This document shows positions 1-52,414 of a DNA stretch of 52,414 nucleotides, piece by piece. The notes beneath the pieces are model-generated. The model was given only the letters and a program-made list of their open reading frames with translations, was not told the DNA's origin and did not search any database. This DNA comes from an uncultured Clostridia bacterium (lineage in GTDB: Bacteria; Bacillota; Clostridia; Oscillospirales; Ruminococcaceae), in assembly GCA_947631535.1 (NCBI GenBank), contig CANRLU010000004.1:1-52414 (forward strand), read 5' to 3'. The stretch's first letter is position 1; each line of letters begins with the position of its first letter. The position numbers were made by a program, and so were the translations under genes.

Positions 1-1404
1 GAGCTTTTGGAGCCGCTTTTTGCGATGCGCGAGCGCTGCTATGAGCAGTATAAGGTCGCGGCGAGGCAGCTTTGGGGGATCGAGAGCGACGACGCTCTGT
101 TTATCGGCGAAACCTCGGGCATACTCGGCGCGGAAACTCTGCCCGAAGAAGTCGCGGAGGACGAATACCGCTTTTTGAAGGGCGTAGGTATGCTCACCGA
201 CGACATTTCTGAGCTCGGCTCACGCAGAAACAGCTTTTTAGTCCCCTGGAACTATCAGTTCTGGGGAGGCAGCAGCGCAAGCTATGTTACCCACACGATG
301 GTCGCTACACAGGAGGCCGCCGAATACTTCTGGCAGAAATATCTCTACACCGGCGACGAGGTTTGGCTCGGAGAACACGCGTATAAATTCATAAAGGGCG
401 CGGCGGAGCTCTACCGAAACTACTACGGTTTTGTCAAGGAAGACGACGGAAAATACCACTTCAACCGCACCAACCTCCACGAGCACATTTGGGCGGGGCG
501 GGACGTTATAGACGATCTCTCGCTCGCAAGGGGGATATTTGCCGTCGCGATAAAGGCGTCGGAGATTCTCGGAATTGACGAGGATATGCGCCCGCTCTGG
601 CAGGACTGTCTCTACAACATCGCTCCCTATCCGATGAGCGATGAAGAGGACGCTATCGCCCACGACAACGCAAAGGCGTCGGAAAAGGCGGTGTGGGCGC
701 TCGGGCGTGAGCCTGCGGTATTGGTCAGGGGCTTCGACACCGAGACCCCGCAGTTTAAAATGCTCGAAAAGTTCGACGTTTTAAATCTTGAGACCCGCGA
801 TCAGAAAAAGGACAAGGGCGATTTCAAGAGAGCCGTCGCGACGTTTTACTGCACTCCGGGGTACCAGAAGCAGGTGCTTGACTCGATACCCGACCTCAAC
901 GGCTCGAGCAGATTTTTGGAGGACGCCGCAAAGCTCGGTCTGACCGAAGAGCTTGAAAAGATGTTCGCTACGCAGTTTAAGATGTTCCAGAACACCCCGA
1001 ACCTGATACACGACCAGGGCGACTACTATTCCGCCGAGGGCTACGGGACGTGGTCCCAGGCGATACAGCAGGCGCTTATGCAGAGCCTCGAACCGCTCCC
1101 GGGAGAAGACCCGGTTATAAGGGTGTTCCCTGCTTGGAATAAAGAAAAGGAAGCGAGCTTCAAGCTTCTGGCAAAGGGCGGATTCTTGGTGTATTCCGCC
1201 TGCAAGAGCGGCGAGGTGAGCTATCTCGGAATCGAGTCGCAGTCGGGCGGGATCTGCCGTATCCGCTCGCCTTGGGCGGGTGCGGACATATACCGCAACG
1301 GAGTTAAGGAAAAGACGGTCAGATGCCGCGAAAACGCGCTTTTAGAGCTTGACACCGACGCCGGAGACAGAATAGTGATACTGCCGAAAGGGGCGGAATT
1401 ATGA
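1..1404 (+). CDS. C-terminal part of a GH95-like glycoside hydrolase (5' end outside window)
   Basis: The reading frame is open from the first base, so the gene begins upstream and only the last 467 codons are present. The visible part is rich in aromatic residues and helices (for example FLVPWNYQFWGG and NLHEHIWAGRDVIDDLSLAR), as in (alpha/alpha)6-barrel glycosidases. The stretch around LARGIFAVAIKASEILGI resembles the GH95 pattern that follows the catalytic core, and the last 100 residues look like the beta-sandwich that ends such enzymes. GH95 enzymes remove alpha-L-fucose or alpha-L-galactose from side chains. The stop codon overlaps the start of the GH115 gene (ATGA), so the two are probably co-translated and act on the same decorated xylan. 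No signal peptide can be judged. The family is an inference; another clan with the same fold is possible. Confidence 0.55.
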   Translation, partial: ELLEPLFAMRERCYEQYKVAARQLWGIESDDALFIGETSGILGAETLPEEVAEDEYRFLKGVGMLTDDISELGSRRNSFLVPWNYQFWGGSSASYVTHTMVATQEAAEYFWQKYLYTGDEVWLGEHAYKFIKGAAELYRNYYGFVKEDDGKYHFNRTNLHEHIWAGRDVIDDLSLARGIFAVAIKASEILGIDEDMRPLWQDCLYNIAPYPMSDEEDAIAHDNAKASEKAVWALGREPAVLVRGFDTETPQFKMLEKFDVLNLETRDQKKDKGDFKRAVATFYCTPGYQKQVLDSIPDLNGSSRFLEDAAKLGLTEELEKMFATQFKMFQNTPNLIHDQGDYYSAEGYGTWSQAIQQALMQSLEPLPGEDPVIRVFPAWNKEKEASFKLLAKGGFLVYSACKSGEVSYLGIESQSGGICRIRSPWAGADIYRNGVKEKTVRCRENALLELDTDAGDRIVILPKGAEL

Positions 1405-4235
1405 TAATAAAGCTTAACAAAAACACGAAATTCCTGCATGACCCCGACACGCCAAAGGCGGCTGTTATCGCTGCAAAAAACGTTATGCACGATTTTGAGC
1501 TTATTTTCGGCGGCGTTTCGGAGATGAAGCTGGGCGACACTGCGGAGACGGCAGTTATTTTCGGCACGGTTGAGGATAAGTTAATCATTGATTTGAACAG
1601 GCGCGGAAAAATCGATCTTGCGCCAGTAAAAAATAAATGGGAAGTTTATTCCCTGACGACAGCTTCCCGCCCGCTTGACGGAATTGAATCCGCGATAATA
1701 ATCGTCGGCAGCGACCGCAGAGGGGCTGTCTACGGGCTTTATCACCTTTCGGAGCTTTTAGGCGTTTCGCCTTTTGTGAACTGGTGCAATATCCCTCCCG
1801 AAAAGCGGACGGAGGTTATTTTGGATAATATCGACTGCGTATCGAAGGAGCCGTCGGTGAAATACAGAGGATTTTTCATCAACGACGAATGGCCGGCGTT
1901 CGGCACCTGGGCGAACAATCATTTCGGCGGCATAAATGCAAAGTGCTACGAGCGGGTGTTCGAGCTGCTTTTAAGGCTAAAGGGAAATTACCTTTGGCCC
2001 GCGATGTGGGCGAGCGATTTTTCGCTCGACGACCCGGGGCTTCTGAGCGCGCAGCTTGCCGACGATATGGGCGTTGTGATGTCCACTTCGCACCACGAGC
2101 CCTGCTGCCGAAGCGGGAACGAATACGGAAAAGTGCGCGGAAAAGGTTCGAAATACGGCGACGCCTGGAGCTTTCTTTCAAATCCCGACGGGATAACCGA
2201 GTTCTGGCGCGACGGACTTAAGCGCAACGCGGGGTTTGAAAACGTCATCACAATGGGCATGCGCGGCGAGAACGACACCGCGATTCTGGGCAAGGACGCG
2301 ACTTTGGCCGATAACATCGACCTGCTGCGAAACGTCCTGAAAACGCAGAACGCTCTTATCCGCGAGACGGTCAACTCGAATCTCGAAAAAGTCCCGAGAC
2401 AGATGGTTTTATTTACCGAGGTCGAGGAATTTTTCTACGGCGGCAAGGGCGTAGAAGGGCTTATGGGCGACCCCGAGCTCGACGGCGTGACCCTTATGCT
2501 TTCGGACAACAACCACGGCTCGACCCGCACTCTGCCCTCCGAAAAAATGCGCTCCCACAGGGGCGGCTACGGAATGTATTACCATATGGATATGCACGGC
2601 GGGCCGCACTCCTACCAGTGGATAGGCTCGGCCTACCTGCCGAAGGTTTGGGAGCAGATGACGATGGCTTACGAGTACGGCGTTCGGGAGATTTGGGTCA
2701 CAAACGTCGGCGACATCGGCACGCAGGAGCTCGGGCTGTCCTACTTTTTGGATCTTGCGTATGATATTGAAAAGTGGGGCAAGGATCACGAGGCGACTAA
2801 TGAATACACCAAAATGTGGATAGATCGCAGTTTTGCTAACGCTTTTGACGACGCCGACCGCAAGAAAATATTCGAGGCGATAATCGGCTATACCTCGCTT
2901 TTGTCGCGAAGAAAGCATGAAAAAATAAACGAATGGACATATCACCCCGTCAATTTTGGGGAAGCTGACGAGGCGCTTTCAATCTGCGAAAAGCTTCTGA
3001 ATATCTGCGATGAGCTGAAAGAAAAATGCCCCGAGGACTATCTCGGAGCATTCTGGGAGCTTGTTTATTACCCCGTCTGCGGGACGGCGAATCTCATAAA
3101 AATGTGGGTGCTCGCGGCTAAAAATCGGCTTTATGCATCTCAAAATCGCTTGACCGCCAACACCTCGGCGGATATGATTCGCGAATGTATCGCCAAAGAT
3201 TACGCCCTGACCGAGGAGTATCACAAAATCGACGGCGGGCGGTATTTCGGCTTCGGCGCGTCGGAGCACATCGGCTTCACGACCTGGGACGACGCGAACA
3301 ATCAGTACCCGATAATGCGGTACGTCCACCCCGCGAACACGAAGCGAATGATCATCTCAAAGACTGACGACGAGCGATACGTCACCGGGCTTTCGACCTT
3401 TGATCGGCGGCTCGTCTGGGACGACGCGCTGCGCCCCGACGTGAATAGCATCGACTTTGACATCACCTGCGCCGGAGTTTCGCCGATGAAATTTGAAATT
3501 TCGACTGAGTGCGACTGGCTGTCATTCTCAAAAACAAACGGAGAAGTCGCGCTCTGCGAGAGGATAACCCTTTACATCGACCGAAAAAAGCTCAGCGGCA
3601 AGCCGCTCGGCAGCTTTACTGTTCGCGGCGCGGATTTCCACGCAAGGGCGAAGATTTTCGTTGAAGCCGAGAACCGCGAGGATATTCCCGAAAACGTTTT
3701 TATCGAGAGCGATGGGTATATCTGCATGAAAGCGGTGAATTATCAGGAAAAATATGACACAAATGACGGCGGCTTCAGGCGGCTTGAGCCATGCACCCGT
3801 GAGGGCAGTGCGATAAAGGCGTTTCCCGTGACTACCGATTTTATGAGGCTCGATGAGAAGCCGTATGTCGTTTACCGCTTTGAGGCGGCGCAGGACAGAG
3901 AGTATAATATCCGCTTTTACAGCGAAGCTTCCACGCCGGTGGTCTACGAGCGGGAGCAGTATATCTGCTTTGCCTTGAATGGTGAGGTGCAGACGCTCAA
4001 CACCGTGATTGAGCCGGAAAAGCAGTTCTTCCTGAGCGCGCAGTGGAGCCGCGAGGCGACGGATCACGTCAAGATTACCGACGGCATTGTCGCCTGTCGA
4101 AAGGGCTTAAACGAGCTGAGATTCTATGCCGCGAGCCCGGCGATTGTTCTTGAAAAGATTGCGCTTTATCCGAAGGGAACAAAGCTCAAGGAGAGCTATA
4201 TGGGGCCGAGGGAGAGCTTTATAAAGGGTAGATGA
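1401..4235 (+). CDS. GH115 xylan alpha-1,2-glucuronidase
   Basis: This 944-residue protein has the sequence features of GH115, which removes glucuronic or 4-O-methylglucuronic acid from the backbone of glucuronoxylan. Conserved blocks are YRGFFINDEWPAFGTWA (about residue 154), LRLKGNYLWPAMWASDF (about 191), MGVVMSTSHHEP (about 223) and GMRGENDTAILG (about 288), in family order. The N-terminal 150 residues form the usual first domain, and the C-terminal 300 residues look like the beta-rich accessory domains. No signal peptide is visible, so the enzyme is probably cytosolic and acts on imported oligosaccharides. It starts at the ATGA overlap with the upstream hydrolase, with a purine-rich AAAGGGGCGG just before the ATG. 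The family is clear; the exact substrate is inferred. Confidence 0.92.
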   Translation: MIIKLNKNTKFLHDPDTPKAAVIAAKNVMHDFELIFGGVSEMKLGDTAETAVIFGTVEDKLIIDLNRRGKIDLAPVKNKWEVYSLTTASRPLDGIESAIIIVGSDRRGAVYGLYHLSELLGVSPFVNWCNIPPEKRTEVILDNIDCVSKEPSVKYRGFFINDEWPAFGTWANNHFGGINAKCYERVFELLLRLKGNYLWPAMWASDFSLDDPGLLSAQLADDMGVVMSTSHHEPCCRSGNEYGKVRGKGSKYGDAWSFLSNPDGITEFWRDGLKRNAGFENVITMGMRGENDTAILGKDATLADNIDLLRNVLKTQNALIRETVNSNLEKVPRQMVLFTEVEEFFYGGKGVEGLMGDPELDGVTLMLSDNNHGSTRTLPSEKMRSHRGGYGMYYHMDMHGGPHSYQWIGSAYLPKVWEQMTMAYEYGVREIWVTNVGDIGTQELGLSYFLDLAYDIEKWGKDHEATNEYTKMWIDRSFANAFDDADRKKIFEAIIGYTSLLSRRKHEKINEWTYHPVNFGEADEALSICEKLLNICDELKEKCPEDYLGAFWELVYYPVCGTANLIKMWVLAAKNRLYASQNRLTANTSADMIRECIAKDYALTEEYHKIDGGRYFGFGASEHIGFTTWDDANNQYPIMRYVHPANTKRMIISKTDDERYVTGLSTFDRRLVWDDALRPDVNSIDFDITCAGVSPMKFEISTECDWLSFSKTNGEVALCERITLYIDRKKLSGKPLGSFTVRGADFHARAKIFVEAENREDIPENVFIESDGYICMKAVNYQEKYDTNDGGFRRLEPCTREGSAIKAFPVTTDFMRLDEKPYVVYRFEAAQDREYNIRFYSEASTPVVYEREQYICFALNGEVQTLNTVIEPEKQFFLSAQWSREATDHVKITDGIVACRKGLNELRFYAASPAIVLEKIALYPKGTKLKESYMGPRESFIKGR

Positions 4236-4353
4236 GGAAGCGAGCGGTGTCGGAAATACTTTTTTGCTGATAGTGGGATTACCTTCCGCTCGCCCTTAAA
4301 ATGTCTATCAGCGCGATTTCTGATTGATTTTCGGCACTTTTTGATACAGCAAA

Positions 4354-4476
4354 TCATCTCCCTTTTAAACCGTTTTTCTTTGCATGCTCGCTCGCCTTTT
4401 GCCTGCGCTCATCGCTGTACGGCTTCGTCAGCCTGAATGACAACCGACCTTTTTTGATTTCAAAAAATGTGTTTTC
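4354..4476 (-). pseudogene. decayed coding fragment, C-terminal tail of an unknown mobile-element protein
   Basis: On the minus strand, directly after a TAA at 4477-4479, an open stretch of 40 codons reads ENTFFEIKKGRLSFRLTKPY followed by a Lys/Arg/Glu-rich helix and ends at a TGA. It has no start codon or ribosome site. The charged helical tail looks like the end of a real protein rather than random sequence. It lies in line with the other broken fragment at 4489-4712, so both may come from one decayed element. No family is assigned. Confidence 0.35.
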
Positions 4477-4488
4477 TTAGGCTCTTGA

Positions 4489-4712
4489 CTATAAATTCAA
4501 ATCTTGGCTGACAAGTGCGGAATAGTAGCTGTCCATAGTCGCGGGAGCGTTATATAACGCGGTCAGTAGATACGCCCTAATGTTCCTGATTTAGGGTTTG
4601 AGCATTCCATAGCAAACAGGACGTGCTCATATGAACGCGGGGTTTTGCCCCGAAGATGGTAATTGCTCATGACTGTGAATCCCGTGGTGTGTTCTACTCT
4701 GAATATTGACAT
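4489..4712 (-). pseudogene. frameshifted remnant of a DnaD-like replication initiator from a mobile element
   Basis: A perfect ribosome site (AGGAGG, minus strand at 4719-4724) precedes an ATG at 4712. The first 20 residues read MSIFRVEHTTGFTVMSNYHL, which resembles the start of helix-turn-helix/DnaD-like replication proteins of clostridial integrative elements. The frame then diverges from the family and stops at 4563. In the next frame a second recognisable block, LLTALYNAPATMDSYYSALV, runs from about 4575 to a stop at 4489. One gene appears to have been broken by deletion and frameshift. The family call is from memory of the motif and needs a search. The broken state is seen directly. Confidence 0.5.
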
Positions 4713-4735
4713 AATAATCCTCCTAAATAAAAATA

Positions 4736-4766
4736 CCGCTCATGTTCTGCATACTGCAATGAGCGG
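4736..4766. repeat. inverted repeat upstream of the mobile-element remnant
   Basis: CCGCTCAT at 4736-4743 is the exact reverse complement of ATGAGCGG at 4759-4766, with a 15-base loop. It lies just 5' of the broken minus-strand gene. It could be a terminator stem or an end of the decayed element. No long T run follows. Confidence 0.5.
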
Positions 4767-4806
4767 AAAAGTTAAGTATTTATAATGCATAAAAGCCCAT
4801 AAAATA

Positions 4807-4874
4807 AGCCTTTCAGCGTTTTCTGAAAGGCTATTGTATATCGAACCCCCGCCTGAGCCGGGGGCTTTCGATAT
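4807..4874. repeat. two adjacent strong hairpins, possible bidirectional terminators
   Basis: The first stem is AGCCTTTCAG with CTGAAAGGCT (4807-4832). The second pairs TATCGAA with TTCGATA around a C5/G5 core (4839-4874). Read on the minus strand the first stem is followed by TTATTTTA, as in an intrinsic terminator. With the ZIP terminator they isolate the ZIP gene from the remnant region. Confidence 0.5.
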
Positions 4875-4875
4875 G

Positions 4876-4907
4876 CAAAAAACAGCTCCCTTTTCAGGGA
4901 GCCGTTC
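4876..4907 (-). terminator. intrinsic terminator of the ZIP gene
   Basis: On the minus strand, GGCTCCCTGAAAAGGGAGC is followed by TGTTTTTTG, a short perfect stem with a T run. It begins 12 bases after the ZIP stop codon. Confidence 0.85.
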
Positions 4908-4919
4908 AACATTCGCCCG

Positions 4920-5771
4920 TCAGACGTAAATCACAATCAGCCCGACTACCATTCCTATCAGTATCGCGAAGGCGGGTTTCTTGGAGCGCCACATCAGAAA
5001 CGCCTCCGGTACGAGCTCGCCGAAGACAACGTATATCATCGCTCCCGCCGCAAAGGAGAGCGACAGGCAGAGCGACGTCGGGCCGAGCCCTCCGACGGCG
5101 TAGCCCAAGAGCGCGCCTATTATAGTCGGCGCACCGCTGAGCGCGGTAACGAGTATCGCACGCAGGCGGGGCATACCGCCCGAAATCAGCGGGACGGACA
5201 CCGCCATACCCTCGGGTATGTTGTGGAGCCCTATCACTATCGCCATCACAAGGCCGCCCCTGTCCATAACTCCGTCGGCGCCGGTGTAGGAAACGCCGAT
5301 GACCATTCCCTCCGGCAGGTTGTGGAGCGCTATGGCGCAGGCCATTATTATCCCCGCGACGAACATCTCGCGCCAGTTGCCCGTCTCGCGGTGGTGGCTG
5401 TAGTGGTCGCTGTGAATTAGTTCGCCGAGGTCGTCGGCGGTCTCGGGGTGGTTTTCGTCGATATGCACCACCTCGCGGTTGGTGTTTTTATCTATGACCC
5501 TGTTGAGCAGGAACACCGTGGCGTATCCTATAAAGAGTCCTGCTATGGTTAGCATCAGGAAAAACAGACTGTTTTCCGAATCGGGGCTTAGCGCGTCGGC
5601 GATAAGGTCGAAGCATACTATCGAGAGCATAACTCCTCCCGCAAAGCTCAGAAACAGACTCACCGTTTTTGAGGAGTCGCGGCGGGCAAAGCTGCCGAAA
5701 AGTCCTCCGAGCCCCGTCCCGATAACTCCGGATATAAATGTAACTATTATTATCCACGCAAATACCGGCAT
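4920..5771 (-). CDS. ZIP family divalent metal transporter
   Basis: This 283-residue membrane protein imports zinc or related divalent metals. The two metal-site helices are explicit: HNLPEGMVIGVSY and HNIPEGMAVSVPL, each with the His-Asn-x-Pro-Glu-Gly signature. About eight hydrophobic helices are visible, and the loop before the metal site is rich in His, Asp and Glu (SDHYSHHRE), as is usual for the variable metal-binding loop. I chose the ATG at 5771 because GGAG lies 8 bases upstream; an in-frame ATG at 5789 would add six residues (MFRRCF) and has no ribosome site. It is divergent from the DUF1508 gene, with its own promoter and a strong terminator. The exact metal is not shown. Confidence 0.93.
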   Translation of the reverse strand: MPVFAWIIIVTFISGVIGTGLGGLFGSFARRDSSKTVSLFLSFAGGVMLSIVCFDLIADALSPDSENSLFFLMLTIAGLFIGYATVFLLNRVIDKNTNREVVHIDENHPETADDLGELIHSDHYSHHRETGNWREMFVAGIIMACAIALHNLPEGMVIGVSYTGADGVMDRGGLVMAIVIGLHNIPEGMAVSVPLISGGMPRLRAILVTALSGAPTIIGALLGYAVGGLGPTSLCLSLSFAAGAMIYVVFGELVPEAFLMWRSKKPAFAILIGMVVGLIVIYV

Positions 5772-5801
5772 AAAGCATCTCCGAAACATTGATTTTTGCC
5801 T

Positions 5802-5830
5802 ATTATATCACCCTAAGACAGAATATTCAA
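5802..5830 (-). promoter_or_regulatory. sigma-A promoter of the ZIP gene
   Basis: On the minus strand TTGAAT and TATAAT are separated by 17 bases, 31 bases upstream of the chosen start. No clear metal-regulator operator was recognised. Confidence 0.7.
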
Positions 5831-5872
5831 TATGAAACAGTTACAACATAATCCCGCAAATTGCGTCAAACA

Positions 5873-5902
5873 TTGACAAATAAACCAAAAATATGTTATA
5901 AT
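5873..5902 (+). promoter_or_regulatory. consensus sigma-A promoter of the DUF1508 gene
   Basis: TTGACA and TATAAT are both perfect, with an 18-base spacer, and the start codon is 55 bases downstream. This predicts high constitutive expression. Confidence 0.85.
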
Positions 5903-5957
5903 CCATTCGGAAGCATTTTGAACGGCAAAATGCAAATATTTTACAGGAGGAATCACT

Positions 5958-6323
5958 ATGGGCAAATTTGTTGTGAAGAAGACGGCCACCGGTTTTAAGT
6001 TCGACCTTAAGGCGGGCAACGGCGAGGTCATCGCCACGAGCGAGATATACACCACCGAAGCCGCCTGCTTAAACGGCATCGAGAGCGTCCGCAAGAGCTG
6101 CGAGGGCGGCGTTGAGGACCAGACCGCAGAGGGCTCCGAGACCGTCAAGAATCCGAAATTCGAGGTCTATAACGACAAGGCCGGAGAATTCAGGTTCAGG
6201 CTGAAGGCCCGCAACGGCGAAGTTATCGCCGTGAGCGAGGGCTACAAGGCCAAGGCGAGCTGCCAAAACGGCATCGAGAGCGTAAAGAAGAACGCCCCCG
6301 AAGCAGAGGTCACGGAAGAATAA
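5958..6323 (+). CDS. tandem DUF1508 (YegP-like) protein
   Basis: This 121-residue protein consists of two copies of the roughly 50-residue DUF1508 domain. Copy 1 has FKFDLKAGNGEVIATSE and CLNGIESVRKSC; copy 2 has FRFRLKARNGEVIAVSE and CQNGIESVKKN. The shared pattern is F-x-L-K-A-x-N-G-E-V-I, then Y, then C-x-N-G-I-E-S-V. The family is widespread in bacteria and its role is not established; E. coli YegP has the same two-domain layout. An AGGAGG site lies 7 bases before the ATG. The perfect promoter and dedicated terminator indicate a strongly expressed single-gene unit. Confidence 0.93.
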   Translation: MGKFVVKKTATGFKFDLKAGNGEVIATSEIYTTEAACLNGIESVRKSCEGGVEDQTAEGSETVKNPKFEVYNDKAGEFRFRLKARNGEVIAVSEGYKAKASCQNGIESVKKNAPEAEVTEE

Positions 6324-6333
6324 CAGCAATATA

Positions 6334-6370
6334 AAACCGGCTCTCTAAATAAGGGAGCCGGTTTGTTTTG
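6334..6370 (+). terminator. intrinsic terminator of the DUF1508 gene
   Basis: AAACCGGCTC pairs perfectly with GAGCCGGTTT, followed by TGTTTTG. Confidence 0.9.
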
Positions 6371-6446
6371 AGGGTAACTTTTCGGAAGAGTCAAAGTGGA
6401 GATACTGCTTTTACTCACTTAGTCCCCTGTCTCAAAAATCACATCC

Positions 6447-6480
6447 AAGCAAAAGGCCCCGCACTGTGCGGAGCCTTTTG
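6447..6480 (-). terminator. intrinsic terminator of the solute-binding protein gene
   Basis: AAAAGGC-CCGCAC and GTGCGG-GCCTTTT form a long stem at 6451-6479. On the minus strand the stem ends in CCTTTTGCTT. It lies 29 bases after the stop codon of the convergent gene. Confidence 0.8.
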
Positions 6481-6508
6481 CCGTTTGGTAAAGAAGTGGT
6501 TGAAGAAA

Positions 6509-7957
6509 TCAGGAGGAATATTCAAAATCTGCGACTGTCTGATTAAACTCTTCGAGCAGAGCCTGCAATCGCTCGCTGTTCTGCTCTTTCAGCTGCGCCC
6601 AGGTCTGCGCGCCGCCCGCAACAAAGCCCTGCGTTTCAAACTGGCTCGCCACGCTGTTGACGTTTCCGAGGCCGTCGCCGTAAAGGACTATCGCCTCGCC
6701 GGTCTTGGTGAGCTCGGTCGCGAGCCTGTAACACTCGTCGTACATATCGAGCATCTCGTCAGTCCAGAGGTAGATCTCACGGAGCTGCTTGACCTCGATG
6801 CTTTCAACGAGCGGGTCGATGACCTTGAAACGCTCGCAGGCGCTGAACAGAGCCACGCCCTCGGGGTTTCTCGCGTTCTGGATAATGCAGTAGCCCACAG
6901 GCTCGCTTTCGATGTAATATCTGCCGTCGCCGTTGTCGTCTCTCGGGAGCGGAACAAGCATAACTTCGTGCTTTTCCATATCGCCCATAAGCTCAGAAAC
7001 GTCTTCGACAGGGCCGGTAAAGGCATAGGTTCCGGCTATATAGAAGAGCATATTGCCGTCCTTGAGACCCTTGCCCTCAACTCCGTCACGGACAGTCCAG
7101 CCGTTTTCGGAAATGGGGTAGGTGCAGTCGTTCTTATTAAGCTCGTAGAGCAGATTTTCGGCGCGTTCGAGCCTCGGGTCGTCAACGTTCGAGACGAACT
7201 TGCTTTCCTCGGGGTCATAGGTGACTATCGTCGTGCCGGAGGAGTGCATAAGCCCCGCGGGGAAGAACCAGCCGTCAAGGGCATAGCGGTCGGAGTCGGC
7301 GTCCGAGAAGTCGAGACACATGTCATAGAAAGTGTTCCAGGTCCATTCGTCGTTGGCGTAGAGGTCGGCGGGGTCGTCGTAGCCGTATTCGTCTATGACT
7401 CTGCGGTTGTAGATGACTACTTTGTTGAACGACATGTCGTTGATGATAAAGTAGGGTCTGCCGCCGATGCTGAAGTAATCATATGCAAAGGGCTTCATTT
7501 CAAGCCAGAGAGGGTCGTCGTAGTTGATGTAGGTGTCAACGGGCTGATACTGCCCTTTCATAGCTCCGCTCGGGAAAATTCCTTCGCCTGCCTGTGTGAA
7601 ATCCGGCGGGTCGCCCGAGATTATAAGCTGCGCGAGAGTATCGGCGTTGGTCTCCCAGGTGGTCTCTATCCACTGTATCTCGCAGCCGTATTTTTCCTTG
7701 AAGGTCCAGTAGCCGGTGTTCACCTTTTCGGTCTCTTTGTAGTTGTGGAAGGGGTCGTGGAAGTTTATCCACTGAATGGTCGTTCCTGCCGCGGCCACTT
7801 CCGAAGCCTCGGGCAGACGAATTCCCGCAGCGCGAAGAATAGTTTCGGAATCCTCGGTCGAGAGGGTGAGCTCTATCGGCTTTCTCCCGTTGCTTCCGCA
7901 GCCCACGAGCGCGACAACGAGTATTGCGGCCAAAAATACCGCAAGTGTTCTTTTCAT
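6509..7957 (-). CDS. ABC-type sugar-binding lipoprotein (family 1), without permease
   Basis: The 482-residue protein starts with a lipoprotein signal (MKRTLAVFLAAILVVALVGC, lipobox LVGC), so the mature protein is anchored outside the membrane. The body has the family 1 solute-binding pattern: WTFKEKYGCEIQWIETTWE, LAQLIISGDPPDF near the N-terminus, and VVIYNRRVIDEYGYDDP with WTWNTFYDMC in the middle, as in oligosaccharide-binding proteins. GGAGGT stands 9 bases before the ATG. No permease or ATPase gene lies nearby, so it either uses a distant transporter or has a sensing role. The AraC-type regulator immediately upstream on the same strand is the likely controller. The ligand is unknown. Confidence 0.9.
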   Translation of the reverse strand: MKRTLAVFLAAILVVALVGCGSNGRKPIELTLSTEDSETILRAAGIRLPEASEVAAAGTTIQWINFHDPFHNYKETEKVNTGYWTFKEKYGCEIQWIETTWETNADTLAQLIISGDPPDFTQAGEGIFPSGAMKGQYQPVDTYINYDDPLWLEMKPFAYDYFSIGGRPYFIINDMSFNKVVIYNRRVIDEYGYDDPADLYANDEWTWNTFYDMCLDFSDADSDRYALDGWFFPAGLMHSSGTTIVTYDPEESKFVSNVDDPRLERAENLLYELNKNDCTYPISENGWTVRDGVEGKGLKDGNMLFYIAGTYAFTGPVEDVSELMGDMEKHEVMLVPLPRDDNGDGRYYIESEPVGYCIIQNARNPEGVALFSACERFKVIDPLVESIEVKQLREIYLWTDEMLDMYDECYRLATELTKTGEAIVLYGDGLGNVNSVASQFETQGFVAGGAQTWAQLKEQNSERLQALLEEFNQTVADFEYSS

Positions 7958-8031
7958 ATCATAATTACCTCCTATCTACGGCTGCGCGTCAACGCCGAAT
8001 CAACGCGGTTCAACCGATAGTTGATATTATT

Positions 8032-8060
8032 ATGATAATCTACACTTGCGGTTAAGTCAA
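8032..8060 (-). promoter_or_regulatory. promoter of the solute-binding protein gene
   Basis: On the minus strand TTGACT and TATCAT are 17 bases apart, about 75 bases before the ATG. The gene can therefore be transcribed independently of the AraC gene. The leader contains imperfect repeats of TTGAT/ATCAA type that might bind the AraC regulator, but this is weak. Confidence 0.65.
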
Positions 8061-8103
8061 TAATTTAATTCTTTACATTAGGTAACATATTCTGCAAATT
8101 TAT

Positions 8104-8919
8104 TCAGATATCGTCCACTCCCTTTACGGCAATCCTGCGAAATTCAGTGGGCGTGAGGCCGGTTTTCAGCTTGAACTGCCTCATAAAGCTGTAGCAGCAG
8201 CTGTATCCGCATTTTTCGGCCACGTCGGATATGAGGATATTCGAGGAGAGCAGCAGCCTTTTTGCGTAAATTATCCGAGAGTTGATTATATCGTTGATAA
8301 CGCTCGTTCCGAACGCCTTTTTATAGAGGTGCTCGAGTCCCGAGATGCTCACGCCGTATTCCTCAGCCAGCACCGCCACCGAGGGCAGGCTCCCCGGCTC
8401 GATATATATGCGGGAGCGCAGATTTGCAAGACTGGTGCGCCTGCCCGATGTAGGGCTCGCCTCGCGGGAGGATTTGCTTAAAATCAGCCGTGAGAGCCGC
8501 TTGAAGAAAATATCGGTATAAAGCTGGACAATATCGCCGTGATAGAGGTCAGAGCTGTAAAATTCAACGGTTATCTCGTAAATTATCATCGAGAGCTCGT
8601 CGAGCCCGCCCAAAAACATCGGCTCGTTTATTTTTATGCCCATTTTTTCGAGGGCTTTTACGTCGGCCTCGGGCTCGGTGATATCGAAGTAAAACCAGTC
8701 ATCGTTATAATTTTCTCCGGCGGAGCCGTAGCAGCAGGGAACGTCGGGCTCAAGCGTGAACACCGTGCCCGGCTTTACGTTGAATGTTTGGCCCCTCACC
8801 GTCATCACGGCGGGGGTCTTCATAAGCAGAAAGAGCCACGCTCCCGGGCCGTTAGGGCAATCGAGAACGAAGTTGTCTCCGTGTGAATGATTGTAACCAA
8901 TGGAACCTATTTTGATCAT
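8104..8919 (-). CDS. AraC family transcriptional regulator
   Basis: The last 100 of 271 residues form the two helix-turn-helix motifs of the AraC family: VAVLAEEYGVSISGLEHLYK, then the linker IINSRIIYAKRLLLSS, then ISDVAEKCGYSCCYSFMRQF and TGLTPTEFRR. The N-terminal half looks like the cupin sensor (FNVKPGTVFTLEPDVPCCY). I chose the ATG at 8919 because GGAG lies about 11 bases upstream. A longer open frame to 9024 runs across the promoter and would add 35 residues unlike the family. Regulators of this size usually respond to a sugar, and the neighbouring binding protein is the obvious target, but that is inference. Confidence 0.92.
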   Translation of the reverse strand: MIKIGSIGYNHSHGDNFVLDCPNGPGAWLFLLMKTPAVMTVRGQTFNVKPGTVFTLEPDVPCCYGSAGENYNDDWFYFDITEPEADVKALEKMGIKINEPMFLGGLDELSMIIYEITVEFYSSDLYHGDIVQLYTDIFFKRLSRLILSKSSREASPTSGRRTSLANLRSRIYIEPGSLPSVAVLAEEYGVSISGLEHLYKKAFGTSVINDIINSRIIYAKRLLLSSNILISDVAEKCGYSCCYSFMRQFKLKTGLTPTEFRRIAVKGVDDI

Positions 8920-8964
8920 CGGCGGCACGTCTCCTTTTGTGCAAAAAATGTCACCTTCTTTTAG

Positions 8965-8993
8965 ATTATAGCGCATATTCCGAAAAAAAGCAA
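8965..8993 (-). promoter_or_regulatory. promoter of the AraC-type gene
   Basis: On the minus strand TTGCTT and TATAAT are 17 bases apart, about 46 bases upstream of the start at 8919. It lies inside the longer alternative reading frame, which supports the shorter start. Confidence 0.7.
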
Positions 8994-9046
8994 TAGGTTT
9001 TATAAAACAAAGATGCACACTCAAAACATTTATCCCGCCCGCCGCA

Positions 9047-9078
9047 TAAAAATCCCCCTCCGGACCGTCCGGAGGGGG
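9047..9078 (-). terminator. intrinsic terminator of the Cys-rich surface protein gene
   Basis: CCCCCTCCGGAC and GTCCGGAGGGGG form a perfect 12-base stem with a one-base loop. On the minus strand ATTTTTAT follows. It begins 9 bases after the stop codon. Confidence 0.93.
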
Positions 9079-9086
9079 AGATTTAA

Positions 9087-12000
9087 TTACCTTTCGGTCA
9101 CTGCCTCGCTGATTCTTCCTTCAACGGGCTGTTCAATGCCCACGGTCTTGTCGCCGTCGTCAACGCTCTCGGAGGGGGCGCTGTAGTTCGGGTCGGCATA
9201 TCCGCACACGGTGCAGACGCCGTTTACGAATTTGTGCGCGCCGATATTGAGGCTCGCTCCGCAGAGGCTGCAGGGGGTCCAGTGGCTGATGTGGTCATAC
9301 TTCCAGCCGCTCGCTATGTGCTGGTGGACCCAAGGCGTTACGGGCTCCACGGGATCGGCGAAGACTATCGCGTAGGTCGAGAACCTGTCGGTCTCGACGG
9401 TTATGATGCCGGCGTCTTCGTCGAGGTCGGGCAGGAGCTCCGCCTTGCCCTCGTGAACGCGTATCACCGCGAACTCTCTGCCGTCTTCGCCCGCAAGCGC
9501 TTCGGGAACGCTGATAACAAGCGTTATCGGGCTCTTGAGCTCGTGGATATCCGTCGCCTTTTCGCCGACATACTTCGTAAGCTCAATGTCGAGATAGCTG
9601 CCCACGGTGTAGTCTCCGAGGGCCTCCTCGACCGCCTTGACGTCGCTCTCCGAAACGCTGCCGTCCGCCGCGTTCACCGAAAGAACAATCCTTACGTCGG
9701 TGCCGTCGAGCACGGCTTCGCGGTCTTCGTCGGTGAGGAGCTCGCTCTCCAAAGCCTTTGCAGTCTCCTCCGAAACGGCAACGGCAGGGGCGTTCTCACC
9801 GGACGCAACGTCGGTGCTCACTTCGCCGGCGGGGCCTAAAGGCTCGGTCTCTTTATATCCGCAGGTCTCACATTCTCTGTATTTCTCGCCGTCGCCGTAT
9901 ATCCATTCGCCGAAGGTGTGGCCGGTGGCCGTATCGGGAATCGGCGCCTCCACCTTTTCGCCGCAGCCGTTGGGCTCTCTTATGCAGGTGTAAAGACCTA
10001 TGGCGTCCTCTGTGCAGGTGGCGGGAACTGTTATCTCGGGCTCGGAGTAGATGTGCCCGAGCGCGGTGCCTGCGGCTTCACGTGTCTGGGTGGTGCCGCA
10101 GCCGTTCTCGCAGTAGGCGGTCTCGGTGCCGTTGTAGCAGCCGGCGTCGTTGTTGTAGACGTAGTTGATGAATACGTGTTCGCCCTCGAGCTTGGTGCCG
10201 GGCGCCGTTCTTCTGAATTCTGCGCCGCAGCCGTTGTCGCATATGGCGGTCTCGGTGCCGTCGGCCTCGGTGGTGGCGTCGTTATTATAAACGAAGTTGG
10301 TGAAGCTGTGCCCCGTGGCCGTTCCGGTCTCAGTCCACTCTCTCAGGAACTCTTTGCAGCGCGAGCAGCTTACGGTCATAACGGCGTCGGTCGTGCAGCT
10401 TGCGGGGACCTTTATAACCGGCACGTCTTCGGCGTGGCCGAGAGCGCTTCCCTCAAGTTCGATTATATCGGAGGGAGTTCCGCAGATATCGCATTTTGCC
10501 TGCTGACGGGCATTTTTGGTGCAGGTGGCCTCCTCAACTATTTCGTAGTTGGTGAAGGTATGGCTATGAAGCTTAGTGTCCTCTATCTCGCGGACCTCAA
10601 AGGCGCCGCAGCCGTAATCGCAGTAGGATATCTCGGTGGCGTTCTTTTCGAGGGTGGCGTCTTCATAGGCCGACCACACGGTGTATCTGTGATCTGTCTT
10701 GGGGTGATCCTCGTCGTCGGTGCTCTCGGTGTAGCCGCACACTTCGCAGGCGTGGGTCTTGGTGCCGTTCTTCTGGCAGGTGGCGTCTTCGTTGTAGGTA
10801 TATTCGCCGTATGAGTGCCCCTTGGCGGGTATCTCAACGTATTTTTCGTCGCCGCACACGGTGCAGGAGTAAATATTCGCTCCGGGGTCGGTGCAGCCGG
10901 CTTCGATTACCCTCGAAGGAGTCTCGCCGTAGGTGTGATCCTTCTTGGGGATCATTCTGTCTTCCTTAGTGGCCTCGCACTTCGAGCAGTGTATCGACTC
11001 GCTGCCCTCTTCGGTGCAGGTGGCTTCCTTGTCGGTGGTATAGTGATCTTCCCAGGTGTGGCCGTCGGCGGGGTCTTCCTTATATTCGCGGAACAGGCAG
11101 ACCGAGCACTCGCGGTATTCGCGGCCGGCCGCTACGCAGGTGGAGGGCTGCTCGCTTATCCATTCGCCGAAGGAGTGTCCGGTGGCCTCAACGCGGCGCT
11201 CAACGTTCTTCGTGGCGTTGCAGCCCTCGGCGGTGCATACGTAAACGTCGGTGTAAATGCCTTCTTCGGTGCAGCTTTCCTTTGAAACGGTAACGGTCTC
11301 CTTGGGGGTGTCGCCGTAGGTGTGGGGCTTGCGCTCCTCAACGTTGCAGCCGTTGTTGGTGCAGCTCCTGACGTGCTCGTCGCCGTCGTCTACCCAAGCG
11401 CTGAATTTGTGCTCAATGGCCTTTACAATGACCTGACCGCAGAGCTGGCAGGTGAGGTCGGTCGAGCAGTCGTCGTCGTTCACATAGGTGTGGATGCTCT
11501 GGACTACCTTGCCGCATATCTTGCACTGCTGGGAGTGGTAAAGGTTGTTTACCTTCTCGTATTTTCCTTCTTCAAAGACGTGCGCGGTCCTGGGGATCTG
11601 CCTGTGGCATATGTTGCAGACATAGCCGGTGTCGCAGTCGCCCGTGTCGCCGGCGTGGCGCTTGTGGGGCTCCTTCTCGCTTATCTGGGTGCAGCCGGCA
11701 TTGGTGCAGACGAACCAGTGGTAGGAACCGTCGTTCTGATAGCGCGAGCCGAAGCTGTGCTCCTCCTCGGCCTCGACGGCTATCTCACCGCACCTCGAGC
11801 ACATAACGGGTGTGGTGCAGTCGTTGTCCACGGTCGCGGGGTCTTCCACGTGACCGAGCTTATCAAGGGTTATCCTGACGCTGTTGGGCTTTTCGAGGCC
11901 GCAGTTCACGCAAACGTAGTTCTGATAACCGTACTCGGTGCAGGTGGGTTCCTTTAAGGTGACGAGTTTGCTGAAATTATGCACGCCGCCGGGGAATTTG

Positions 12001-13130
12001 TGGTCGGTCTCGGTGGCACCGCAGCGGGTGCACTTGACGTTGCCCACGCCTTCGTGCTCGCAGGTGGGCTCAACGGTGTAGTCGCCGTCGAGGACCCAGT
12101 TGTGCCCCAGAGGGCTCTTATTGCTGTAAATGTCATAGGCGTCGCAGCCGGGGTTCTGGCAGTAGCGCTTGTAGTAGCCAGAGGTGGTGCAGGTGGGCTC
12201 GACGAGCTCTGCGGTGTCCCAGCCCTCGAACTTGTGGTTCAAAGCGTTCGCCGATACCACCGAGCCCGGCTTTACCGCTCCGCAGTCGGCGCACTCGGTA
12301 TAGGTGACGCCGTCGTTGTGGCAGGTGGCCTCGACCTTTACCTCTTTGGTGAAGTTATGGCTCTCTTCGTTCAAGGTTCCGCTCTTGAGCTCTACGAAGC
12401 CGCATCTGTCGCAGACTTCATAGGTGAGCTTTTCTCCGCCGCCGCAGGGCGACTCGATGACCTTTTCGCTCATCTGATGGCCGAGGGCCTCGCCGGTCGA
12501 GCCAGAAACATAGCTGTAATACATCTTTCCGCAGATGCGGCAGAACTGCTGGGTCTCTTTTCTCGCAGGCTTAAGGCAGGTCGCGCCGAAATCTACGGAA
12601 TCGCGTCCGCCGAGGATATGAGCTATGGATATCAAGAGCTCGGTCTCCTTGCCGCCGACGGTAACCGTTACGATTACTATGCCCGTGGTGCCGTCGGGGA
12701 GCTTTGCGCTGACCTTATCGGTGCCTTCTCCGCTTATGCTCGCAGGCTCGATGGCTTCATGCTTTTCGAGCGGGTAGGGCCTCACGTCGCTGTATCTGCC
12801 GACGTTAAAGGCCACGGAGTCGATGCTCGAGCCCGCTTTCACGATGATCTCGTCGGGGTTCTCACATATGTAATATCCCCCGCCGAAGTGCCCCGAAAGC
12901 AGGAACACGTCGATGGTTATGCCGTCCTTTGAGTTAATCGTCTTGAGATTTTCGGTAGACGCCGCAGCCGCATAGGCCGCAGCTTCCGCCTGCGGTATGT
13001 CCCACTCGGTATGCAAGTGGGCGCCGCTCGGCTGATATCCGCTTCCGACCGCGAAGACGGGCTGTATGCAGGTCATCACGAGCGCCAGACACAGTATCAG
13101 CGAAACAGCTGCTCTGAGCGTTTTTTTCAT
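9087..13130 (-). CDS. secreted protein of about 26 tandem Cys-x-x-Cys modules
   Basis: The 1347-residue protein begins with a Sec signal (MKKTLRAAVSLILCLALVMT, cleavage near VFAVG). Residues of about 40-190 form an N-terminal domain without recognised family. From about 190 to 1090 there are roughly 24 degenerate modules of 35-50 residues, each ending in CxxC or CxxxGC, such as CTRCGATE, CVNCGLEK, CSKCEATKE and CEVCGYTE. Most are preceded by a TCTEEG-like turn and a GH-x-F/W step. A domain of about 150 residues follows (ITLVISVPEALAGEDG, then VETDRFSTYAIVF), seen at the ends of clostridial surface proteins. Two more CxxC pairs close the protein. No LPXTG signal or C-terminal anchor is present, so it is probably released or held non-covalently. 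The Cys pairs could form zinc knuckles or disulfides. Function unknown. Confidence 0.85.
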   Translation of the reverse strand: MKKTLRAAVSLILCLALVMTCIQPVFAVGSGYQPSGAHLHTEWDIPQAEAAAYAAAASTENLKTINSKDGITIDVFLLSGHFGGGYYICENPDEIIVKAGSSIDSVAFNVGRYSDVRPYPLEKHEAIEPASISGEGTDKVSAKLPDGTTGIVIVTVTVGGKETELLISIAHILGGRDSVDFGATCLKPARKETQQFCRICGKMYYSYVSGSTGEALGHQMSEKVIESPCGGGEKLTYEVCDRCGFVELKSGTLNEESHNFTKEVKVEATCHNDGVTYTECADCGAVKPGSVVSANALNHKFEGWDTAELVEPTCTTSGYYKRYCQNPGCDAYDIYSNKSPLGHNWVLDGDYTVEPTCEHEGVGNVKCTRCGATETDHKFPGGVHNFSKLVTLKEPTCTEYGYQNYVCVNCGLEKPNSVRITLDKLGHVEDPATVDNDCTTPVMCSRCGEIAVEAEEEHSFGSRYQNDGSYHWFVCTNAGCTQISEKEPHKRHAGDTGDCDTGYVCNICHRQIPRTAHVFEEGKYEKVNNLYHSQQCKICGKVVQSIHTYVNDDDCSTDLTCQLCGQVIVKAIEHKFSAWVDDGDEHVRSCTNNGCNVEERKPHTYGDTPKETVTVSKESCTEEGIYTDVYVCTAEGCNATKNVERRVEATGHSFGEWISEQPSTCVAAGREYRECSVCLFREYKEDPADGHTWEDHYTTDKEATCTEEGSESIHCSKCEATKEDRMIPKKDHTYGETPSRVIEAGCTDPGANIYSCTVCGDEKYVEIPAKGHSYGEYTYNEDATCQKNGTKTHACEVCGYTESTDDEDHPKTDHRYTVWSAYEDATLEKNATEISYCDYGCGAFEVREIEDTKLHSHTFTNYEIVEEATCTKNARQQAKCDICGTPSDIIELEGSALGHAEDVPVIKVPASCTTDAVMTVSCSRCKEFLREWTETGTATGHSFTNFVYNNDATTEADGTETAICDNGCGAEFRRTAPGTKLEGEHVFINYVYNNDAGCYNGTETAYCENGCGTTQTREAAGTALGHIYSEPEITVPATCTEDAIGLYTCIREPNGCGEKVEAPIPDTATGHTFGEWIYGDGEKYRECETCGYKETEPLGPAGEVSTDVASGENAPAVAVSEETAKALESELLTDEDREAVLDGTDVRIVLSVNAADGSVSESDVKAVEEALGDYTVGSYLDIELTKYVGEKATDIHELKSPITLVISVPEALAGEDGREFAVIRVHEGKAELLPDLDEDAGIITVETDRFSTYAIVFADPVEPVTPWVHQHIASGWKYDHISHWTPCSLCGASLNIGAHKFVNGVCTVCGYADPNYSAPSESVDDGDKTVGIEQPVEGRISEAVTER

Positions 13131-13247
13131 TTGTCTTCCTCCAATTCTTTCTTACACAAAAATATCTCGCTGCAACCTTATATTGCGCGGGACCTGGCTT
13201 TTGCGGAATTTCGCTGTATAGATGCAGACACTTTCGCCTGCGACATT

Positions 13248-13277
13248 ATTATAAACTACCGAGCAGGTAAAAGTCAA
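13248..13277 (-). promoter_or_regulatory. promoter of the Cys-rich surface protein gene
   Basis: On the minus strand TTGACT and TATAAT are separated by 18 bases. The start codon lies about 118 bases downstream, leaving a fairly long leader. The 302-base gap between this gene and the esterase gene holds this promoter and the divergent one at 13361; nothing else was recognised in it. Confidence 0.7.
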
Positions 13278-13360
13278 GAGGAAAATATTAAGTTTAAGAC
13301 ATTTTGTGCAGAACATTATAACAATAAGTCACGCATATTCTGCATTATTGTGCTAACATC

Positions 13361-13389
13361 TTGAAAAAGCCGAAAATGCGGTATAAAAT
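13361..13389 (+). promoter_or_regulatory. promoter of the esterase lipoprotein gene
   Basis: TTGAAA and TAAAAT are separated by 17 bases, 44 bases before the ATG at 13433. The TTG of the -35 box could be misread as a start codon of a longer frame. Confidence 0.6.
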
Positions 13390-13432
13390 ATTAAAAAACC
13401 ACCGTCCGCGCTTTTACAGAAAGGATATTTCA

Positions 13433-14704
13433 ATGAAAAAACTTCTGCCCATTCTTTTAGCACTCGTTCTTCTTACGGGCTGCGGCCATAAAGGCAGTAC
13501 CGAGTCTCTTACCACGCCCGACCACGTCCCCGCGACCACCGCTCCCGAAACTTCTGAACCCGAGACTACTCCCGAGCCAACGCAGACGACCGAGCCCGAA
13601 ACGACTCCCGTTCCCGAGACGACCGTCACCGAAGCCACCACCGAGCCCACTACCGTAACGACCACCGAGCCGACCACTGTCACCACTACCGAGGCTACCA
13701 CCGTGACCACTACTGAAGCGACTACCGTTACCACCACAAAGGCCACGACCGTAACAACTACCGAGGCGACCACCGTCACGACGACCAAGGCGACGACCGT
13801 CACCACCACCGAAGCGACAACCGTCACGACTACCGAGGCCACGACCGCCGCCACCGAAGCTCCGAAAACCGAGCTTATGGACAGCATAAAGATAGAGGAG
13901 TTCTGCCCCTCGTCGGCTTCAGACCGCCGCAACGGCGTGACTTACCCCAGAGCCGAACACAAGACCTACCGCTCGAAGACCACCGGTCTCGACAGAGGCG
14001 TGAATATAGTCCTCCCCGCGGGATATGATAGCTCGAAGAAATACCCTGTGATATATATGCTCCACGGAATTTTCTGCGATGAATACACATTTATCAATGA
14101 CCCTGCTTACAGGCTCATAGAGATATGCACCAACCTCGCCAAAGACGGTCTTGCCGAGGATATGATAATCGTATTCCCGAATATTTACGCCAAGACCGAT
14201 TCGCGGCAGGAGCCTTCATTTAACGATATTTCGAGCGTCGCCCCCTACGACAACTTTATAAACGACCTTGTGAACGACCTTATGCCGTTTATCGAAAAGA
14301 ACTATTCGGTAAAGACCGGCAGGGACAATACCGCTGTTGCAGGCTTCTCAATGGGCGGAAGAGAAGCGCTCTTCATAGGCTTTGAGCGGCCCGATCTCTT
14401 CGGATACTGCGGTGCTTTTTCGCCAGCGCCCGGCCTCACTCCTATGCGCGACTGGGCTTTTGACCACCCCGGGCAGTATAAAGAGAGCGAGCTCACCTTT
14501 GCCGGCAAGGACTACACGCCGGAGCTTCTGCTTATAAGCGGCGGCACCAAGGACGGCACCGTGGGCGACACCTATAAAAAGTATGACACCATTATGACCC
14601 GCAACAGCGTAAAGCACATCTGCTACGACATTACCGGAGCAGACCACGACGCCAACGCCGTAAACAGCGGATTCTACAATTTCGTCAAGAATATATTCAA
14701 ATAA
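13433..14704 (+). CDS. CE1-like (feruloyl/acetyl) esterase lipoprotein with Thr-rich stalk
   Basis: The 423-residue protein has a lipoprotein signal (MKKLLPILLALVLLTGCG, lipobox LTGC), a stalk of about 120 residues made of Thr, Glu, Pro and Val, then an alpha/beta-hydrolase domain. The catalytic domain carries YPVIYMLHGIFCDEYTF (oxyanion region), the nucleophile elbow GFSMGGREAL (Ser306) and a late catalytic His in GADHDANAV (His405), as in CE1 and esterase-D type enzymes of gut Firmicutes. It probably removes feruloyl or acetyl groups from xylan or pectin at the cell surface, with the stalk holding it away from the membrane. AAGGA precedes the ATG by about 9 bases. The frame extends 24 codons upstream from a TTG, but that part contains the promoter. 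Confidence 0.88.
   Translation: MKKLLPILLALVLLTGCGHKGSTESLTTPDHVPATTAPETSEPETTPEPTQTTEPETTPVPETTVTEATTEPTTVTTTEPTTVTTTEATTVTTTEATTVTTTKATTVTTTEATTVTTTKATTVTTTEATTVTTTEATTAATEAPKTELMDSIKIEEFCPSSASDRRNGVTYPRAEHKTYRSKTTGLDRGVNIVLPAGYDSSKKYPVIYMLHGIFCDEYTFINDPAYRLIEICTNLAKDGLAEDMIIVFPNIYAKTDSRQEPSFNDISSVAPYDNFINDLVNDLMPFIEKNYSVKTGRDNTAVAGFSMGGREALFIGFERPDLFGYCGAFSPAPGLTPMRDWAFDHPGQYKESELTFAGKDYTPELLLISGGTKDGTVGDTYKKYDTIMTRNSVKHICYDITGADHDANAVNSGFYNFVKNIFK
13640..13855 (+). repeat. nine tandem 24-base units encoding TEATTVTT
   Basis: Nine in-frame units of 8 codons each run without interruption. Their protein sequences are TEPTTVTT (2), TEATTVTT (4), TKATTVTT (2) and a last TEATTAAT. Synonymous codons vary between units, so the array is older than a fresh slippage expansion. 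It forms the stalk of the esterase and is a likely site of O-glycosylation. Confidence 0.95.
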
Positions 14705-14744
14705 AATAGCAGCCGCAGGGGCTTTTCCGGCTCCCGACGGCTGC
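14704..14744 (-). terminator. terminator of the GH28-GH105 operon
   Basis: On the minus strand GCAGCCG and CGGCTGC (14738-14744 and 14709-14715) enclose a loop with further pairing and are followed by TATTTTATTTG. It starts 32 bases after the GH105 stop and touches the esterase stop codon. Confidence 0.75.
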
Positions 14745-14763
14745 CGCAAACAAAGCTTGTTTT

Positions 14764-14799
14764 CCGAGCCCCGCCTTAAACGCAGGGCTCGGTTTTTTT
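14764..14799 (+). terminator. terminator of the esterase gene, overlapping the GH105 coding end
   Basis: CCGAGCCC (14764-14771) and GGGCTCGG (14785-14792) form the stem, followed by seven T. The GH105 stop codon lies in the loop, and the 3' stem plus T run encode the last residues KKTEPCV of GH105 on the other strand. Confidence 0.9.
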
Positions 14800-15894
14800 C
14801 AGCATAAGATACTGCGCATACGCCATAAACAGGGCCGCGGCGCCCTTGCTGTCGTCGTCGGCTCTCGGCTCCGAGAGATAATATTCTGCTGTGCCGTCGC
14901 GCCTGCCGATGTCGGGGCCGAGGCCCGCGACGCTGCATGTGTCGGTAAGAACGGGCCTGCCGTCCTTTATGCGGAGCTTTTCCTTTATCAGCGAAGAAAG
15001 GATATTTTCGGCGGCGGGGAGGTATTTTTCGGTGAGGACAAGCCTTAGGCGGCACGCTTTGAATATAGACGCCGCGGTCATAGCCGAGCCGGAGGTCTCG
15101 CAGTAGTTCCCCTCGAGGTCGGGGCGGTCCACCACCTGGAGCAAAAGCCCGTTTTCGGCGCAGCGGTAATTAAGCAGAGCCTTTACCGCATCTTTATACA
15201 TATCCTGGAGCGGGCGGAGGCAGTCGTATACCCTGCGGTCCATCTCCTCGGCGGTATCGGTGAGCGCCATAAGCAGCCAGCCTATCGAGCGGAGCCAGAA
15301 GCTGCCCGAAAGACCCGTCTTGCGGTCGGCCCAGAAGACGCTGCGGCTTTCGTCGAAGCCGTGGTAATAAAGTCCGGTATCGGGGTCGCGCATATTTCGG
15401 CGGACGTTTTCAAACTGCCTGCAAATGTCGGTATAAGCGTCTTTTTTGCCGTATCGGGTGTCATACGCCATTCTGAACGGCTGCGCCATATAAAGCCCGT
15501 CGAGCCAGACCTGCTCGGGGTAGATCTTTTTGTGCCAATAGCTCCCCGAAGCGGTACGAGGCTGCCTTTCAAGCTGACCGAGCAGATTTTTTGCCGCGAG
15601 AATATACCTTTCTTCGCCCGTCTCGCGGTAAGCAAAAAGCAGCGCCCTGCCCGGCTGAACGTCGTCGAGCTTATACTCAAGGGGCTTATATGTTCTTATG
15701 CTGCCGTCGGGCAGAACATAGCAGTCGGCATACCTTAAAATATAATCTCGGAATTTTGAATCTCCGGTGGCCTCAAAGAGCTGCTCCGCCGCCGAAAGAA
15801 CGCAGCCGTCGGCATAGTTCCACTTGTTCATATCGAGCCGCTCCAGCTCGGAATAAAACAGATCGATGTATTCCAAAAGCCTTGAAAATTCCAT
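14776..15894 (-). CDS. GH105 unsaturated rhamnogalacturonyl/galacturonyl hydrolase
   Basis: The 372-residue protein matches the YteR/YesR family. These enzymes cleave the unsaturated sugar from the non-reducing end of pectin fragments made by lyases. Typical stretches are WNYADGCVLSAAEQLFEATG, YWHKKIYPEQVWLDGLYMAQ with the catalytic Asp in WLDGLYM, and TGLYYHGFDESRSVFWADR followed by SGSFWLRSIGWLLMAL. No signal peptide is seen, so it works in the cytosol on imported oligosaccharides. The chosen ATG at 15894 lies seven bases after the stop of the GH28 gene, and TGAGGT, made partly from that stop, serves as ribosome site. A frame from 15924 would overlap the GH28 gene and lacks a ribosome site. 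The 3' end carries the terminator of the convergent esterase gene. Confidence 0.92.
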   Translation of the reverse strand: MEFSRLLEYIDLFYSELERLDMNKWNYADGCVLSAAEQLFEATGDSKFRDYILRYADCYVLPDGSIRTYKPLEYKLDDVQPGRALLFAYRETGEERYILAAKNLLGQLERQPRTASGSYWHKKIYPEQVWLDGLYMAQPFRMAYDTRYGKKDAYTDICRQFENVRRNMRDPDTGLYYHGFDESRSVFWADRKTGLSGSFWLRSIGWLLMALTDTAEEMDRRVYDCLRPLQDMYKDAVKALLNYRCAENGLLLQVVDRPDLEGNYCETSGSAMTAASIFKACRLRLVLTEKYLPAAENILSSLIKEKLRIKDGRPVLTDTCSVAGLGPDIGRRDGTAEYYLSEPRADDDSKGAAALFMAYAQYLMLKKTEPCV

Positions 15895-15901
15895 GTTGAC
15901 C

Positions 15902-17455
15902 TCACATTCGCTCAAAGACGTCAACGCCGAGAATGTCCTCTTCGGTGAGCGCGCCGCAGATCTTCACGTTTTTAAGCGAGACTTTCTCCGCATTTCGTAT
16001 GAATATCCCGAGTTTTGCGGTGGGTTCGCAGCCCGACATCATAGCCGCGCGGCCCGCCTTGGCGTCTTCCGCGAACGATATCAGGACGTTTTCCATATCC
16101 ACCCGCTCTATGGGCGACTCGGGCAGCCCGTAGAAATACACTCCGGCGTAATGGCAGTCGGTGCAGCTCACGTTTTTAACGGAAATGCTTCCCACCCTCG
16201 GAGTCCTTTCGTCTGAGGGGAGCTTATCTTTAGAGGCGACGTATTCCGACTTGCCGTCCGGCCCGCAGTAATAAAACGCGTTGATGACGAACGGCGCTTT
16301 TACGCCCACCATTTTCACGCCTTCGAAGCTTATCCCCCTTATGTAGGAATCCTTTCCGCGGCCGCGCCTCGTTTTTATCCGCAGACCTCTGTCCGTCCCG
16401 ACAAAGCGGCAGTTTTTCACCGTTATCCCGTCGGCTCCGGCGGCGGCTTCGCTGCCCACGGTCACTCCGCCGTGGCCGTTCTCCATAATGCAGTTGTGAA
16501 CATATATCCCGCTCGACGGCGTTTTATATGTCCTGCCCATATACATCTTGCCGGATTTTATCGCGATGCAGTCGTCTCCCACCGAAAAATGCACGCCGGC
16601 TATCTCAACTCCGGTGCAGGACTCGGGATTTATGCCGTCGGTGTTGTGGGAATTTGCGGGCGACTCTATCTTCATACCGTAGAATCCGAGATCTTCGGAA
16701 AAATACGGGTGAACGTTCCACGACGGGGAATTTCTAAGGGTTATCCCGCTGACATACACTCCTTTGCATCGGTTTAAAAAGAGCATCCTCGGCCTGCCGA
16801 CGGTTCCTCTGTATTCGGGGTCCCACCAGTTGTCAAAATCAGCGCAGCCGTCTATGATTCCCTCACCGCATATCCTTATGTTTTCGGCGCCTACGGCAGT
16901 AATCACCGAGGCATAGCAGTCGAGCGGGCTGCCTTCGTCCGAAGCCGAGATATATTCCGAAGTCTCGTCGAAGCTCTCAGTCCGCCCCGGGATAAGCGGC
17001 AGACGCGTTTTATCGGGTATCGCCGAGAGGACAGCTCCTTTTGAGAGCTCAAGGGTCATATCGCTCTTTAGAAAAAGATTTGTGATTTTATATACTCCCT
17101 TCGGCACGAGCACCCTGCCGTCCTTCGGGCAGGTGAGAATCGCCGCCTGGATAAACGCGGTGTCGTCCGAAGCGCCGTCGCCTTTGGCGCCGAAGTCCCT
17201 CACATTCAGCGTCACGAACTCATAGAGCGTCCTGGCCGATGTCTCTGAAGAGCTCTCGCCGCCCCGCCTGAAGCCGAGCCTGTATTCGGTATCGGGCAGA
17301 AGCCCCCTCAGCGTGACCACCGTCTTTTCGGTCGTGAGCGCGGGCTGACCGTTTACGAGTATCTCGTATTCTTGTGTGAAAAGATCGGCCCCGGGCTCGT
17401 CAAAGTAAAGAATGAGGCTGCGCGGAGTGCTGCCAAGTATCTTCGGAGCGTTCAC
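15902..17455 (-). CDS. GH28 polygalacturonase with N-terminal fibronectin-like domain
   Basis: The 517-residue protein has an N-terminal domain of about 80 residues resembling fibronectin type III, then the right-handed beta-helix of GH28. GH28 enzymes hydrolyse polygalacturonan or rhamnogalacturonan. The catalytic signatures are present in order: FGAKGDGASDDTAFIQAAI at the start of the helix, SHNTDGINPESC, FSVGDDCIAIKSG, GHGGVTVGSE and LRIKT. The start is a GTG at 17455 because AAAGGAGGGA lies 7 bases upstream; an ATG at 17503 lacks this. No signal peptide is present, so the enzyme is probably intracellular. It is the first gene of a two-gene pectin operon with GH105, from a promoter at 17487-17515. 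Confidence 0.93.
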   Translation of the reverse strand: MNAPKILGSTPRSLILYFDEPGADLFTQEYEILVNGQPALTTEKTVVTLRGLLPDTEYRLGFRRGGESSSETSARTLYEFVTLNVRDFGAKGDGASDDTAFIQAAILTCPKDGRVLVPKGVYKITNLFLKSDMTLELSKGAVLSAIPDKTRLPLIPGRTESFDETSEYISASDEGSPLDCYASVITAVGAENIRICGEGIIDGCADFDNWWDPEYRGTVGRPRMLFLNRCKGVYVSGITLRNSPSWNVHPYFSEDLGFYGMKIESPANSHNTDGINPESCTGVEIAGVHFSVGDDCIAIKSGKMYMGRTYKTPSSGIYVHNCIMENGHGGVTVGSEAAAGADGITVKNCRFVGTDRGLRIKTRRGRGKDSYIRGISFEGVKMVGVKAPFVINAFYYCGPDGKSEYVASKDKLPSDERTPRVGSISVKNVSCTDCHYAGVYFYGLPESPIERVDMENVLISFAEDAKAGRAAMMSGCEPTAKLGIFIRNAEKVSLKNVKICGALTEEDILGVDVFERM

Positions 17456-17486
17456 AGAGCTCCCTCCTTTTGCTATATTTTTCTTT

Positions 17487-17515
17487 ATTATATAACGATG
17501 CATTTAAAATTACAA
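17487..17515 (-). promoter_or_regulatory. promoter of the GH28-GH105 operon
   Basis: On the minus strand TTGTAA and TATAAT are 17 bases apart, about 32 bases before the GTG start. It is divergent from the promoter at 17588, with 72 bases between them for shared control. Confidence 0.7.
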
Positions 17516-17587
17516 TAGCTTTGGGGAAGTTCCCGCCCTCCTGCTTTTGTGACAAAACGGCGGTGCGGTTTTTGTTAAAAACAACTA

Positions 17588-17616
17588 TTGAATATTTATT
17601 TTTAACAAAGTATAAT
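17588..17616 (+). promoter_or_regulatory. promoter of the secreted coiled-coil protein gene
   Basis: TTGAAT and TATAAT are 17 bases apart, and the ATG lies 41 bases downstream. Confidence 0.7.
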
Positions 17617-17657
17617 TATATTGTACAAATTGCTCAATTTATAAGGAGGTAAATAAA

Positions 17658-18854
17658 ATGAAAAAACTTTTATCGGCACTTACGGCTCTGGCCGTAGTTC
17701 TCTCGCTCGCGATACCCGTTTCCGCGGCGGAGGAGCTTGAGATTCCCCTTTTGCCGGACAGCCTTATAGGCAGCACCGATTACTTCGCTTCGGCCGACGA
17801 CCTCGTGTTTGAAAACGGCTCCGTCACCGCCGATCAGGTGGAGATATTCGCCCTAAAGCTCCCGAAGAACGTAGTCCTCGGGGAGTCCGTGACCGTTCAT
17901 ATCAAGGGCTCGTCGGTCGGGGATTTCCGCTCGTGGCTCATCTGCGCTGACCAGACCGCCAATAAGGGCGATCACGCAACGTTCTCAAAAATGTGGAAAG
18001 CTTCGGAAAACGGATTCGTCCCGGGCACGGAATTCGACCTGACCTACACCCTCACCGCCTCCGACGAAGAACCCGTTGGCGGCAGCGAGGCAAATAAGCT
18101 CTGCTTCAAGGCGTTTGCCGCCCACGAAGTCCTCGAACAGCTCACAATAACCTACGTTGGCATAACCTACGACGATACCGTGGACATAGCTGCGGAGTCG
18201 GCAAGGCTAATGGAGGAGCTTCAGCCGCATATCGACGATATAAACGCCGCCCTCGCCGAGGCAGAGGCTTCGCCCGACGACTATGAAACCGTAAAAGCGG
18301 CCTACGAAAAGGCCGTAAAGGCTATGGAAGACATAGACGGCTCGGAGGCCGGCAGCGCCGGATATGCCGACGTTATTACGGCTCTTGACTCTGCAAGAGC
18401 GGCCCTTTCTTCGCTCGAAAGCATATATAAAGTCGCCGCCAAGGACGTGGAATCAGAGAGGATACTCGACGAGCTGCAAAGCTATATGGAGACCATCGAC
18501 AACGCCGTTGAAACCGCCAAAAACGCAGGTTCGGACGTTGCCGCTGCGGAGATCGCCCTTGCCGACGCGCAGGAAGCCCGCGACTACATAGTTAAAACCG
18601 CGAACGACTGCGGATACCCCGAAGTCCTCGAAATTGCAAGAGACACCAAGCCCAAAATATCGGAGATAGAAACCGCGATAGAAGACGCGAAGAAGCAGCG
18701 CGACGAAGAGGAAGCTGCTGCAAAGCAGGCCGCCGAAGAGGAGGCTGCAAAGAAGGCTGTGGCTCAAAAGACTCTCACCGTTGTAGGAATAATCGCTGCG
18801 GTGGTCGTCATAGCTGCGGTGATTGCAGTCATAGTCGTCAAATCCAAAGGATAA
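17658..18854 (+). CDS. exported, membrane-anchored coiled-coil protein of unknown function
   Basis: No family was recognised for this 398-residue protein. It begins with a Sec signal (MKKLLSALTALAVVLSLAIP, cleavage near VSAAEE). Residues of about 27-175 are beta-rich (VVLGESVTVHIKGSSVGDF). From about 180 to 365 it is rich in Ala, Glu, Asp and Lys in helix-forming spacing, with FIVAR-like three-helix units. One transmembrane helix near the C-terminus (TVVGIIAAVVVIAAVIAVIV) is followed by KSKG. The layout is that of a surface protein standing off the membrane on a helical rod. AAGGAGGT lies 8 bases before the ATG. It is transcribed alone and shares a terminator with fucO. Confidence 0.85.
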   Translation: MKKLLSALTALAVVLSLAIPVSAAEELEIPLLPDSLIGSTDYFASADDLVFENGSVTADQVEIFALKLPKNVVLGESVTVHIKGSSVGDFRSWLICADQTANKGDHATFSKMWKASENGFVPGTEFDLTYTLTASDEEPVGGSEANKLCFKAFAAHEVLEQLTITYVGITYDDTVDIAAESARLMEELQPHIDDINAALAEAEASPDDYETVKAAYEKAVKAMEDIDGSEAGSAGYADVITALDSARAALSSLESIYKVAAKDVESERILDELQSYMETIDNAVETAKNAGSDVAAAEIALADAQEARDYIVKTANDCGYPEVLEIARDTKPKISEIETAIEDAKKQRDEEEAAAKQAAEEEAAKKAVAQKTLTVVGIIAAVVVIAAVIAVIVVKSKG

Positions 18855-18886
18855 GGGAAACAGCCGCTCTATATAAAGTTCTTCAT

Positions 18887-18924
18887 AAAAACAACCGGCC
18901 CTTTAAAAGAGCCGGTTTGTTTTA
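18887..18924. terminator. bidirectional terminator between the coiled-coil gene and fucO
   Basis: AACCGGC (18893-18899) pairs with GCCGGTT (18911-18917). TGTTTTAAG follows on the plus strand and GTTTTTATG on the minus strand, so it can end both convergent genes. Confidence 0.85.
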
Positions 18925-18933
18925 AGACATTGT

Positions 18934-20082
18934 TTACATCAGCCCGCGGTAGAGTTCCTTTATCTCCTCAACGCTCGTCTCTCTCGGGTTGCCGGGGCGG
19001 CAGGCGTCGGCATATGCCGATTCTGCAAGGAATCCGATGTCTTCCTCTTTGAGTATCCCCTTGAGGTCGGCGGGGATACCTACGTCGGCCGAAAGCTTCT
19101 TTACGGCGGCGATAGTGGCTGCTGCGGCTTCGGCGTCGCTCATTCTGTCGAGCCCGCTCACGCCCATCGCCTGACCGATTGCGCGGTAGCGCGCTCCGGC
19201 GACGGGTGCGTTGTATTCAAGACCCGTGGGCAGGATTATCGCGCAGGCAACGCCATGAGGTGTGTCGTAAAGGGCGCTCAGGCCGTGGGCCATCGAGTGC
19301 ACTATTCCGAGACCTACGTTCGAGAAGCCCATTCCGGCTATATACTGCCCCAGAGCCATTCCCTCTCTGCCCTCGGGAGTGTTTGCAACAGCTCCTCTGA
19401 GGTTGGCAGAAATAAGGCGGATAGCCTCGAGGTGGAACATATCAGAGATCGCGCAGTGTCCGGCGGTGATATATCCCTCTATCGCGTGGGTGAGGGCGTC
19501 CATACCCGTGGCGGCTGTGAGGCTTTTGGGCATCGTAGACATCATATCGGGGTCTACTACCGCTATCTCGGGAATGTCGTTTACGTCTACGCAGACGAAT
19601 TTGCGCTTCTTTTCGACATCGGTGATAACGTAGTTTATCGTGACTTCCGCGGCGGTGCCGGCGGTAGTGGGCACTGCTATTGTAAAGGTCGCGTGCTTTT
19701 TGGTGGGAGCAACTCCTTCGAGCGAGCGAACGTCGGCAAACTCGGGATTTTCGGCTATAATGCCTATCGCCTTGGCGGTATCCATAGCCGAACCGCCGCC
19801 TATCGCGACTATGCAGTCGGCCCCGCTGCCCTTAAAGGCCTCAACGCCGTGCTGTACGTTTTCTATAGTCGGGTTAGCCTTTATGTCGCTGTAGACTTCA
19901 TAGGGGAACCCGCCCTTGTCCAAAAGATCGGTCACCTTGGCGGTCACGCCGAATTTGATGAGGTCGGGGTCGGTGCAGACAAAGGCCTTTTTGAAGCCCC
20001 TCGACGTAAGCTCGGGCAGGACGTTTTCAACAGCGCCCTTGCCGTGATATGAAACGGTGTTTAATACGATGCGGTTTGCCAT
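18934..20082 (-). CDS. fucO: lactaldehyde reductase (iron-dependent alcohol dehydrogenase)
   Basis: The 382-residue protein matches FucO in length and along its whole sequence. FucO reduces lactaldehyde to 1,2-propanediol with NADH during fermentation of fucose and rhamnose. The NAD site is IAIGG-like (CIVAIGGGSAMDTAKAIG), followed by NPEFADVRSLEG, PTTAGTAAEVTINYVITD and KKRKFVCVDVNDIP. The iron ligands are expected in GMDALTHAIEGY (Asp and His) and HSMAHGLSALYDTPHG (two His). GGAG precedes the ATG at 20082 by about 9 bases. The frame continues upstream to 20301, but that part crosses the promoter and is not coding-like. The role fits an organism that consumes pectin and fucosylated glycans. 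Confidence 0.93.
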   Translation of the reverse strand: MANRIVLNTVSYHGKGAVENVLPELTSRGFKKAFVCTDPDLIKFGVTAKVTDLLDKGGFPYEVYSDIKANPTIENVQHGVEAFKGSGADCIVAIGGGSAMDTAKAIGIIAENPEFADVRSLEGVAPTKKHATFTIAVPTTAGTAAEVTINYVITDVEKKRKFVCVDVNDIPEIAVVDPDMMSTMPKSLTAATGMDALTHAIEGYITAGHCAISDMFHLEAIRLISANLRGAVANTPEGREGMALGQYIAGMGFSNVGLGIVHSMAHGLSALYDTPHGVACAIILPTGLEYNAPVAGARYRAIGQAMGVSGLDRMSDAEAAAATIAAVKKLSADVGIPADLKGILKEEDIGFLAESAYADACRPGNPRETSVEEIKELYRGLM

Positions 20083-20129
20083 AGTTATAACTCCTTTGCA
20101 AATGATTTTAAGCCAATGCTTATGATAAT

Positions 20130-20157
20130 ATTTTATCACTTTTCTCCAAAAGTTCAA
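20130..20157 (-). promoter_or_regulatory. promoter of fucO
   Basis: On the minus strand TTGAAC and TAAAAT are 16 bases apart, about 48 bases upstream of the ATG. Confidence 0.55.
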
Positions 20158-20252
20158 GTGATTTGTGATGAAATTTCTGTGAAATATACTTAATTCGAGC
20201 GAGCGAGAATCGTTGGGGGTGTTACAATTCTGCGCTTGTTTTCCCGAAGCGC

Positions 20253-20284
20253 AAATACCCCTCCACTCGAGGGGAGGGGTATTT
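20253..20284. repeat. strong 12-base-stem hairpin between two divergent genes
   Basis: AAATACCCCTCC pairs perfectly with GGAGGGGTATTT around an 8-base loop. It lies between the divergent promoters of fucO and the flavodoxin gene and has a terminator-like stem in either direction, though no gene ends here. The rest of the 394-base gap holds those promoters and a GACCGAAAACTTTTAA motif. Confidence 0.7.
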
Positions 20285-20316
20285 TGGCACCCCGAAACCA
20301 CTTTTGAGGGAGGCTT

Positions 20317-20332
20317 GACCGAAAACTTTTAA
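20317..20332 (+). repeat. 16-base intergenic repeat, copy 1
   Basis: GACCGAAAACTTTTAA occurs here and, inverted, at 23176-23191. Both copies are intergenic and near a strong hairpin. Confidence 0.6.
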
Positions 20333-20375
20333 CTTTTTTTGTTAAAAACGTTCGCTTCCTGCCCCTCGTTTTTTC

Positions 20376-20404
20376 TTGACAATACCTCTCAAAAGATGTA
20401 AAAT
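20376..20404 (+). promoter_or_regulatory. promoter of the flavodoxin gene
   Basis: TTGACA and TAAAAT are separated by 17 bases, with the ATG 72 bases downstream. Confidence 0.75.
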
Positions 20405-20476
20405 ATAAAAAAACGCTTTTCAGCACGAAAGGACCTTTACGCTGCGAAATCGCAAATTATTCAAGGAGGAGCATAA

Positions 20477-20980
20477 ATGAAAACTTTGGTTGTATTCTAT
20501 TCCTATTCCGAAAACGGCGATACCGAGAAGATCGCCCGCAGGCTTGCCGAGGCCGTGGAAGGCGATATCGAGCGCCTTGAGCTCGTCACCCCTTATCCCG
20601 ACGATTACGATGCAGTGGTTGAGCTCAGCAAAAAAGAGGTGGAATCGGGCGCTACTCCGGCTATAAGGGCTCTTAAGCATAATCCTGCCGATTACGATAT
20701 GATAGCCGTCGGAACGCCTACCTGGTGGTATTCTATGGCTCCTGCCGTTCTCACGTTTTTAAAGAGTACCGACCTCGGCGGCAAGACCGTCCTGCCCTTC
20801 ACCACTCATGGCGGACAGACCGGCCACACTGTTGACGATATAAGAAAGAACGCCGTCGGCGCAAAGGTGCTTTCGGGGCACAAGTTCCGCCTCGACGCCT
20901 ACGGAGCGGAATCCCACGCAACGCCTGACGAAGATATCGAAAAGTGGCTCGACGCTGTAAAGAATTTCGCAGGGGTATAA
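20477..20980 (+). CDS. flavodoxin-family protein
   Basis: The 167-residue protein has the flavodoxin fold. The N-terminal FMN phosphate loop is VVFYSYSENGDTEKIARRLA, which fits the S/T-x-S/T-G/N-x-T pattern. The middle carries YDMIAVGTPTWWYSMAPAV, the second flavin loop, where Trp-Trp-Tyr faces the ring. VLPFTTHGGQTGHTVDDI then matches flavodoxin-4 type proteins. These are small electron carriers or quinone/flavin reductases in the cytosol. AAGGAGGAG stands 7 bases before the ATG. It is a single-gene unit with a strong promoter and terminator, consistent with a general redox role. The partner is unknown. Confidence 0.92.
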   Translation: MKTLVVFYSYSENGDTEKIARRLAEAVEGDIERLELVTPYPDDYDAVVELSKKEVESGATPAIRALKHNPADYDMIAVGTPTWWYSMAPAVLTFLKSTDLGGKTVLPFTTHGGQTGHTVDDIRKNAVGAKVLSGHKFRLDAYGAESHATPDEDIEKWLDAVKNFAGV

Positions 20981-20994
20981 AATCGAAGCTTAAA

Positions 20995-21026
20995 CGGAGG
21001 GCGGACGGTTTCGCCCTCTGTTTTTA
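20995..21026 (+). terminator. intrinsic terminator of the flavodoxin gene
   Basis: CGGAGGGCG and CGCCCTCTG pair (one G-T) around an 8-base loop, followed by TTTTTAT. Confidence 0.88.
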
Positions 21027-21139
21027 TATATGACCGACATAAAAGTTTTCGCTTAAGCATTTCATCGGGTTCGAAAAGCAGGACATCAATGCGGCGACCG
21101 TGTTATCCTCATCTCAGCCATTGCTGCCGCATTATCCCC

Positions 21140-21168
21140 TTGCATTTTACCCGAGCTGATGATATAAT
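21140..21168 (+). promoter_or_regulatory. promoter of the ybaK gene
   Basis: TTGCAT and TATAAT are separated by 17 bases, and the ATG lies 30 bases downstream. Confidence 0.7.
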
Positions 21169-21198
21169 GCTTTTTAGTCGATACTTTGGAGGCGCTAT

Positions 21199-21675
21199 AT
21201 GAAACTGCCCGAAAAAACCAATGCCATGCGTATTCTCGACAGCCTCGGCGTAACATACAACACCCGTTTTTACACCGATACCGACGCCGTGGGCGGCGTT
21301 GACGTCGCAAAAGTCCTCGGAGAAGATCCGGAACAGGTCTTCAAAACGCTCGTCACGAGATCCGGCGGAAATATAAACTATGTTTTTATGATACCGGTGA
21401 ACTGCGAGCTCGACCTCAAAAAGGCCGCAAAAGCCGTCGGCGAAAAGAGCATTTCTATGATAAATTCAAAAGAGCTACTGCCGCTTACGGGATATATCCA
21501 CGGCGGCTGCTCGCCTATAGGTATGAAAAAGCAGTTTCGCACAGTGGTGGACGAAACGGCGCAGCTCTTCGACACCATAATGTTCAGCGGCGGAAAGATA
21601 GGCTGTCAGATAGAGGCTTCGCCCGAAGACCTGCGCAGAGCCGTTCCCTTTGAATACGCTGATATATGCGTTTAA
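21199..21675 (+). CDS. ybaK: Cys-tRNA(Pro)/Cys-tRNA(Cys) deacylase, YbaK type
   Basis: The 158-residue protein matches the YbaK/EbsC family, which hydrolyses mischarged Cys-tRNA(Pro) and so guards translation. Typical elements are the N-terminal TNAMRILDSLGVTYNTRFY, the block VAKVLGEDPEQVFKTLVTRS with the key Lys, VNCELDLKKAAKAVGEKS, and the Gly-rich turn LTGYIHGGCSPIGMKKQF. The length is normal for the family. GGAGG lies 8 bases before the ATG. The next gene follows 52 bases downstream with its own AAGGAGG site and no visible terminator between, so the two are probably co-transcribed. Confidence 0.95.
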   Translation: MKLPEKTNAMRILDSLGVTYNTRFYTDTDAVGGVDVAKVLGEDPEQVFKTLVTRSGGNINYVFMIPVNCELDLKKAAKAVGEKSISMINSKELLPLTGYIHGGCSPIGMKKQFRTVVDETAQLFDTIMFSGGKIGCQIEASPEDLRRAVPFEYADICV

Positions 21676-21727
21676 GTCCCGCGGCACAGGTACCTAAGCC
21701 CGACAAAATGCTCTCAAGGAGGAAAAT

Positions 21728-23110
21728 ATGCTTTTACTGATACTGTTTATGCTCATATATGCGGCGGTGCTCGCGCTCTGCGTTTATTTCGCCGTAAAAA
21801 GGCACTGGCTCAAGTCCTGCCTGTCGGCCGTGGCGGCGCTCATCCCGGTGCCGATCTCCTATTTTCTTGCAAAAAAATTCGTGGACGCCTTCGGGGCTCC
21901 CCTCTCCGACGCCCTTAAAGAAGGCTTTTTGGAGCTCCTAAACCTCAGGAGCGACGTTATGCTCCGCGAAACGGCTATGCTTAAGGTCTCTTCATATGCC
22001 GTAAACGCCATTCTCGGGATAACCGCATACCTCATCTGCTTCTTTATTCTGTGGGGACTGCTCTCGCTCGTAAAAAGGCTTATTTTCAGGCTATTTTACA
22101 AAAAAGACTACCGCGCCTGCGATCCGCCCAAGAAGCTCCCCGTTTTGAGCGCCGTCTTCTCGCTGATTTCCTTTGGAGCGATATCTTTTTCGGTGCTCTT
22201 TCCTCTGGGAGCCGCATCAAATATAGCGGCCTCCGCGGCCAAGGTCTGCGATTACCGCCTGCCCGCTTCGATAGTGGCCAACCCCATAAGCAGGCTCTAC
22301 GGCGCGGCGGGGCGAGGGTTCTTTGACAGTCTCACCGAGATAAAGGGCGTGACCGAATTTGTGAACAGCGACGAAGCCCAGCGCGGCACCGAGATATACA
22401 TATCGCTGCGAAAGGTGGCGGAGGGTGCCGACGCCGACGGCGAAAGCATAGAAAGGATATCCGATTCGCTCAAAAACTCCTACCTTATGACCGACGTTAT
22501 GAGCGAGCTCGTCGCCAACGCCGCCAACAGCTGGAAAAACGGCAGGCGCTATATGACCGTCACCCCGAAATTTCCGGCAGGCAGGAGCGGAGAGCTCGTT
22601 AAAGACACGCTTGAGATATTGAGCGGCTGGGAGCGCGAAAACCTTGTGAGCGACATCGACACCGCGATAAACGTTTACAAGCTCCTGCGCAGAAAAGGCA
22701 TAACCCGCCTTAACGACGGCGCCGCCCTTTTTGACGCCCTTGCGGAAGAGGAATTTGACCGCGAACTGTTTGCCGAGCTTTCGCACAACGGTGATTTCCT
22801 CGCGGTGATACCCAAAGTGCTGCGCTTCGGCATAGGCACCGCCGTGGACGCTATGGAGATGGAGATGAACGACGACTATATAGTTGAACTCGACACGTCA
22901 AAGCTGAACGAAGACGACTGGCTGAGCGAGGCCTCGGCGTTCTCGGTGCTCATCTCACGAATGAAGACTATGAGTGAGAACAGCGGCAGCCCCGACACCA
23001 TCGGGCTGCTTGCCGACCTCTATTCCATAAGGGACAGCAAGCTTATAGGAAACGTGCTCATAAACCTGCTGATACAGATACTTTACAACCTGCAGCTTGC
23101 AGCAGGCTGA
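21728..23110 (+). CDS. membrane protein of unknown function, perhaps CvpA-like at its N-terminus
   Basis: No family was firmly recognised for this 460-residue protein. Four hydrophobic segments lie in the first 170 residues (about 2-22, 29-46, 86-110 and 137-162). Their spacing, and the block ending LISFGAISFSVLFPLGA, recall CvpA-type membrane proteins. The remaining 290 residues are soluble, mostly helical and charged. AAGGAGG precedes the ATG by 6 bases, and the gene follows ybaK closely with a shared strong terminator. Orientation by the positive-inside rule is unclear. A link to envelope upkeep would be a guess. Confidence 0.8.
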   Translation: MLLLILFMLIYAAVLALCVYFAVKRHWLKSCLSAVAALIPVPISYFLAKKFVDAFGAPLSDALKEGFLELLNLRSDVMLRETAMLKVSSYAVNAILGITAYLICFFILWGLLSLVKRLIFRLFYKKDYRACDPPKKLPVLSAVFSLISFGAISFSVLFPLGAASNIAASAAKVCDYRLPASIVANPISRLYGAAGRGFFDSLTEIKGVTEFVNSDEAQRGTEIYISLRKVAEGADADGESIERISDSLKNSYLMTDVMSELVANAANSWKNGRRYMTVTPKFPAGRSGELVKDTLEILSGWERENLVSDIDTAINVYKLLRRKGITRLNDGAALFDALAEEEFDRELFAELSHNGDFLAVIPKVLRFGIGTAVDAMEMEMNDDYIVELDTSKLNEDDWLSEASAFSVLISRMKTMSENSGSPDTIGLLADLYSIRDSKLIGNVLINLLIQILYNLQLAAG

Positions 23111-23123
23111 TGTAAACCGTGGC

Positions 23124-23155
23124 AAAAAGCCGGAGAACTTCTCTCCGGCTTTTTG
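23124..23155 (+). terminator. intrinsic terminator of the ybaK-membrane protein unit
   Basis: AAAAAGCCGGAGA and TCTCCGGCTTTTT form a long perfect stem ending in a T run. Confidence 0.93.
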
Positions 23156-23175
23156 ATGTGTCAAATACGCAAAGC

Positions 23176-23191
23176 TTAAAAGTTTTCGGTC
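23176..23191 (-). repeat. 16-base intergenic repeat, copy 2
   Basis: TTAAAAGTTTTCGGTC is the exact reverse complement of the copy at 20317-20332. Confidence 0.6.
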
Positions 23192-23327
23192 GGGCCTTTT
23201 TTCTGCGGCTGACGGGACAAAGCGCAAGTCGCCGATGCAATGCGTCCGCGTTATCTATATTATCTTTAACGACGTATTTATGATTTTATATTTTTCTTCT
23301 TCGGCTGCCGCAGCACAGTTTTTGGCA

Positions 23328-23356
23328 TTGACTTTTAGGCGGTAATATGGTAATAT
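23328..23356 (+). promoter_or_regulatory. promoter of the hybrid kinase-binding protein operon
   Basis: TTGACT and TAATAT are 17 bases apart, about 53 bases before the ATG. Confidence 0.6.
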
Positions 23357-23409
23357 AACATTGATATGCTGTATTTTTGCGCAATTTTTAGAATATAGGA
23401 GAGCGGAAG

Positions 23410-26358
23410 ATGAAAAAGTGGGTAAAAAATTTGCTGTTGGGAGCGTGCCTGTTTTTGGTGGCGGCTGCCGCCGCGCTTATAGGGATAATCTATCTCAATT
23501 TTATCTCGAAGCGCATATATGAAGACAGTACCACCCATCTCGGCGAGATATACGGCCAGGTGGACCGCTCGTTAATGTCGTTTTCCGAGCGCAACTGGGG
23601 CCTGCTCAACAGCTGGAACGACTACATAACCCTTGCCGGCCCCGAGGTAGATATCGGCAAATATATCGACAGCAAAAAGGAATACTGGGGATTCTCTCAC
23701 TATTATTTCATAGCAAAAGACGGCTCGTATATGACCCCTCACGGCACCACCGGCAAAATGGAGCTCGACAACGAGTACGACCGGCTTTATACCGACAATC
23801 TGCCCGTTCTCTCCAGCCAGGACCTTTCGGAAGAAGAGCAGGAGATGATAGTGTTCATTATGCCCGAGAAGCACTCGGAATACAACGGCTTCGAATATGA
23901 CGCCGTCGCCATAAGCTATACCAACGCCGACCTCGCCGCTTCTCTCAACGTTGACGCCTTCTCGGGAAAGGCAAGGTGCTTCGTTATACACAGCGACGGC
24001 AGCGTTCTCCTGTCTACCCAGAACGGCGGCAGCGTGTTCGCGAATTATCTCACATACCTCAGAGCCGCTTCTGACCTCGACGATGGCACGCTCCAAAAAA
24101 TGCAGAGCGACTGGGAGAGCAAGACCTCCGGCACGGTGCAATGCAAAATAGGCGGAGTAACCCACTGCATACTCTATCAGCCGGTGGGATATCAGGACTT
24201 CGTTCTTTTGAGCGCCGTCCCGCAGAGCCTCATCAGCGCCGGATTCCTCTCGGTCCAGAAGACCACTTCCATAGTGCTTTTAACCATCTTCCTGCTCGTG
24301 GGGATCACCGTTACGGTACTTCTGTCGTTAAGAAGCTATAAAATGTCGAGGAAGAACAGAACGGAGCTTATGTACCGCGAAAGGATGTTCGACGTTCTTT
24401 CAAACAGTGTTGACGACATCTTCATTATGATAGACGCCGAAAACCACGACGTTGACTATATAAGCCCCAACACCGAAAGACTGCTCGGCATACCCGTTCA
24501 GGAGGTCCGCGAAGACATCAGAGTGCTCGAAAAATGCGCGGTCAACTTCAATATAGTCATACCCAAAGATGTGCTCGCGGCCATTCCCCTCAACGGAAGC
24601 AAATACTGGGAATGTGAATATATGCACCAGATCACCGGCGAGCGCCGCTGGTACAGAATGACCGTTTACCACATGAGCATACAGAACGTGAGAAAATACA
24701 TCAGCGTTATGTCGGACCGCACCCTTGAGCAGCAGATGAATCAGAAGCTCCAGGAGGCGCTGAACGCCGCGCAGAGTGCCAACGAGGCAAAGAGCAACTT
24801 CCTCTCGAATATGTCTCACGATATCCGCACCCCGATGAACGCGATTGTGGGATTCTCGGTGCTCCTTGAAAAGGACGCCGACCGGCCCGACAAGGTCAGG
24901 GAATATACCCGAAAGATCACCGCTTCGAGTCAGCACCTTTTAAGCCTGATAAACGACGTCCTCGATATGAGCAAGATAGAGAGCGGAAAAACTTCGCTCA
25001 ATGTAGACCGCTTCAGCCTGCCGCAGCTCCTTGAAGAGATCAGCATAATAATAATGCCGCAGGCAAAAGCCAAGAATCAGGACTTTAAGATACACGTTCA
25101 GGGCGCGCCGCCCGAGCAGCTCCTCGGCGATAAACTGAGGCTCAATCAGATACTTATAAACCTTCTCTCGAACGCGGTAAAATATACCCAGGACGGCGGG
25201 AAAATAGACTTTGTGGTGACCGAGCTTCCGCAGGCCGCGCCGCAGTATGCAAAGCTGAGGTTCTCGGTGAAAGACAACGGAATAGGCATGAGCGAAGATT
25301 TCGTGAAGCAGGTGTTCGATCCCTTCAGCCGCGAGATAAACTCCGTGACAAATAAGATCCAGGGCACCGGCCTCGGAATGGCGATAACCAAAAACCTCGT
25401 TGACCTTATGGGCGGCATCATCGACGTTAAGAGCAAGGTGGGTGAAGGAAGCACGTTTACCGTCGAGCTTTCGTTTGCCCTGCCCGAGCCCGAAGAAGCC
25501 GAAGAGTGGTTCAGGCAGAAGATAACAAGACTGCTCGTGGCCGACGACGAAGAAGAGATCTGCCTCGACATTAAGGAGCTTATGAGCGGCACCGGCGTGA
25601 ACGTCTCATTCGTCACCGAGGGAGCCGCTGCCGTGAAGGCTGCCGTTGAGGCGCACGAGCGCGGAGAGGACTTCCACGTTATACTTCTCGACTGGAAGAT
25701 GCCCGGAATGGACGGCGTTGAGACCGCCCGCCGCATACGCGAAGAAATAGGCGCGAGCGTGCCCATACTCGTTCTCACCTCTTACGACTGGAGCGACATA
25801 GAAAACGAAGCGCGAAGCGCGGGCATTAACGCTTTTATGCCGAAGCCCTTCTTTGCCTCGACATTCTGGCAGGTGATAAAGCCGCTCTTCTTTGAGCAGA
25901 ACGTTCAGCCTGCCGCCGGCGCCGAAGACGAGCACGTTATGGACGGGCTGCACTTCCTTGTCGCGGAGGACAACGAGCTCAACGCAGAGATACTCACCGA
26001 GATGCTCGAAATGGAGGGCGCAAGCTGTGAGCTTGCCGTAAACGGCGAAAAAGCGCTTGAAATGTTTGAAAGATCAGAGGTCGGGCAATACGATATGATA
26101 CTTATGGACGTTCAGATGCCGATTATGAACGGCTATGAGGCCACCCGCAGGATACGCTCCTGCAGTCACCCCGAGGCCAAGACCATTCCGATAGCCGCTA
26201 TGACCGCAAACACCTTTGCCGAAGACGTTCAGAACGCCCTCGACTCGGGAATGGACGGCCACCTTGCAAAGCCTATAAATATGGCTGCGGTGAGAGAGCT
26301 TGTGGGAAAGCTCGTGGGAAGAAAAGACGGGAAAAAACAGGAGGACACGAACAAATGA
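23410..26358 (+). CDS. hybrid sensor histidine kinase with two receiver domains
   Basis: The 982-residue protein senses an outside signal and phosphorylates itself. Transmembrane helices lie at about 8-32 and 285-307, enclosing an extracellular sensor of about 250 residues that looks Cache-like. A PAS domain follows (about 322-440), then the dimerisation domain with the phospho-accepting His470 in SHDIRTPMNAIVGF. The ATPase domain has NQILINLLSNAVKY, DNGIGMS and GTGLGMAI. Two receivers follow, with acceptors Asp761 (ILLDWKMPGMDG) and Asp900 (ILMDVQMPIMNG). There is no DNA-binding domain, so output must pass to another protein or through phosphotransfer. GGAGAG is the ribosome site. The stop overlaps the start of the sugar-binding lipoprotein (ATGA), so the two are made together, and the binding protein may present its ligand to this sensor. 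Confidence 0.95.
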   Translation: MKKWVKNLLLGACLFLVAAAAALIGIIYLNFISKRIYEDSTTHLGEIYGQVDRSLMSFSERNWGLLNSWNDYITLAGPEVDIGKYIDSKKEYWGFSHYYFIAKDGSYMTPHGTTGKMELDNEYDRLYTDNLPVLSSQDLSEEEQEMIVFIMPEKHSEYNGFEYDAVAISYTNADLAASLNVDAFSGKARCFVIHSDGSVLLSTQNGGSVFANYLTYLRAASDLDDGTLQKMQSDWESKTSGTVQCKIGGVTHCILYQPVGYQDFVLLSAVPQSLISAGFLSVQKTTSIVLLTIFLLVGITVTVLLSLRSYKMSRKNRTELMYRERMFDVLSNSVDDIFIMIDAENHDVDYISPNTERLLGIPVQEVREDIRVLEKCAVNFNIVIPKDVLAAIPLNGSKYWECEYMHQITGERRWYRMTVYHMSIQNVRKYISVMSDRTLEQQMNQKLQEALNAAQSANEAKSNFLSNMSHDIRTPMNAIVGFSVLLEKDADRPDKVREYTRKITASSQHLLSLINDVLDMSKIESGKTSLNVDRFSLPQLLEEISIIIMPQAKAKNQDFKIHVQGAPPEQLLGDKLRLNQILINLLSNAVKYTQDGGKIDFVVTELPQAAPQYAKLRFSVKDNGIGMSEDFVKQVFDPFSREINSVTNKIQGTGLGMAITKNLVDLMGGIIDVKSKVGEGSTFTVELSFALPEPEEAEEWFRQKITRLLVADDEEEICLDIKELMSGTGVNVSFVTEGAAAVKAAVEAHERGEDFHVILLDWKMPGMDGVETARRIREEIGASVPILVLTSYDWSDIENEARSAGINAFMPKPFFASTFWQVIKPLFFEQNVQPAAGAEDEHVMDGLHFLVAEDNELNAEILTEMLEMEGASCELAVNGEKALEMFERSEVGQYDMILMDVQMPIMNGYEATRRIRSCSHPEAKTIPIAAMTANTFAEDVQNALDSGMDGHLAKPINMAAVRELVGKLVGRKDGKKQEDTNK

Positions 26359-27635
26359 AAACAATAAAGGCCGCCGCGGCTGTTATTCTTGCGGCAGTCA
26401 CGGCATTTTTTGCCTGCGGATGCTCCGGCAGCAGCGAAGAAAACGGCTCCACGCTGACCGTTATGGGCAAAAAAAGCGATATGGAAAAAAGCTATATGTC
26501 GGCAGTATTCGAGATGTATGAAAAAGAGACTGGGAACAAGCTGAAAATAATCGAATTTGAGGATTCGGAGTTTGAGGTAAAGGCCTCGGAGAAGTTTAAG
26601 CAGGGCGATCTGCCCGACATATTTATGCACTTCAACAACGCCGACCTCAATCGCTTCAACGTATCGGAAAACTTTTATTATCTCAACGGTGAGAGCTGGG
26701 TCGGCGACCTTACCGACAGCGCGGCTGCCTATTGCGAAGACGGCAGCGGAAATCTTCTGGGGCTGCCCTTCTGGGAGAGCTCGGTGTCGGGCTGCTACTA
26801 CAACAAGACCCTGCTCGACAGTCTCGGCCTTAAGCCCGCGGCAACGCAGGCGGAGTTCGACGTTTTGTGCGGCACCCTCGCGGAGATAGGCTATACGCCG
26901 ATATGCTGGCCCGCCGACGGCTGCACCTGGATGTTCCAGTTCGGGCTCGACCCGATATTTGCCGACGACCCGCAGCTCCTTGAAAAGCTCAACCGCAACG
27001 AGATCACTTACGCCGAGATACCCGAGGTCGCGGATATGATAAGCTGGATCTCGGAAGCCGCGAAAAAGGGCTGGTTCGGACAGAAATACTCCGAGACCGG
27101 CTGGGACGACATAAGCACGGTTATGAGCTCGGGCGGTGCCGTGATGACCTTTATCTGGGACACCTGGTTTTATACCGACTTTGCGGGCGGCAGCTACACC
27201 GTTGACGATTTCGCGCTTATGCCGGTGTTTATGGGCACAGCCGACGAGGGCACCTATGAGGGCGGCAATCTTAATATGATGATGGCCAACAAAAACAGCG
27301 AAAATCTTGAAGAAGCCCTTGAGTTCCTTGAGTTCTGTGCCTCTCCCGAAAACTACGAACGCGCTTTCAGCGGGATATCCACGGTAAGCTGCTTTAAGGG
27401 ACAGACCACTAATATCCAGTCGGACATGGTCACCGAGGCACAAGCCTCCATAAGCGCAAAAGAACGCGTTTCGACTGCCGCCACGAGGATAATAGGCTAC
27501 AGCGCGGAAGACGTCGCCGAGGCTTTCAATTCGCTGCTGCGCGGCGGCACTGACGTCAGCGGCTGCGTTAAGCTGATGGACGAAAAGCGCATCGAAGAAG
27601 CGAAGGAGCAGGGCATCGAAGGCTTTGCGGAATAA
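26355..27635 (+). CDS. sugar-binding lipoprotein coupled to the hybrid kinase
   Basis: The 426-residue protein is a family 1 solute-binding protein. Its lipoprotein signal ends in FFACGC, so the mature form is tethered outside the cell. The body has the family pattern: YEKETGNKLKIIEFEDSEFE near the start, KFKQGDLPDIFMHFNNADL, the Gly/Trp-rich GLPFWESSVSGCYYNKTLLD, and GGAVMTFIWDTWFYTDFAGG in the second lobe. Its ATG overlaps the kinase stop codon and no permease or ATPase gene follows, only a terminator. It is therefore more likely a ligand-presenting sensor partner than a transport component, although a shared distant permease cannot be excluded. The ligand is unknown. Confidence 0.92.
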   Translation: MKTIKAAAAVILAAVTAFFACGCSGSSEENGSTLTVMGKKSDMEKSYMSAVFEMYEKETGNKLKIIEFEDSEFEVKASEKFKQGDLPDIFMHFNNADLNRFNVSENFYYLNGESWVGDLTDSAAAYCEDGSGNLLGLPFWESSVSGCYYNKTLLDSLGLKPAATQAEFDVLCGTLAEIGYTPICWPADGCTWMFQFGLDPIFADDPQLLEKLNRNEITYAEIPEVADMISWISEAAKKGWFGQKYSETGWDDISTVMSSGGAVMTFIWDTWFYTDFAGGSYTVDDFALMPVFMGTADEGTYEGGNLNMMMANKNSENLEEALEFLEFCASPENYERAFSGISTVSCFKGQTTNIQSDMVTEAQASISAKERVSTAATRIIGYSAEDVAEAFNSLLRGGTDVSGCVKLMDEKRIEEAKEQGIEGFAE

Positions 27636-27641
27636 TGATCT

Positions 27642-27676
27642 GCCCTCTGCCGGAATACGGCGGAGGGCGTTTTTTT
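27642..27676 (+). terminator. intrinsic terminator of the kinase-binding protein operon
   Basis: GCCCTCTGCCG and CGGCGGAGGGC pair around GAATA, followed by seven T. Confidence 0.93.
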
Positions 27677-27764
27677 GAAGGCTATGTGAAGTGCTAACAT
27701 TTGAGAATGGGCCGTATTTTTCGCCTGCCCTGCCCGGCAAGCAAAATAATTTTCTCTATTAAAC

Positions 27765-27792
27765 CAGCCGCCGGCTTTGCTGCCCGCGGCTG
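27765..27792 (-). terminator. probable terminator of the GH13 gene
   Basis: On the minus strand CAGCCGC and GCGGCTG enclose a 14-base loop and are followed by GTTTAATAG, 19 bases after the stop. The T run is weak. Confidence 0.5.
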
Positions 27793-27810
27793 TAATTTAT
27801 ATATCGCGGT

Positions 27811-29124
27811 TCAGCGCTCCGTCTTCCAGAAGTGGGCGCTGTAGGCTTTGAGGAGGCTTCCGCCGCCGAAATCGTGCTTTTCGCCGGTTATGAGGTCTGT
27901 TGCGGTGCCGCAGCCGGCGTCGAAGTGCGCCGCAAAGTCGCTGCCGTCGGCGTTCACCGCCACAAGCACCCTCTCGTTATCCGTCTTTCTCTCGAAAATG
28001 CACTGTTTATTCGTGAGCAAAACCGAACGGAATCCGCCGAAATTCAGAGCCTCGGAGTGTTTTTTTGCCTCGGCAAGACGCGATATGAAGTCGCAAAGAG
28101 AGTTCCACTTCGGCCCGTCAAAACAGGGTCGGAGCGCAGGGTCTCCCTCGCGCTTTTCGGCTTTTGCTCCCCATTCGCTGCCGTAGTAAACGCAGGGTAT
28201 CCCCGGCATACCGAAGACAAGCGCATAAATGAGCGGCAGATGCGCGGGGTTCTGCAATATACTCGCAACGCGGGTGACGTCGTGATTGTCGGCAAAGCTC
28301 AAAAGATGCTTGCCCTTGTAAAGTGTCCAATATTCGGGGCCGAACTGCCTCATCAGCGAGTGGTTTATCTCAAACATATTCATACTGTTGAAGCTGCTGA
28401 AAAGCCCCTTGTAGCACTCGTAGTTGGTGGCGGAGTGAAGCATCGAGCCGTTCACGAGGCGGTTATAGTCGCCGTGGAGCATTTCCCCGACGAGAAAGAA
28501 GTCGGGCTTAAGTCCGTCTGTAAACGAGCGGAGCCTGCGCAAAAAGTTTTCGTCAAGGCTGTATGCAACGTCGAGCCGCAGACCGTCGATGTCAAATTCA
28601 TCGACCCACTTTTTTACGCTCTCAAACAGGTAGCCGATAACGTCTTCATTGCGCAGGTTGAGCTTCACGAGGTCATAATTGCCCTCCCAGCCCTCATACC
28701 ACAGGCCGTCGTTATAGGGCGAATTCCCGCCGAAATCTATTCGGTGGAACCAGTTTACATATGGCGAGCGCTCGCGGTTTTGAAGAACGTCCCGAAAAGG
28801 CCCGAAGCCCCTGCCTACGTGGTTAAAAACGCCGTCAAGTATCACTCTTATGCCGTTTTCGTGCAGAGCGCGGCAGACCTCGGCAAAGTCGGAATTCGTG
28901 CCGAGGCGGACGTCGATCTTTTGATAGTCGCGGGTGTTGTAACCGTGAGTGTCGGACTCGAATACCGGCGAGAAATAAACGGCGTTTATCCCGAGCTTTA
29001 AAAGGTGGGGTATCCAGTCCTTTACTTTAAGTATGCGGTGAGCGGGCACGCCGTCGTTTTCAAACGGCGCTCCGCAGAATCCGAGAGGATATATCTGATA
29101 AAATACGCTTTCAAATGCCCACAT
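27811..29124 (-). CDS. GH13 alpha-amylase family enzyme (maltodextrin-acting)
   Basis: The 437-residue protein has the complete GH13 signature set: region I DGVFNHVG, region II GLRLDVAYS with the nucleophile Asp, region III FLVGEMLHGD with the acid-base Glu, and region IV FADNHDVTR. It begins directly with the barrel (FYQIYPLGFCGAPFEN) and lacks the extra N-terminal domain of neopullulanases. No signal peptide is present, so it probably breaks down maltodextrins or stored glucan inside the cell. AAGGAG precedes the ATG by 8 bases. It stands alone with its own promoter. The exact specificity (alpha-amylase, oligo-1,6-glucosidase-like or cyclomaltodextrinase) cannot be read. Confidence 0.95.
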   Translation of the reverse strand: MWAFESVFYQIYPLGFCGAPFENDGVPAHRILKVKDWIPHLLKLGINAVYFSPVFESDTHGYNTRDYQKIDVRLGTNSDFAEVCRALHENGIRVILDGVFNHVGRGFGPFRDVLQNRERSPYVNWFHRIDFGGNSPYNDGLWYEGWEGNYDLVKLNLRNEDVIGYLFESVKKWVDEFDIDGLRLDVAYSLDENFLRRLRSFTDGLKPDFFLVGEMLHGDYNRLVNGSMLHSATNYECYKGLFSSFNSMNMFEINHSLMRQFGPEYWTLYKGKHLLSFADNHDVTRVASILQNPAHLPLIYALVFGMPGIPCVYYGSEWGAKAEKREGDPALRPCFDGPKWNSLCDFISRLAEAKKHSEALNFGGFRSVLLTNKQCIFERKTDNERVLVAVNADGSDFAAHFDAGCGTATDLITGEKHDFGGGSLLKAYSAHFWKTER

Positions 29125-29152
29125 AGCTGTTCTCCTTTTTTATGCTTATCAG

Positions 29153-29181
29153 AATATACCATTTTGCTGGGGAAAAGTCAA
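29153..29181 (-). promoter_or_regulatory. promoter of the GH13 gene
   Basis: On the minus strand TTGACT and TATATT are separated by 17 bases, 29 bases upstream of the ATG. Confidence 0.7.
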
Positions 29182-29233
29182 GATGGGGGTGCGGCTGCAA
29201 TAATGTGTAAAGTGATAAAAATGCAGAGAGCAG

Positions 29234-29264
29234 CAAAAAACCGTTTTAAGCTTGTACTTTAAAC
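29234..29264 (-). terminator. probable terminator of the tubulin-like/VWA operon
   Basis: On the minus strand GTTTAAAG and CTTAAAAC pair with one mismatch, followed by GGTTTTTTGC. It lies just after the stop of the channel gene, the last of the six. Confidence 0.5.
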
Positions 29265-29269
29265 AGATA

Positions 29270-31366
29270 TCAGTGATTGCTGAAGATGATAAGCTTATCT
29301 TTAGAAGACAGCTCTACTTCAATGTCGTCCTGATTGCCTGAGAAAATGACCATCTTTCCGTTGGGGCCGGTATACCCTAAAACAACCGCCTTATTGTCGG
29401 CAGGTGAAGCCTTATACACGCTCCAGATCAACTCCCTTGCCGTGCAACGTCCGGGTATCTTGCCGTCCTCGAAGAATAGGTTTACTTCCTTGACGTACAG
29501 TTCCTTGCTCTTAAAAGCTTCTGCCTCTTCTTCATCATAAGTCAAGATATCGGAGTAGAATTCAAACAGTGCCTGTTTGCGGCCTATCTGCGTCACCATT
29601 TTGCTTATATAGCGATTGCTTATTACAACATTGTCAACGCTGTAGTTGTGGACAACGTCGTAGTTCTTCGGGTTTAATATTTCAACGATGACGTCGATGC
29701 TTTCTCGGTCGAAATCAGGGCGATTTTTAAGCCGCTCAAAAATGATGTCCTGAACATAGATCAGATATGTCAATGCTGCGGAATCTATATCTTCGGTGGT
29801 AGTATAGTCATCGGACAGTATAAGAAGGCTTGTATTGCCGTCATAACTGTCAATAGCCTGTTCTATTGCTTCTTTTATTTTTGGGGCATTATATACATCA
29901 GCGGGTACTGTTTTGGTCACATAGGGGTATTTTCGATAATTGTCCAGACGCTCCAAACTTTTTGCGTCATCGATCACCGTTATGTTCAGAATTTCTTTTT
30001 CGGATTTATTGTGCTCGCCGCGGAACGCAGAAAAACCGTTCATAATATCCTGGCATTTGCTGTTATGGCCGATTATAACAATGTTTCTATGAAGCATTTG
30101 ATATTTGTAGTTCAATTCTACATTTAACGTATTTTCAGCAGGCTCGCAGACGCGCTCACTGTCGTCATTTGAATTGGAAACGGTAAATGCATAAGTTCCC
30201 GAAGCCGTTTCCATAATGGTAAGCGGTATCGCATAACTATGTGTACGCATATAATCCTCCGTAGCCTTTTCGATGTCGTCTTCCATCGGCACCGGCTTAA
30301 AGAAGAACTCGGCTCCTCTGTTTGAAAACAGCTCGCTGTATACGGTGTTGAGCTCCGGCATAATAGAGAACTGCGAAAGGATCTGGCCGAGAACTTTATT
30401 AACATACACGGGGATTATATGGCATTTCGCCAGCCGTTCTTTATGCTGAATTATTCTTTCGACCAAAGACGCGGTCCAGTTATCCTCGACCTCTACAATA
30501 ATGGTCTGGTGGTCAGCGGATTCCTCGCTCGAAGTCATCTGCGCGACCTGGACCAAGGTCTTTATAGTGTTGGTATTGCCCTTTTCGAGCTCTTCGCGGC
30601 GCTCGATGTTCCCGTATCGGCAGACCTCGTTCTGAATTTCTTTTGTCAGCAAAATGACGCTTGCAGCCTGCGAAATGGAAATGTCATTCAGCTGCTTTGT
30701 GGAATATGTTTCGCCCTCTCTGACTATGACCGTAATACGGTTTTTTGTACGGTGTTTCAGATAATACGGGATCTTTCTCAGCGCAGGCAGCTTCTGACAT
30801 TCTTTTTTGAGAAGCATCTGATCGTTCCTGATCGAGGTGGACAGACGGTCCCCTATTTCACGCTCGATTTCGGAAGCATCTTGGCTTGCGAGGATAACAA
30901 CGGTTTCACGCTTTCCGGTATAAAGAAGGTCGTTTATTATTTCCGAAGCTCTCGAATTCCAGTTTAAGATAACGGTATGCCCCGACACTTTGAGCGCTCT
31001 GTTGCCGGATTGGGAATTTTCAATAAACGTTGAAATATAGTTCGTGACATAACCGACGACCGCGCCCGTGAATGTGATCATTCCGGTAATTACCGTTAAG
31101 ATGCATACGATAATGAGCACGACGCTCGTCTCTCCGATATCGGTGATAACGTTGCTTATGCACCCGGCATCAAGTACCATGCTTATTGTATAATAAACGG
31201 ATACCCAGAAGCCCGAGTCGGAGAGAGAATACGGCGACAGCCACGAAATAATTGCGGCCGCTCCGGCAAACAGGGCAAGATTGAGTATCAAAATCATTAT
31301 GAGTATTGCAAGTGACGGATTTTTTACAACAAAAACACTGATTTTTTCTTTTAACTTTTTGTACAT
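29270..31366 (-). CDS. CASTOR/POLLUX-like ion channel with RCK/TrkA-N domains
   Basis: The 698-residue protein has two N-terminal transmembrane helices (about 18-44 and 85-112). Between them lies a pore-like segment YYTISMVLDAGCISNV, whose L-D-x-G resembles the filter region of the CASTOR/POLLUX family. Next comes a Rossmann-type domain starting ALKVSGHTVILNWNSRASEI, and a second near MLHRNIVIIGHNSKCQDIM. Such proteins are tetrameric cation channels gated by cytosolic RCK domains; plant members work in calcium signalling. The ATG at 31366 follows a TTG at 31369 that could also start the protein; GAGG lies 7-10 bases upstream. It is the sixth gene of the VWA/tubulin-like operon, 105 bases after the lipoprotein gene. 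Ion selectivity is not shown. Confidence 0.78.
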   Translation of the reverse strand: MYKKLKEKISVFVVKNPSLAILIMILILNLALFAGAAAIISWLSPYSLSDSGFWVSVYYTISMVLDAGCISNVITDIGETSVVLIIVCILTVITGMITFTGAVVGYVTNYISTFIENSQSGNRALKVSGHTVILNWNSRASEIINDLLYTGKRETVVILASQDASEIEREIGDRLSTSIRNDQMLLKKECQKLPALRKIPYYLKHRTKNRITVIVREGETYSTKQLNDISISQAASVILLTKEIQNEVCRYGNIERREELEKGNTNTIKTLVQVAQMTSSEESADHQTIIVEVEDNWTASLVERIIQHKERLAKCHIIPVYVNKVLGQILSQFSIMPELNTVYSELFSNRGAEFFFKPVPMEDDIEKATEDYMRTHSYAIPLTIMETASGTYAFTVSNSNDDSERVCEPAENTLNVELNYKYQMLHRNIVIIGHNSKCQDIMNGFSAFRGEHNKSEKEILNITVIDDAKSLERLDNYRKYPYVTKTVPADVYNAPKIKEAIEQAIDSYDGNTSLLILSDDYTTTEDIDSAALTYLIYVQDIIFERLKNRPDFDRESIDVIVEILNPKNYDVVHNYSVDNVVISNRYISKMVTQIGRKQALFEFYSDILTYDEEEAEAFKSKELYVKEVNLFFEDGKIPGRCTARELIWSVYKASPADNKAVVLGYTGPNGKMVIFSGNQDDIEVELSSKDKLIIFSNH

Positions 31367-31442
31367 CAATATGTTCCTCGCTTTTCGGATTGTATATGGA
31401 AATTACGGCTCTGATTTTATCGGCCGTTTAGAGACGCGCTTT

Positions 31443-31470
31443 CAAGCCCCTACCTATTGGCGGGGGCTTG
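31443..31470. repeat. hairpin between the lipoprotein and channel genes
   Basis: CAAGCCCC and GGGGCTTG pair around a 12-base loop, directly after the lipoprotein stop codon. On the minus strand no T run follows, so it may be an RNA-processing or partial stop signal that lowers channel expression. Confidence 0.55.
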
Positions 31471-31474
31471 TGTT

Positions 31475-31942
31475 TTACATATCGATCGAGAGCTTTGAGA
31501 TATACCAGACCTCATTTTCTCTTATGCACCTGAAAGTTGCCGGCTTATTCTGCTCAACGCCGTCCGAAATATATGTAACGGTTGCCGTACCGGTAGCCTC
31601 ATTTCCCGTAACGTCTACGGTGTTGATTTTGATCTCTACCGTTGTAAAGAAATCACTTGTCCCGAAGAGCGAATTGTCAAACAGGATATTCGCCAGCGAC
31701 TGTATTATCTCTTCGGAGGATTTCGATGTAAACAGCCCGACCAATCCGGCCGCCGTCTCTATAGCATCCGCAACTTTCGGGTTGATGCAGTCCAGCATTT
31801 CTTCGGTATCAAGCTCGTGACAGGACTCCTCAAACCTGTTCATAAGCTTTCTGATATCGATTTTTGAGGTGTCACAGGCTGTCAGCGAAAGAGCTATTGC
31901 GGCGACTATGAATATCGCCAAAGTCTTCTTTATAAATGTCAT
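31475..31942 (-). CDS. small lipoprotein of unknown function
   Basis: The 155-residue protein has a lipoprotein signal (MTFIKKTLAIFIVAAIALSL, lipobox LTAC). The mature part starts with a helical stretch (LMNRFEESCHELDTEEMLDC) and ends in a beta-rich half (VEIKINTVDVTGNEATGTAT, then ENEVWYISKLSIDM). This recalls the NTF2-like or DUF4878-type lipoproteins of Firmicutes. Its ATG overlaps the stop of the 1952-residue gene (ATGA), so the two are translationally coupled and the lipoprotein probably joins the same envelope complex from the outer side. A hairpin follows its stop codon. Confidence 0.85.
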   Translation of the reverse strand: MTFIKKTLAIFIVAAIALSLTACDTSKIDIRKLMNRFEESCHELDTEEMLDCINPKVADAIETAAGLVGLFTSKSSEEIIQSLANILFDNSLFGTSDFFTTVEIKINTVDVTGNEATGTATVTYISDGVEQNKPATFRCIRENEVWYISKLSIDM

Positions 31943-34900
31943 TGTCCTTCCTCCTGCTCTTTGAATATGACGGTGATCTTAAGCTTTGCATCGTCGCAAA
32001 ATGCCGATATGGCAAGCTGCCTCCCGCATTTTTTTGCTGCGCTCATCAGCCATTCGCGGTCTTTGAAGCGCTCCTTGAAGTGATCAAATATCTCATTATT
32101 TGCGCATTTCAGATCCGCAGCAAATTCCCCTGCCATAAGGCGCGATTCGAGTATTCCGATGACCGCATCGTCATCGGCGCTTTGAATATAAAGACCGCTG
32201 CGCAAATAGTAGTTGCAGTTTCTGCTCGCACATTCAGGCGCGTGATACTTTATATCGGGAGTATGTCCCAAGGCTTCAAGCTCGTCAGAAGTCATAGCAA
32301 AGCAGTCGTAATTTATATGCCGAGCGCCGTATTTCAGACTGTCCGCATTTGTTGCGGCACACCCGAGCGCAGCATCAAACCAGTAATACTCCCCATCAAG
32401 CCTTATGAGATTCCAAGCATGAGTTTCATCTGAAATATAGCAACATTCGATGCCCGCAAGGTTCATAATGTATTCCGCGGCTCTTGCAAAGCCCTCACAT
32501 ACCGCACACTTCCCGACAAGAGCGCCATAGGCCGACCTTATGTCAGGCACATCGGTATCCGGCTCGGCTGCTTCTACATTTCCGATAAGATACTCATAGA
32601 TGAACAGCGCTTTGCCGAAGTCGTCGGCATCTTTTACTCCGTTCAGGACTTCCTTTGCATCACTGTCGAGCTTTGAAAGCTTTTCTGAGGTTTCGTCGGC
32701 GCCGGTCAGGTATTCAAAGCTGACCGTACGGCTTCCTTCGCCCGACACCGAGGCGCTTCCCCCAAACTGGATCAGCTCGGGGTGATCGCTTCTGACAAAG
32801 CTGATCACATCTTTAATAAGATCGGTGCTTGCTTCGCCCGAAATATCGACAGCCGGCAGATGCGTGCTTACCGCTAAAAGTATCCTGTCATAAATCTCCT
32901 TGCCGTCTGCGTCAAGGAGCGATCTGCAATAGTCGGAATAAGGCTTTGAATCGCTCTTCTGCACGGGAGCTGCGCTTTCTTCCTGCTGAGGCGGCTCCGG
33001 CGGAGCAACGGTCTTTGCTCCGGTGCGGATATACGAGCTGCCCTCGTCGGGATAAACGGCGCTTCCGTAAGGAACAGGCGGCAGGTCGGAAATAGCTCCG
33101 CAATAATCGGGGTCGAGCGGCATTTCGGTGTTAAAGAACGGAGTCGGCTTTGTCAGCACCGTGCCGGTAGTGAGCGGATAATTTGCTCTGTAACGCAAAA
33201 ATCCGTAGCCGTATTCGTCTTTGCGGTTTTCGGTAATGATCTCCTCGCGCTTTGCAATAGCAGGCTCGTTTATAAGATAGGCATACTGTATCTCTACCCA
33301 CTCTGCCATTCCGTCATATATCTGAGGCAGGAGCTTCTTGCCGTAACGGCGCTTTAATTCTTTCTTGTTCCAGTTGATATACTGCCAGATATGAGTGAGC
33401 TCATGCGCTATCCCCAGCATGCTTGCCATTGCAGGCGCGCCGTTTTCGACCATGATCGTATAGCCTGACTTGTCCTTTATTGCAACTCCGATCACTCTGC
33501 CGTCGGCCTTCGGGGTCGGTGTAAATGACGTTCCGGTCTTTTTATTGAGCTTCGCGGAGTTTACCATTCTGACCCTGATACCGACATTGAGAGATACTCC
33601 GAAGAAGGATTCAAAGTTTCTCTTAACATCTTCATACAGCTTCTTGAAGTGCTCCTCAGACTTGACCGCAGTTCTTCCGCAGTTAATGCAGCGCTCTCTT
33701 CCGTCGGACAAGACCTCATATTCGGTCCCGAGTATTTCCACGCCGCAGAAATCGCAATATTTGGCGTTCGGCTTATCGGGGACATAAGTAGCCTCGATGA
33801 ATTTCGCGATATCCTTGCCGTTTCTGGCCTGCTTGAGGAAGTTGTTTCCGAAGCCCATGGCCGTGAGATAATCATAAGTTCCCGCGATATCTGTCTCGGC
33901 CGGAACGCTGTCGTAGCCGTAAAGAAGGTAATATCTCTCATAATAAGGCTTGCGCACAAAGAGAGGACCTGTTTCCTTCTGCTCCTTTTCCTCGGAAATT
34001 TCGGAGACTTCCGAGTCATAGGCCATATCATTCTTCGGCAGCTCGCTCACCTCTTCACTGCTTTCGTCTTCATCGGACGCATCTTCTTCCTGCTGCACGG
34101 CTTTGTCCTCTGTATCGGAAGGCTCTTCCGCGCCGTCCTGCAAGGGTGATTCGGGTTCGGTCGCCGATTCGGGCTCCGCCGCCGCTTCCGGTTCCGGCAC
34201 TGTCTCAGGCTCGGGTACCGCTTCCGCCTCGGGCGCCGTCTCTGTCTCAGGTAGCGTCTCCGCCTCGGGAACCGGCTCCGGCACAACTATGCCGTCATCG
34301 GCAGCGGACTCCTGCTCGGATGCATCGCGCTTTTTCCGGCCGAAAAGTTTCCCGAACCAACCGTGTTTGTCCTTCTTTTTCTTTTCTTTCTTTTTTGAAG
34401 CGCCGGCCGCTTCGGGCGAATCGGTCTGCGGCTCCGCGAAAACCTGCCCGCTTTCCTGACCCGCTTCTTCCTGCGGAGCGATATTGCCGTCAGGCGTTTG
34501 CGGCTCGCCGTTCTTTTTCTTCTTTTTCTTTTTCTCTTTCTTAGGCTTTTTATCCTTTTTCTTAAAGAGATTTTTGAATTTTTCTGCAATTCTTGAGAAC
34601 CAGCCGCGGATACCCTTCTTTTTCTTGTCGGATCCTTCCGATTCGTCTTTTTCAGGTCTCGGAGGCGGAGGTTCGGGCTTTGCGAGACTTTGCATCAGCA
34701 CTTCGGAGTGCCAGTCGAGATAATCCTGAATTATCTCAAAGATCCTGTTGAGATTGCGCTCGACGGCGGTGGTCAGACCGAGGTCAAGCTGGCTGTCCTC
34801 GATGATGTATATGCTGTTGCTGCTTACATCGCCGGTCTCTGAGCAAAGAGAATATGTCAAAGGACCTTCGGTGCCGGCTTCGGCTCCGGTGACAGCGCAG

Positions 34901-37797
34901 ATATACGCCTGATTCTCGGCAAACAGCGTCCTGAATACCTCATTGAACATCAGCGCAATCGTGTAAATAACGCGCTCGCCGAGCAGGCCGTTCATTTCGG
35001 GCAGGTCGAGGCGCAGTATCTCTTTGTTGCAGTATTTTCTGACCGGAACGGAGCTGTATTCTCCGCCGAGAATGACCTTTCTCGCGTGGTTGAAATCGTT
35101 GTAGCGGTCCATAAGGTAGTAGCCCGAAGTTTCTACGGTGATATCGGCATACTCCCTTATCACTTTCATTCCGGAGATATCCTTCTGCGAGCCTATGACC
35201 GATGAGGGCCTTATTCCGGTCAACGTGTATTTTCTTATCTGGCGGTATGACGGTCTTGAAGTGATGTGATCGGAGGCGCGCCTTACCATTACCTGGCCTG
35301 CGGCGGTCAGATAAAGCATTTCATAATACTTTCCCGCGAAGGTGAATTTCTGCCCGGGAAGATATTTCTGATAGATCTGCTCGCTGAGCTCGGCGCCGAG
35401 ATAGTGCAGCTCGCCTTTTTCGTCTTCCGAAATGTATTCTGCGGACCTCAGACTTGAAACGCAGCCGGAAATAAACGGCTTGCTGTCGATATAATAGACC
35501 GTTTCGACCTTTCCGCAGGCGATATTATAATGAGCCTTCGATTTAATTATGCTGACATCTGCGTTGTCCTTGGGGTTATCGCTGACCTCAAGAGACTTAA
35601 GAGCAACTGCCTCCACCGCTTCCTTATAATTCTCGGGAAGCTTTTTCAGCTCGTCTGCGGTAGCATAGCACTTATAAATCTCAAACCAAAGCTGAGACGG
35701 AATATCAAACGACTTGATCCCTATCAATGAAAGCTCTTTCTCGACATTCTGCTCGCTTATATATCCGCGCGACATCAAAAGCATCAGCCTGAGAATGGTG
35801 TTGCGCTGGGTCCTGACATAATCCGCCGCTATGTAAGGGACCGCCTTGGCATCGGTTTCAAAAACGGAGGCATTGTCGGCCATATAATCCTTGAGCAGGT
35901 ATTCGGAGGAAATGACGTTTACAAAGCCCTGCTCTTTCGAGCGCGTTGAGAACTCCCTAAGGATCTCAAACATATTGAAGGATTCGTCTTCGACCGTGAA
36001 ATAGTTGTTGTCGCTGACCGTGGCGCTCCAGAAATCTATCGAGGTCTTGTAGCGCTCGTCCATCACGTCCTGACTTGTAGGAAGTCCGGCATATTTCATC
36101 AGGTCATAGTAATACTGCCTGCCGACCCAGTTGATATCAACGACCGGGAAGGCCTCTCCGCCGTACCATACGGTTTTTGACACCTGGTTTTTAAGCGCGG
36201 CAAAGGAAAGCTCGGTGCCCATTCCGAGATATCTGGAAATATTCGGCACCATGCGGTGGTGAAGATATTCGCTGTCTGTCTCCCATGTCATATATGACAG
36301 GGTCCCGCTGTGCTTCTCGGTCGCCGATACTTCGGTCAGGCTTATCATCAGCGCGTGTGACAGCGCATCTACAAGTCCGTCGCAGTTTTTGTCGCATATG
36401 CAGAACGTGAGCTTTTTATCCTCATCACTAAGGCATTTCTTGACGAGGATATTGAGCCCTATCTGGGCAGTGGTCATAAGCTTCGAGGGTTCGATGATAA
36501 CAACGAATTTGACTTTGCTCAAAAAAACTTCGTTGGCATTGTGAACATCGACATCGAGTATCGACGATCTCGTCACTATTCCTATGTCCTGATCTCCCGA
36601 CTTATTGCCGAGAACACCGATGTTCCACATAAACGGGATATTCGTTACGGCGCCTATTCCGTCCTGTATCCACTGAACGATATTGTCTTCAATAGAATGT
36701 CTTCCGACTATAACAAGGACCTTGCCGTGCTCTAAAAGGGCGCGGTTCATAGGATAGAAGGCATAGGGTATAAGATCGTTATAAAACGGATTGTTGAACA
36801 GTATGCTCTTTCCGTTCATCAGGTCGATAGAGGAATTAAGATAGCTGCGGTCGAGCTGAAAACCTTTTGCGTTGATACGCTTCAGATAGGAAGCGTAAGC
36901 ACAGATCTTCGGGTCTTCGTCCTTTTCGAGCTTCTTGATTATCTCATCGGTCGTAAGATCATACTCAAGAGCACTGTTTACGCTCGTCTTTTCCGACAGA
37001 AGCTTGTCGCCGAAGAGATTTCGCAAAAACTTGCGCATCAGCGAATAGTTGACGATCTTATATGCTTCCTCGTTCTCTCCGAGGATATCGACGGTATACT
37101 CCCGACGGGTCGCTCCGTCGAGATAAAAATACAGCTCCCCGACGAGTATCACTCCGAATACAGGGTAGAAGATCCTGCTGAGAAGGCCTTGATAGTACAT
37201 TCTGCAGGTGACGAGCGTGAGTACCGACGAGAATATGACCGACGCGTAATAAAACCATTTGAGATAGGTCCTCGCCTGCGCATATGAATTTTTGACGCAC
37301 CAAGTATCCTTTTCGGGGAAATAGTCGTAAAACACTCCCGCTATTTTTTCATGCAGCACAGAGTGGGTATTTACGGCATTTGAAAGAACGGAAATGACAA
37401 TTTTCTTGACTATAAGGTATGCGACGACTATTACGCAGTTGGAGATAAAGAACACCCAGAAGGTCAGATTGAGCGAAGAAATGACCTGACGGAGTATTTC
37501 CGAAAGGTTTACCAAAAATTCGGAAATCTCTTCGGGCATCCAGGATACTTCATCAAGCAATTTCGCAAGCCTTTCGACCAGATTCGGCAGAAAGTTGATG
37601 ATATCCGTGATCAACATATTGAGCCTGTTTATCAGAGTCATTGCAGCAATGCTGAATACCAAGGCCACCGCAGGCATAGGAAACTGCTTACTGCGGTAAG
37701 GCTTTTTAAGATTGACTCTTTTGCTCATAAGGCAAAGCAGAACAAAAGGCAGCAGTGCGACCGCCCATTTAATGATCGCATTTATAAGACTACTCAT
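31939..37797 (-). CDS. giant membrane protein with DA1-like metallopeptidase and transglutaminase-like domains
   Basis: This 1952-residue protein has about five transmembrane helices in its first 230 residues (about 7-25, 42-58, 111-135, 180-200, 206-226). By the positive-inside rule the large remainder lies in the cytosol. Residues of about 240-1030 have no recognised family. A linker of about 1035-1270 is first strongly basic, with two Gly-Trp-Phe amphipathic stretches near 1066 and 1151, then acidic and proline-rich. Next come a LIM-like zinc ribbon (Cys1348, Cys1351, Cys1370, Cys1373), a metallopeptidase motif AHELTHIWQ (His1465, His1469) and MAEW (Glu1499), the order found in DA1 peptidases. 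The C-terminus is transglutaminase-like, with Cys1767 (AVCEGFARA), His1793 (THAWNLIRL) and Asp1808 (WFDAALG). It overlaps both neighbouring genes. AGAGAGGA precedes the ATG. Confidence 0.85.
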   Translation of the reverse strand: MSSLINAIIKWAVALLPFVLLCLMSKRVNLKKPYRSKQFPMPAVALVFSIAAMTLINRLNMLITDIINFLPNLVERLAKLLDEVSWMPEEISEFLVNLSEILRQVISSLNLTFWVFFISNCVIVVAYLIVKKIVISVLSNAVNTHSVLHEKIAGVFYDYFPEKDTWCVKNSYAQARTYLKWFYYASVIFSSVLTLVTCRMYYQGLLSRIFYPVFGVILVGELYFYLDGATRREYTVDILGENEEAYKIVNYSLMRKFLRNLFGDKLLSEKTSVNSALEYDLTTDEIIKKLEKDEDPKICAYASYLKRINAKGFQLDRSYLNSSIDLMNGKSILFNNPFYNDLIPYAFYPMNRALLEHGKVLVIVGRHSIEDNIVQWIQDGIGAVTNIPFMWNIGVLGNKSGDQDIGIVTRSSILDVDVHNANEVFLSKVKFVVIIEPSKLMTTAQIGLNILVKKCLSDEDKKLTFCICDKNCDGLVDALSHALMISLTEVSATEKHSGTLSYMTWETDSEYLHHRMVPNISRYLGMGTELSFAALKNQVSKTVWYGGEAFPVVDINWVGRQYYYDLMKYAGLPTSQDVMDERYKTSIDFWSATVSDNNYFTVEDESFNMFEILREFSTRSKEQGFVNVISSEYLLKDYMADNASVFETDAKAVPYIAADYVRTQRNTILRLMLLMSRGYISEQNVEKELSLIGIKSFDIPSQLWFEIYKCYATADELKKLPENYKEAVEAVALKSLEVSDNPKDNADVSIIKSKAHYNIACGKVETVYYIDSKPFISGCVSSLRSAEYISEDEKGELHYLGAELSEQIYQKYLPGQKFTFAGKYYEMLYLTAAGQVMVRRASDHITSRPSYRQIRKYTLTGIRPSSVIGSQKDISGMKVIREYADITVETSGYYLMDRYNDFNHARKVILGGEYSSVPVRKYCNKEILRLDLPEMNGLLGERVIYTIALMFNEVFRTLFAENQAYICAVTGAEAGTEGPLTYSLCSETGDVSSNSIYIIEDSQLDLGLTTAVERNLNRIFEIIQDYLDWHSEVLMQSLAKPEPPPPRPEKDESEGSDKKKKGIRGWFSRIAEKFKNLFKKKDKKPKKEKKKKKKKNGEPQTPDGNIAPQEEAGQESGQVFAEPQTDSPEAAGASKKKEKKKKDKHGWFGKLFGRKKRDASEQESAADDGIVVPEPVPEAETLPETETAPEAEAVPEPETVPEPEAAAEPESATEPESPLQDGAEEPSDTEDKAVQQEEDASDEDESSEEVSELPKNDMAYDSEVSEISEEKEQKETGPLFVRKPYYERYYLLYGYDSVPAETDIAGTYDYLTAMGFGNNFLKQARNGKDIAKFIEATYVPDKPNAKYCDFCGVEILGTEYEVLSDGRERCINCGRTAVKSEEHFKKLYEDVKRNFESFFGVSLNVGIRVRMVNSAKLNKKTGTSFTPTPKADGRVIGVAIKDKSGYTIMVENGAPAMASMLGIAHELTHIWQYINWNKKELKRRYGKKLLPQIYDGMAEWVEIQYAYLINEPAIAKREEIITENRKDEYGYGFLRYRANYPLTTGTVLTKPTPFFNTEMPLDPDYCGAISDLPPVPYGSAVYPDEGSSYIRTGAKTVAPPEPPQQEESAAPVQKSDSKPYSDYCRSLLDADGKEIYDRILLAVSTHLPAVDISGEASTDLIKDVISFVRSDHPELIQFGGSASVSGEGSRTVSFEYLTGADETSEKLSKLDSDAKEVLNGVKDADDFGKALFIYEYLIGNVEAAEPDTDVPDIRSAYGALVGKCAVCEGFARAAEYIMNLAGIECCYISDETHAWNLIRLDGEYYWFDAALGCAATNADSLKYGARHINYDCFAMTSDELEALGHTPDIKYHAPECASRNCNYYLRSGLYIQSADDDAVIGILESRLMAGEFAADLKCANNEIFDHFKERFKDREWLMSAAKKCGRQLAISAFCDDAKLKITVIFKEQEEGQ

Positions 37798-39814
37798 ACA
37801 ATTCCTCTCTTTCGAGTATAATTGACTTCAGGTAGTCAACGGGGAGTGATACGGTATTGCCGGGCCGGATATAATCTATCTCGGTTTCGGATATAGCAAA
37901 CGGCATCGGATAATCGTAATTCGCCATAACGGAATAGTCGTAGTCATAGGGCTCTTCCGGAGCTCCGGCAATATCCGACTGCTTCGCCGAAAAGATCCTT
38001 GTAACATCGTCTATTCGGTGCTCGATCTCAAGAAGATGATTTGTCATGATCTTGCACTTAAGCGAATCTTCGGTGTCGTTTCCGCCGATATAATTGAGGA
38101 CGGAAAACTCACGCATAACGTTGCAGGTATGGCTGAGATACTTTGAATATTTCTTTAAACCGTTATAGATATCCGAAATTATTCCGCTCATAACGTAATT
38201 AAAGCTCTTAAAACGGTTCACGAGCCTTCGCTTCAGAACGAGCAGGCAAACAAAGCCGACCAGCACAAAAGCTGCGGTCGCAGACAAAGCCGTGAGCGCC
38301 TGCATCGCAAAAGTACCGAGGCCGCGGTTCCCGATAAAGAACGGTATAAAGCCGAACATAAACGCCAAGATCGCTGCAGCACCGATGAGAAGAGTTTTTA
38401 ACCTGGTCATTCGCAGAGATATATAGTGCTTCAGCTCCTTGTCAGCCTGTTCCATTTTTTCGGTGTACAGATCACTGTCAAAAAGATTTTCGGTTTCGGT
38501 ATCGACCATAAACTGCTCTTCGTCCTGAAGCTTATAAAGAACGTCTTCCTGCTGATATTCGTTCAGCGCAAGAGATTTCGGGTCGTCGATGGAATTTTCG
38601 GCCCTGAAATCACCGGTCACGGCAGTTTTAACGGCTCTGCGCGGCTCGCGCAAAAAGCGTATGAACAGTTTGCTTATCCGGTGATACTGATTATCCCAAT
38701 AGCTTTCCTCGTCAGCGGGACAGTTTTTTGACAGACCTATGTTATATTCCGCCATAAGATCATCGGTGTCGTACTCGGAGCTTATCTCGACCGGAATATT
38801 TGACTCGCTTTCAAAAAGATTCCTTGCCTCTGCATTTGTCATTGACGGCACCGGCTTTGCGGCTATCCTGTCAATGGCGTTCCTGATCTTAGAGTGTGTA
38901 GCGCTCAGCTTGCGGATATATCTTCCGCACGCCTCCGACTTTCTTGCGTTGTCGGCTGCGGTCACTATTCTGTATACCCTGTTCGGCCTTGCGGCATCTG
39001 TGGGAAGCCCGTTTACCGCAATAGTTATCACAGACAGCAAAAAGTTGAAATATGTCTGTTCATTGCGCTGAATTCCGATATACGGTATGTCAAAAAGAAG
39101 GTATCTGAGCTTATCGGGATAAAGATTATCCTCATAGAACCTTGAATAGTCAAATTCATTGTAAGACTTCCAAAGCTCTGCCTGGCTTGCCAGACCGTCC
39201 AAAGATACCCTCTCCGCTGCCGCAATGATATGTTTAGGCCGGTTAAAAATAGCTCCGCTGACTTCAAAGTGCTCCGAAAGCAGGTCATATTTTCTGACTC
39301 TTGCAAGATCGATCTCATACTGCAGCGGGTCAATGCCGCGATATTCGAGCTCGTCAAAATACTTGTCGTCAGACACATCGGGCAGATCGCTGTAAATTTC
39401 GGGAAGGACCGGTTTGACCTTTATCGGAATACCCGCAAGCCAAATCGAAAGCCGCGTCAAAGGATTTCCGAGCGCCTTTTTATAGGCGGAATCGGTATAG
39501 CTGCGAAAGTCCTCGACATCGCTGCAGGTGACAAGCTTTTGGGGCTTGCGGGAATTGACATAATCGAACGGATTGCGCTTTTTGATCCCTTCGGAGCCGA
39601 TTATCTCTTTGCTCAGGACTATAAGCGCCTGCCAGTCGGTCTCCTGACCGATCACCGCACTTAATCCCGGGACCGCCTCGTCAAGAGTCTTGCCGTCGGT
39701 AGCCCATTCGCAGAAGGCAACTTCGCTGCTCTCGACAAGCGGTCTCAGATAAATTCCGTAATTCAGTTTATAATCATCAATAATGCTTTTATCGCATATG
39801 ATAACCGTAAACAT
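37790..39814 (-). CDS. two-helix membrane protein of the tubulin-like operon, unknown family
   Basis: No family was recognised for this 674-residue protein. The N-terminal 75 residues look like a small alpha/beta domain (FTVIICDKSIIDDY). A long soluble, acidic, mostly helical part follows. Two transmembrane helices lie at about 473-493 and 503-529, with an Arg/Lys-rich end (LVLKRRLVNRFK). The C-terminal 140 residues are soluble and Tyr-rich (EEPYDYDYSVMANYDYP). By the positive-inside rule both ends are cytosolic. GGAG lies 6 bases before the ATG at 39814; an ATG four codons upstream at 39826 has its ribosome site too close. It ends inside the start of the 1952-residue gene (8-base overlap), which suggests coupled synthesis and a common complex. 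Confidence 0.85.
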   Translation of the reverse strand: MFTVIICDKSIIDDYKLNYGIYLRPLVESSEVAFCEWATDGKTLDEAVPGLSAVIGQETDWQALIVLSKEIIGSEGIKKRNPFDYVNSRKPQKLVTCSDVEDFRSYTDSAYKKALGNPLTRLSIWLAGIPIKVKPVLPEIYSDLPDVSDDKYFDELEYRGIDPLQYEIDLARVRKYDLLSEHFEVSGAIFNRPKHIIAAAERVSLDGLASQAELWKSYNEFDYSRFYEDNLYPDKLRYLLFDIPYIGIQRNEQTYFNFLLSVITIAVNGLPTDAARPNRVYRIVTAADNARKSEACGRYIRKLSATHSKIRNAIDRIAAKPVPSMTNAEARNLFESESNIPVEISSEYDTDDLMAEYNIGLSKNCPADEESYWDNQYHRISKLFIRFLREPRRAVKTAVTGDFRAENSIDDPKSLALNEYQQEDVLYKLQDEEQFMVDTETENLFDSDLYTEKMEQADKELKHYISLRMTRLKTLLIGAAAILAFMFGFIPFFIGNRGLGTFAMQALTALSATAAFVLVGFVCLLVLKRRLVNRFKSFNYVMSGIISDIYNGLKKYSKYLSHTCNVMREFSVLNYIGGNDTEDSLKCKIMTNHLLEIEHRIDDVTRIFSAKQSDIAGAPEEPYDYDYSVMANYDYPMPFAISETEIDYIRPGNTVSLPVDYLKSIILEREELYE

Positions 39815-39862
39815 ATTTTTCTCCATTCCTCACCTAAAAGGTTGAGCTCAATTTATAACTGC

Positions 39863-42800
39863 TTATGAAATGACAACTTCCTTGAGGCTGCTCATCATTT
39901 TATCCGACACATCGAGATCGGTGAGAACATCTACGACCTTTCTGCGAACGGCGGAAATGATATCCTCGGTGTCGCTGCTGCCGGTGGGATGCTGTGTGAT
40001 GAACATATTGAACTGCTCGGTCAGGATCTTGCCGGTATGAGCGTTGATGTCGTCGCTCCTGTCAAAGCAGGATATCTCGTCACGAATGGCCTCGATCTCG
40101 GCATCGATCATCGTTTCGATCTCGGCTGCGTCTCTCTGACGGGCGGGCAAAGATATATAGTATCTGAGAGGAAGCTCAAATACGGATACCAAGGCGTCCT
40201 TGTCATCGTTTTCGCCAAGCTCTTCGTCTCCTACGAGCATACCGAGCTTGAGGGCTCTGAGGGCAGCCCCGAAGTGAGAGTAGTCAAAATCAACACCGTT
40301 CTGCTCATCGATCCTGCGCAGCCTCTCTACGGAGGTGTGGATCGATTTGACAGCTGCTCTGTCGAAGTAAAGCGAATCAAGGACCTCGTACAATTTATCG
40401 CACTTGGTCTTATTGGAAACGATCATCTTTTTGTAGCCGTTCTTTCCGTCGAGATATCTGTAAACGGTTCTGGCAAGATCATACTTCGAGGGGTGTCTCA
40501 GCGAAATAATGCTGTGCAGGAAGCCGTAGAGCATAGCTTTATGGATATGCTTCATCAGGTAGTCCTGATAGTCGAGGTCGATTTCCGGCATCACCGAAAT
40601 TGAGCTCCATCTGCTGTCGATATGAGGAGTGATAACGGAATTCATCCTGCTGTCGGGGCCGATATCGTCCATATATAGCTGATACTGGTTGAAGCTCTCT
40701 CCGGCGCCGCTGTCGTCAGAGTAGTCGATCACTTCAACTCTCGGACGGCTGCTTCCGTCGAGACGCGGTGCGCAGAATTGGAACAGCTGAGTAGGCATTA
40801 TCACATAGATCGATCTGAAGAACCTGACCTCATATCTGGAAACGGTATCGGAAGCATCTCTTTCGCTGAAATAATCTTTAACTCTGAGACCGTCGCCGTC
40901 CTTGATATAGTGGCTGTAGGCTACAGCGTCAACGTCGCGCGCTTCGTCAAAGCTCTTTCTGCATACGCCCGGAGTCGCGAGGTTTCTACATTCAGCCATC
41001 TTGGAACGAATGTAGCGATCGATCGATCCCATATCCTTGGATCTCTTTGAAATACGTTCTCTGTCCTGCTCGGGAGAATTGTAAGCATCAACTTCGCATT
41101 TGATCTTGTACTCGAGCTTGAGAGCGTGGAGTATGTCGATATCGAGAATATCCGCATATTTTTCCTCTACGACCGCGCGATAGCTTCCGATCATGACTTC
41201 GTCGAATATGTCATGCTTGGCATCGCTGTTAAACTTGTCATACTGGCGCTTTGTATCGATATCCGAATTTTCTTTGAGCATATCGTGAATGTTTGCGAAT
41301 ATTTCCTCTCCGGCAACTTCGCCCTCTGCTCCGACATACTCAACCAGCCTGTCAAGATAACTGCGATCGCTGAACAAATTGATGATGCAGTCTCCGTCTC
41401 TGTATTCAAGTGAAGAAACGATATTTTCCTTTCTTCTCTCAAGCGCAACCGCCTTATCCTTGAACGAGCGGAAGAATTCCTCATAGGCTCTGCAAAGACT
41501 CTTTACGAACGGAAGAGCCTTTTCTGCGAGCAGCTTTGATAGAATTTTTTTGTAGTGATTTTCAACTGTGGTAAAATAACTGTTGAGATTCTGGCTGCAC
41601 TTTCTCTTTTCTTCATTACCTTTTTCAGCACCAAGCTCATCGCAAGCAGCGCACATTTCTGCAAGTGAAGTTTCCCGTCTTCCATAGCCGTTTTTTACCT
41701 CAAACTCGCTCGGGTTGCTGCCCAACTTCACGCTGTCAAGTTTATCTCTATATTTGTCGCCGTCTTCTTTGTATTCCTCGACAATCTTTTCAAGACGAAC
41801 CCAAAGTTTGTAAAGAAGATATCTTACGGCAACAGGGTGAATGGCTTCTCCGCTGATGCTTATGAATCTCTGAAGCATATGGTCACGAAGATCACGGTTT
41901 CGGACAGAGACATTGCTTTCGAAAACACCGTTTACAAAGTCTGAAACAAGAATTTCTAAATTTCGGTCGTTAGCAATCTTTTCAAGCTTCTCAATAGATT
42001 CATATCTATCAACAAATTGCGGCTCATCAGGATTATATGCCTTTTCAGAAGCGGTATTATAATCCGGTAAAAGCTTAAGCCTTGGGATAATATAGCTCAT
42101 TATTCCGTAGTTGATGAACTTATTGGCATAATTCTCAGTATATGCGTCTGCAGCAACAGAAAGCTGAGAAATATTTTCAACAGTTTCTGCAGAAGATACC
42201 ACCCTGCGAAGGTATTTTGAAAACAGCATATCAGCGAACTTGTCGCTCTGTGCTCTCTCGATATATTCGGGATATTTCTGATAAAGTTTCGGCTCCTTAT
42301 CGGCGCTTATAGGCATACTTTCGTATTCTTTCTTTTCGTCATCGAAAATCTGATCATATTTCAGCCAAGAGTCGGAAATTGAACTTTCGCGCTCTTCATC
42401 GGTCATTTTCTCGCCGACTTTGCCGAACAGGTTCTTCTGAGCCATATCCGAGGCAATAAAATCGCATACATCGGAATATGGGTATCTCAACATCGACGAA
42501 CCCGCGCCGCCGAACCTGCATCTGCCGAGCTTTGAAGGCTCCATAAATTCCTTGATAACATTGTCTTCTTTACTGGAAGCGCTGAATCGCATCGGACCTA
42601 TGTTCTGCTCGTAAAGGGTCCGTGCAGCACTCTCCATATACTGATCAAGCCCTTTCATGGTGTGCTGGTCGTTGTCAACACGGTCAAGAAGGAAGCAAAA
42701 GTCAAACGGCAAGCCGTTCAGCTTTATTGATTTGCCGCCGGTTGCAGGAACGGTGATATGAAGATCTCTATAGCGATTCAATCTACGCTCCGAATCAAAG

Positions 42801-43486
42801 AATCCGCTTCCGCGCATCATAAAAGCATTGATTTCTTTTATGGTAGCATATCCGTTCCTCAAAAGGCTTGCCCTTTCGCTCTCGCTGGTAATTACCGTTC
42901 CGTTCATAACGCTCGGTAAAATGAGATATCCCCTGATTATGGCAGCGGATTCCGGATAATTAGTGCTTATGTAGTGGCGGACGAGCATGCCCATTTCCAT
43001 TGCGATTCCGGAGCCGGTTCCTCCGGCGGTGGTGGAAACGATGACGACCTTTATGGCATGATTCTTATCCTTGCCGTTCTTGAGGAACAGCTCGTCGATC
43101 TCTTTGTAAAGCTTGTTTATCTTACCGTTTTTAATGGTTGCGTTAAGGGCAAGCCTCGAAATGGCTCTGAGCTGGCCTGCGCCCTCGGAAACCGTCTTGT
43201 CGTCGATGATGTTGTTGCTCGGGAACCAGTTTGCCGTGTCGGGATCATCTTCGAGATAGTCCCTTACCGATCTGGGAGAAGACGTCTGGATCGTAGTGAC
43301 TTTGACCCCCTTTTCGACCCTTTCCAAATCGTTGACATCCGTGTCGAGAGTGACAAAGCGCACAGCGGAAATATCATCATCAATGCACAGGTCTGCGACC
43401 TGCTTGACAATGTCAGATCCTCTGCCACCGACACCGATAAACAATGTTGCGTCTACATGGTTGGGCTGCAAAATTTCTTTTTTCAT
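39863..43486 (-). CDS. tubulin/FtsZ-like GTPase-fold protein, large
   Basis: The N-terminal third of this 1207-residue protein has the tubulin-superfamily nucleotide fold. There is a T1-like loop IGVGGRGSDIV (about 17-27), FVTLDTD in the next strand, and the superfamily signature STTAGGTGSGIAMEMG with GGTGSG at 155-160. FtsZ itself is about 380 residues, so this protein has some 800 extra residues, mostly charged and helical, with no membrane segment. It therefore resembles the large tubulin-like proteins found beside VWA genes. AAGGT lies 9 bases before the ATG. It sits 27 bases after the VWA gene and 48 bases before the next. It may polymerise under the membrane and organise the partners, which is inference. 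The middle of the gene (about 41500-42650) is visibly AT-richer than its ends. Confidence 0.85.
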   Translation of the reverse strand: MKKEILQPNHVDATLFIGVGGRGSDIVKQVADLCIDDDISAVRFVTLDTDVNDLERVEKGVKVTTIQTSSPRSVRDYLEDDPDTANWFPSNNIIDDKTVSEGAGQLRAISRLALNATIKNGKINKLYKEIDELFLKNGKDKNHAIKVVIVSTTAGGTGSGIAMEMGMLVRHYISTNYPESAAIIRGYLILPSVMNGTVITSESERASLLRNGYATIKEINAFMMRGSGFFDSERRLNRYRDLHITVPATGGKSIKLNGLPFDFCFLLDRVDNDQHTMKGLDQYMESAARTLYEQNIGPMRFSASSKEDNVIKEFMEPSKLGRCRFGGAGSSMLRYPYSDVCDFIASDMAQKNLFGKVGEKMTDEERESSISDSWLKYDQIFDDEKKEYESMPISADKEPKLYQKYPEYIERAQSDKFADMLFSKYLRRVVSSAETVENISQLSVAADAYTENYANKFINYGIMSYIIPRLKLLPDYNTASEKAYNPDEPQFVDRYESIEKLEKIANDRNLEILVSDFVNGVFESNVSVRNRDLRDHMLQRFISISGEAIHPVAVRYLLYKLWVRLEKIVEEYKEDGDKYRDKLDSVKLGSNPSEFEVKNGYGRRETSLAEMCAACDELGAEKGNEEKRKCSQNLNSYFTTVENHYKKILSKLLAEKALPFVKSLCRAYEEFFRSFKDKAVALERRKENIVSSLEYRDGDCIINLFSDRSYLDRLVEYVGAEGEVAGEEIFANIHDMLKENSDIDTKRQYDKFNSDAKHDIFDEVMIGSYRAVVEEKYADILDIDILHALKLEYKIKCEVDAYNSPEQDRERISKRSKDMGSIDRYIRSKMAECRNLATPGVCRKSFDEARDVDAVAYSHYIKDGDGLRVKDYFSERDASDTVSRYEVRFFRSIYVIMPTQLFQFCAPRLDGSSRPRVEVIDYSDDSGAGESFNQYQLYMDDIGPDSRMNSVITPHIDSRWSSISVMPEIDLDYQDYLMKHIHKAMLYGFLHSIISLRHPSKYDLARTVYRYLDGKNGYKKMIVSNKTKCDKLYEVLDSLYFDRAAVKSIHTSVERLRRIDEQNGVDFDYSHFGAALRALKLGMLVGDEELGENDDKDALVSVFELPLRYYISLPARQRDAAEIETMIDAEIEAIRDEISCFDRSDDINAHTGKILTEQFNMFITQHPTGSSDTEDIISAVRRKVVDVLTDLDVSDKMMSSLKEVVIS

Positions 43487-43513
43487 CGTTTTTACCTTCT
43501 TTTCTATTAAAAT

Positions 43514-45802
43514 TTAATTTATCTCAAATTTGCATACATATGTTTCCGCCGGTATATACGGTTCCGCAACCGTCGTATATATTATTGTGAAGCCGTCATA
43601 TACCGACTCAACACTGTATTTTGACCAATCTACCTCTGTTCCATCATCATAGATAAATTTTCCTTGACGCTTTTCATTAAAGCTATCGCCACCAATCATT
43701 ATGCTTGAAAGTTGATCTTCATCTACCATTAAGCCCGTAATACCAAATGTAGCACTTTTCTTACGGCGATTTAACAAGTTAGACTTTTTTATGGCCCTTT
43801 TCATACTTATGGACCTCGGTGTGCTGAACACAAGACTGTTGGTGTTTCTCTTGAAATTTATCTTTCTTTTGCGATTGCCGCAAACATACACAACTTTTTT
43901 GGGATAACATTTCCAGTTCTTCAGTATGATGTAAATCAGCAGAGCAAGCGCAAGCAGTGCGGCAATAATTATCAAAAAGAAGAAATCTATAAGCGCCTGA
44001 GGGACCTTTGAAACAGTGAAGCTCTTGCTTTTGTTCGCGCTGATCTCCTTGCCGGTGTCCTCGGGAATATAAGAGGCGTCAGCGCTGAACTTGAACCCTT
44101 TTGTAATTCCGCTCCCGAGATATTCGTTCTTTATACCTTCGGCGTCTACCGTTCCGTTTGCGTCTCGCTTTCCGATATACACGGCAAATGCGGATTCTCC
44201 GCTTAATATCTGAGGCTCGGAATGGGTTATCGCAGGATCGAATTTAAGATCAAGCATAACGTCGGCGAGCTGCTCGTCGGTCAGAGGGCTGCCGTCAATA
44301 TCAAGCTTAATTATCATCGGCTGCCATTCGTCTGCTTTTTTTGTATAATAGAAGTCTCTGGTCTGCTCCGTAGAGATGTTGATCCCGAGGTCGTGTTCTA
44401 CGATTGGTTTGATGACTATGCTAAGAGTGCCCTGAGTATCCCTGGTCGAAATAGAATATTTTCCCCCGAGATAAGTTCCGTCAATGCAGAAGGTCGCGCT
44501 TTCATTGGGGATAAGCGTCACGACCCTTCCGGCCTTGATAGTTTCTCCGTCCCCGCCGGAATAGGAAAGCGTCCCCGACATCTCGACTTTTCCGAGAAGC
44601 TCCGAACTGTCTACCCTTTCTCCGGTAACTCCGTCAACGAGATAATAGTCAAGCGTATAGTCGCCCTCGTCGATCTCGATAGACTCCAAAGGCGACAGCG
44701 ATTCATCGAGCGCAGTTATGTCTTCTCCGTCCTTTGTGAGAGTATATTTTATCTTTACGTTCGGTTCATAGAAGATCTGGACCTTATCGGGATCGCCCGT
44801 GTAGTTAAGAACATACTCGCCGGACTGACAGCCGTCAAATACAACGACCTGACCGTAAAGACTGTCATCGATAACGGTTATGCTCTCATTGCGCTCACCG
44901 ACGCCCAGAACAAGATCGCCTAATTTTCCGTATCCAAGGCTGTATTCCTTGCCGCTGTATTTTCTCTGCCCGCTGTCCGAAATAACGCCGACGTTTCCGT
45001 TGGAGCCGGTCAATGACGATATCTCCGCACCGTCGCCCTGAACAAAGACGATAAGACGGTTCATAGATACGTCAAGCGATACCTTCCCGTTCTTAAATTC
45101 GGACTGCGGCAGTTTGTTTCTTTCAAATATTCTGTTGCAAATGCTGATAAGCGCTTCGTTCAGCTCTTCGCCGGAATTTGCCTTGTCGGCATAAAAGCCC
45201 TTGGATTCATTAGCGTCCGCCGCTTTGGCGCTTCCTCCCATTGCAAGATACTGAACTTTGATGTTTTTTGAAAGGTCGGCGAATTCGGGCAGATTATCGA
45301 CGTCCTTGCCGTCGCTGTTGAAAACGCCGTCGGTCAGGACTACAAGCCATTTATCGGTGGCATCGGAACTTCCAAGTGCTCTAACCGCATCTTCTGCCGG
45401 AGTGAGAGGAGTATCGCTTCCGACGGTAGTATACATATAGTGTATCTTATCAATATCTCCGATGCTCCGTATCTCAACAGGCTTCGGATCATATTCCATG
45501 ATTTCCGAAGGCTTCTGAGGGTTTCTGACCGTCTGGACCTCCCACATCGGATAAATCGTCAGCCTGTCTCTGCTGTAGTCGAGCATTGAGGCAAAAATCT
45601 CCATGGCATATTTGGCCTGACACCACATTGCACCGTTATACATAGAAGTTGAGTTGTCATACACAACTGCAATGTCATATGTATGGGTCTCTTTCTGAGT
45701 GACGACTGAATCGGCTCCGAAGACCGGCACCGCTGTCATGCAAAACAGCAAAGCCGCTGACAATACCGATATCAGAAGTGCCTGAAAACGCTTTTTAGTC
45801 AT
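43514..45802 (-). CDS. exported von Willebrand factor A protein with membrane anchor
   Basis: The 762-residue protein starts with a Sec signal (cleavage near VPVFGA, residue 30) and a VWA domain with a complete metal-ion site: Asp49-x-Ser51-x-Ser53 in YDNSTSM, Thr131 in GSDTPLT and Asp158 in LTDG. Residues of about 260-600 are beta-rich and look like several Ig-like domains. One transmembrane helix (about 606-628) leads to a 134-residue tail whose first 50 residues are strongly basic and could contact the cytosolic partners. I chose the ATG at 45802, which has AGAGG 8 bases upstream; the open frame to 45910 crosses the leader and is not coding. It is the first gene of the six-gene operon and probably its outward-facing sensor or adhesion part. 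Confidence 0.92.
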   Translation of the reverse strand: MTKKRFQALLISVLSAALLFCMTAVPVFGADSVVTQKETHTYDIAVVYDNSTSMYNGAMWCQAKYAMEIFASMLDYSRDRLTIYPMWEVQTVRNPQKPSEIMEYDPKPVEIRSIGDIDKIHYMYTTVGSDTPLTPAEDAVRALGSSDATDKWLVVLTDGVFNSDGKDVDNLPEFADLSKNIKVQYLAMGGSAKAADANESKGFYADKANSGEELNEALISICNRIFERNKLPQSEFKNGKVSLDVSMNRLIVFVQGDGAEISSLTGSNGNVGVISDSGQRKYSGKEYSLGYGKLGDLVLGVGERNESITVIDDSLYGQVVVFDGCQSGEYVLNYTGDPDKVQIFYEPNVKIKYTLTKDGEDITALDESLSPLESIEIDEGDYTLDYYLVDGVTGERVDSSELLGKVEMSGTLSYSGGDGETIKAGRVVTLIPNESATFCIDGTYLGGKYSISTRDTQGTLSIVIKPIVEHDLGINISTEQTRDFYYTKKADEWQPMIIKLDIDGSPLTDEQLADVMLDLKFDPAITHSEPQILSGESAFAVYIGKRDANGTVDAEGIKNEYLGSGITKGFKFSADASYIPEDTGKEISANKSKSFTVSKVPQALIDFFFLIIIAALLALALLIYIILKNWKCYPKKVVYVCGNRKRKINFKRNTNSLVFSTPRSISMKRAIKKSNLLNRRKKSATFGITGLMVDEDQLSSIMIGGDSFNEKRQGKFIYDDGTEVDWSKYSVESVYDGFTIIYTTVAEPYIPAETYVCKFEIN

Positions 45803-45845
45803 GATGTGTTCCTCTCTTAAACATGTTTTCTCTATTTCCGTACTG

Positions 45846-45902
45846 TAATAAAACAAAAACGCTGCCCTATCTTTTCCGCATAAAGCAGGGAAAATCAGAC
45901 AG
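45846..45902 (-). promoter_or_regulatory. possible attenuator in the leader of the VWA operon
   Basis: On the minus strand CTGTC pairs with GGCAG and TTTTCC with GGAAAA across an internal loop, followed by CGTTTTTGTTTTATT. The structure lies between the promoter and the first start codon, so it could stop early transcripts. Pairing is imperfect. Confidence 0.35.
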
Positions 45903-45950
45903 CGAGCCAACCGTATAAAGATCCGATTTCAAATTTTTCCCTCATTCGAC

Positions 45951-45979
45951 ATCATATAACACCTTTTGACAAATATCAA
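45951..45979 (-). promoter_or_regulatory. promoter of the six-gene VWA/tubulin-like operon
   Basis: On the minus strand TTGATA and TATGAT are 17 bases apart, leaving a leader of about 140 bases before the ATG at 45802. No other promoter was recognised inside the operon. Confidence 0.65.
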
Positions 45980-46314
45980 GTATTTTTTGTGATTTCTGTG
46001 TTTTTGCCAAGGGGTGGTTGCAAAATTTGTGCATTTTTTCGGATTAAAGCCGTAAATCGCGGCAAAAGGCCAGAAATGTTGCTTTTACGCCGCGTCGGCA
46101 CGCAAAAATATGATGCCGCGATGCATATTTATTCAGCGTTGGTGTATACGAGCCAAGACGCCCGCAATATGACAAAAGAGCAAAACCTTTGACGGAAAAT
46201 GCTGCCGAACGGGTCCCGTCAGACCGTTATTTACGGCGGATAACCGTCGGGCAAAGGCCCCTGCCCGAGTCGCAACCGTACAGGCGGAAAAGCATGACAA
46301 AGGGGTTGTCGCAT
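45980..46314. other. structured intergenic stretch without a gene, candidate non-coding RNA or repeat element
   Basis: No supported gene is present here. Short open frames on both strands lack ribosome sites and recognisable sequence. Several compact inverted repeats occur: TCGGGCA/TGCCCGA (46247-46268), ACGGG/CCCGT (46209-46219) and GCCG/CGGC pairs near 46050-46065. The density of paired segments suggests an RNA or a mobile palindromic repeat, but no known RNA family was recognised. Confidence 0.4.
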
Positions 46315-46347
46315 CAAAAATGCCTCCCGTCCAAACGGACAGAAGGC
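46315..46347 (-). terminator. terminator on the minus strand after the 238-residue membrane protein
   Basis: On the minus strand GCCTTCTGTCC pairs with GGACGGGAGGC over 11 positions using two G-U pairs, with a GTTT loop, followed by ATTTTTGATG. Read on the plus strand the G-U pairs become A-C mismatches, so the minus strand is the functional one. Confidence 0.8.
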
Positions 46348-46459
46348 TGTGAATTTTATCGCTCTAAATCGCCGAGTAATTATAACTAATGTCAAGTTCT
46401 TACCGTCAGCCCCTCCGTTCAACACAGCAGAACTGAATACGGCTTGCCGTTACCGCAAT

Positions 46460-47176
46460 TCACCCTATCGGGTCAAATTTCTCGACATCGACCCCGGAGC
46501 GCTCCAATTTTATGAGGTGATACAGTTTGAATATATCCGACAGCAGCATTGCAGGAGTTGCTGATAAAACCATAGTCAGACAAACACAGCTTACCGCCGC
46601 CGAATCAAGATTTTCTGCCGTGGCAAGACAGTATATAAGCACCGACGCTGCGGCGGCAAATGCGCCGGAATAGGCAATAGTTCGGATAATTCGCTGCTTG
46701 CGGCCGAATTCTGCTCCGGCTTTTCTCAAAAATAAGTCCCGAAAAAGCAACGTCGCAAGTGCAGGAATCACCACAAAAGGCAAACTCAGCAGCGGCAATG
46801 GCTTTAGCTTCGCGGCAAACGCCCACTCTGTCAGGATCAAGGCAGACGTAATACAAAATGACGAGAGGATCGTGCCGAAATAATATTTTTTTGCATTGAA
46901 TTTTCCGAATGTTTTGAAGAGCCCTGCAACGGCGGCAGCAACGATCAGAACGGATGAGACCTGCATGCATATCCTGCCGATGCCTTCAAACCTTGGCCAC
47001 GACAACGCCGAAAGCGCACAGAAAATGACAGCCGTAAAATAAAACAGCCGCAAAGAAGACTTGTCCAGACAGCTGTAGTATGCTTTGCGATCCCCTGCCT
47101 TTTTCATCTTTCTTACGCTAGGGCAAAAGCGAATATTGTCAAAAACATATTTTACGGTTTGTTCTTCGTTGAGCAT
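46460..47176 (-). CDS. hypothetical polytopic membrane protein
   Basis: No family was recognised for this 238-residue protein. A soluble N-terminus of about 40 residues (MLNEEQTVKYVFDNIRFCPS) is followed by six hydrophobic segments, such as LFYFTAVIFCALSALSW, VSSVLIVAAAVAGLF and LPLLSLPFVVIPALATLLF. A short charged tail ends in SGVDVEKFDPIG. GGAGG lies 5 bases before the ATG. It is transcribed on the same strand as the VWA operon but separated from it by a terminator and a structured stretch, so it is probably a separate unit. A frameshifted methyltransferase remnant lies directly upstream. Confidence 0.75.
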   Translation of the reverse strand: MLNEEQTVKYVFDNIRFCPSVRKMKKAGDRKAYYSCLDKSSLRLFYFTAVIFCALSALSWPRFEGIGRICMQVSSVLIVAAAVAGLFKTFGKFNAKKYYFGTILSSFCITSALILTEWAFAAKLKPLPLLSLPFVVIPALATLLFRDLFLRKAGAEFGRKQRIIRTIAYSGAFAAAASVLIYCLATAENLDSAAVSCVCLTMVLSATPAMLLSDIFKLYHLIKLERSGVDVEKFDPIG

Positions 47177-47213
47177 TTTTCCTCCAAAAATATTTGTAGA
47201 TTACTGAACTTTT

Positions 47214-47353
47214 CTATAGTTTTCTTTTTTCGCGGACGTCTTTGAAGAAATTCAGTTCGTTTTTTGTGACAAATTTAACGACGTATTCAGGAAGCGACGT
47301 TGTCCCAACCACAAATCGGCATGGTCGTTCCAGTAGCGCTTATTGTTGTCAAT
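47214..47353 (-). pseudogene. truncated, frameshifted SAM-dependent methyltransferase remnant
   Basis: On the minus strand, GGGAG is followed by codons reading IDNNKRYWNDHADLWLG. After a shift of one base the next frame continues TTSLPEYVVKFVTKNELNFF and KDVREKRKL to a stop at 47214. The joined text matches the N-terminus of a class I methyltransferase family of Clostridia (pattern YW-x-x-HADLWFGTT...YGVKF), just before its SAM-binding glycine loop, which is missing. The expected start codon reads ATT. Frameshift, lost start and truncation all point to a dead gene. The rest of the gap between the membrane protein and spoIIID holds only the sigma-E-like promoter. The family call rests on remembered motifs. 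Confidence 0.6.
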
Positions 47354-47429
47354 GATTTTTTCTCCCGGTCATCACGCGCTTGTAAATTATATCACAAAAA
47401 CATAAAAAATCAAGCGGCGATATGCAGCG

Positions 47430-47458
47430 GAATAAAAGCCGGCGCACTCCCATATACT
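47430..47458 (+). promoter_or_regulatory. candidate sigma-E promoter of spoIIID
   Basis: GAATAAA and CATATACT, 14 bases apart, resemble the sigma-E boxes (GAATA-like -35, CATA-x-x-x-T -10). The ATG lies 28 bases downstream. In Bacillus spoIIID is transcribed by sigma-E, which supports the reading. Confidence 0.5.
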
Positions 47459-47485
47459 TTACCAAAACGTTTTGGGAGTGAGCAT

Positions 47486-47749
47486 ATGACAATACCTAAG
47501 GACTGCGAACGCCCGGTAATTTTGGGGGAATACATAATAGAGCACAAGGCCACCGTGAGACAGGCGGCAAGTGAGTTCGGAATTTCCAAGAGCACGGTGC
47601 ATAAAGACGTCAGTGAGCGTTTGAAGAAAGTGAAGCCGTCGCTTTACAAAGAGGTTCGTGTAATTTTAGACATAAACAAGCAGGAGCGCCACATTCGCGG
47701 CGGAGAAGCAACGAAGCAGAAATACAGGGAGCTCTCGGGGATAAAATAA
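47486..47749 (+). CDS. spoIIID: sporulation transcriptional regulator SpoIIID
   Basis: The 87-residue protein is SpoIIID, the small DNA-binding regulator that acts in the mother cell between the sigma-E and sigma-K stages. Diagnostic stretches are LGEYIIEHKATVRQAASEFG, the helix-turn-helix GISKSTVHKDVSERL, and RHIRGGEATKQKYRE near the C-terminus. The length agrees with other members. I chose the ATG at 47486, which has GGGAG 7 bases before it; the open frame begins at 47300, but that part contains the promoter. The gene stands alone with a terminator. It is the best evidence that the organism forms spores or descends from a spore former. Confidence 0.97.
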   Translation: MTIPKDCERPVILGEYIIEHKATVRQAASEFGISKSTVHKDVSERLKKVKPSLYKEVRVILDINKQERHIRGGEATKQKYRELSGIK

Positions 47750-47753
47750 ACTT

Positions 47754-47783
47754 CCGCCCTCGCCTTTTAGCGGGGGCGGTTTG
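47754..47783 (+). terminator. intrinsic terminator of spoIIID
   Basis: CCGCCCTCGC and GCGGGGGCGG pair around a short loop, followed by TTTGCTTT. Confidence 0.85.
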
Positions 47784-47926
47784 CTTTAAATTTCATAGAA
47801 CGAGCGGAGCTTTTCGCATTTTTTGCCTGCCTCTTTGAAAGCCCGTCTTTTCCGTATCGGTTCGCGGTCAAACGGCAATATATGAGAATTTCCGCACATA
47901 AATTGAGGATAATTTTCATAAATAGA

Positions 47927-47955
47927 TTGACATATTCGGAAAATGGGGGTATAAT
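47927..47955 (+). promoter_or_regulatory. consensus promoter of the DUF6465 gene
   Basis: TTGACA and TATAAT are both perfect with a 17-base spacer, 31 bases upstream of the ATG. This suggests high expression. Confidence 0.85.
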
Positions 47956-47986
47956 AATAAAAATCATCCTATTGGAGGTAATAAAA

Positions 47987-48379
47987 ATGCCAAGAAAAAA
48001 ATCAACCGTCGCCGAGGTCGTGACTGAAGTCGCCGCCGAGGAGACCGCAAAACCTGTCGTTGAAGCTCCCGCGGAAAAGGCTGCAGAAAAGCCCGCCGAG
48101 AAGCCTGCAAAGAAGGCCGCCGAAAAGAAAGCTCCCGCCAAAAAGGCTCCCGCAAAGGAACCCGCCGTCAAGGCAAAGGCCGCCGCTCCCAAGGAGACCG
48201 TAAAGCTCCAGTTCTGCGGCGAAGAATACGATCTTGCCGCCGTCAAAAGCGCGGTAGAGGCCGATTATAAGAGCAAGTTCAACGGCAAGGTAAAGACCGT
48301 CGAAATCTATATCAAGCCCGAGGACAAGGCCGTTTATTACGTTGTCAACTCCGAATTTTCCGATAAGGTCGGGCTTTGA
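47987..48379 (+). CDS. DUF6465-family protein with histone H1-like Lys/Ala/Pro N-terminus
   Basis: The 130-residue protein has two parts. Residues 1-70 are almost wholly Lys, Ala, Pro and Glu (for example PAKKAAEKKAPAKKAPAK), like the tails of histone H1 or HU-type proteins. Residues of about 71-130 form a small domain (KLQFCGEEYDLAAVKSAVEA, then VKTVEIYIKPEDKAVYYVVN) matching DUF6465, known from clostridia and of unknown function. GGAGGT lies 7 bases before the ATG. The perfect promoter and its own terminator suggest an abundant protein, perhaps binding nucleic acid or the nucleoid, but that is inference. Confidence 0.88.
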   Translation: MPRKKSTVAEVVTEVAAEETAKPVVEAPAEKAAEKPAEKPAKKAAEKKAPAKKAPAKEPAVKAKAAAPKETVKLQFCGEEYDLAAVKSAVEADYKSKFNGKVKTVEIYIKPEDKAVYYVVNSEFSDKVGL

Positions 48380-48407
48380 TAAAGGCCACGCAAACAAAAC
48401 GCCAGAA

Positions 48408-48443
48408 AGAGCTGCCGGATATCCGGCGGCTCTTGATTTTTTG
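48408..48443 (+). terminator. intrinsic terminator of the DUF6465 gene
   Basis: AGAGC-GCCGGAT and ATCCGGC-GCTCT pair, with one T-G between, followed by TGATTTTTTG. Confidence 0.9.
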
Positions 48444-48444
48444 C

Positions 48445-48473
48445 TTGCCCTTTCAGGGATATTATGCTATAAT
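48445..48473 (+). promoter_or_regulatory. promoter of the mrr gene
   Basis: TTGCCC and TATAAT are separated by 17 bases, 21 bases upstream of the ATG. Confidence 0.7.
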
Positions 48474-48493
48474 GTAAAAAAGGAGATGTTTAC

Positions 48494-49417
48494 ATGCCCA
48501 TTCCGAAATATCATGAATTTTTCACGCCGATAATGGAATTTTTGAAAGACGGAGAGCCTCATTCGTCAAAAGAAATGCTTGAATACTGTGCAGATTACTA
48601 TAAATTATCCGCAGAGGAGTGTGGTAAAAAGCTACAGTCAGGCCAGACAATACTATACAATAGGGTCGGTTGGGCACGTGCATACTTATCAAAAGCCGGA
48701 CTTATAGAAAAGGTAAATCGTGGCATTTATGCTGTCACACGGGAAGGAAAAAAGGCTTTGGAAAACGGCAGCGGCAGGATAACGCTTGAGGATCTTACTA
48801 AATATCCAGCCTTTAACGATTTTACCAAAAGGACATTTAACAAAAAAGACGATCAGGCGGACGAAGAGCCGGATATACTGCTTGATAAAAGTCCGGAGGA
48901 AATGCTTGATGACGCCGTAACACAGCTTAACTCCAGCCTTTCTGACGATTTGCTCACAGAGCTTATGAAAATCTCTCCATACGATTTTGAACGGGTAGTA
49001 GTTGACCTTCTCATCAAAATGGGCTACGGCAAGTTGGAGGAAAACAAAGACGCCGTCACCCAAAAATCGGGCGATGAGGGCATAGACGGAATCGTTAATG
49101 CCGATAAATTCGGGCTTGATTCGATTTATGTTCAGGCAAAGCGTTGGAAACCGGACAGCGTTGTGGGCAGGCCGGAGACTCAGAAATTTCTCGGTGCGCT
49201 CGTCGGGCAAGGCGCCACAAAGGGAATTTTCATAACTACAGCGCAATTTTCAAAAGAAGCGATAGCTTTTGCCGCCAAACTGCTTCACAGCAAAATCGTC
49301 CTTGTGAACGGCAAACAGCTTGCAAGTCTTATGATAGAATACGACCTCGGCGTATCGACTGTTGCAACATATAAAATAAAGCGGATAGACACCGATTTCT
49401 TTAATGACGATATATAA
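48494..49417 (+). CDS. mrr: Mrr-type restriction endonuclease
   Basis: The 307-residue protein has the Mrr layout. The N-terminal 90 residues form a winged-helix DNA-recognition domain (NRVGWARAYLSKAGLIEKVN, then RGIYAVTREGKKAL). The C-terminal half is the PD-(D/E)xK-like catalytic domain: PYDFERVVVDLLIKMGYG, then GDEGIDGIVNADKFGLDSIY and VQAKRWKPDS. The Asp and the Q-A-K triad expected for the nuclease site are present, so it should be active. Mrr cuts methylated DNA (type IV restriction), so it defends against foreign methylated DNA. AAGGAG lies 9 bases before the ATG. No methyltransferase partner lies alongside, as expected for type IV. Confidence 0.95.
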   Translation: MPIPKYHEFFTPIMEFLKDGEPHSSKEMLEYCADYYKLSAEECGKKLQSGQTILYNRVGWARAYLSKAGLIEKVNRGIYAVTREGKKALENGSGRITLEDLTKYPAFNDFTKRTFNKKDDQADEEPDILLDKSPEEMLDDAVTQLNSSLSDDLLTELMKISPYDFERVVVDLLIKMGYGKLEENKDAVTQKSGDEGIDGIVNADKFGLDSIYVQAKRWKPDSVVGRPETQKFLGALVGQGATKGIFITTAQFSKEAIAFAAKLLHSKIVLVNGKQLASLMIEYDLGVSTVATYKIKRIDTDFFNDDI

Positions 49418-49464
49418 GGCGATATAAACAGCGCGAAAACTAAAAAATGTTTCTCTCTCCGCCC

Positions 49465-49493
49465 TTGACATTTTTTGCCGTATATTATAAAAT
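49465..49493 (+). promoter_or_regulatory. promoter of the prepilin-like gene
   Basis: TTGACA and TAAAAT are separated by 17 bases, 39 bases before the ATG. Confidence 0.7.
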
Positions 49494-49532
49494 ATTGTTA
49501 TTATTTGGCGATATCGGGGAGGAAGACGGAGA

Positions 49533-52151
49533 ATGAGGGCAAAAAGGGGCTTTACCGTGACCGAGCTTCTGGTCGCGCTCGCTATAATCGTCATTCTCGG
49601 CTCGATAGCCGTGCCCTTTGCGATATCCTCAAGCGCCTCCGCAAAAGCGCGGGAACTCAATTCCGCGGCGGAGGAGCTGTTTTTATATGCCCAGAACCGC
49701 CTCACTCACATTGAGGAGCGCGGCACCGTTCCGGAGCTTGAAAGCTCTTTAATGCATAAAAGTACGGGCGGCTGCGGATATCTTATCTGCGAAGACGGCT
49801 TCGGGATACTCCCGAAAGAACTCGTTTTTGACCTCGGCGGCAAAAGCGCTCTTGCGGAAATAGACACATATCGCGGCGACGTTCTCGCCGTTTTTTATTC
49901 CGAGGATATGGCTCCTGAAGAGCTCGAAGCGCTCTATCTTTCAAAAGAAACTTTCAGCCGCGATGAGCTCAACAAGCTCTCCGTAGGATATTTCGGCATT
50001 GATGAGCGCAGCACGCTCGAACCTTTCGGCGGCTGTGCGCCTCAGATAAGCGTTATGAATCGCGAAGACCTTTGGCTCGAAATAACTTTTGACGGCATCC
50101 CTTCTCCCGGGCCGGAGGGCTATGAAGTGAGGATCTCGCTTTCGGGACCGCTCGGAAGCGTTGAGAAAACTGCGGAATATGTTTTTGCCGACTCCGGCAC
50201 GCTAAAAGCCTATTATCTCGTGGACAGTATGACGAGCGGCGGAGGCTCGCTTTATGCCGAGACACTTGCGCCTCTGACGGGCACAGACGGCAGGCTGACC
50301 GCGCAGGCAAAGCTTTACTTCGACGGCAGACCGCTGACTTCGCAGAGGGCTTCGGAGCTAAGCTCTGCGGAGTTCAGCCCTTTTTTTGAAGACGACGGCG
50401 GCGTGATAAAGCTCTCGAAGCTGCGGCATTTGAGCAATTTAAGGCAGCTTGACGGCGCTGCGGGCAGAAGCGTGCTCCAGACCGCCGACATCGGCTTTGG
50501 CGAGAGTTTTCGGCAGCCGGAGGAGTTTTTTCCTTTCCTGCTCAGCTCGGGCGCGGCCTCTATAGCGCCTATTCCCGAATTTTCCGGCAGCTATAACGGC
50601 GCCGACCACTTCATATACGACCTGCGGATAGACGGCGGAACCGCTTCGGGACTGTTCGCCCTTGCCGACGGCGAAATAAAAGACCTTCACATTCTTTCAT
50701 CGGCGGACGTCGGCTCTTATGTGATCCCGTCGGAGGGGGCATATGCGGCAGGAACGCTCTGCGGCATTGCGGGAGAAAGCTCCCGCCTTGTAAACTGCTC
50801 CGTTTCGGGAGTGAAAATCAGCTGCGAAAAAAGCTCCGACGAAGTATGCATAGGAGGGCTCGCAGGGATACTCAGGGGCAGCGCCGTAAGGTGTTCTTCT
50901 TCGGCGGATATCTGCGCCAGAGATGCCGGCGGGAACGTGTTCGCGGGAGGTCTTGCGGGGCGCCTCGGCGGAGGAAGGATAGAAAGATCTCACACGGCAG
51001 GACGTATCGAGACAGATTCAATCGGCGCTTCGGCCGTCGGAGGCATCGCGGCGGACGGCAGCGGAACGGTCGCGGACTGCTACTCGGAATGTATGGCCGG
51101 CTATATAGGCGGAGCGGAATACTGCGGAGTCTGCCCGAGCGGGATAAGCGCCGAGCGCTCATATTTTGTTGTCGAAAACGCCTGGCTCGACCGCGAAAGT
51201 GCGGGCGCGCTCACTTTTGCCGAGCTCGAAACGACAGAAATAGAGGGATTTTCGCGCAGCGCATTTTACGGCGGGAGCGCTAAGGAGTTGCCGGAATCGG
51301 TGAGCGTAAACGGGACTCCTACCCGCTTTGCCGACGCGGTCATCGCCGACCCGCGCGGGCTTTTCGGCATAGCGGAAATTAAATACAGCGGCGGCGAATT
51401 TTCGGGCAGTGCGCTTTGCTGCTTCGACGCTTACGAAAACGACCGCGATATGTTCCCGCCCGTCGAATGGGAGGCGCCGGAAGACGGCGAAACAAGGCTG
51501 TTTCTGTTTGAAAGCCTCTATTCCTCCGGCGAGCGCAGCTTTGTGTCGGACGGCGAAAACGTGTCGCTCGGCGAAGGATTCGTGAGCGGAAGATTTTTCT
51601 GCCGCGAGATTTTGGGCGTTTCGGGCAAGGTGACCTTTACCCTTGGGTTCAACGAGGCGGTGAGAACGGCAGTCGCCGAAAAAGAGGAATCAAAGATAAC
51701 AGCAGGAGCCATAGCCATCGTTCACAACAACGGCGGAATAATTCTTGACCCCGAGACCTGGCTGCCCGTTGAAGCTCCTGAGACATACGACTATTACTAC
51801 AGCTACATAACCCCCGACAGCGATATGCCGCTCACGCATGAAGACCGCAAGATAGAGGCATTTGAAAAGCTGACGTTCGGCTCGAACACCGACGGCGAAA
51901 TAAGGATATATGCGTTTTCTGACAGTCCTCTCGGCGAGGGGTGGTCTTTCCTGCCGTATGACGAGAGCAGAGATTACGAAGCCGCAGAGCTCGACGGAAT
52001 CTATTACTACGAGCTCGCAAGAGGCACCGACATAGGAGAATTTACTGCGGAGATCCGCTGCGGAAGCAGCGCGGCCGGTATCCGCTTCAGGCGCGAATAT
52101 GACTGGGGCCTCGGTAAGACGGTCATAAGAGTTTTTGCGCAGATGCAGTGA
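49533..52151 (+). CDS. very large prepilin-like protein with GLUG-type repeats
   Basis: The 872-residue protein starts with a class III-like prepilin signal: MRAKRGFTVTELLVALAIIV, with cleavage expected between Gly6 and Phe7, the conserved Glu11 and a long hydrophobic helix. Ordinary pilins have 120-200 residues. Here about 840 residues are presented outside. The first part looks pseudopilin-like. Residues of about 370-550 carry GLUG-type repeats (IGGLAGILRGSAVRCSSS, FAGGLAGRLGGGRIERSHT, SAVGGIAADGSGTVADC), which occur in surface adhesins. The last 300 residues are beta-rich. No pilus ATPase, peptidase or other pilin gene lies in the window, so assembly genes must be elsewhere. GGAGG lies 16 bases and GGAG 6 bases before the ATG. 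A surface adhesion role is inferred. Confidence 0.88.
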   Translation: MRAKRGFTVTELLVALAIIVILGSIAVPFAISSSASAKARELNSAAEELFLYAQNRLTHIEERGTVPELESSLMHKSTGGCGYLICEDGFGILPKELVFDLGGKSALAEIDTYRGDVLAVFYSEDMAPEELEALYLSKETFSRDELNKLSVGYFGIDERSTLEPFGGCAPQISVMNREDLWLEITFDGIPSPGPEGYEVRISLSGPLGSVEKTAEYVFADSGTLKAYYLVDSMTSGGGSLYAETLAPLTGTDGRLTAQAKLYFDGRPLTSQRASELSSAEFSPFFEDDGGVIKLSKLRHLSNLRQLDGAAGRSVLQTADIGFGESFRQPEEFFPFLLSSGAASIAPIPEFSGSYNGADHFIYDLRIDGGTASGLFALADGEIKDLHILSSADVGSYVIPSEGAYAAGTLCGIAGESSRLVNCSVSGVKISCEKSSDEVCIGGLAGILRGSAVRCSSSADICARDAGGNVFAGGLAGRLGGGRIERSHTAGRIETDSIGASAVGGIAADGSGTVADCYSECMAGYIGGAEYCGVCPSGISAERSYFVVENAWLDRESAGALTFAELETTEIEGFSRSAFYGGSAKELPESVSVNGTPTRFADAVIADPRGLFGIAEIKYSGGEFSGSALCCFDAYENDRDMFPPVEWEAPEDGETRLFLFESLYSSGERSFVSDGENVSLGEGFVSGRFFCREILGVSGKVTFTLGFNEAVRTAVAEKEESKITAGAIAIVHNNGGIILDPETWLPVEAPETYDYYYSYITPDSDMPLTHEDRKIEAFEKLTFGSNTDGEIRIYAFSDSPLGEGWSFLPYDESRDYEAAELDGIYYYELARGTDIGEFTAEIRCGSSAAGIRFRREYDWGLGKTVIRVFAQMQ

Positions 52152-52202
52152 TGAGCGCGAATCGCGTCGGAAAATTTAGCGGCAAAGTTTTGAAAAAAGG
52201 TC

Positions 52203-52231
52203 TTGACAAACCGCCCCGAATGTGGTATGAT
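52203..52231 (+). promoter_or_regulatory. promoter of the initiator tRNA gene
   Basis: TTGACA and TATGAT are separated by 17 bases, 28 bases before the tRNA. Confidence 0.8.
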
Positions 52232-52258
52232 ACTTAAGCGCCAAGCGCAAAGCAATAT

Positions 52259-52334
<76 letters not shown>

Positions 52335-52338
52335 AGTG

Positions 52339-52391
52339 TAAACCGCCTATTTAAGCCATTTTACAAGGTTTGAATAAGCGGTTTATTTTTA
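52339..52391 (+). terminator. intrinsic terminator of the tRNA gene
   Basis: TAAACCGC (52339-52346) pairs with GCGGTTTA (52378-52385), with further pairing inside, followed by five T. Confidence 0.88.
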
Positions 52392-52414
52392 TATATTAAC
52401 GAATTTCAAGGGCA

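Follow-up and report, generated by a model that had tools for sequence, protein, structure and literature searches.

The window, the whole stretch of 52,414 nucleotides analysed, contains a block of six open reading frames, all on the minus strand, which we call VWA, TUB, TM2, BIG, LPP and RCK in gene order. The successive gaps from VWA to RCK are 27, 36, -8, -4 and 105 bases. A sequence-only reading of this DNA had described six minus-strand genes in a tight membrane-protein operon; the coordinates were confirmed, and the short gaps and overlaps support the operon. The same reading placed the genes behind one promoter. We detected a sigma-70-like promoter, TTGATA-17-TATGAT (45951-45979, minus strand; consensus match alone, 10/12), 5' of the operon, and a terminator-like hairpin (46322-46347, minus strand; 11 pairs, 7 of them G-C, T-rich tail) between the upstream gene (46460-47176) and the operon. 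Three minus-strand promoter-like sites of equal quality (also 10/12) were, however, detected inside the block (39153-39125, 38481-38454 and 31732-31704), the last within LPP and ahead of RCK, so the promoter was recovered but not its uniqueness. The check for internal terminators gave one weaker terminator-like site (37766-37747), immediately past the BIG start, which proves little. In all, 33 promoter-like sites were detected vs 23.2 expected and 30 terminator-like vs 21.1, and therefore no single one proves much.

The VWA, TUB and TM2 proteins

VWA (43514-45802, minus strand) has a signal peptide, a MIDAS (DNSTS at residue 85), one TM segment near the C-terminus and a cytosolic tail. The open reading frame extends over 43514-45910 if read from a TTG start; the likely start is the ATG at 45802, giving 762 aa, favoured by GAGAGG upstream and the signal peptide after it. 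The VWA domain is predicted from the signal peptide to be extracellular. Signal and C-terminal TM segment were found in 60/67 relatives and the MIDAS within the first 250 aa in 64/67, the remaining three starting at a contig edge. The VWA fold appears backed by Pfam through relatives only: the window protein has no Pfam match, while among eight relatives one (L071) was over the VWA cut-off, four were below it and three had no match. No match of the VWA region to PDB sequences was found.

TUB (39863-43486, minus strand; 1207 aa) is a Tubulin_2/FtsZl1 protein. Its GTPase domain (residues 13-351; 42434-43450, minus strand) matches Pfam Tubulin_2 (PF13809; E 2.9e-50, 172 bits, cut-off 27, residues 15-351), and the TUB profile matches other FtsZl1 proteins (99.5%, E 9e-23, residues 13-348). 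The GTP-binding loop, GG(G)TG(S/T)G, was seen as GGTGSG in the window protein and in 69/69 relatives. In L038 and L043 the automated ORF choice took a wrong-strand ORF over TUB.

TM2 (37790-39826, minus strand; 678 aa) has TM helices at residues 473-491 and 513-531 and nothing above cut-off in Pfam; 61 of 75 relatives have two TM segments, 13 have three and one has one. TM2 and BIG overlap by exactly 8 bases in 50/79 loci (from the best 80 of 107 relatives). An exported VWA protein with an intact metal site, a tubulin signature in a 1207-residue protein and a two-helix membrane protein, all named in the sequence-only reading, were thus recovered, as were the lipoprotein, the RCK-type channel (here CASTOR/POLLUX-type) and the 1952-residue multi-domain membrane protein described below.

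BIG, a membrane-anchored multi-domain protein

BIG (31939-37797, minus strand; 1952 aa) begins with membrane helices (residues 1-240; 37078-37797, minus strand), comprising three strong hydrophobic segments and, by eye, two further TM segments; the predicted model shows long helices here. For the part beyond these helices, the best Foldseek match of the AlphaFold2 model (pLDDT 88.8) is MrfA, a DUF1998 helicase (E 8.5e-23, residues ~289-1036), with a high rmsd (8.6-9.7) and about 11% identity. By Z, DEAD-box proteins outrank MrfA, while MrfA covers more residues. The predicted model contains the overall MrfA fold, two RecA-like domains and the MrfA C-terminal part, in a putative degenerate SF2 helicase at residues 281-1036 (34690-36957, minus strand); most of the BIG N-terminal half is, according to the model, the fold of a DUF1998 helicase. 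This fold was absent from the sequence-only reading.

In 21/77 aligned BIG rows another residue stands in place of the GKS Lys. Glu 436 is invariant in the 77 rows and preceded by I/V/L/M in 77/77; if it is the motif II Glu, a reading that rests on the hhalign alignment of BIG with the helicase family, the Asp of motif II is lost in all 77. Judged from the alignment, the Walker A and B motifs are not intact and the ATP-site residues are decayed. The window BIG has no Cys past residue 985, and a Cys-cluster pattern within the last 90 residues was found in only 2/77 rows, whose end points differ. The MZB/DUF1998 Pfam model gave no match in 12 members, nor did PF09369 in the window genome. The hhalign comparison of BIG with the helicase gave a local p of 0.04 (controls: reversed 0.38, TUB 0.083; second run 0.026), but its score of 29.5 was matched by 5/40 block-shuffled controls and is not significant. 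A sequence-only proof of the helicase link was dropped for this reason, and the helicase claim rests on the structure model. Against PDB sequences, the BIG profile had no match and the TUB profile matched one designed protein (E 0.053). Unlike MrfA (YprA), BIG combines the decayed ATP site with a membrane anchor and extra peptidase parts; it is apparently an inactive helicase tied to the membrane, which, if true, is a striking reuse of the fold beside a tubulin.

The C-terminal half carries a candidate zinc ribbon (CxxC at 1348 and 1370; 33679-33756, minus strand; DZR E 0.012, below cut-off), with two CxxC pairs in 67/68 relatives, and a metallopeptidase motif, HELTH (residues 1465-1469; 33391-33405, minus strand), followed downstream by a conserved E in a GMA(E/K)W motif. 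HExxH is present in 65/68 relatives; this region gave no peptidase family above the Pfam cut-off and no match to PDB sequences. A transglutaminase-like domain (residues 1722-1806; 32380-32634, minus strand) matches Transglut_core (E 1.3e-5, 25.9 bits, cut-off 23) and is fused to BIG, by motif, in 14/68 relatives. The presence of both parts supports the earlier proposal that this is a clostridial version of greater complexity, equipped with peptidase and transglutaminase domains. Stand-alone transglutaminases occur mostly in Lachnospiraceae loci; a signal or TM segment recognised by eye at their start suggests that they are extracellular, while the topology of BIG suggests a cytosolic transglutaminase. 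A by-eye assignment of BIG 1340-1560 to DA1 (LIM-peptidase) was rejected, with no significant model match: DA1-like PF12315 was over cut-off in 0/98 genomes, none in the window genome, and a sub-threshold match (E 0.385, location assigned by hand) was seen in the G069 BIG.

A four-gene core with swappable accessories

The order VWA > TUB > TM2 > BIG was found in 68/80 loci (the best 80 of 107 relatives), the other 12 being cut by contig ends; LPP relatives were found in 5/80 and RCK relatives in 17/80 of the same loci. The six genes had been expected to recur as a block: the four-gene core does so, and independent occurrence in relatives applies to LPP and RCK, not to the core. The conserved unit is, by this gene order, of four genes and not six. 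The sets L037-L047 and L064-L143 share some genomes and were not summed; the profiles of the LPP survey were built from L037-L048 and the window.

LPP (31475-31942, minus strand; 155 aa) is a small lipoprotein with a lipobox-like LTAC. RCK (29270-31369, minus strand; 699 aa) is a two-TM CASTOR/POLLUX-type channel (Castor_Poll_mid E 4.6e-6, 27.0 bits, cut-off 26.7). Its DAG pore motif, which CASTOR also has, is present in 14 of 15 aligned RCK rows, with DPG in the other. By phmmer against the PDB, RCK matches CASTOR (6o7c, E 7.1e-5) and DMI1 (1.4e-4), partially and in short stretches; it resembles CASTOR/POLLUX (DMI1) as an RCK-type protein, but it is bacterial and lies beside a tubulin/VWA operon. 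The window RCK shares 74% identity with that of L138, while the BIGs share 48%, and 51% with that of L065, while the BIGs share 61%; this mismatch suggests module swapping. In the 46 genomes, 11/23 RCK matches lie near the core vs 0.10 expected (Poisson, kinship ignored; nearness assigned by hand, a G619 copy ~7 kb upstream of the core uncounted). On these comparisons, LPP and RCK are swappable accessories to the core.

The carriers are some Clostridia, many from animal guts. BIG was found in 5/391 genomes of the class, the window genome included, and among the matches listed TUB is absent from both same-genus genomes. None of the six proteins matched a PADLOC family. A mobile-element reading was discarded: BIG had no match in 72,556 plasmid records, and viral contigs yielded no relative that could be confirmed.

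TIR and RyR neighbours in relatives

TIR genes were detected downstream in 15/46 genomes vs 0.52 expected matches (Poisson, kinship ignored; expectation from 144 TIR_2 matches in about 103 Mb), the counted gene being absent in 31/46. The TIR and RCK background covers 46 of the 47 loci whose downstream flank reaches 6.9 kb or more, L067 (RCK present, TIR absent) being left out. The TIR-positive set is 16 loci minus L108 (opposite strand, weak), with positions matched by hand; the same-strand matches of L130 and L132 are weak. The architectures are TIR-LRR, TIR-TPR, TIR-HD and TIR-NACHT-TPR, neighbour genes being named via Pfam in representatives only. RyR-domain proteins were found in the flanks of 15/80 loci (the best 80 of 107 relatives). 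In L070, L072, L083, L091 and L134, TIR and RyR-domain genes are adjacent or separated by a single gene, and this proximity suggests a nucleotide signal. Phage RyR-domain proteins that bind or cleave TIR-made cADPR signals are described in the accessible part of one study (PMC13232231). The window operon itself has no TIR or RyR gene; the channel of the sequence-only reading was found, and the neighbours in relatives are additional to it.

On the BIG tree (46 rows) the minimum numbers of changes are 8 for RCK, 10 for RyR and 8 for TIR, and on the TUB tree (43 rows) 7, 9 and 9, suggesting that these links were gained or lost many times. The presence of RyR and TIR on the tree has no significant link (8 independent pairs, median p 0.5; on average 2.2 pairs with concordant and 0.4 with opposite change). 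TIR genes could also be neighbours through insertion at the same hot spot or within a defence island, and gene neighbourhood is not interaction.

Comparison with known systems

The closest published system found is the tubulin theme of the GAP1-N2 conflict systems (Kaur et al. 2020, PMC7159879), as far as the available part of that paper describes it. Common to both are a tubulin with a long C-terminal part and a membrane protein with an extracellular vWA (predicted as such here), together with further TM proteins; the published theme also occurs in Firmicutes, and TIR is among the effectors of the wider set of conflict systems in the portion seen. The GAP1-N2 theme has two tubulins, whereas the operon here has one tubulin gene and one vWA, with TM2 and BIG in place of GAP1/Double-GTPase. 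Another FtsZl1 locus from the same taxonomic order, L057, does carry DO-GTPase2 (over cut-off) and GAP1-M (21.8 bits, cut-off 24), along with two tubulins and VWA. Its GAP1 had no phmmer match at E 0.01 in the ORFs of the best 80 of 107 loci (at most 23 kb per locus, reaching about 2 kb on the upstream side and 0-9 kb on the downstream side), a query of limited reach, since among L037-L063 it finds only L061. The six proteins had no Pfam GAP1 match, and the TM2 and BIG profiles had no match to GAP1. The L057 DO-GTPase2 had 0 matches in the fetched DNA of the same 80 loci, and this query does recover kin in L060, L061 and L062. We read the operon as a further form of the published tubulin/vWA conflict systems. 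The earlier proposal of an undescribed system stands in part: no description of the four-gene unit was found in the open-access library searched, but the related tubulin theme is in print.

Makarova and Koonin (2010) proposed membrane remodelling for FtsZl1 and vWA operons (PMC2875224), and in the cited literature, as far as accessible, the role of the FtsZl1 protein is predicted. That system shares the Tubulin_2 GTPase, the intact-MIDAS vWA and membrane proteins with the operon; it has a protein kinase, OmpA and a P-loop GTPase, models of which match none of the six proteins, and the accessible description lacks the helicase-fold protein and the channel/TIR accessories found here. Some relatives resemble Thoeris (TIR and a cADPR-triggered effector) in having TIR and RyR-domain genes together. 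To our knowledge, Thoeris has no counterpart of the tubulin/VWA/BIG core.

Discussion

Since the operon is often near TIR and ion-channel genes, it may serve in defence or stress signalling. We tentatively propose, with a probability of about 0.45, a membrane-bound GTP-dependent surveillance/effector complex, which would most likely act in conflict, either immunity-like or in envelope stress. VWA would detect a ligand or damage at the cell surface, TM2 and BIG would form the membrane platform, and the BIG pseudo-helicase would be a scaffold that senses nucleic acids or nucleotides, not a motor. GTP-bound TUB is predicted to assemble and would set the threshold, and activation would free the BIG peptidase. 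In many lineages TIR enzymes may give NAD-derived signals for the response, which RyR- or CASTOR-type channels would execute through ion flux. In the comparison, the lipoprotein, the CASTOR/POLLUX-type channel, a TM-TrkA-RyR protein and TIR proteins are repeatedly attached and lost.

The membrane-remodelling role favoured by the sequence-only reading, a vesicle or envelope-shaping machine in the Makarova and Koonin sense, is doubtful. TUB filaments at the membrane would shape the envelope, with TM2 and BIG linking them to an external VWA domain for adhesion or sensing and the peptidase and transglutaminase trimming or cross-linking partner proteins. The FtsZl1 GTPase, the VWA partner and several membrane proteins are present, as in the published proposal for such operons (PMC2875224, in the part available). 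The repeated TIR and channel attachment is nevertheless unexpected for a housekeeping shape machine, the distribution of BIG and TUB is patchy, Pfam recognised no curvature or bilayer-binding domain, and nothing found speaks specifically for remodelling. An ion- or osmotic-stress sensor that regulates the adjacent CASTOR/POLLUX-type and TrkA-RyR channels under envelope stress, the TIR genes being unrelated, would account for the RCK enrichment, the RCK and RyR frequencies and the conserved DAG motif; we consider it unlikely, as 26/46 long-flank loci have neither channel-type gene and the TIR enrichment is strong too.

A secretion or surface-assembly apparatus, in which a surface polymer would be exported or processed by BIG as a degenerate motor-like platform and the exported transglutaminase and VWA would act outside, appears very unlikely. 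The exported VWA, the stand-alone transglutaminases (their signal or TM segments assigned by eye) and the HExxH motif in BIG are consistent with it. However, the seven flank clusters present in at least 4 loci held no obvious secreted substrate, and with the BIG helicase motifs decayed no ATP motor was identified.

A bolder form of the surveillance/effector complex, which we regard as improbable, is an immune machine in which the external VWA sensor and GTP-dependent tubulin assembly, via a membrane-anchored pseudo-helicase that would once have been a DNA-repair helicase and now be a sensor, would release the peptidase and switch on TIR enzymes, whose ADP-ribose signals would open the adjacent RyR/CASTOR-type channels. 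If true, this would be a prokaryotic TIR-cADPR-RyR channel pathway under tubulin control. The repeated occurrence of TIR, RyR and CASTOR neighbours indicates a bacterial context in which NAD-derived signals may gate such channels. The matches include carriers that bear no metagenome-assembly label, among them Flavonifractor sp. An112, Faecalicatena contorta ET51 and Pseudoflavonifractor sp. An44, the last with a copy (L099) that is complete in its assembly; such carriers make the compact, recurrent four-gene unit testable.

Results

All six minus-strand genes proposed by the sequence-only reading were found at 29270-45979. They encode, in order, a VWA protein, a tubulin-like protein (TUB), a two-helix membrane protein (TM2), a 1952-aa multi-domain protein (BIG), a lipoprotein (LPP) and a channel (RCK), with intergenic distances of 27, 36, -8, -4 and 105 bases. 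A minus-strand promoter-like site (45979-45951) lies ahead of the block. The site is as proposed but is not the only one, since equal-scoring promoter-like sites occur inside the block, one before RCK. The product of the preceding gene (46460-47176) is 238 aa long, has several TM segments and belongs to no known family; a terminator-like hairpin (46347-46322) separates this gene from the operon. Immediately downstream on the same strand, an alpha-amylase family gene (27811-29124) has its own promoter-like site (29181-29153), with TG ahead of the -10, and is probably outside the system.

ATG 45802 is the likely start of the VWA protein, and a signal peptide follows it. Its MIDAS motif is intact, in agreement with the predicted metal site; the domain exceeded the Pfam cut-off in one of eight relatives scanned (L071), but not in the window protein. 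TUB carries a Tubulin_2 GTPase domain (E 2.9e-50), and residues 13-348 match other FtsZl1 proteins of the phylum (99.5%, E 9e-23). The predicted RCK-type channel was identified as CASTOR/POLLUX-type, with the pore motif DAG in 14 of 15 aligned rows and DPG in the remaining one.

Scanning with the BIG N-terminal profile, one genome per species, detected 107 relatives, of which the best 80 were kept as loci (by record title 78 Clostridia, one Erysipelotrichaceae and one without class). Among these 80, the VWA-TUB-TM2-BIG order recurred in 68, supporting a conserved block of four genes rather than six: LPP was present in only 5 and RCK in the flanks of 17. The remaining 12 loci lack the first genes and begin less than 400 bases from a contig end. 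Median core gaps are 32, 34 and -8 bases, and the exact 8-base TM2/BIG overlap is found in 50/79. Five divergent relatives (L049-L053) retain VWA, TUB and a TM2-sized gene; a BIG relative was detected by profile in four and by blastp only in L050. The distribution is patchy. Even with distant kin counted, TUB has matches in 26/295 genomes of the order; BIG has them in 5/391 of the class (own genome counted in both), and TUB was not found in the two same-genus genomes listed.

BIG ends in a zinc ribbon followed by an HExxH motif, the latter in 65/68 relatives. BIG is split into two adjoining ORFs in 13/68 loci, and a transglutaminase motif is fused to it in 14/68. Separate transglutaminase-like genes follow BIG in six Lachnospiraceae-type loci (L127, L129, L130, L132, L134, L141) and in L085 (the only one with a Pfam search), where BIG carries the fused motif as well. 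By eye, the stand-alone proteins (these seven loci, L073 and L118) have a signal or TM segment at the N-terminus; this is at odds with the predicted cytosolic place of the fused form.

TIR proteins are recurrent flank neighbours of the core, and a TM-TrkA-RyR protein is in the flanks of 15 of the best 80 loci; its RyR part has Pfam support under the cut-off and also matches PDB ryanodine receptors (best E 2.1e-13). Relatives of this protein are present in L048, L049 and L051; L054 has one too, at a distance of about 9 kb from a different FtsZl1 gene. In 46 long-flank genomes, a counted TIR gene lies within ~9 kb downstream in 15, with 0.52 hits expected from 144 TIR_2 hits in ~103 Mb, and 11 of 23 RCK matches are near the core versus 0.10 expected; both expectations ignore kinship, though RCK, RyR and TIR each require at least 7 to 10 changes on the BIG and TUB trees. 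The closest RCK to that of the window, in L138, is 74% identical although the BIG proteins share only 48%: accessories have been swapped. The window-like BIG-LPP-RCK order also occurs in L100 and L143.

Discussion

Kaur and others (PMC7159879) describe tubulin-centred GAP1-N2 conflict systems of Firmicutes, whose components include tubulins, vWA proteins, GAP1 and GTPases. The block differs from this type: neither GAP1 (with a query of limited reach) nor Double-GTPase was found in the fetched DNA of the best 80 loci, and the TM2 and BIG profiles did not match GAP1. We therefore do not file it as a GAP1-N2 member, although it may work like one. L057 (1987-18051), from the same order as the window, encodes two tubulins, VWA, DO-GTPase2 and GAP1-M (slightly under cut-off); as a locus of a host relative that has the components of the published tubulin/GAP1/Double-GTPase/VWA system, it offers a helpful comparison.

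We tentatively suggest, at a probability of about 0.45, a membrane surveillance complex, in which the surface VWA protein would sense, the TUB GTPase would assemble, the pseudo-helicase protein BIG would serve as platform, and the peptidase with swappable TIR and channel genes would respond, in a presumed effector order. Membrane remodelling, the role that Makarova and Koonin (PMC2875224) propose for an FtsZl1/vWA system, is a possible but rather doubtful alternative. Control of ion or osmotic stress appears unlikely, and secretion or surface assembly quite improbable. A 2026 preprint (PMC13232231) shows that RyR-domain proteins of phages act on cADPR signals made by TIR proteins, either binding or cleaving them; this makes a link from TIR to an RyR channel plausible at most.

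Other genes were observed near the core. A CitMHS-type transporter gene lies immediately 3' of the TIR-LRR5 gene in L083, L091 and L117 (Pfam for the L083 transporter, the rest by clustering). A TIR-HD protein is followed by a KAP-NTPase/methyltransferase fusion close to the operon in L127 (6807-11989); L129 has a TIR-HD protein near the operon and a KAP-type gene upstream of the core (by clustering). L072 encodes a PrsW-type intramembrane protease (17613-18473) between the RyR-domain and TIR-LRR proteins. In L096, terminase and portal genes (15205-18655) come after the core plus LPP, so this copy adjoins phage genes.
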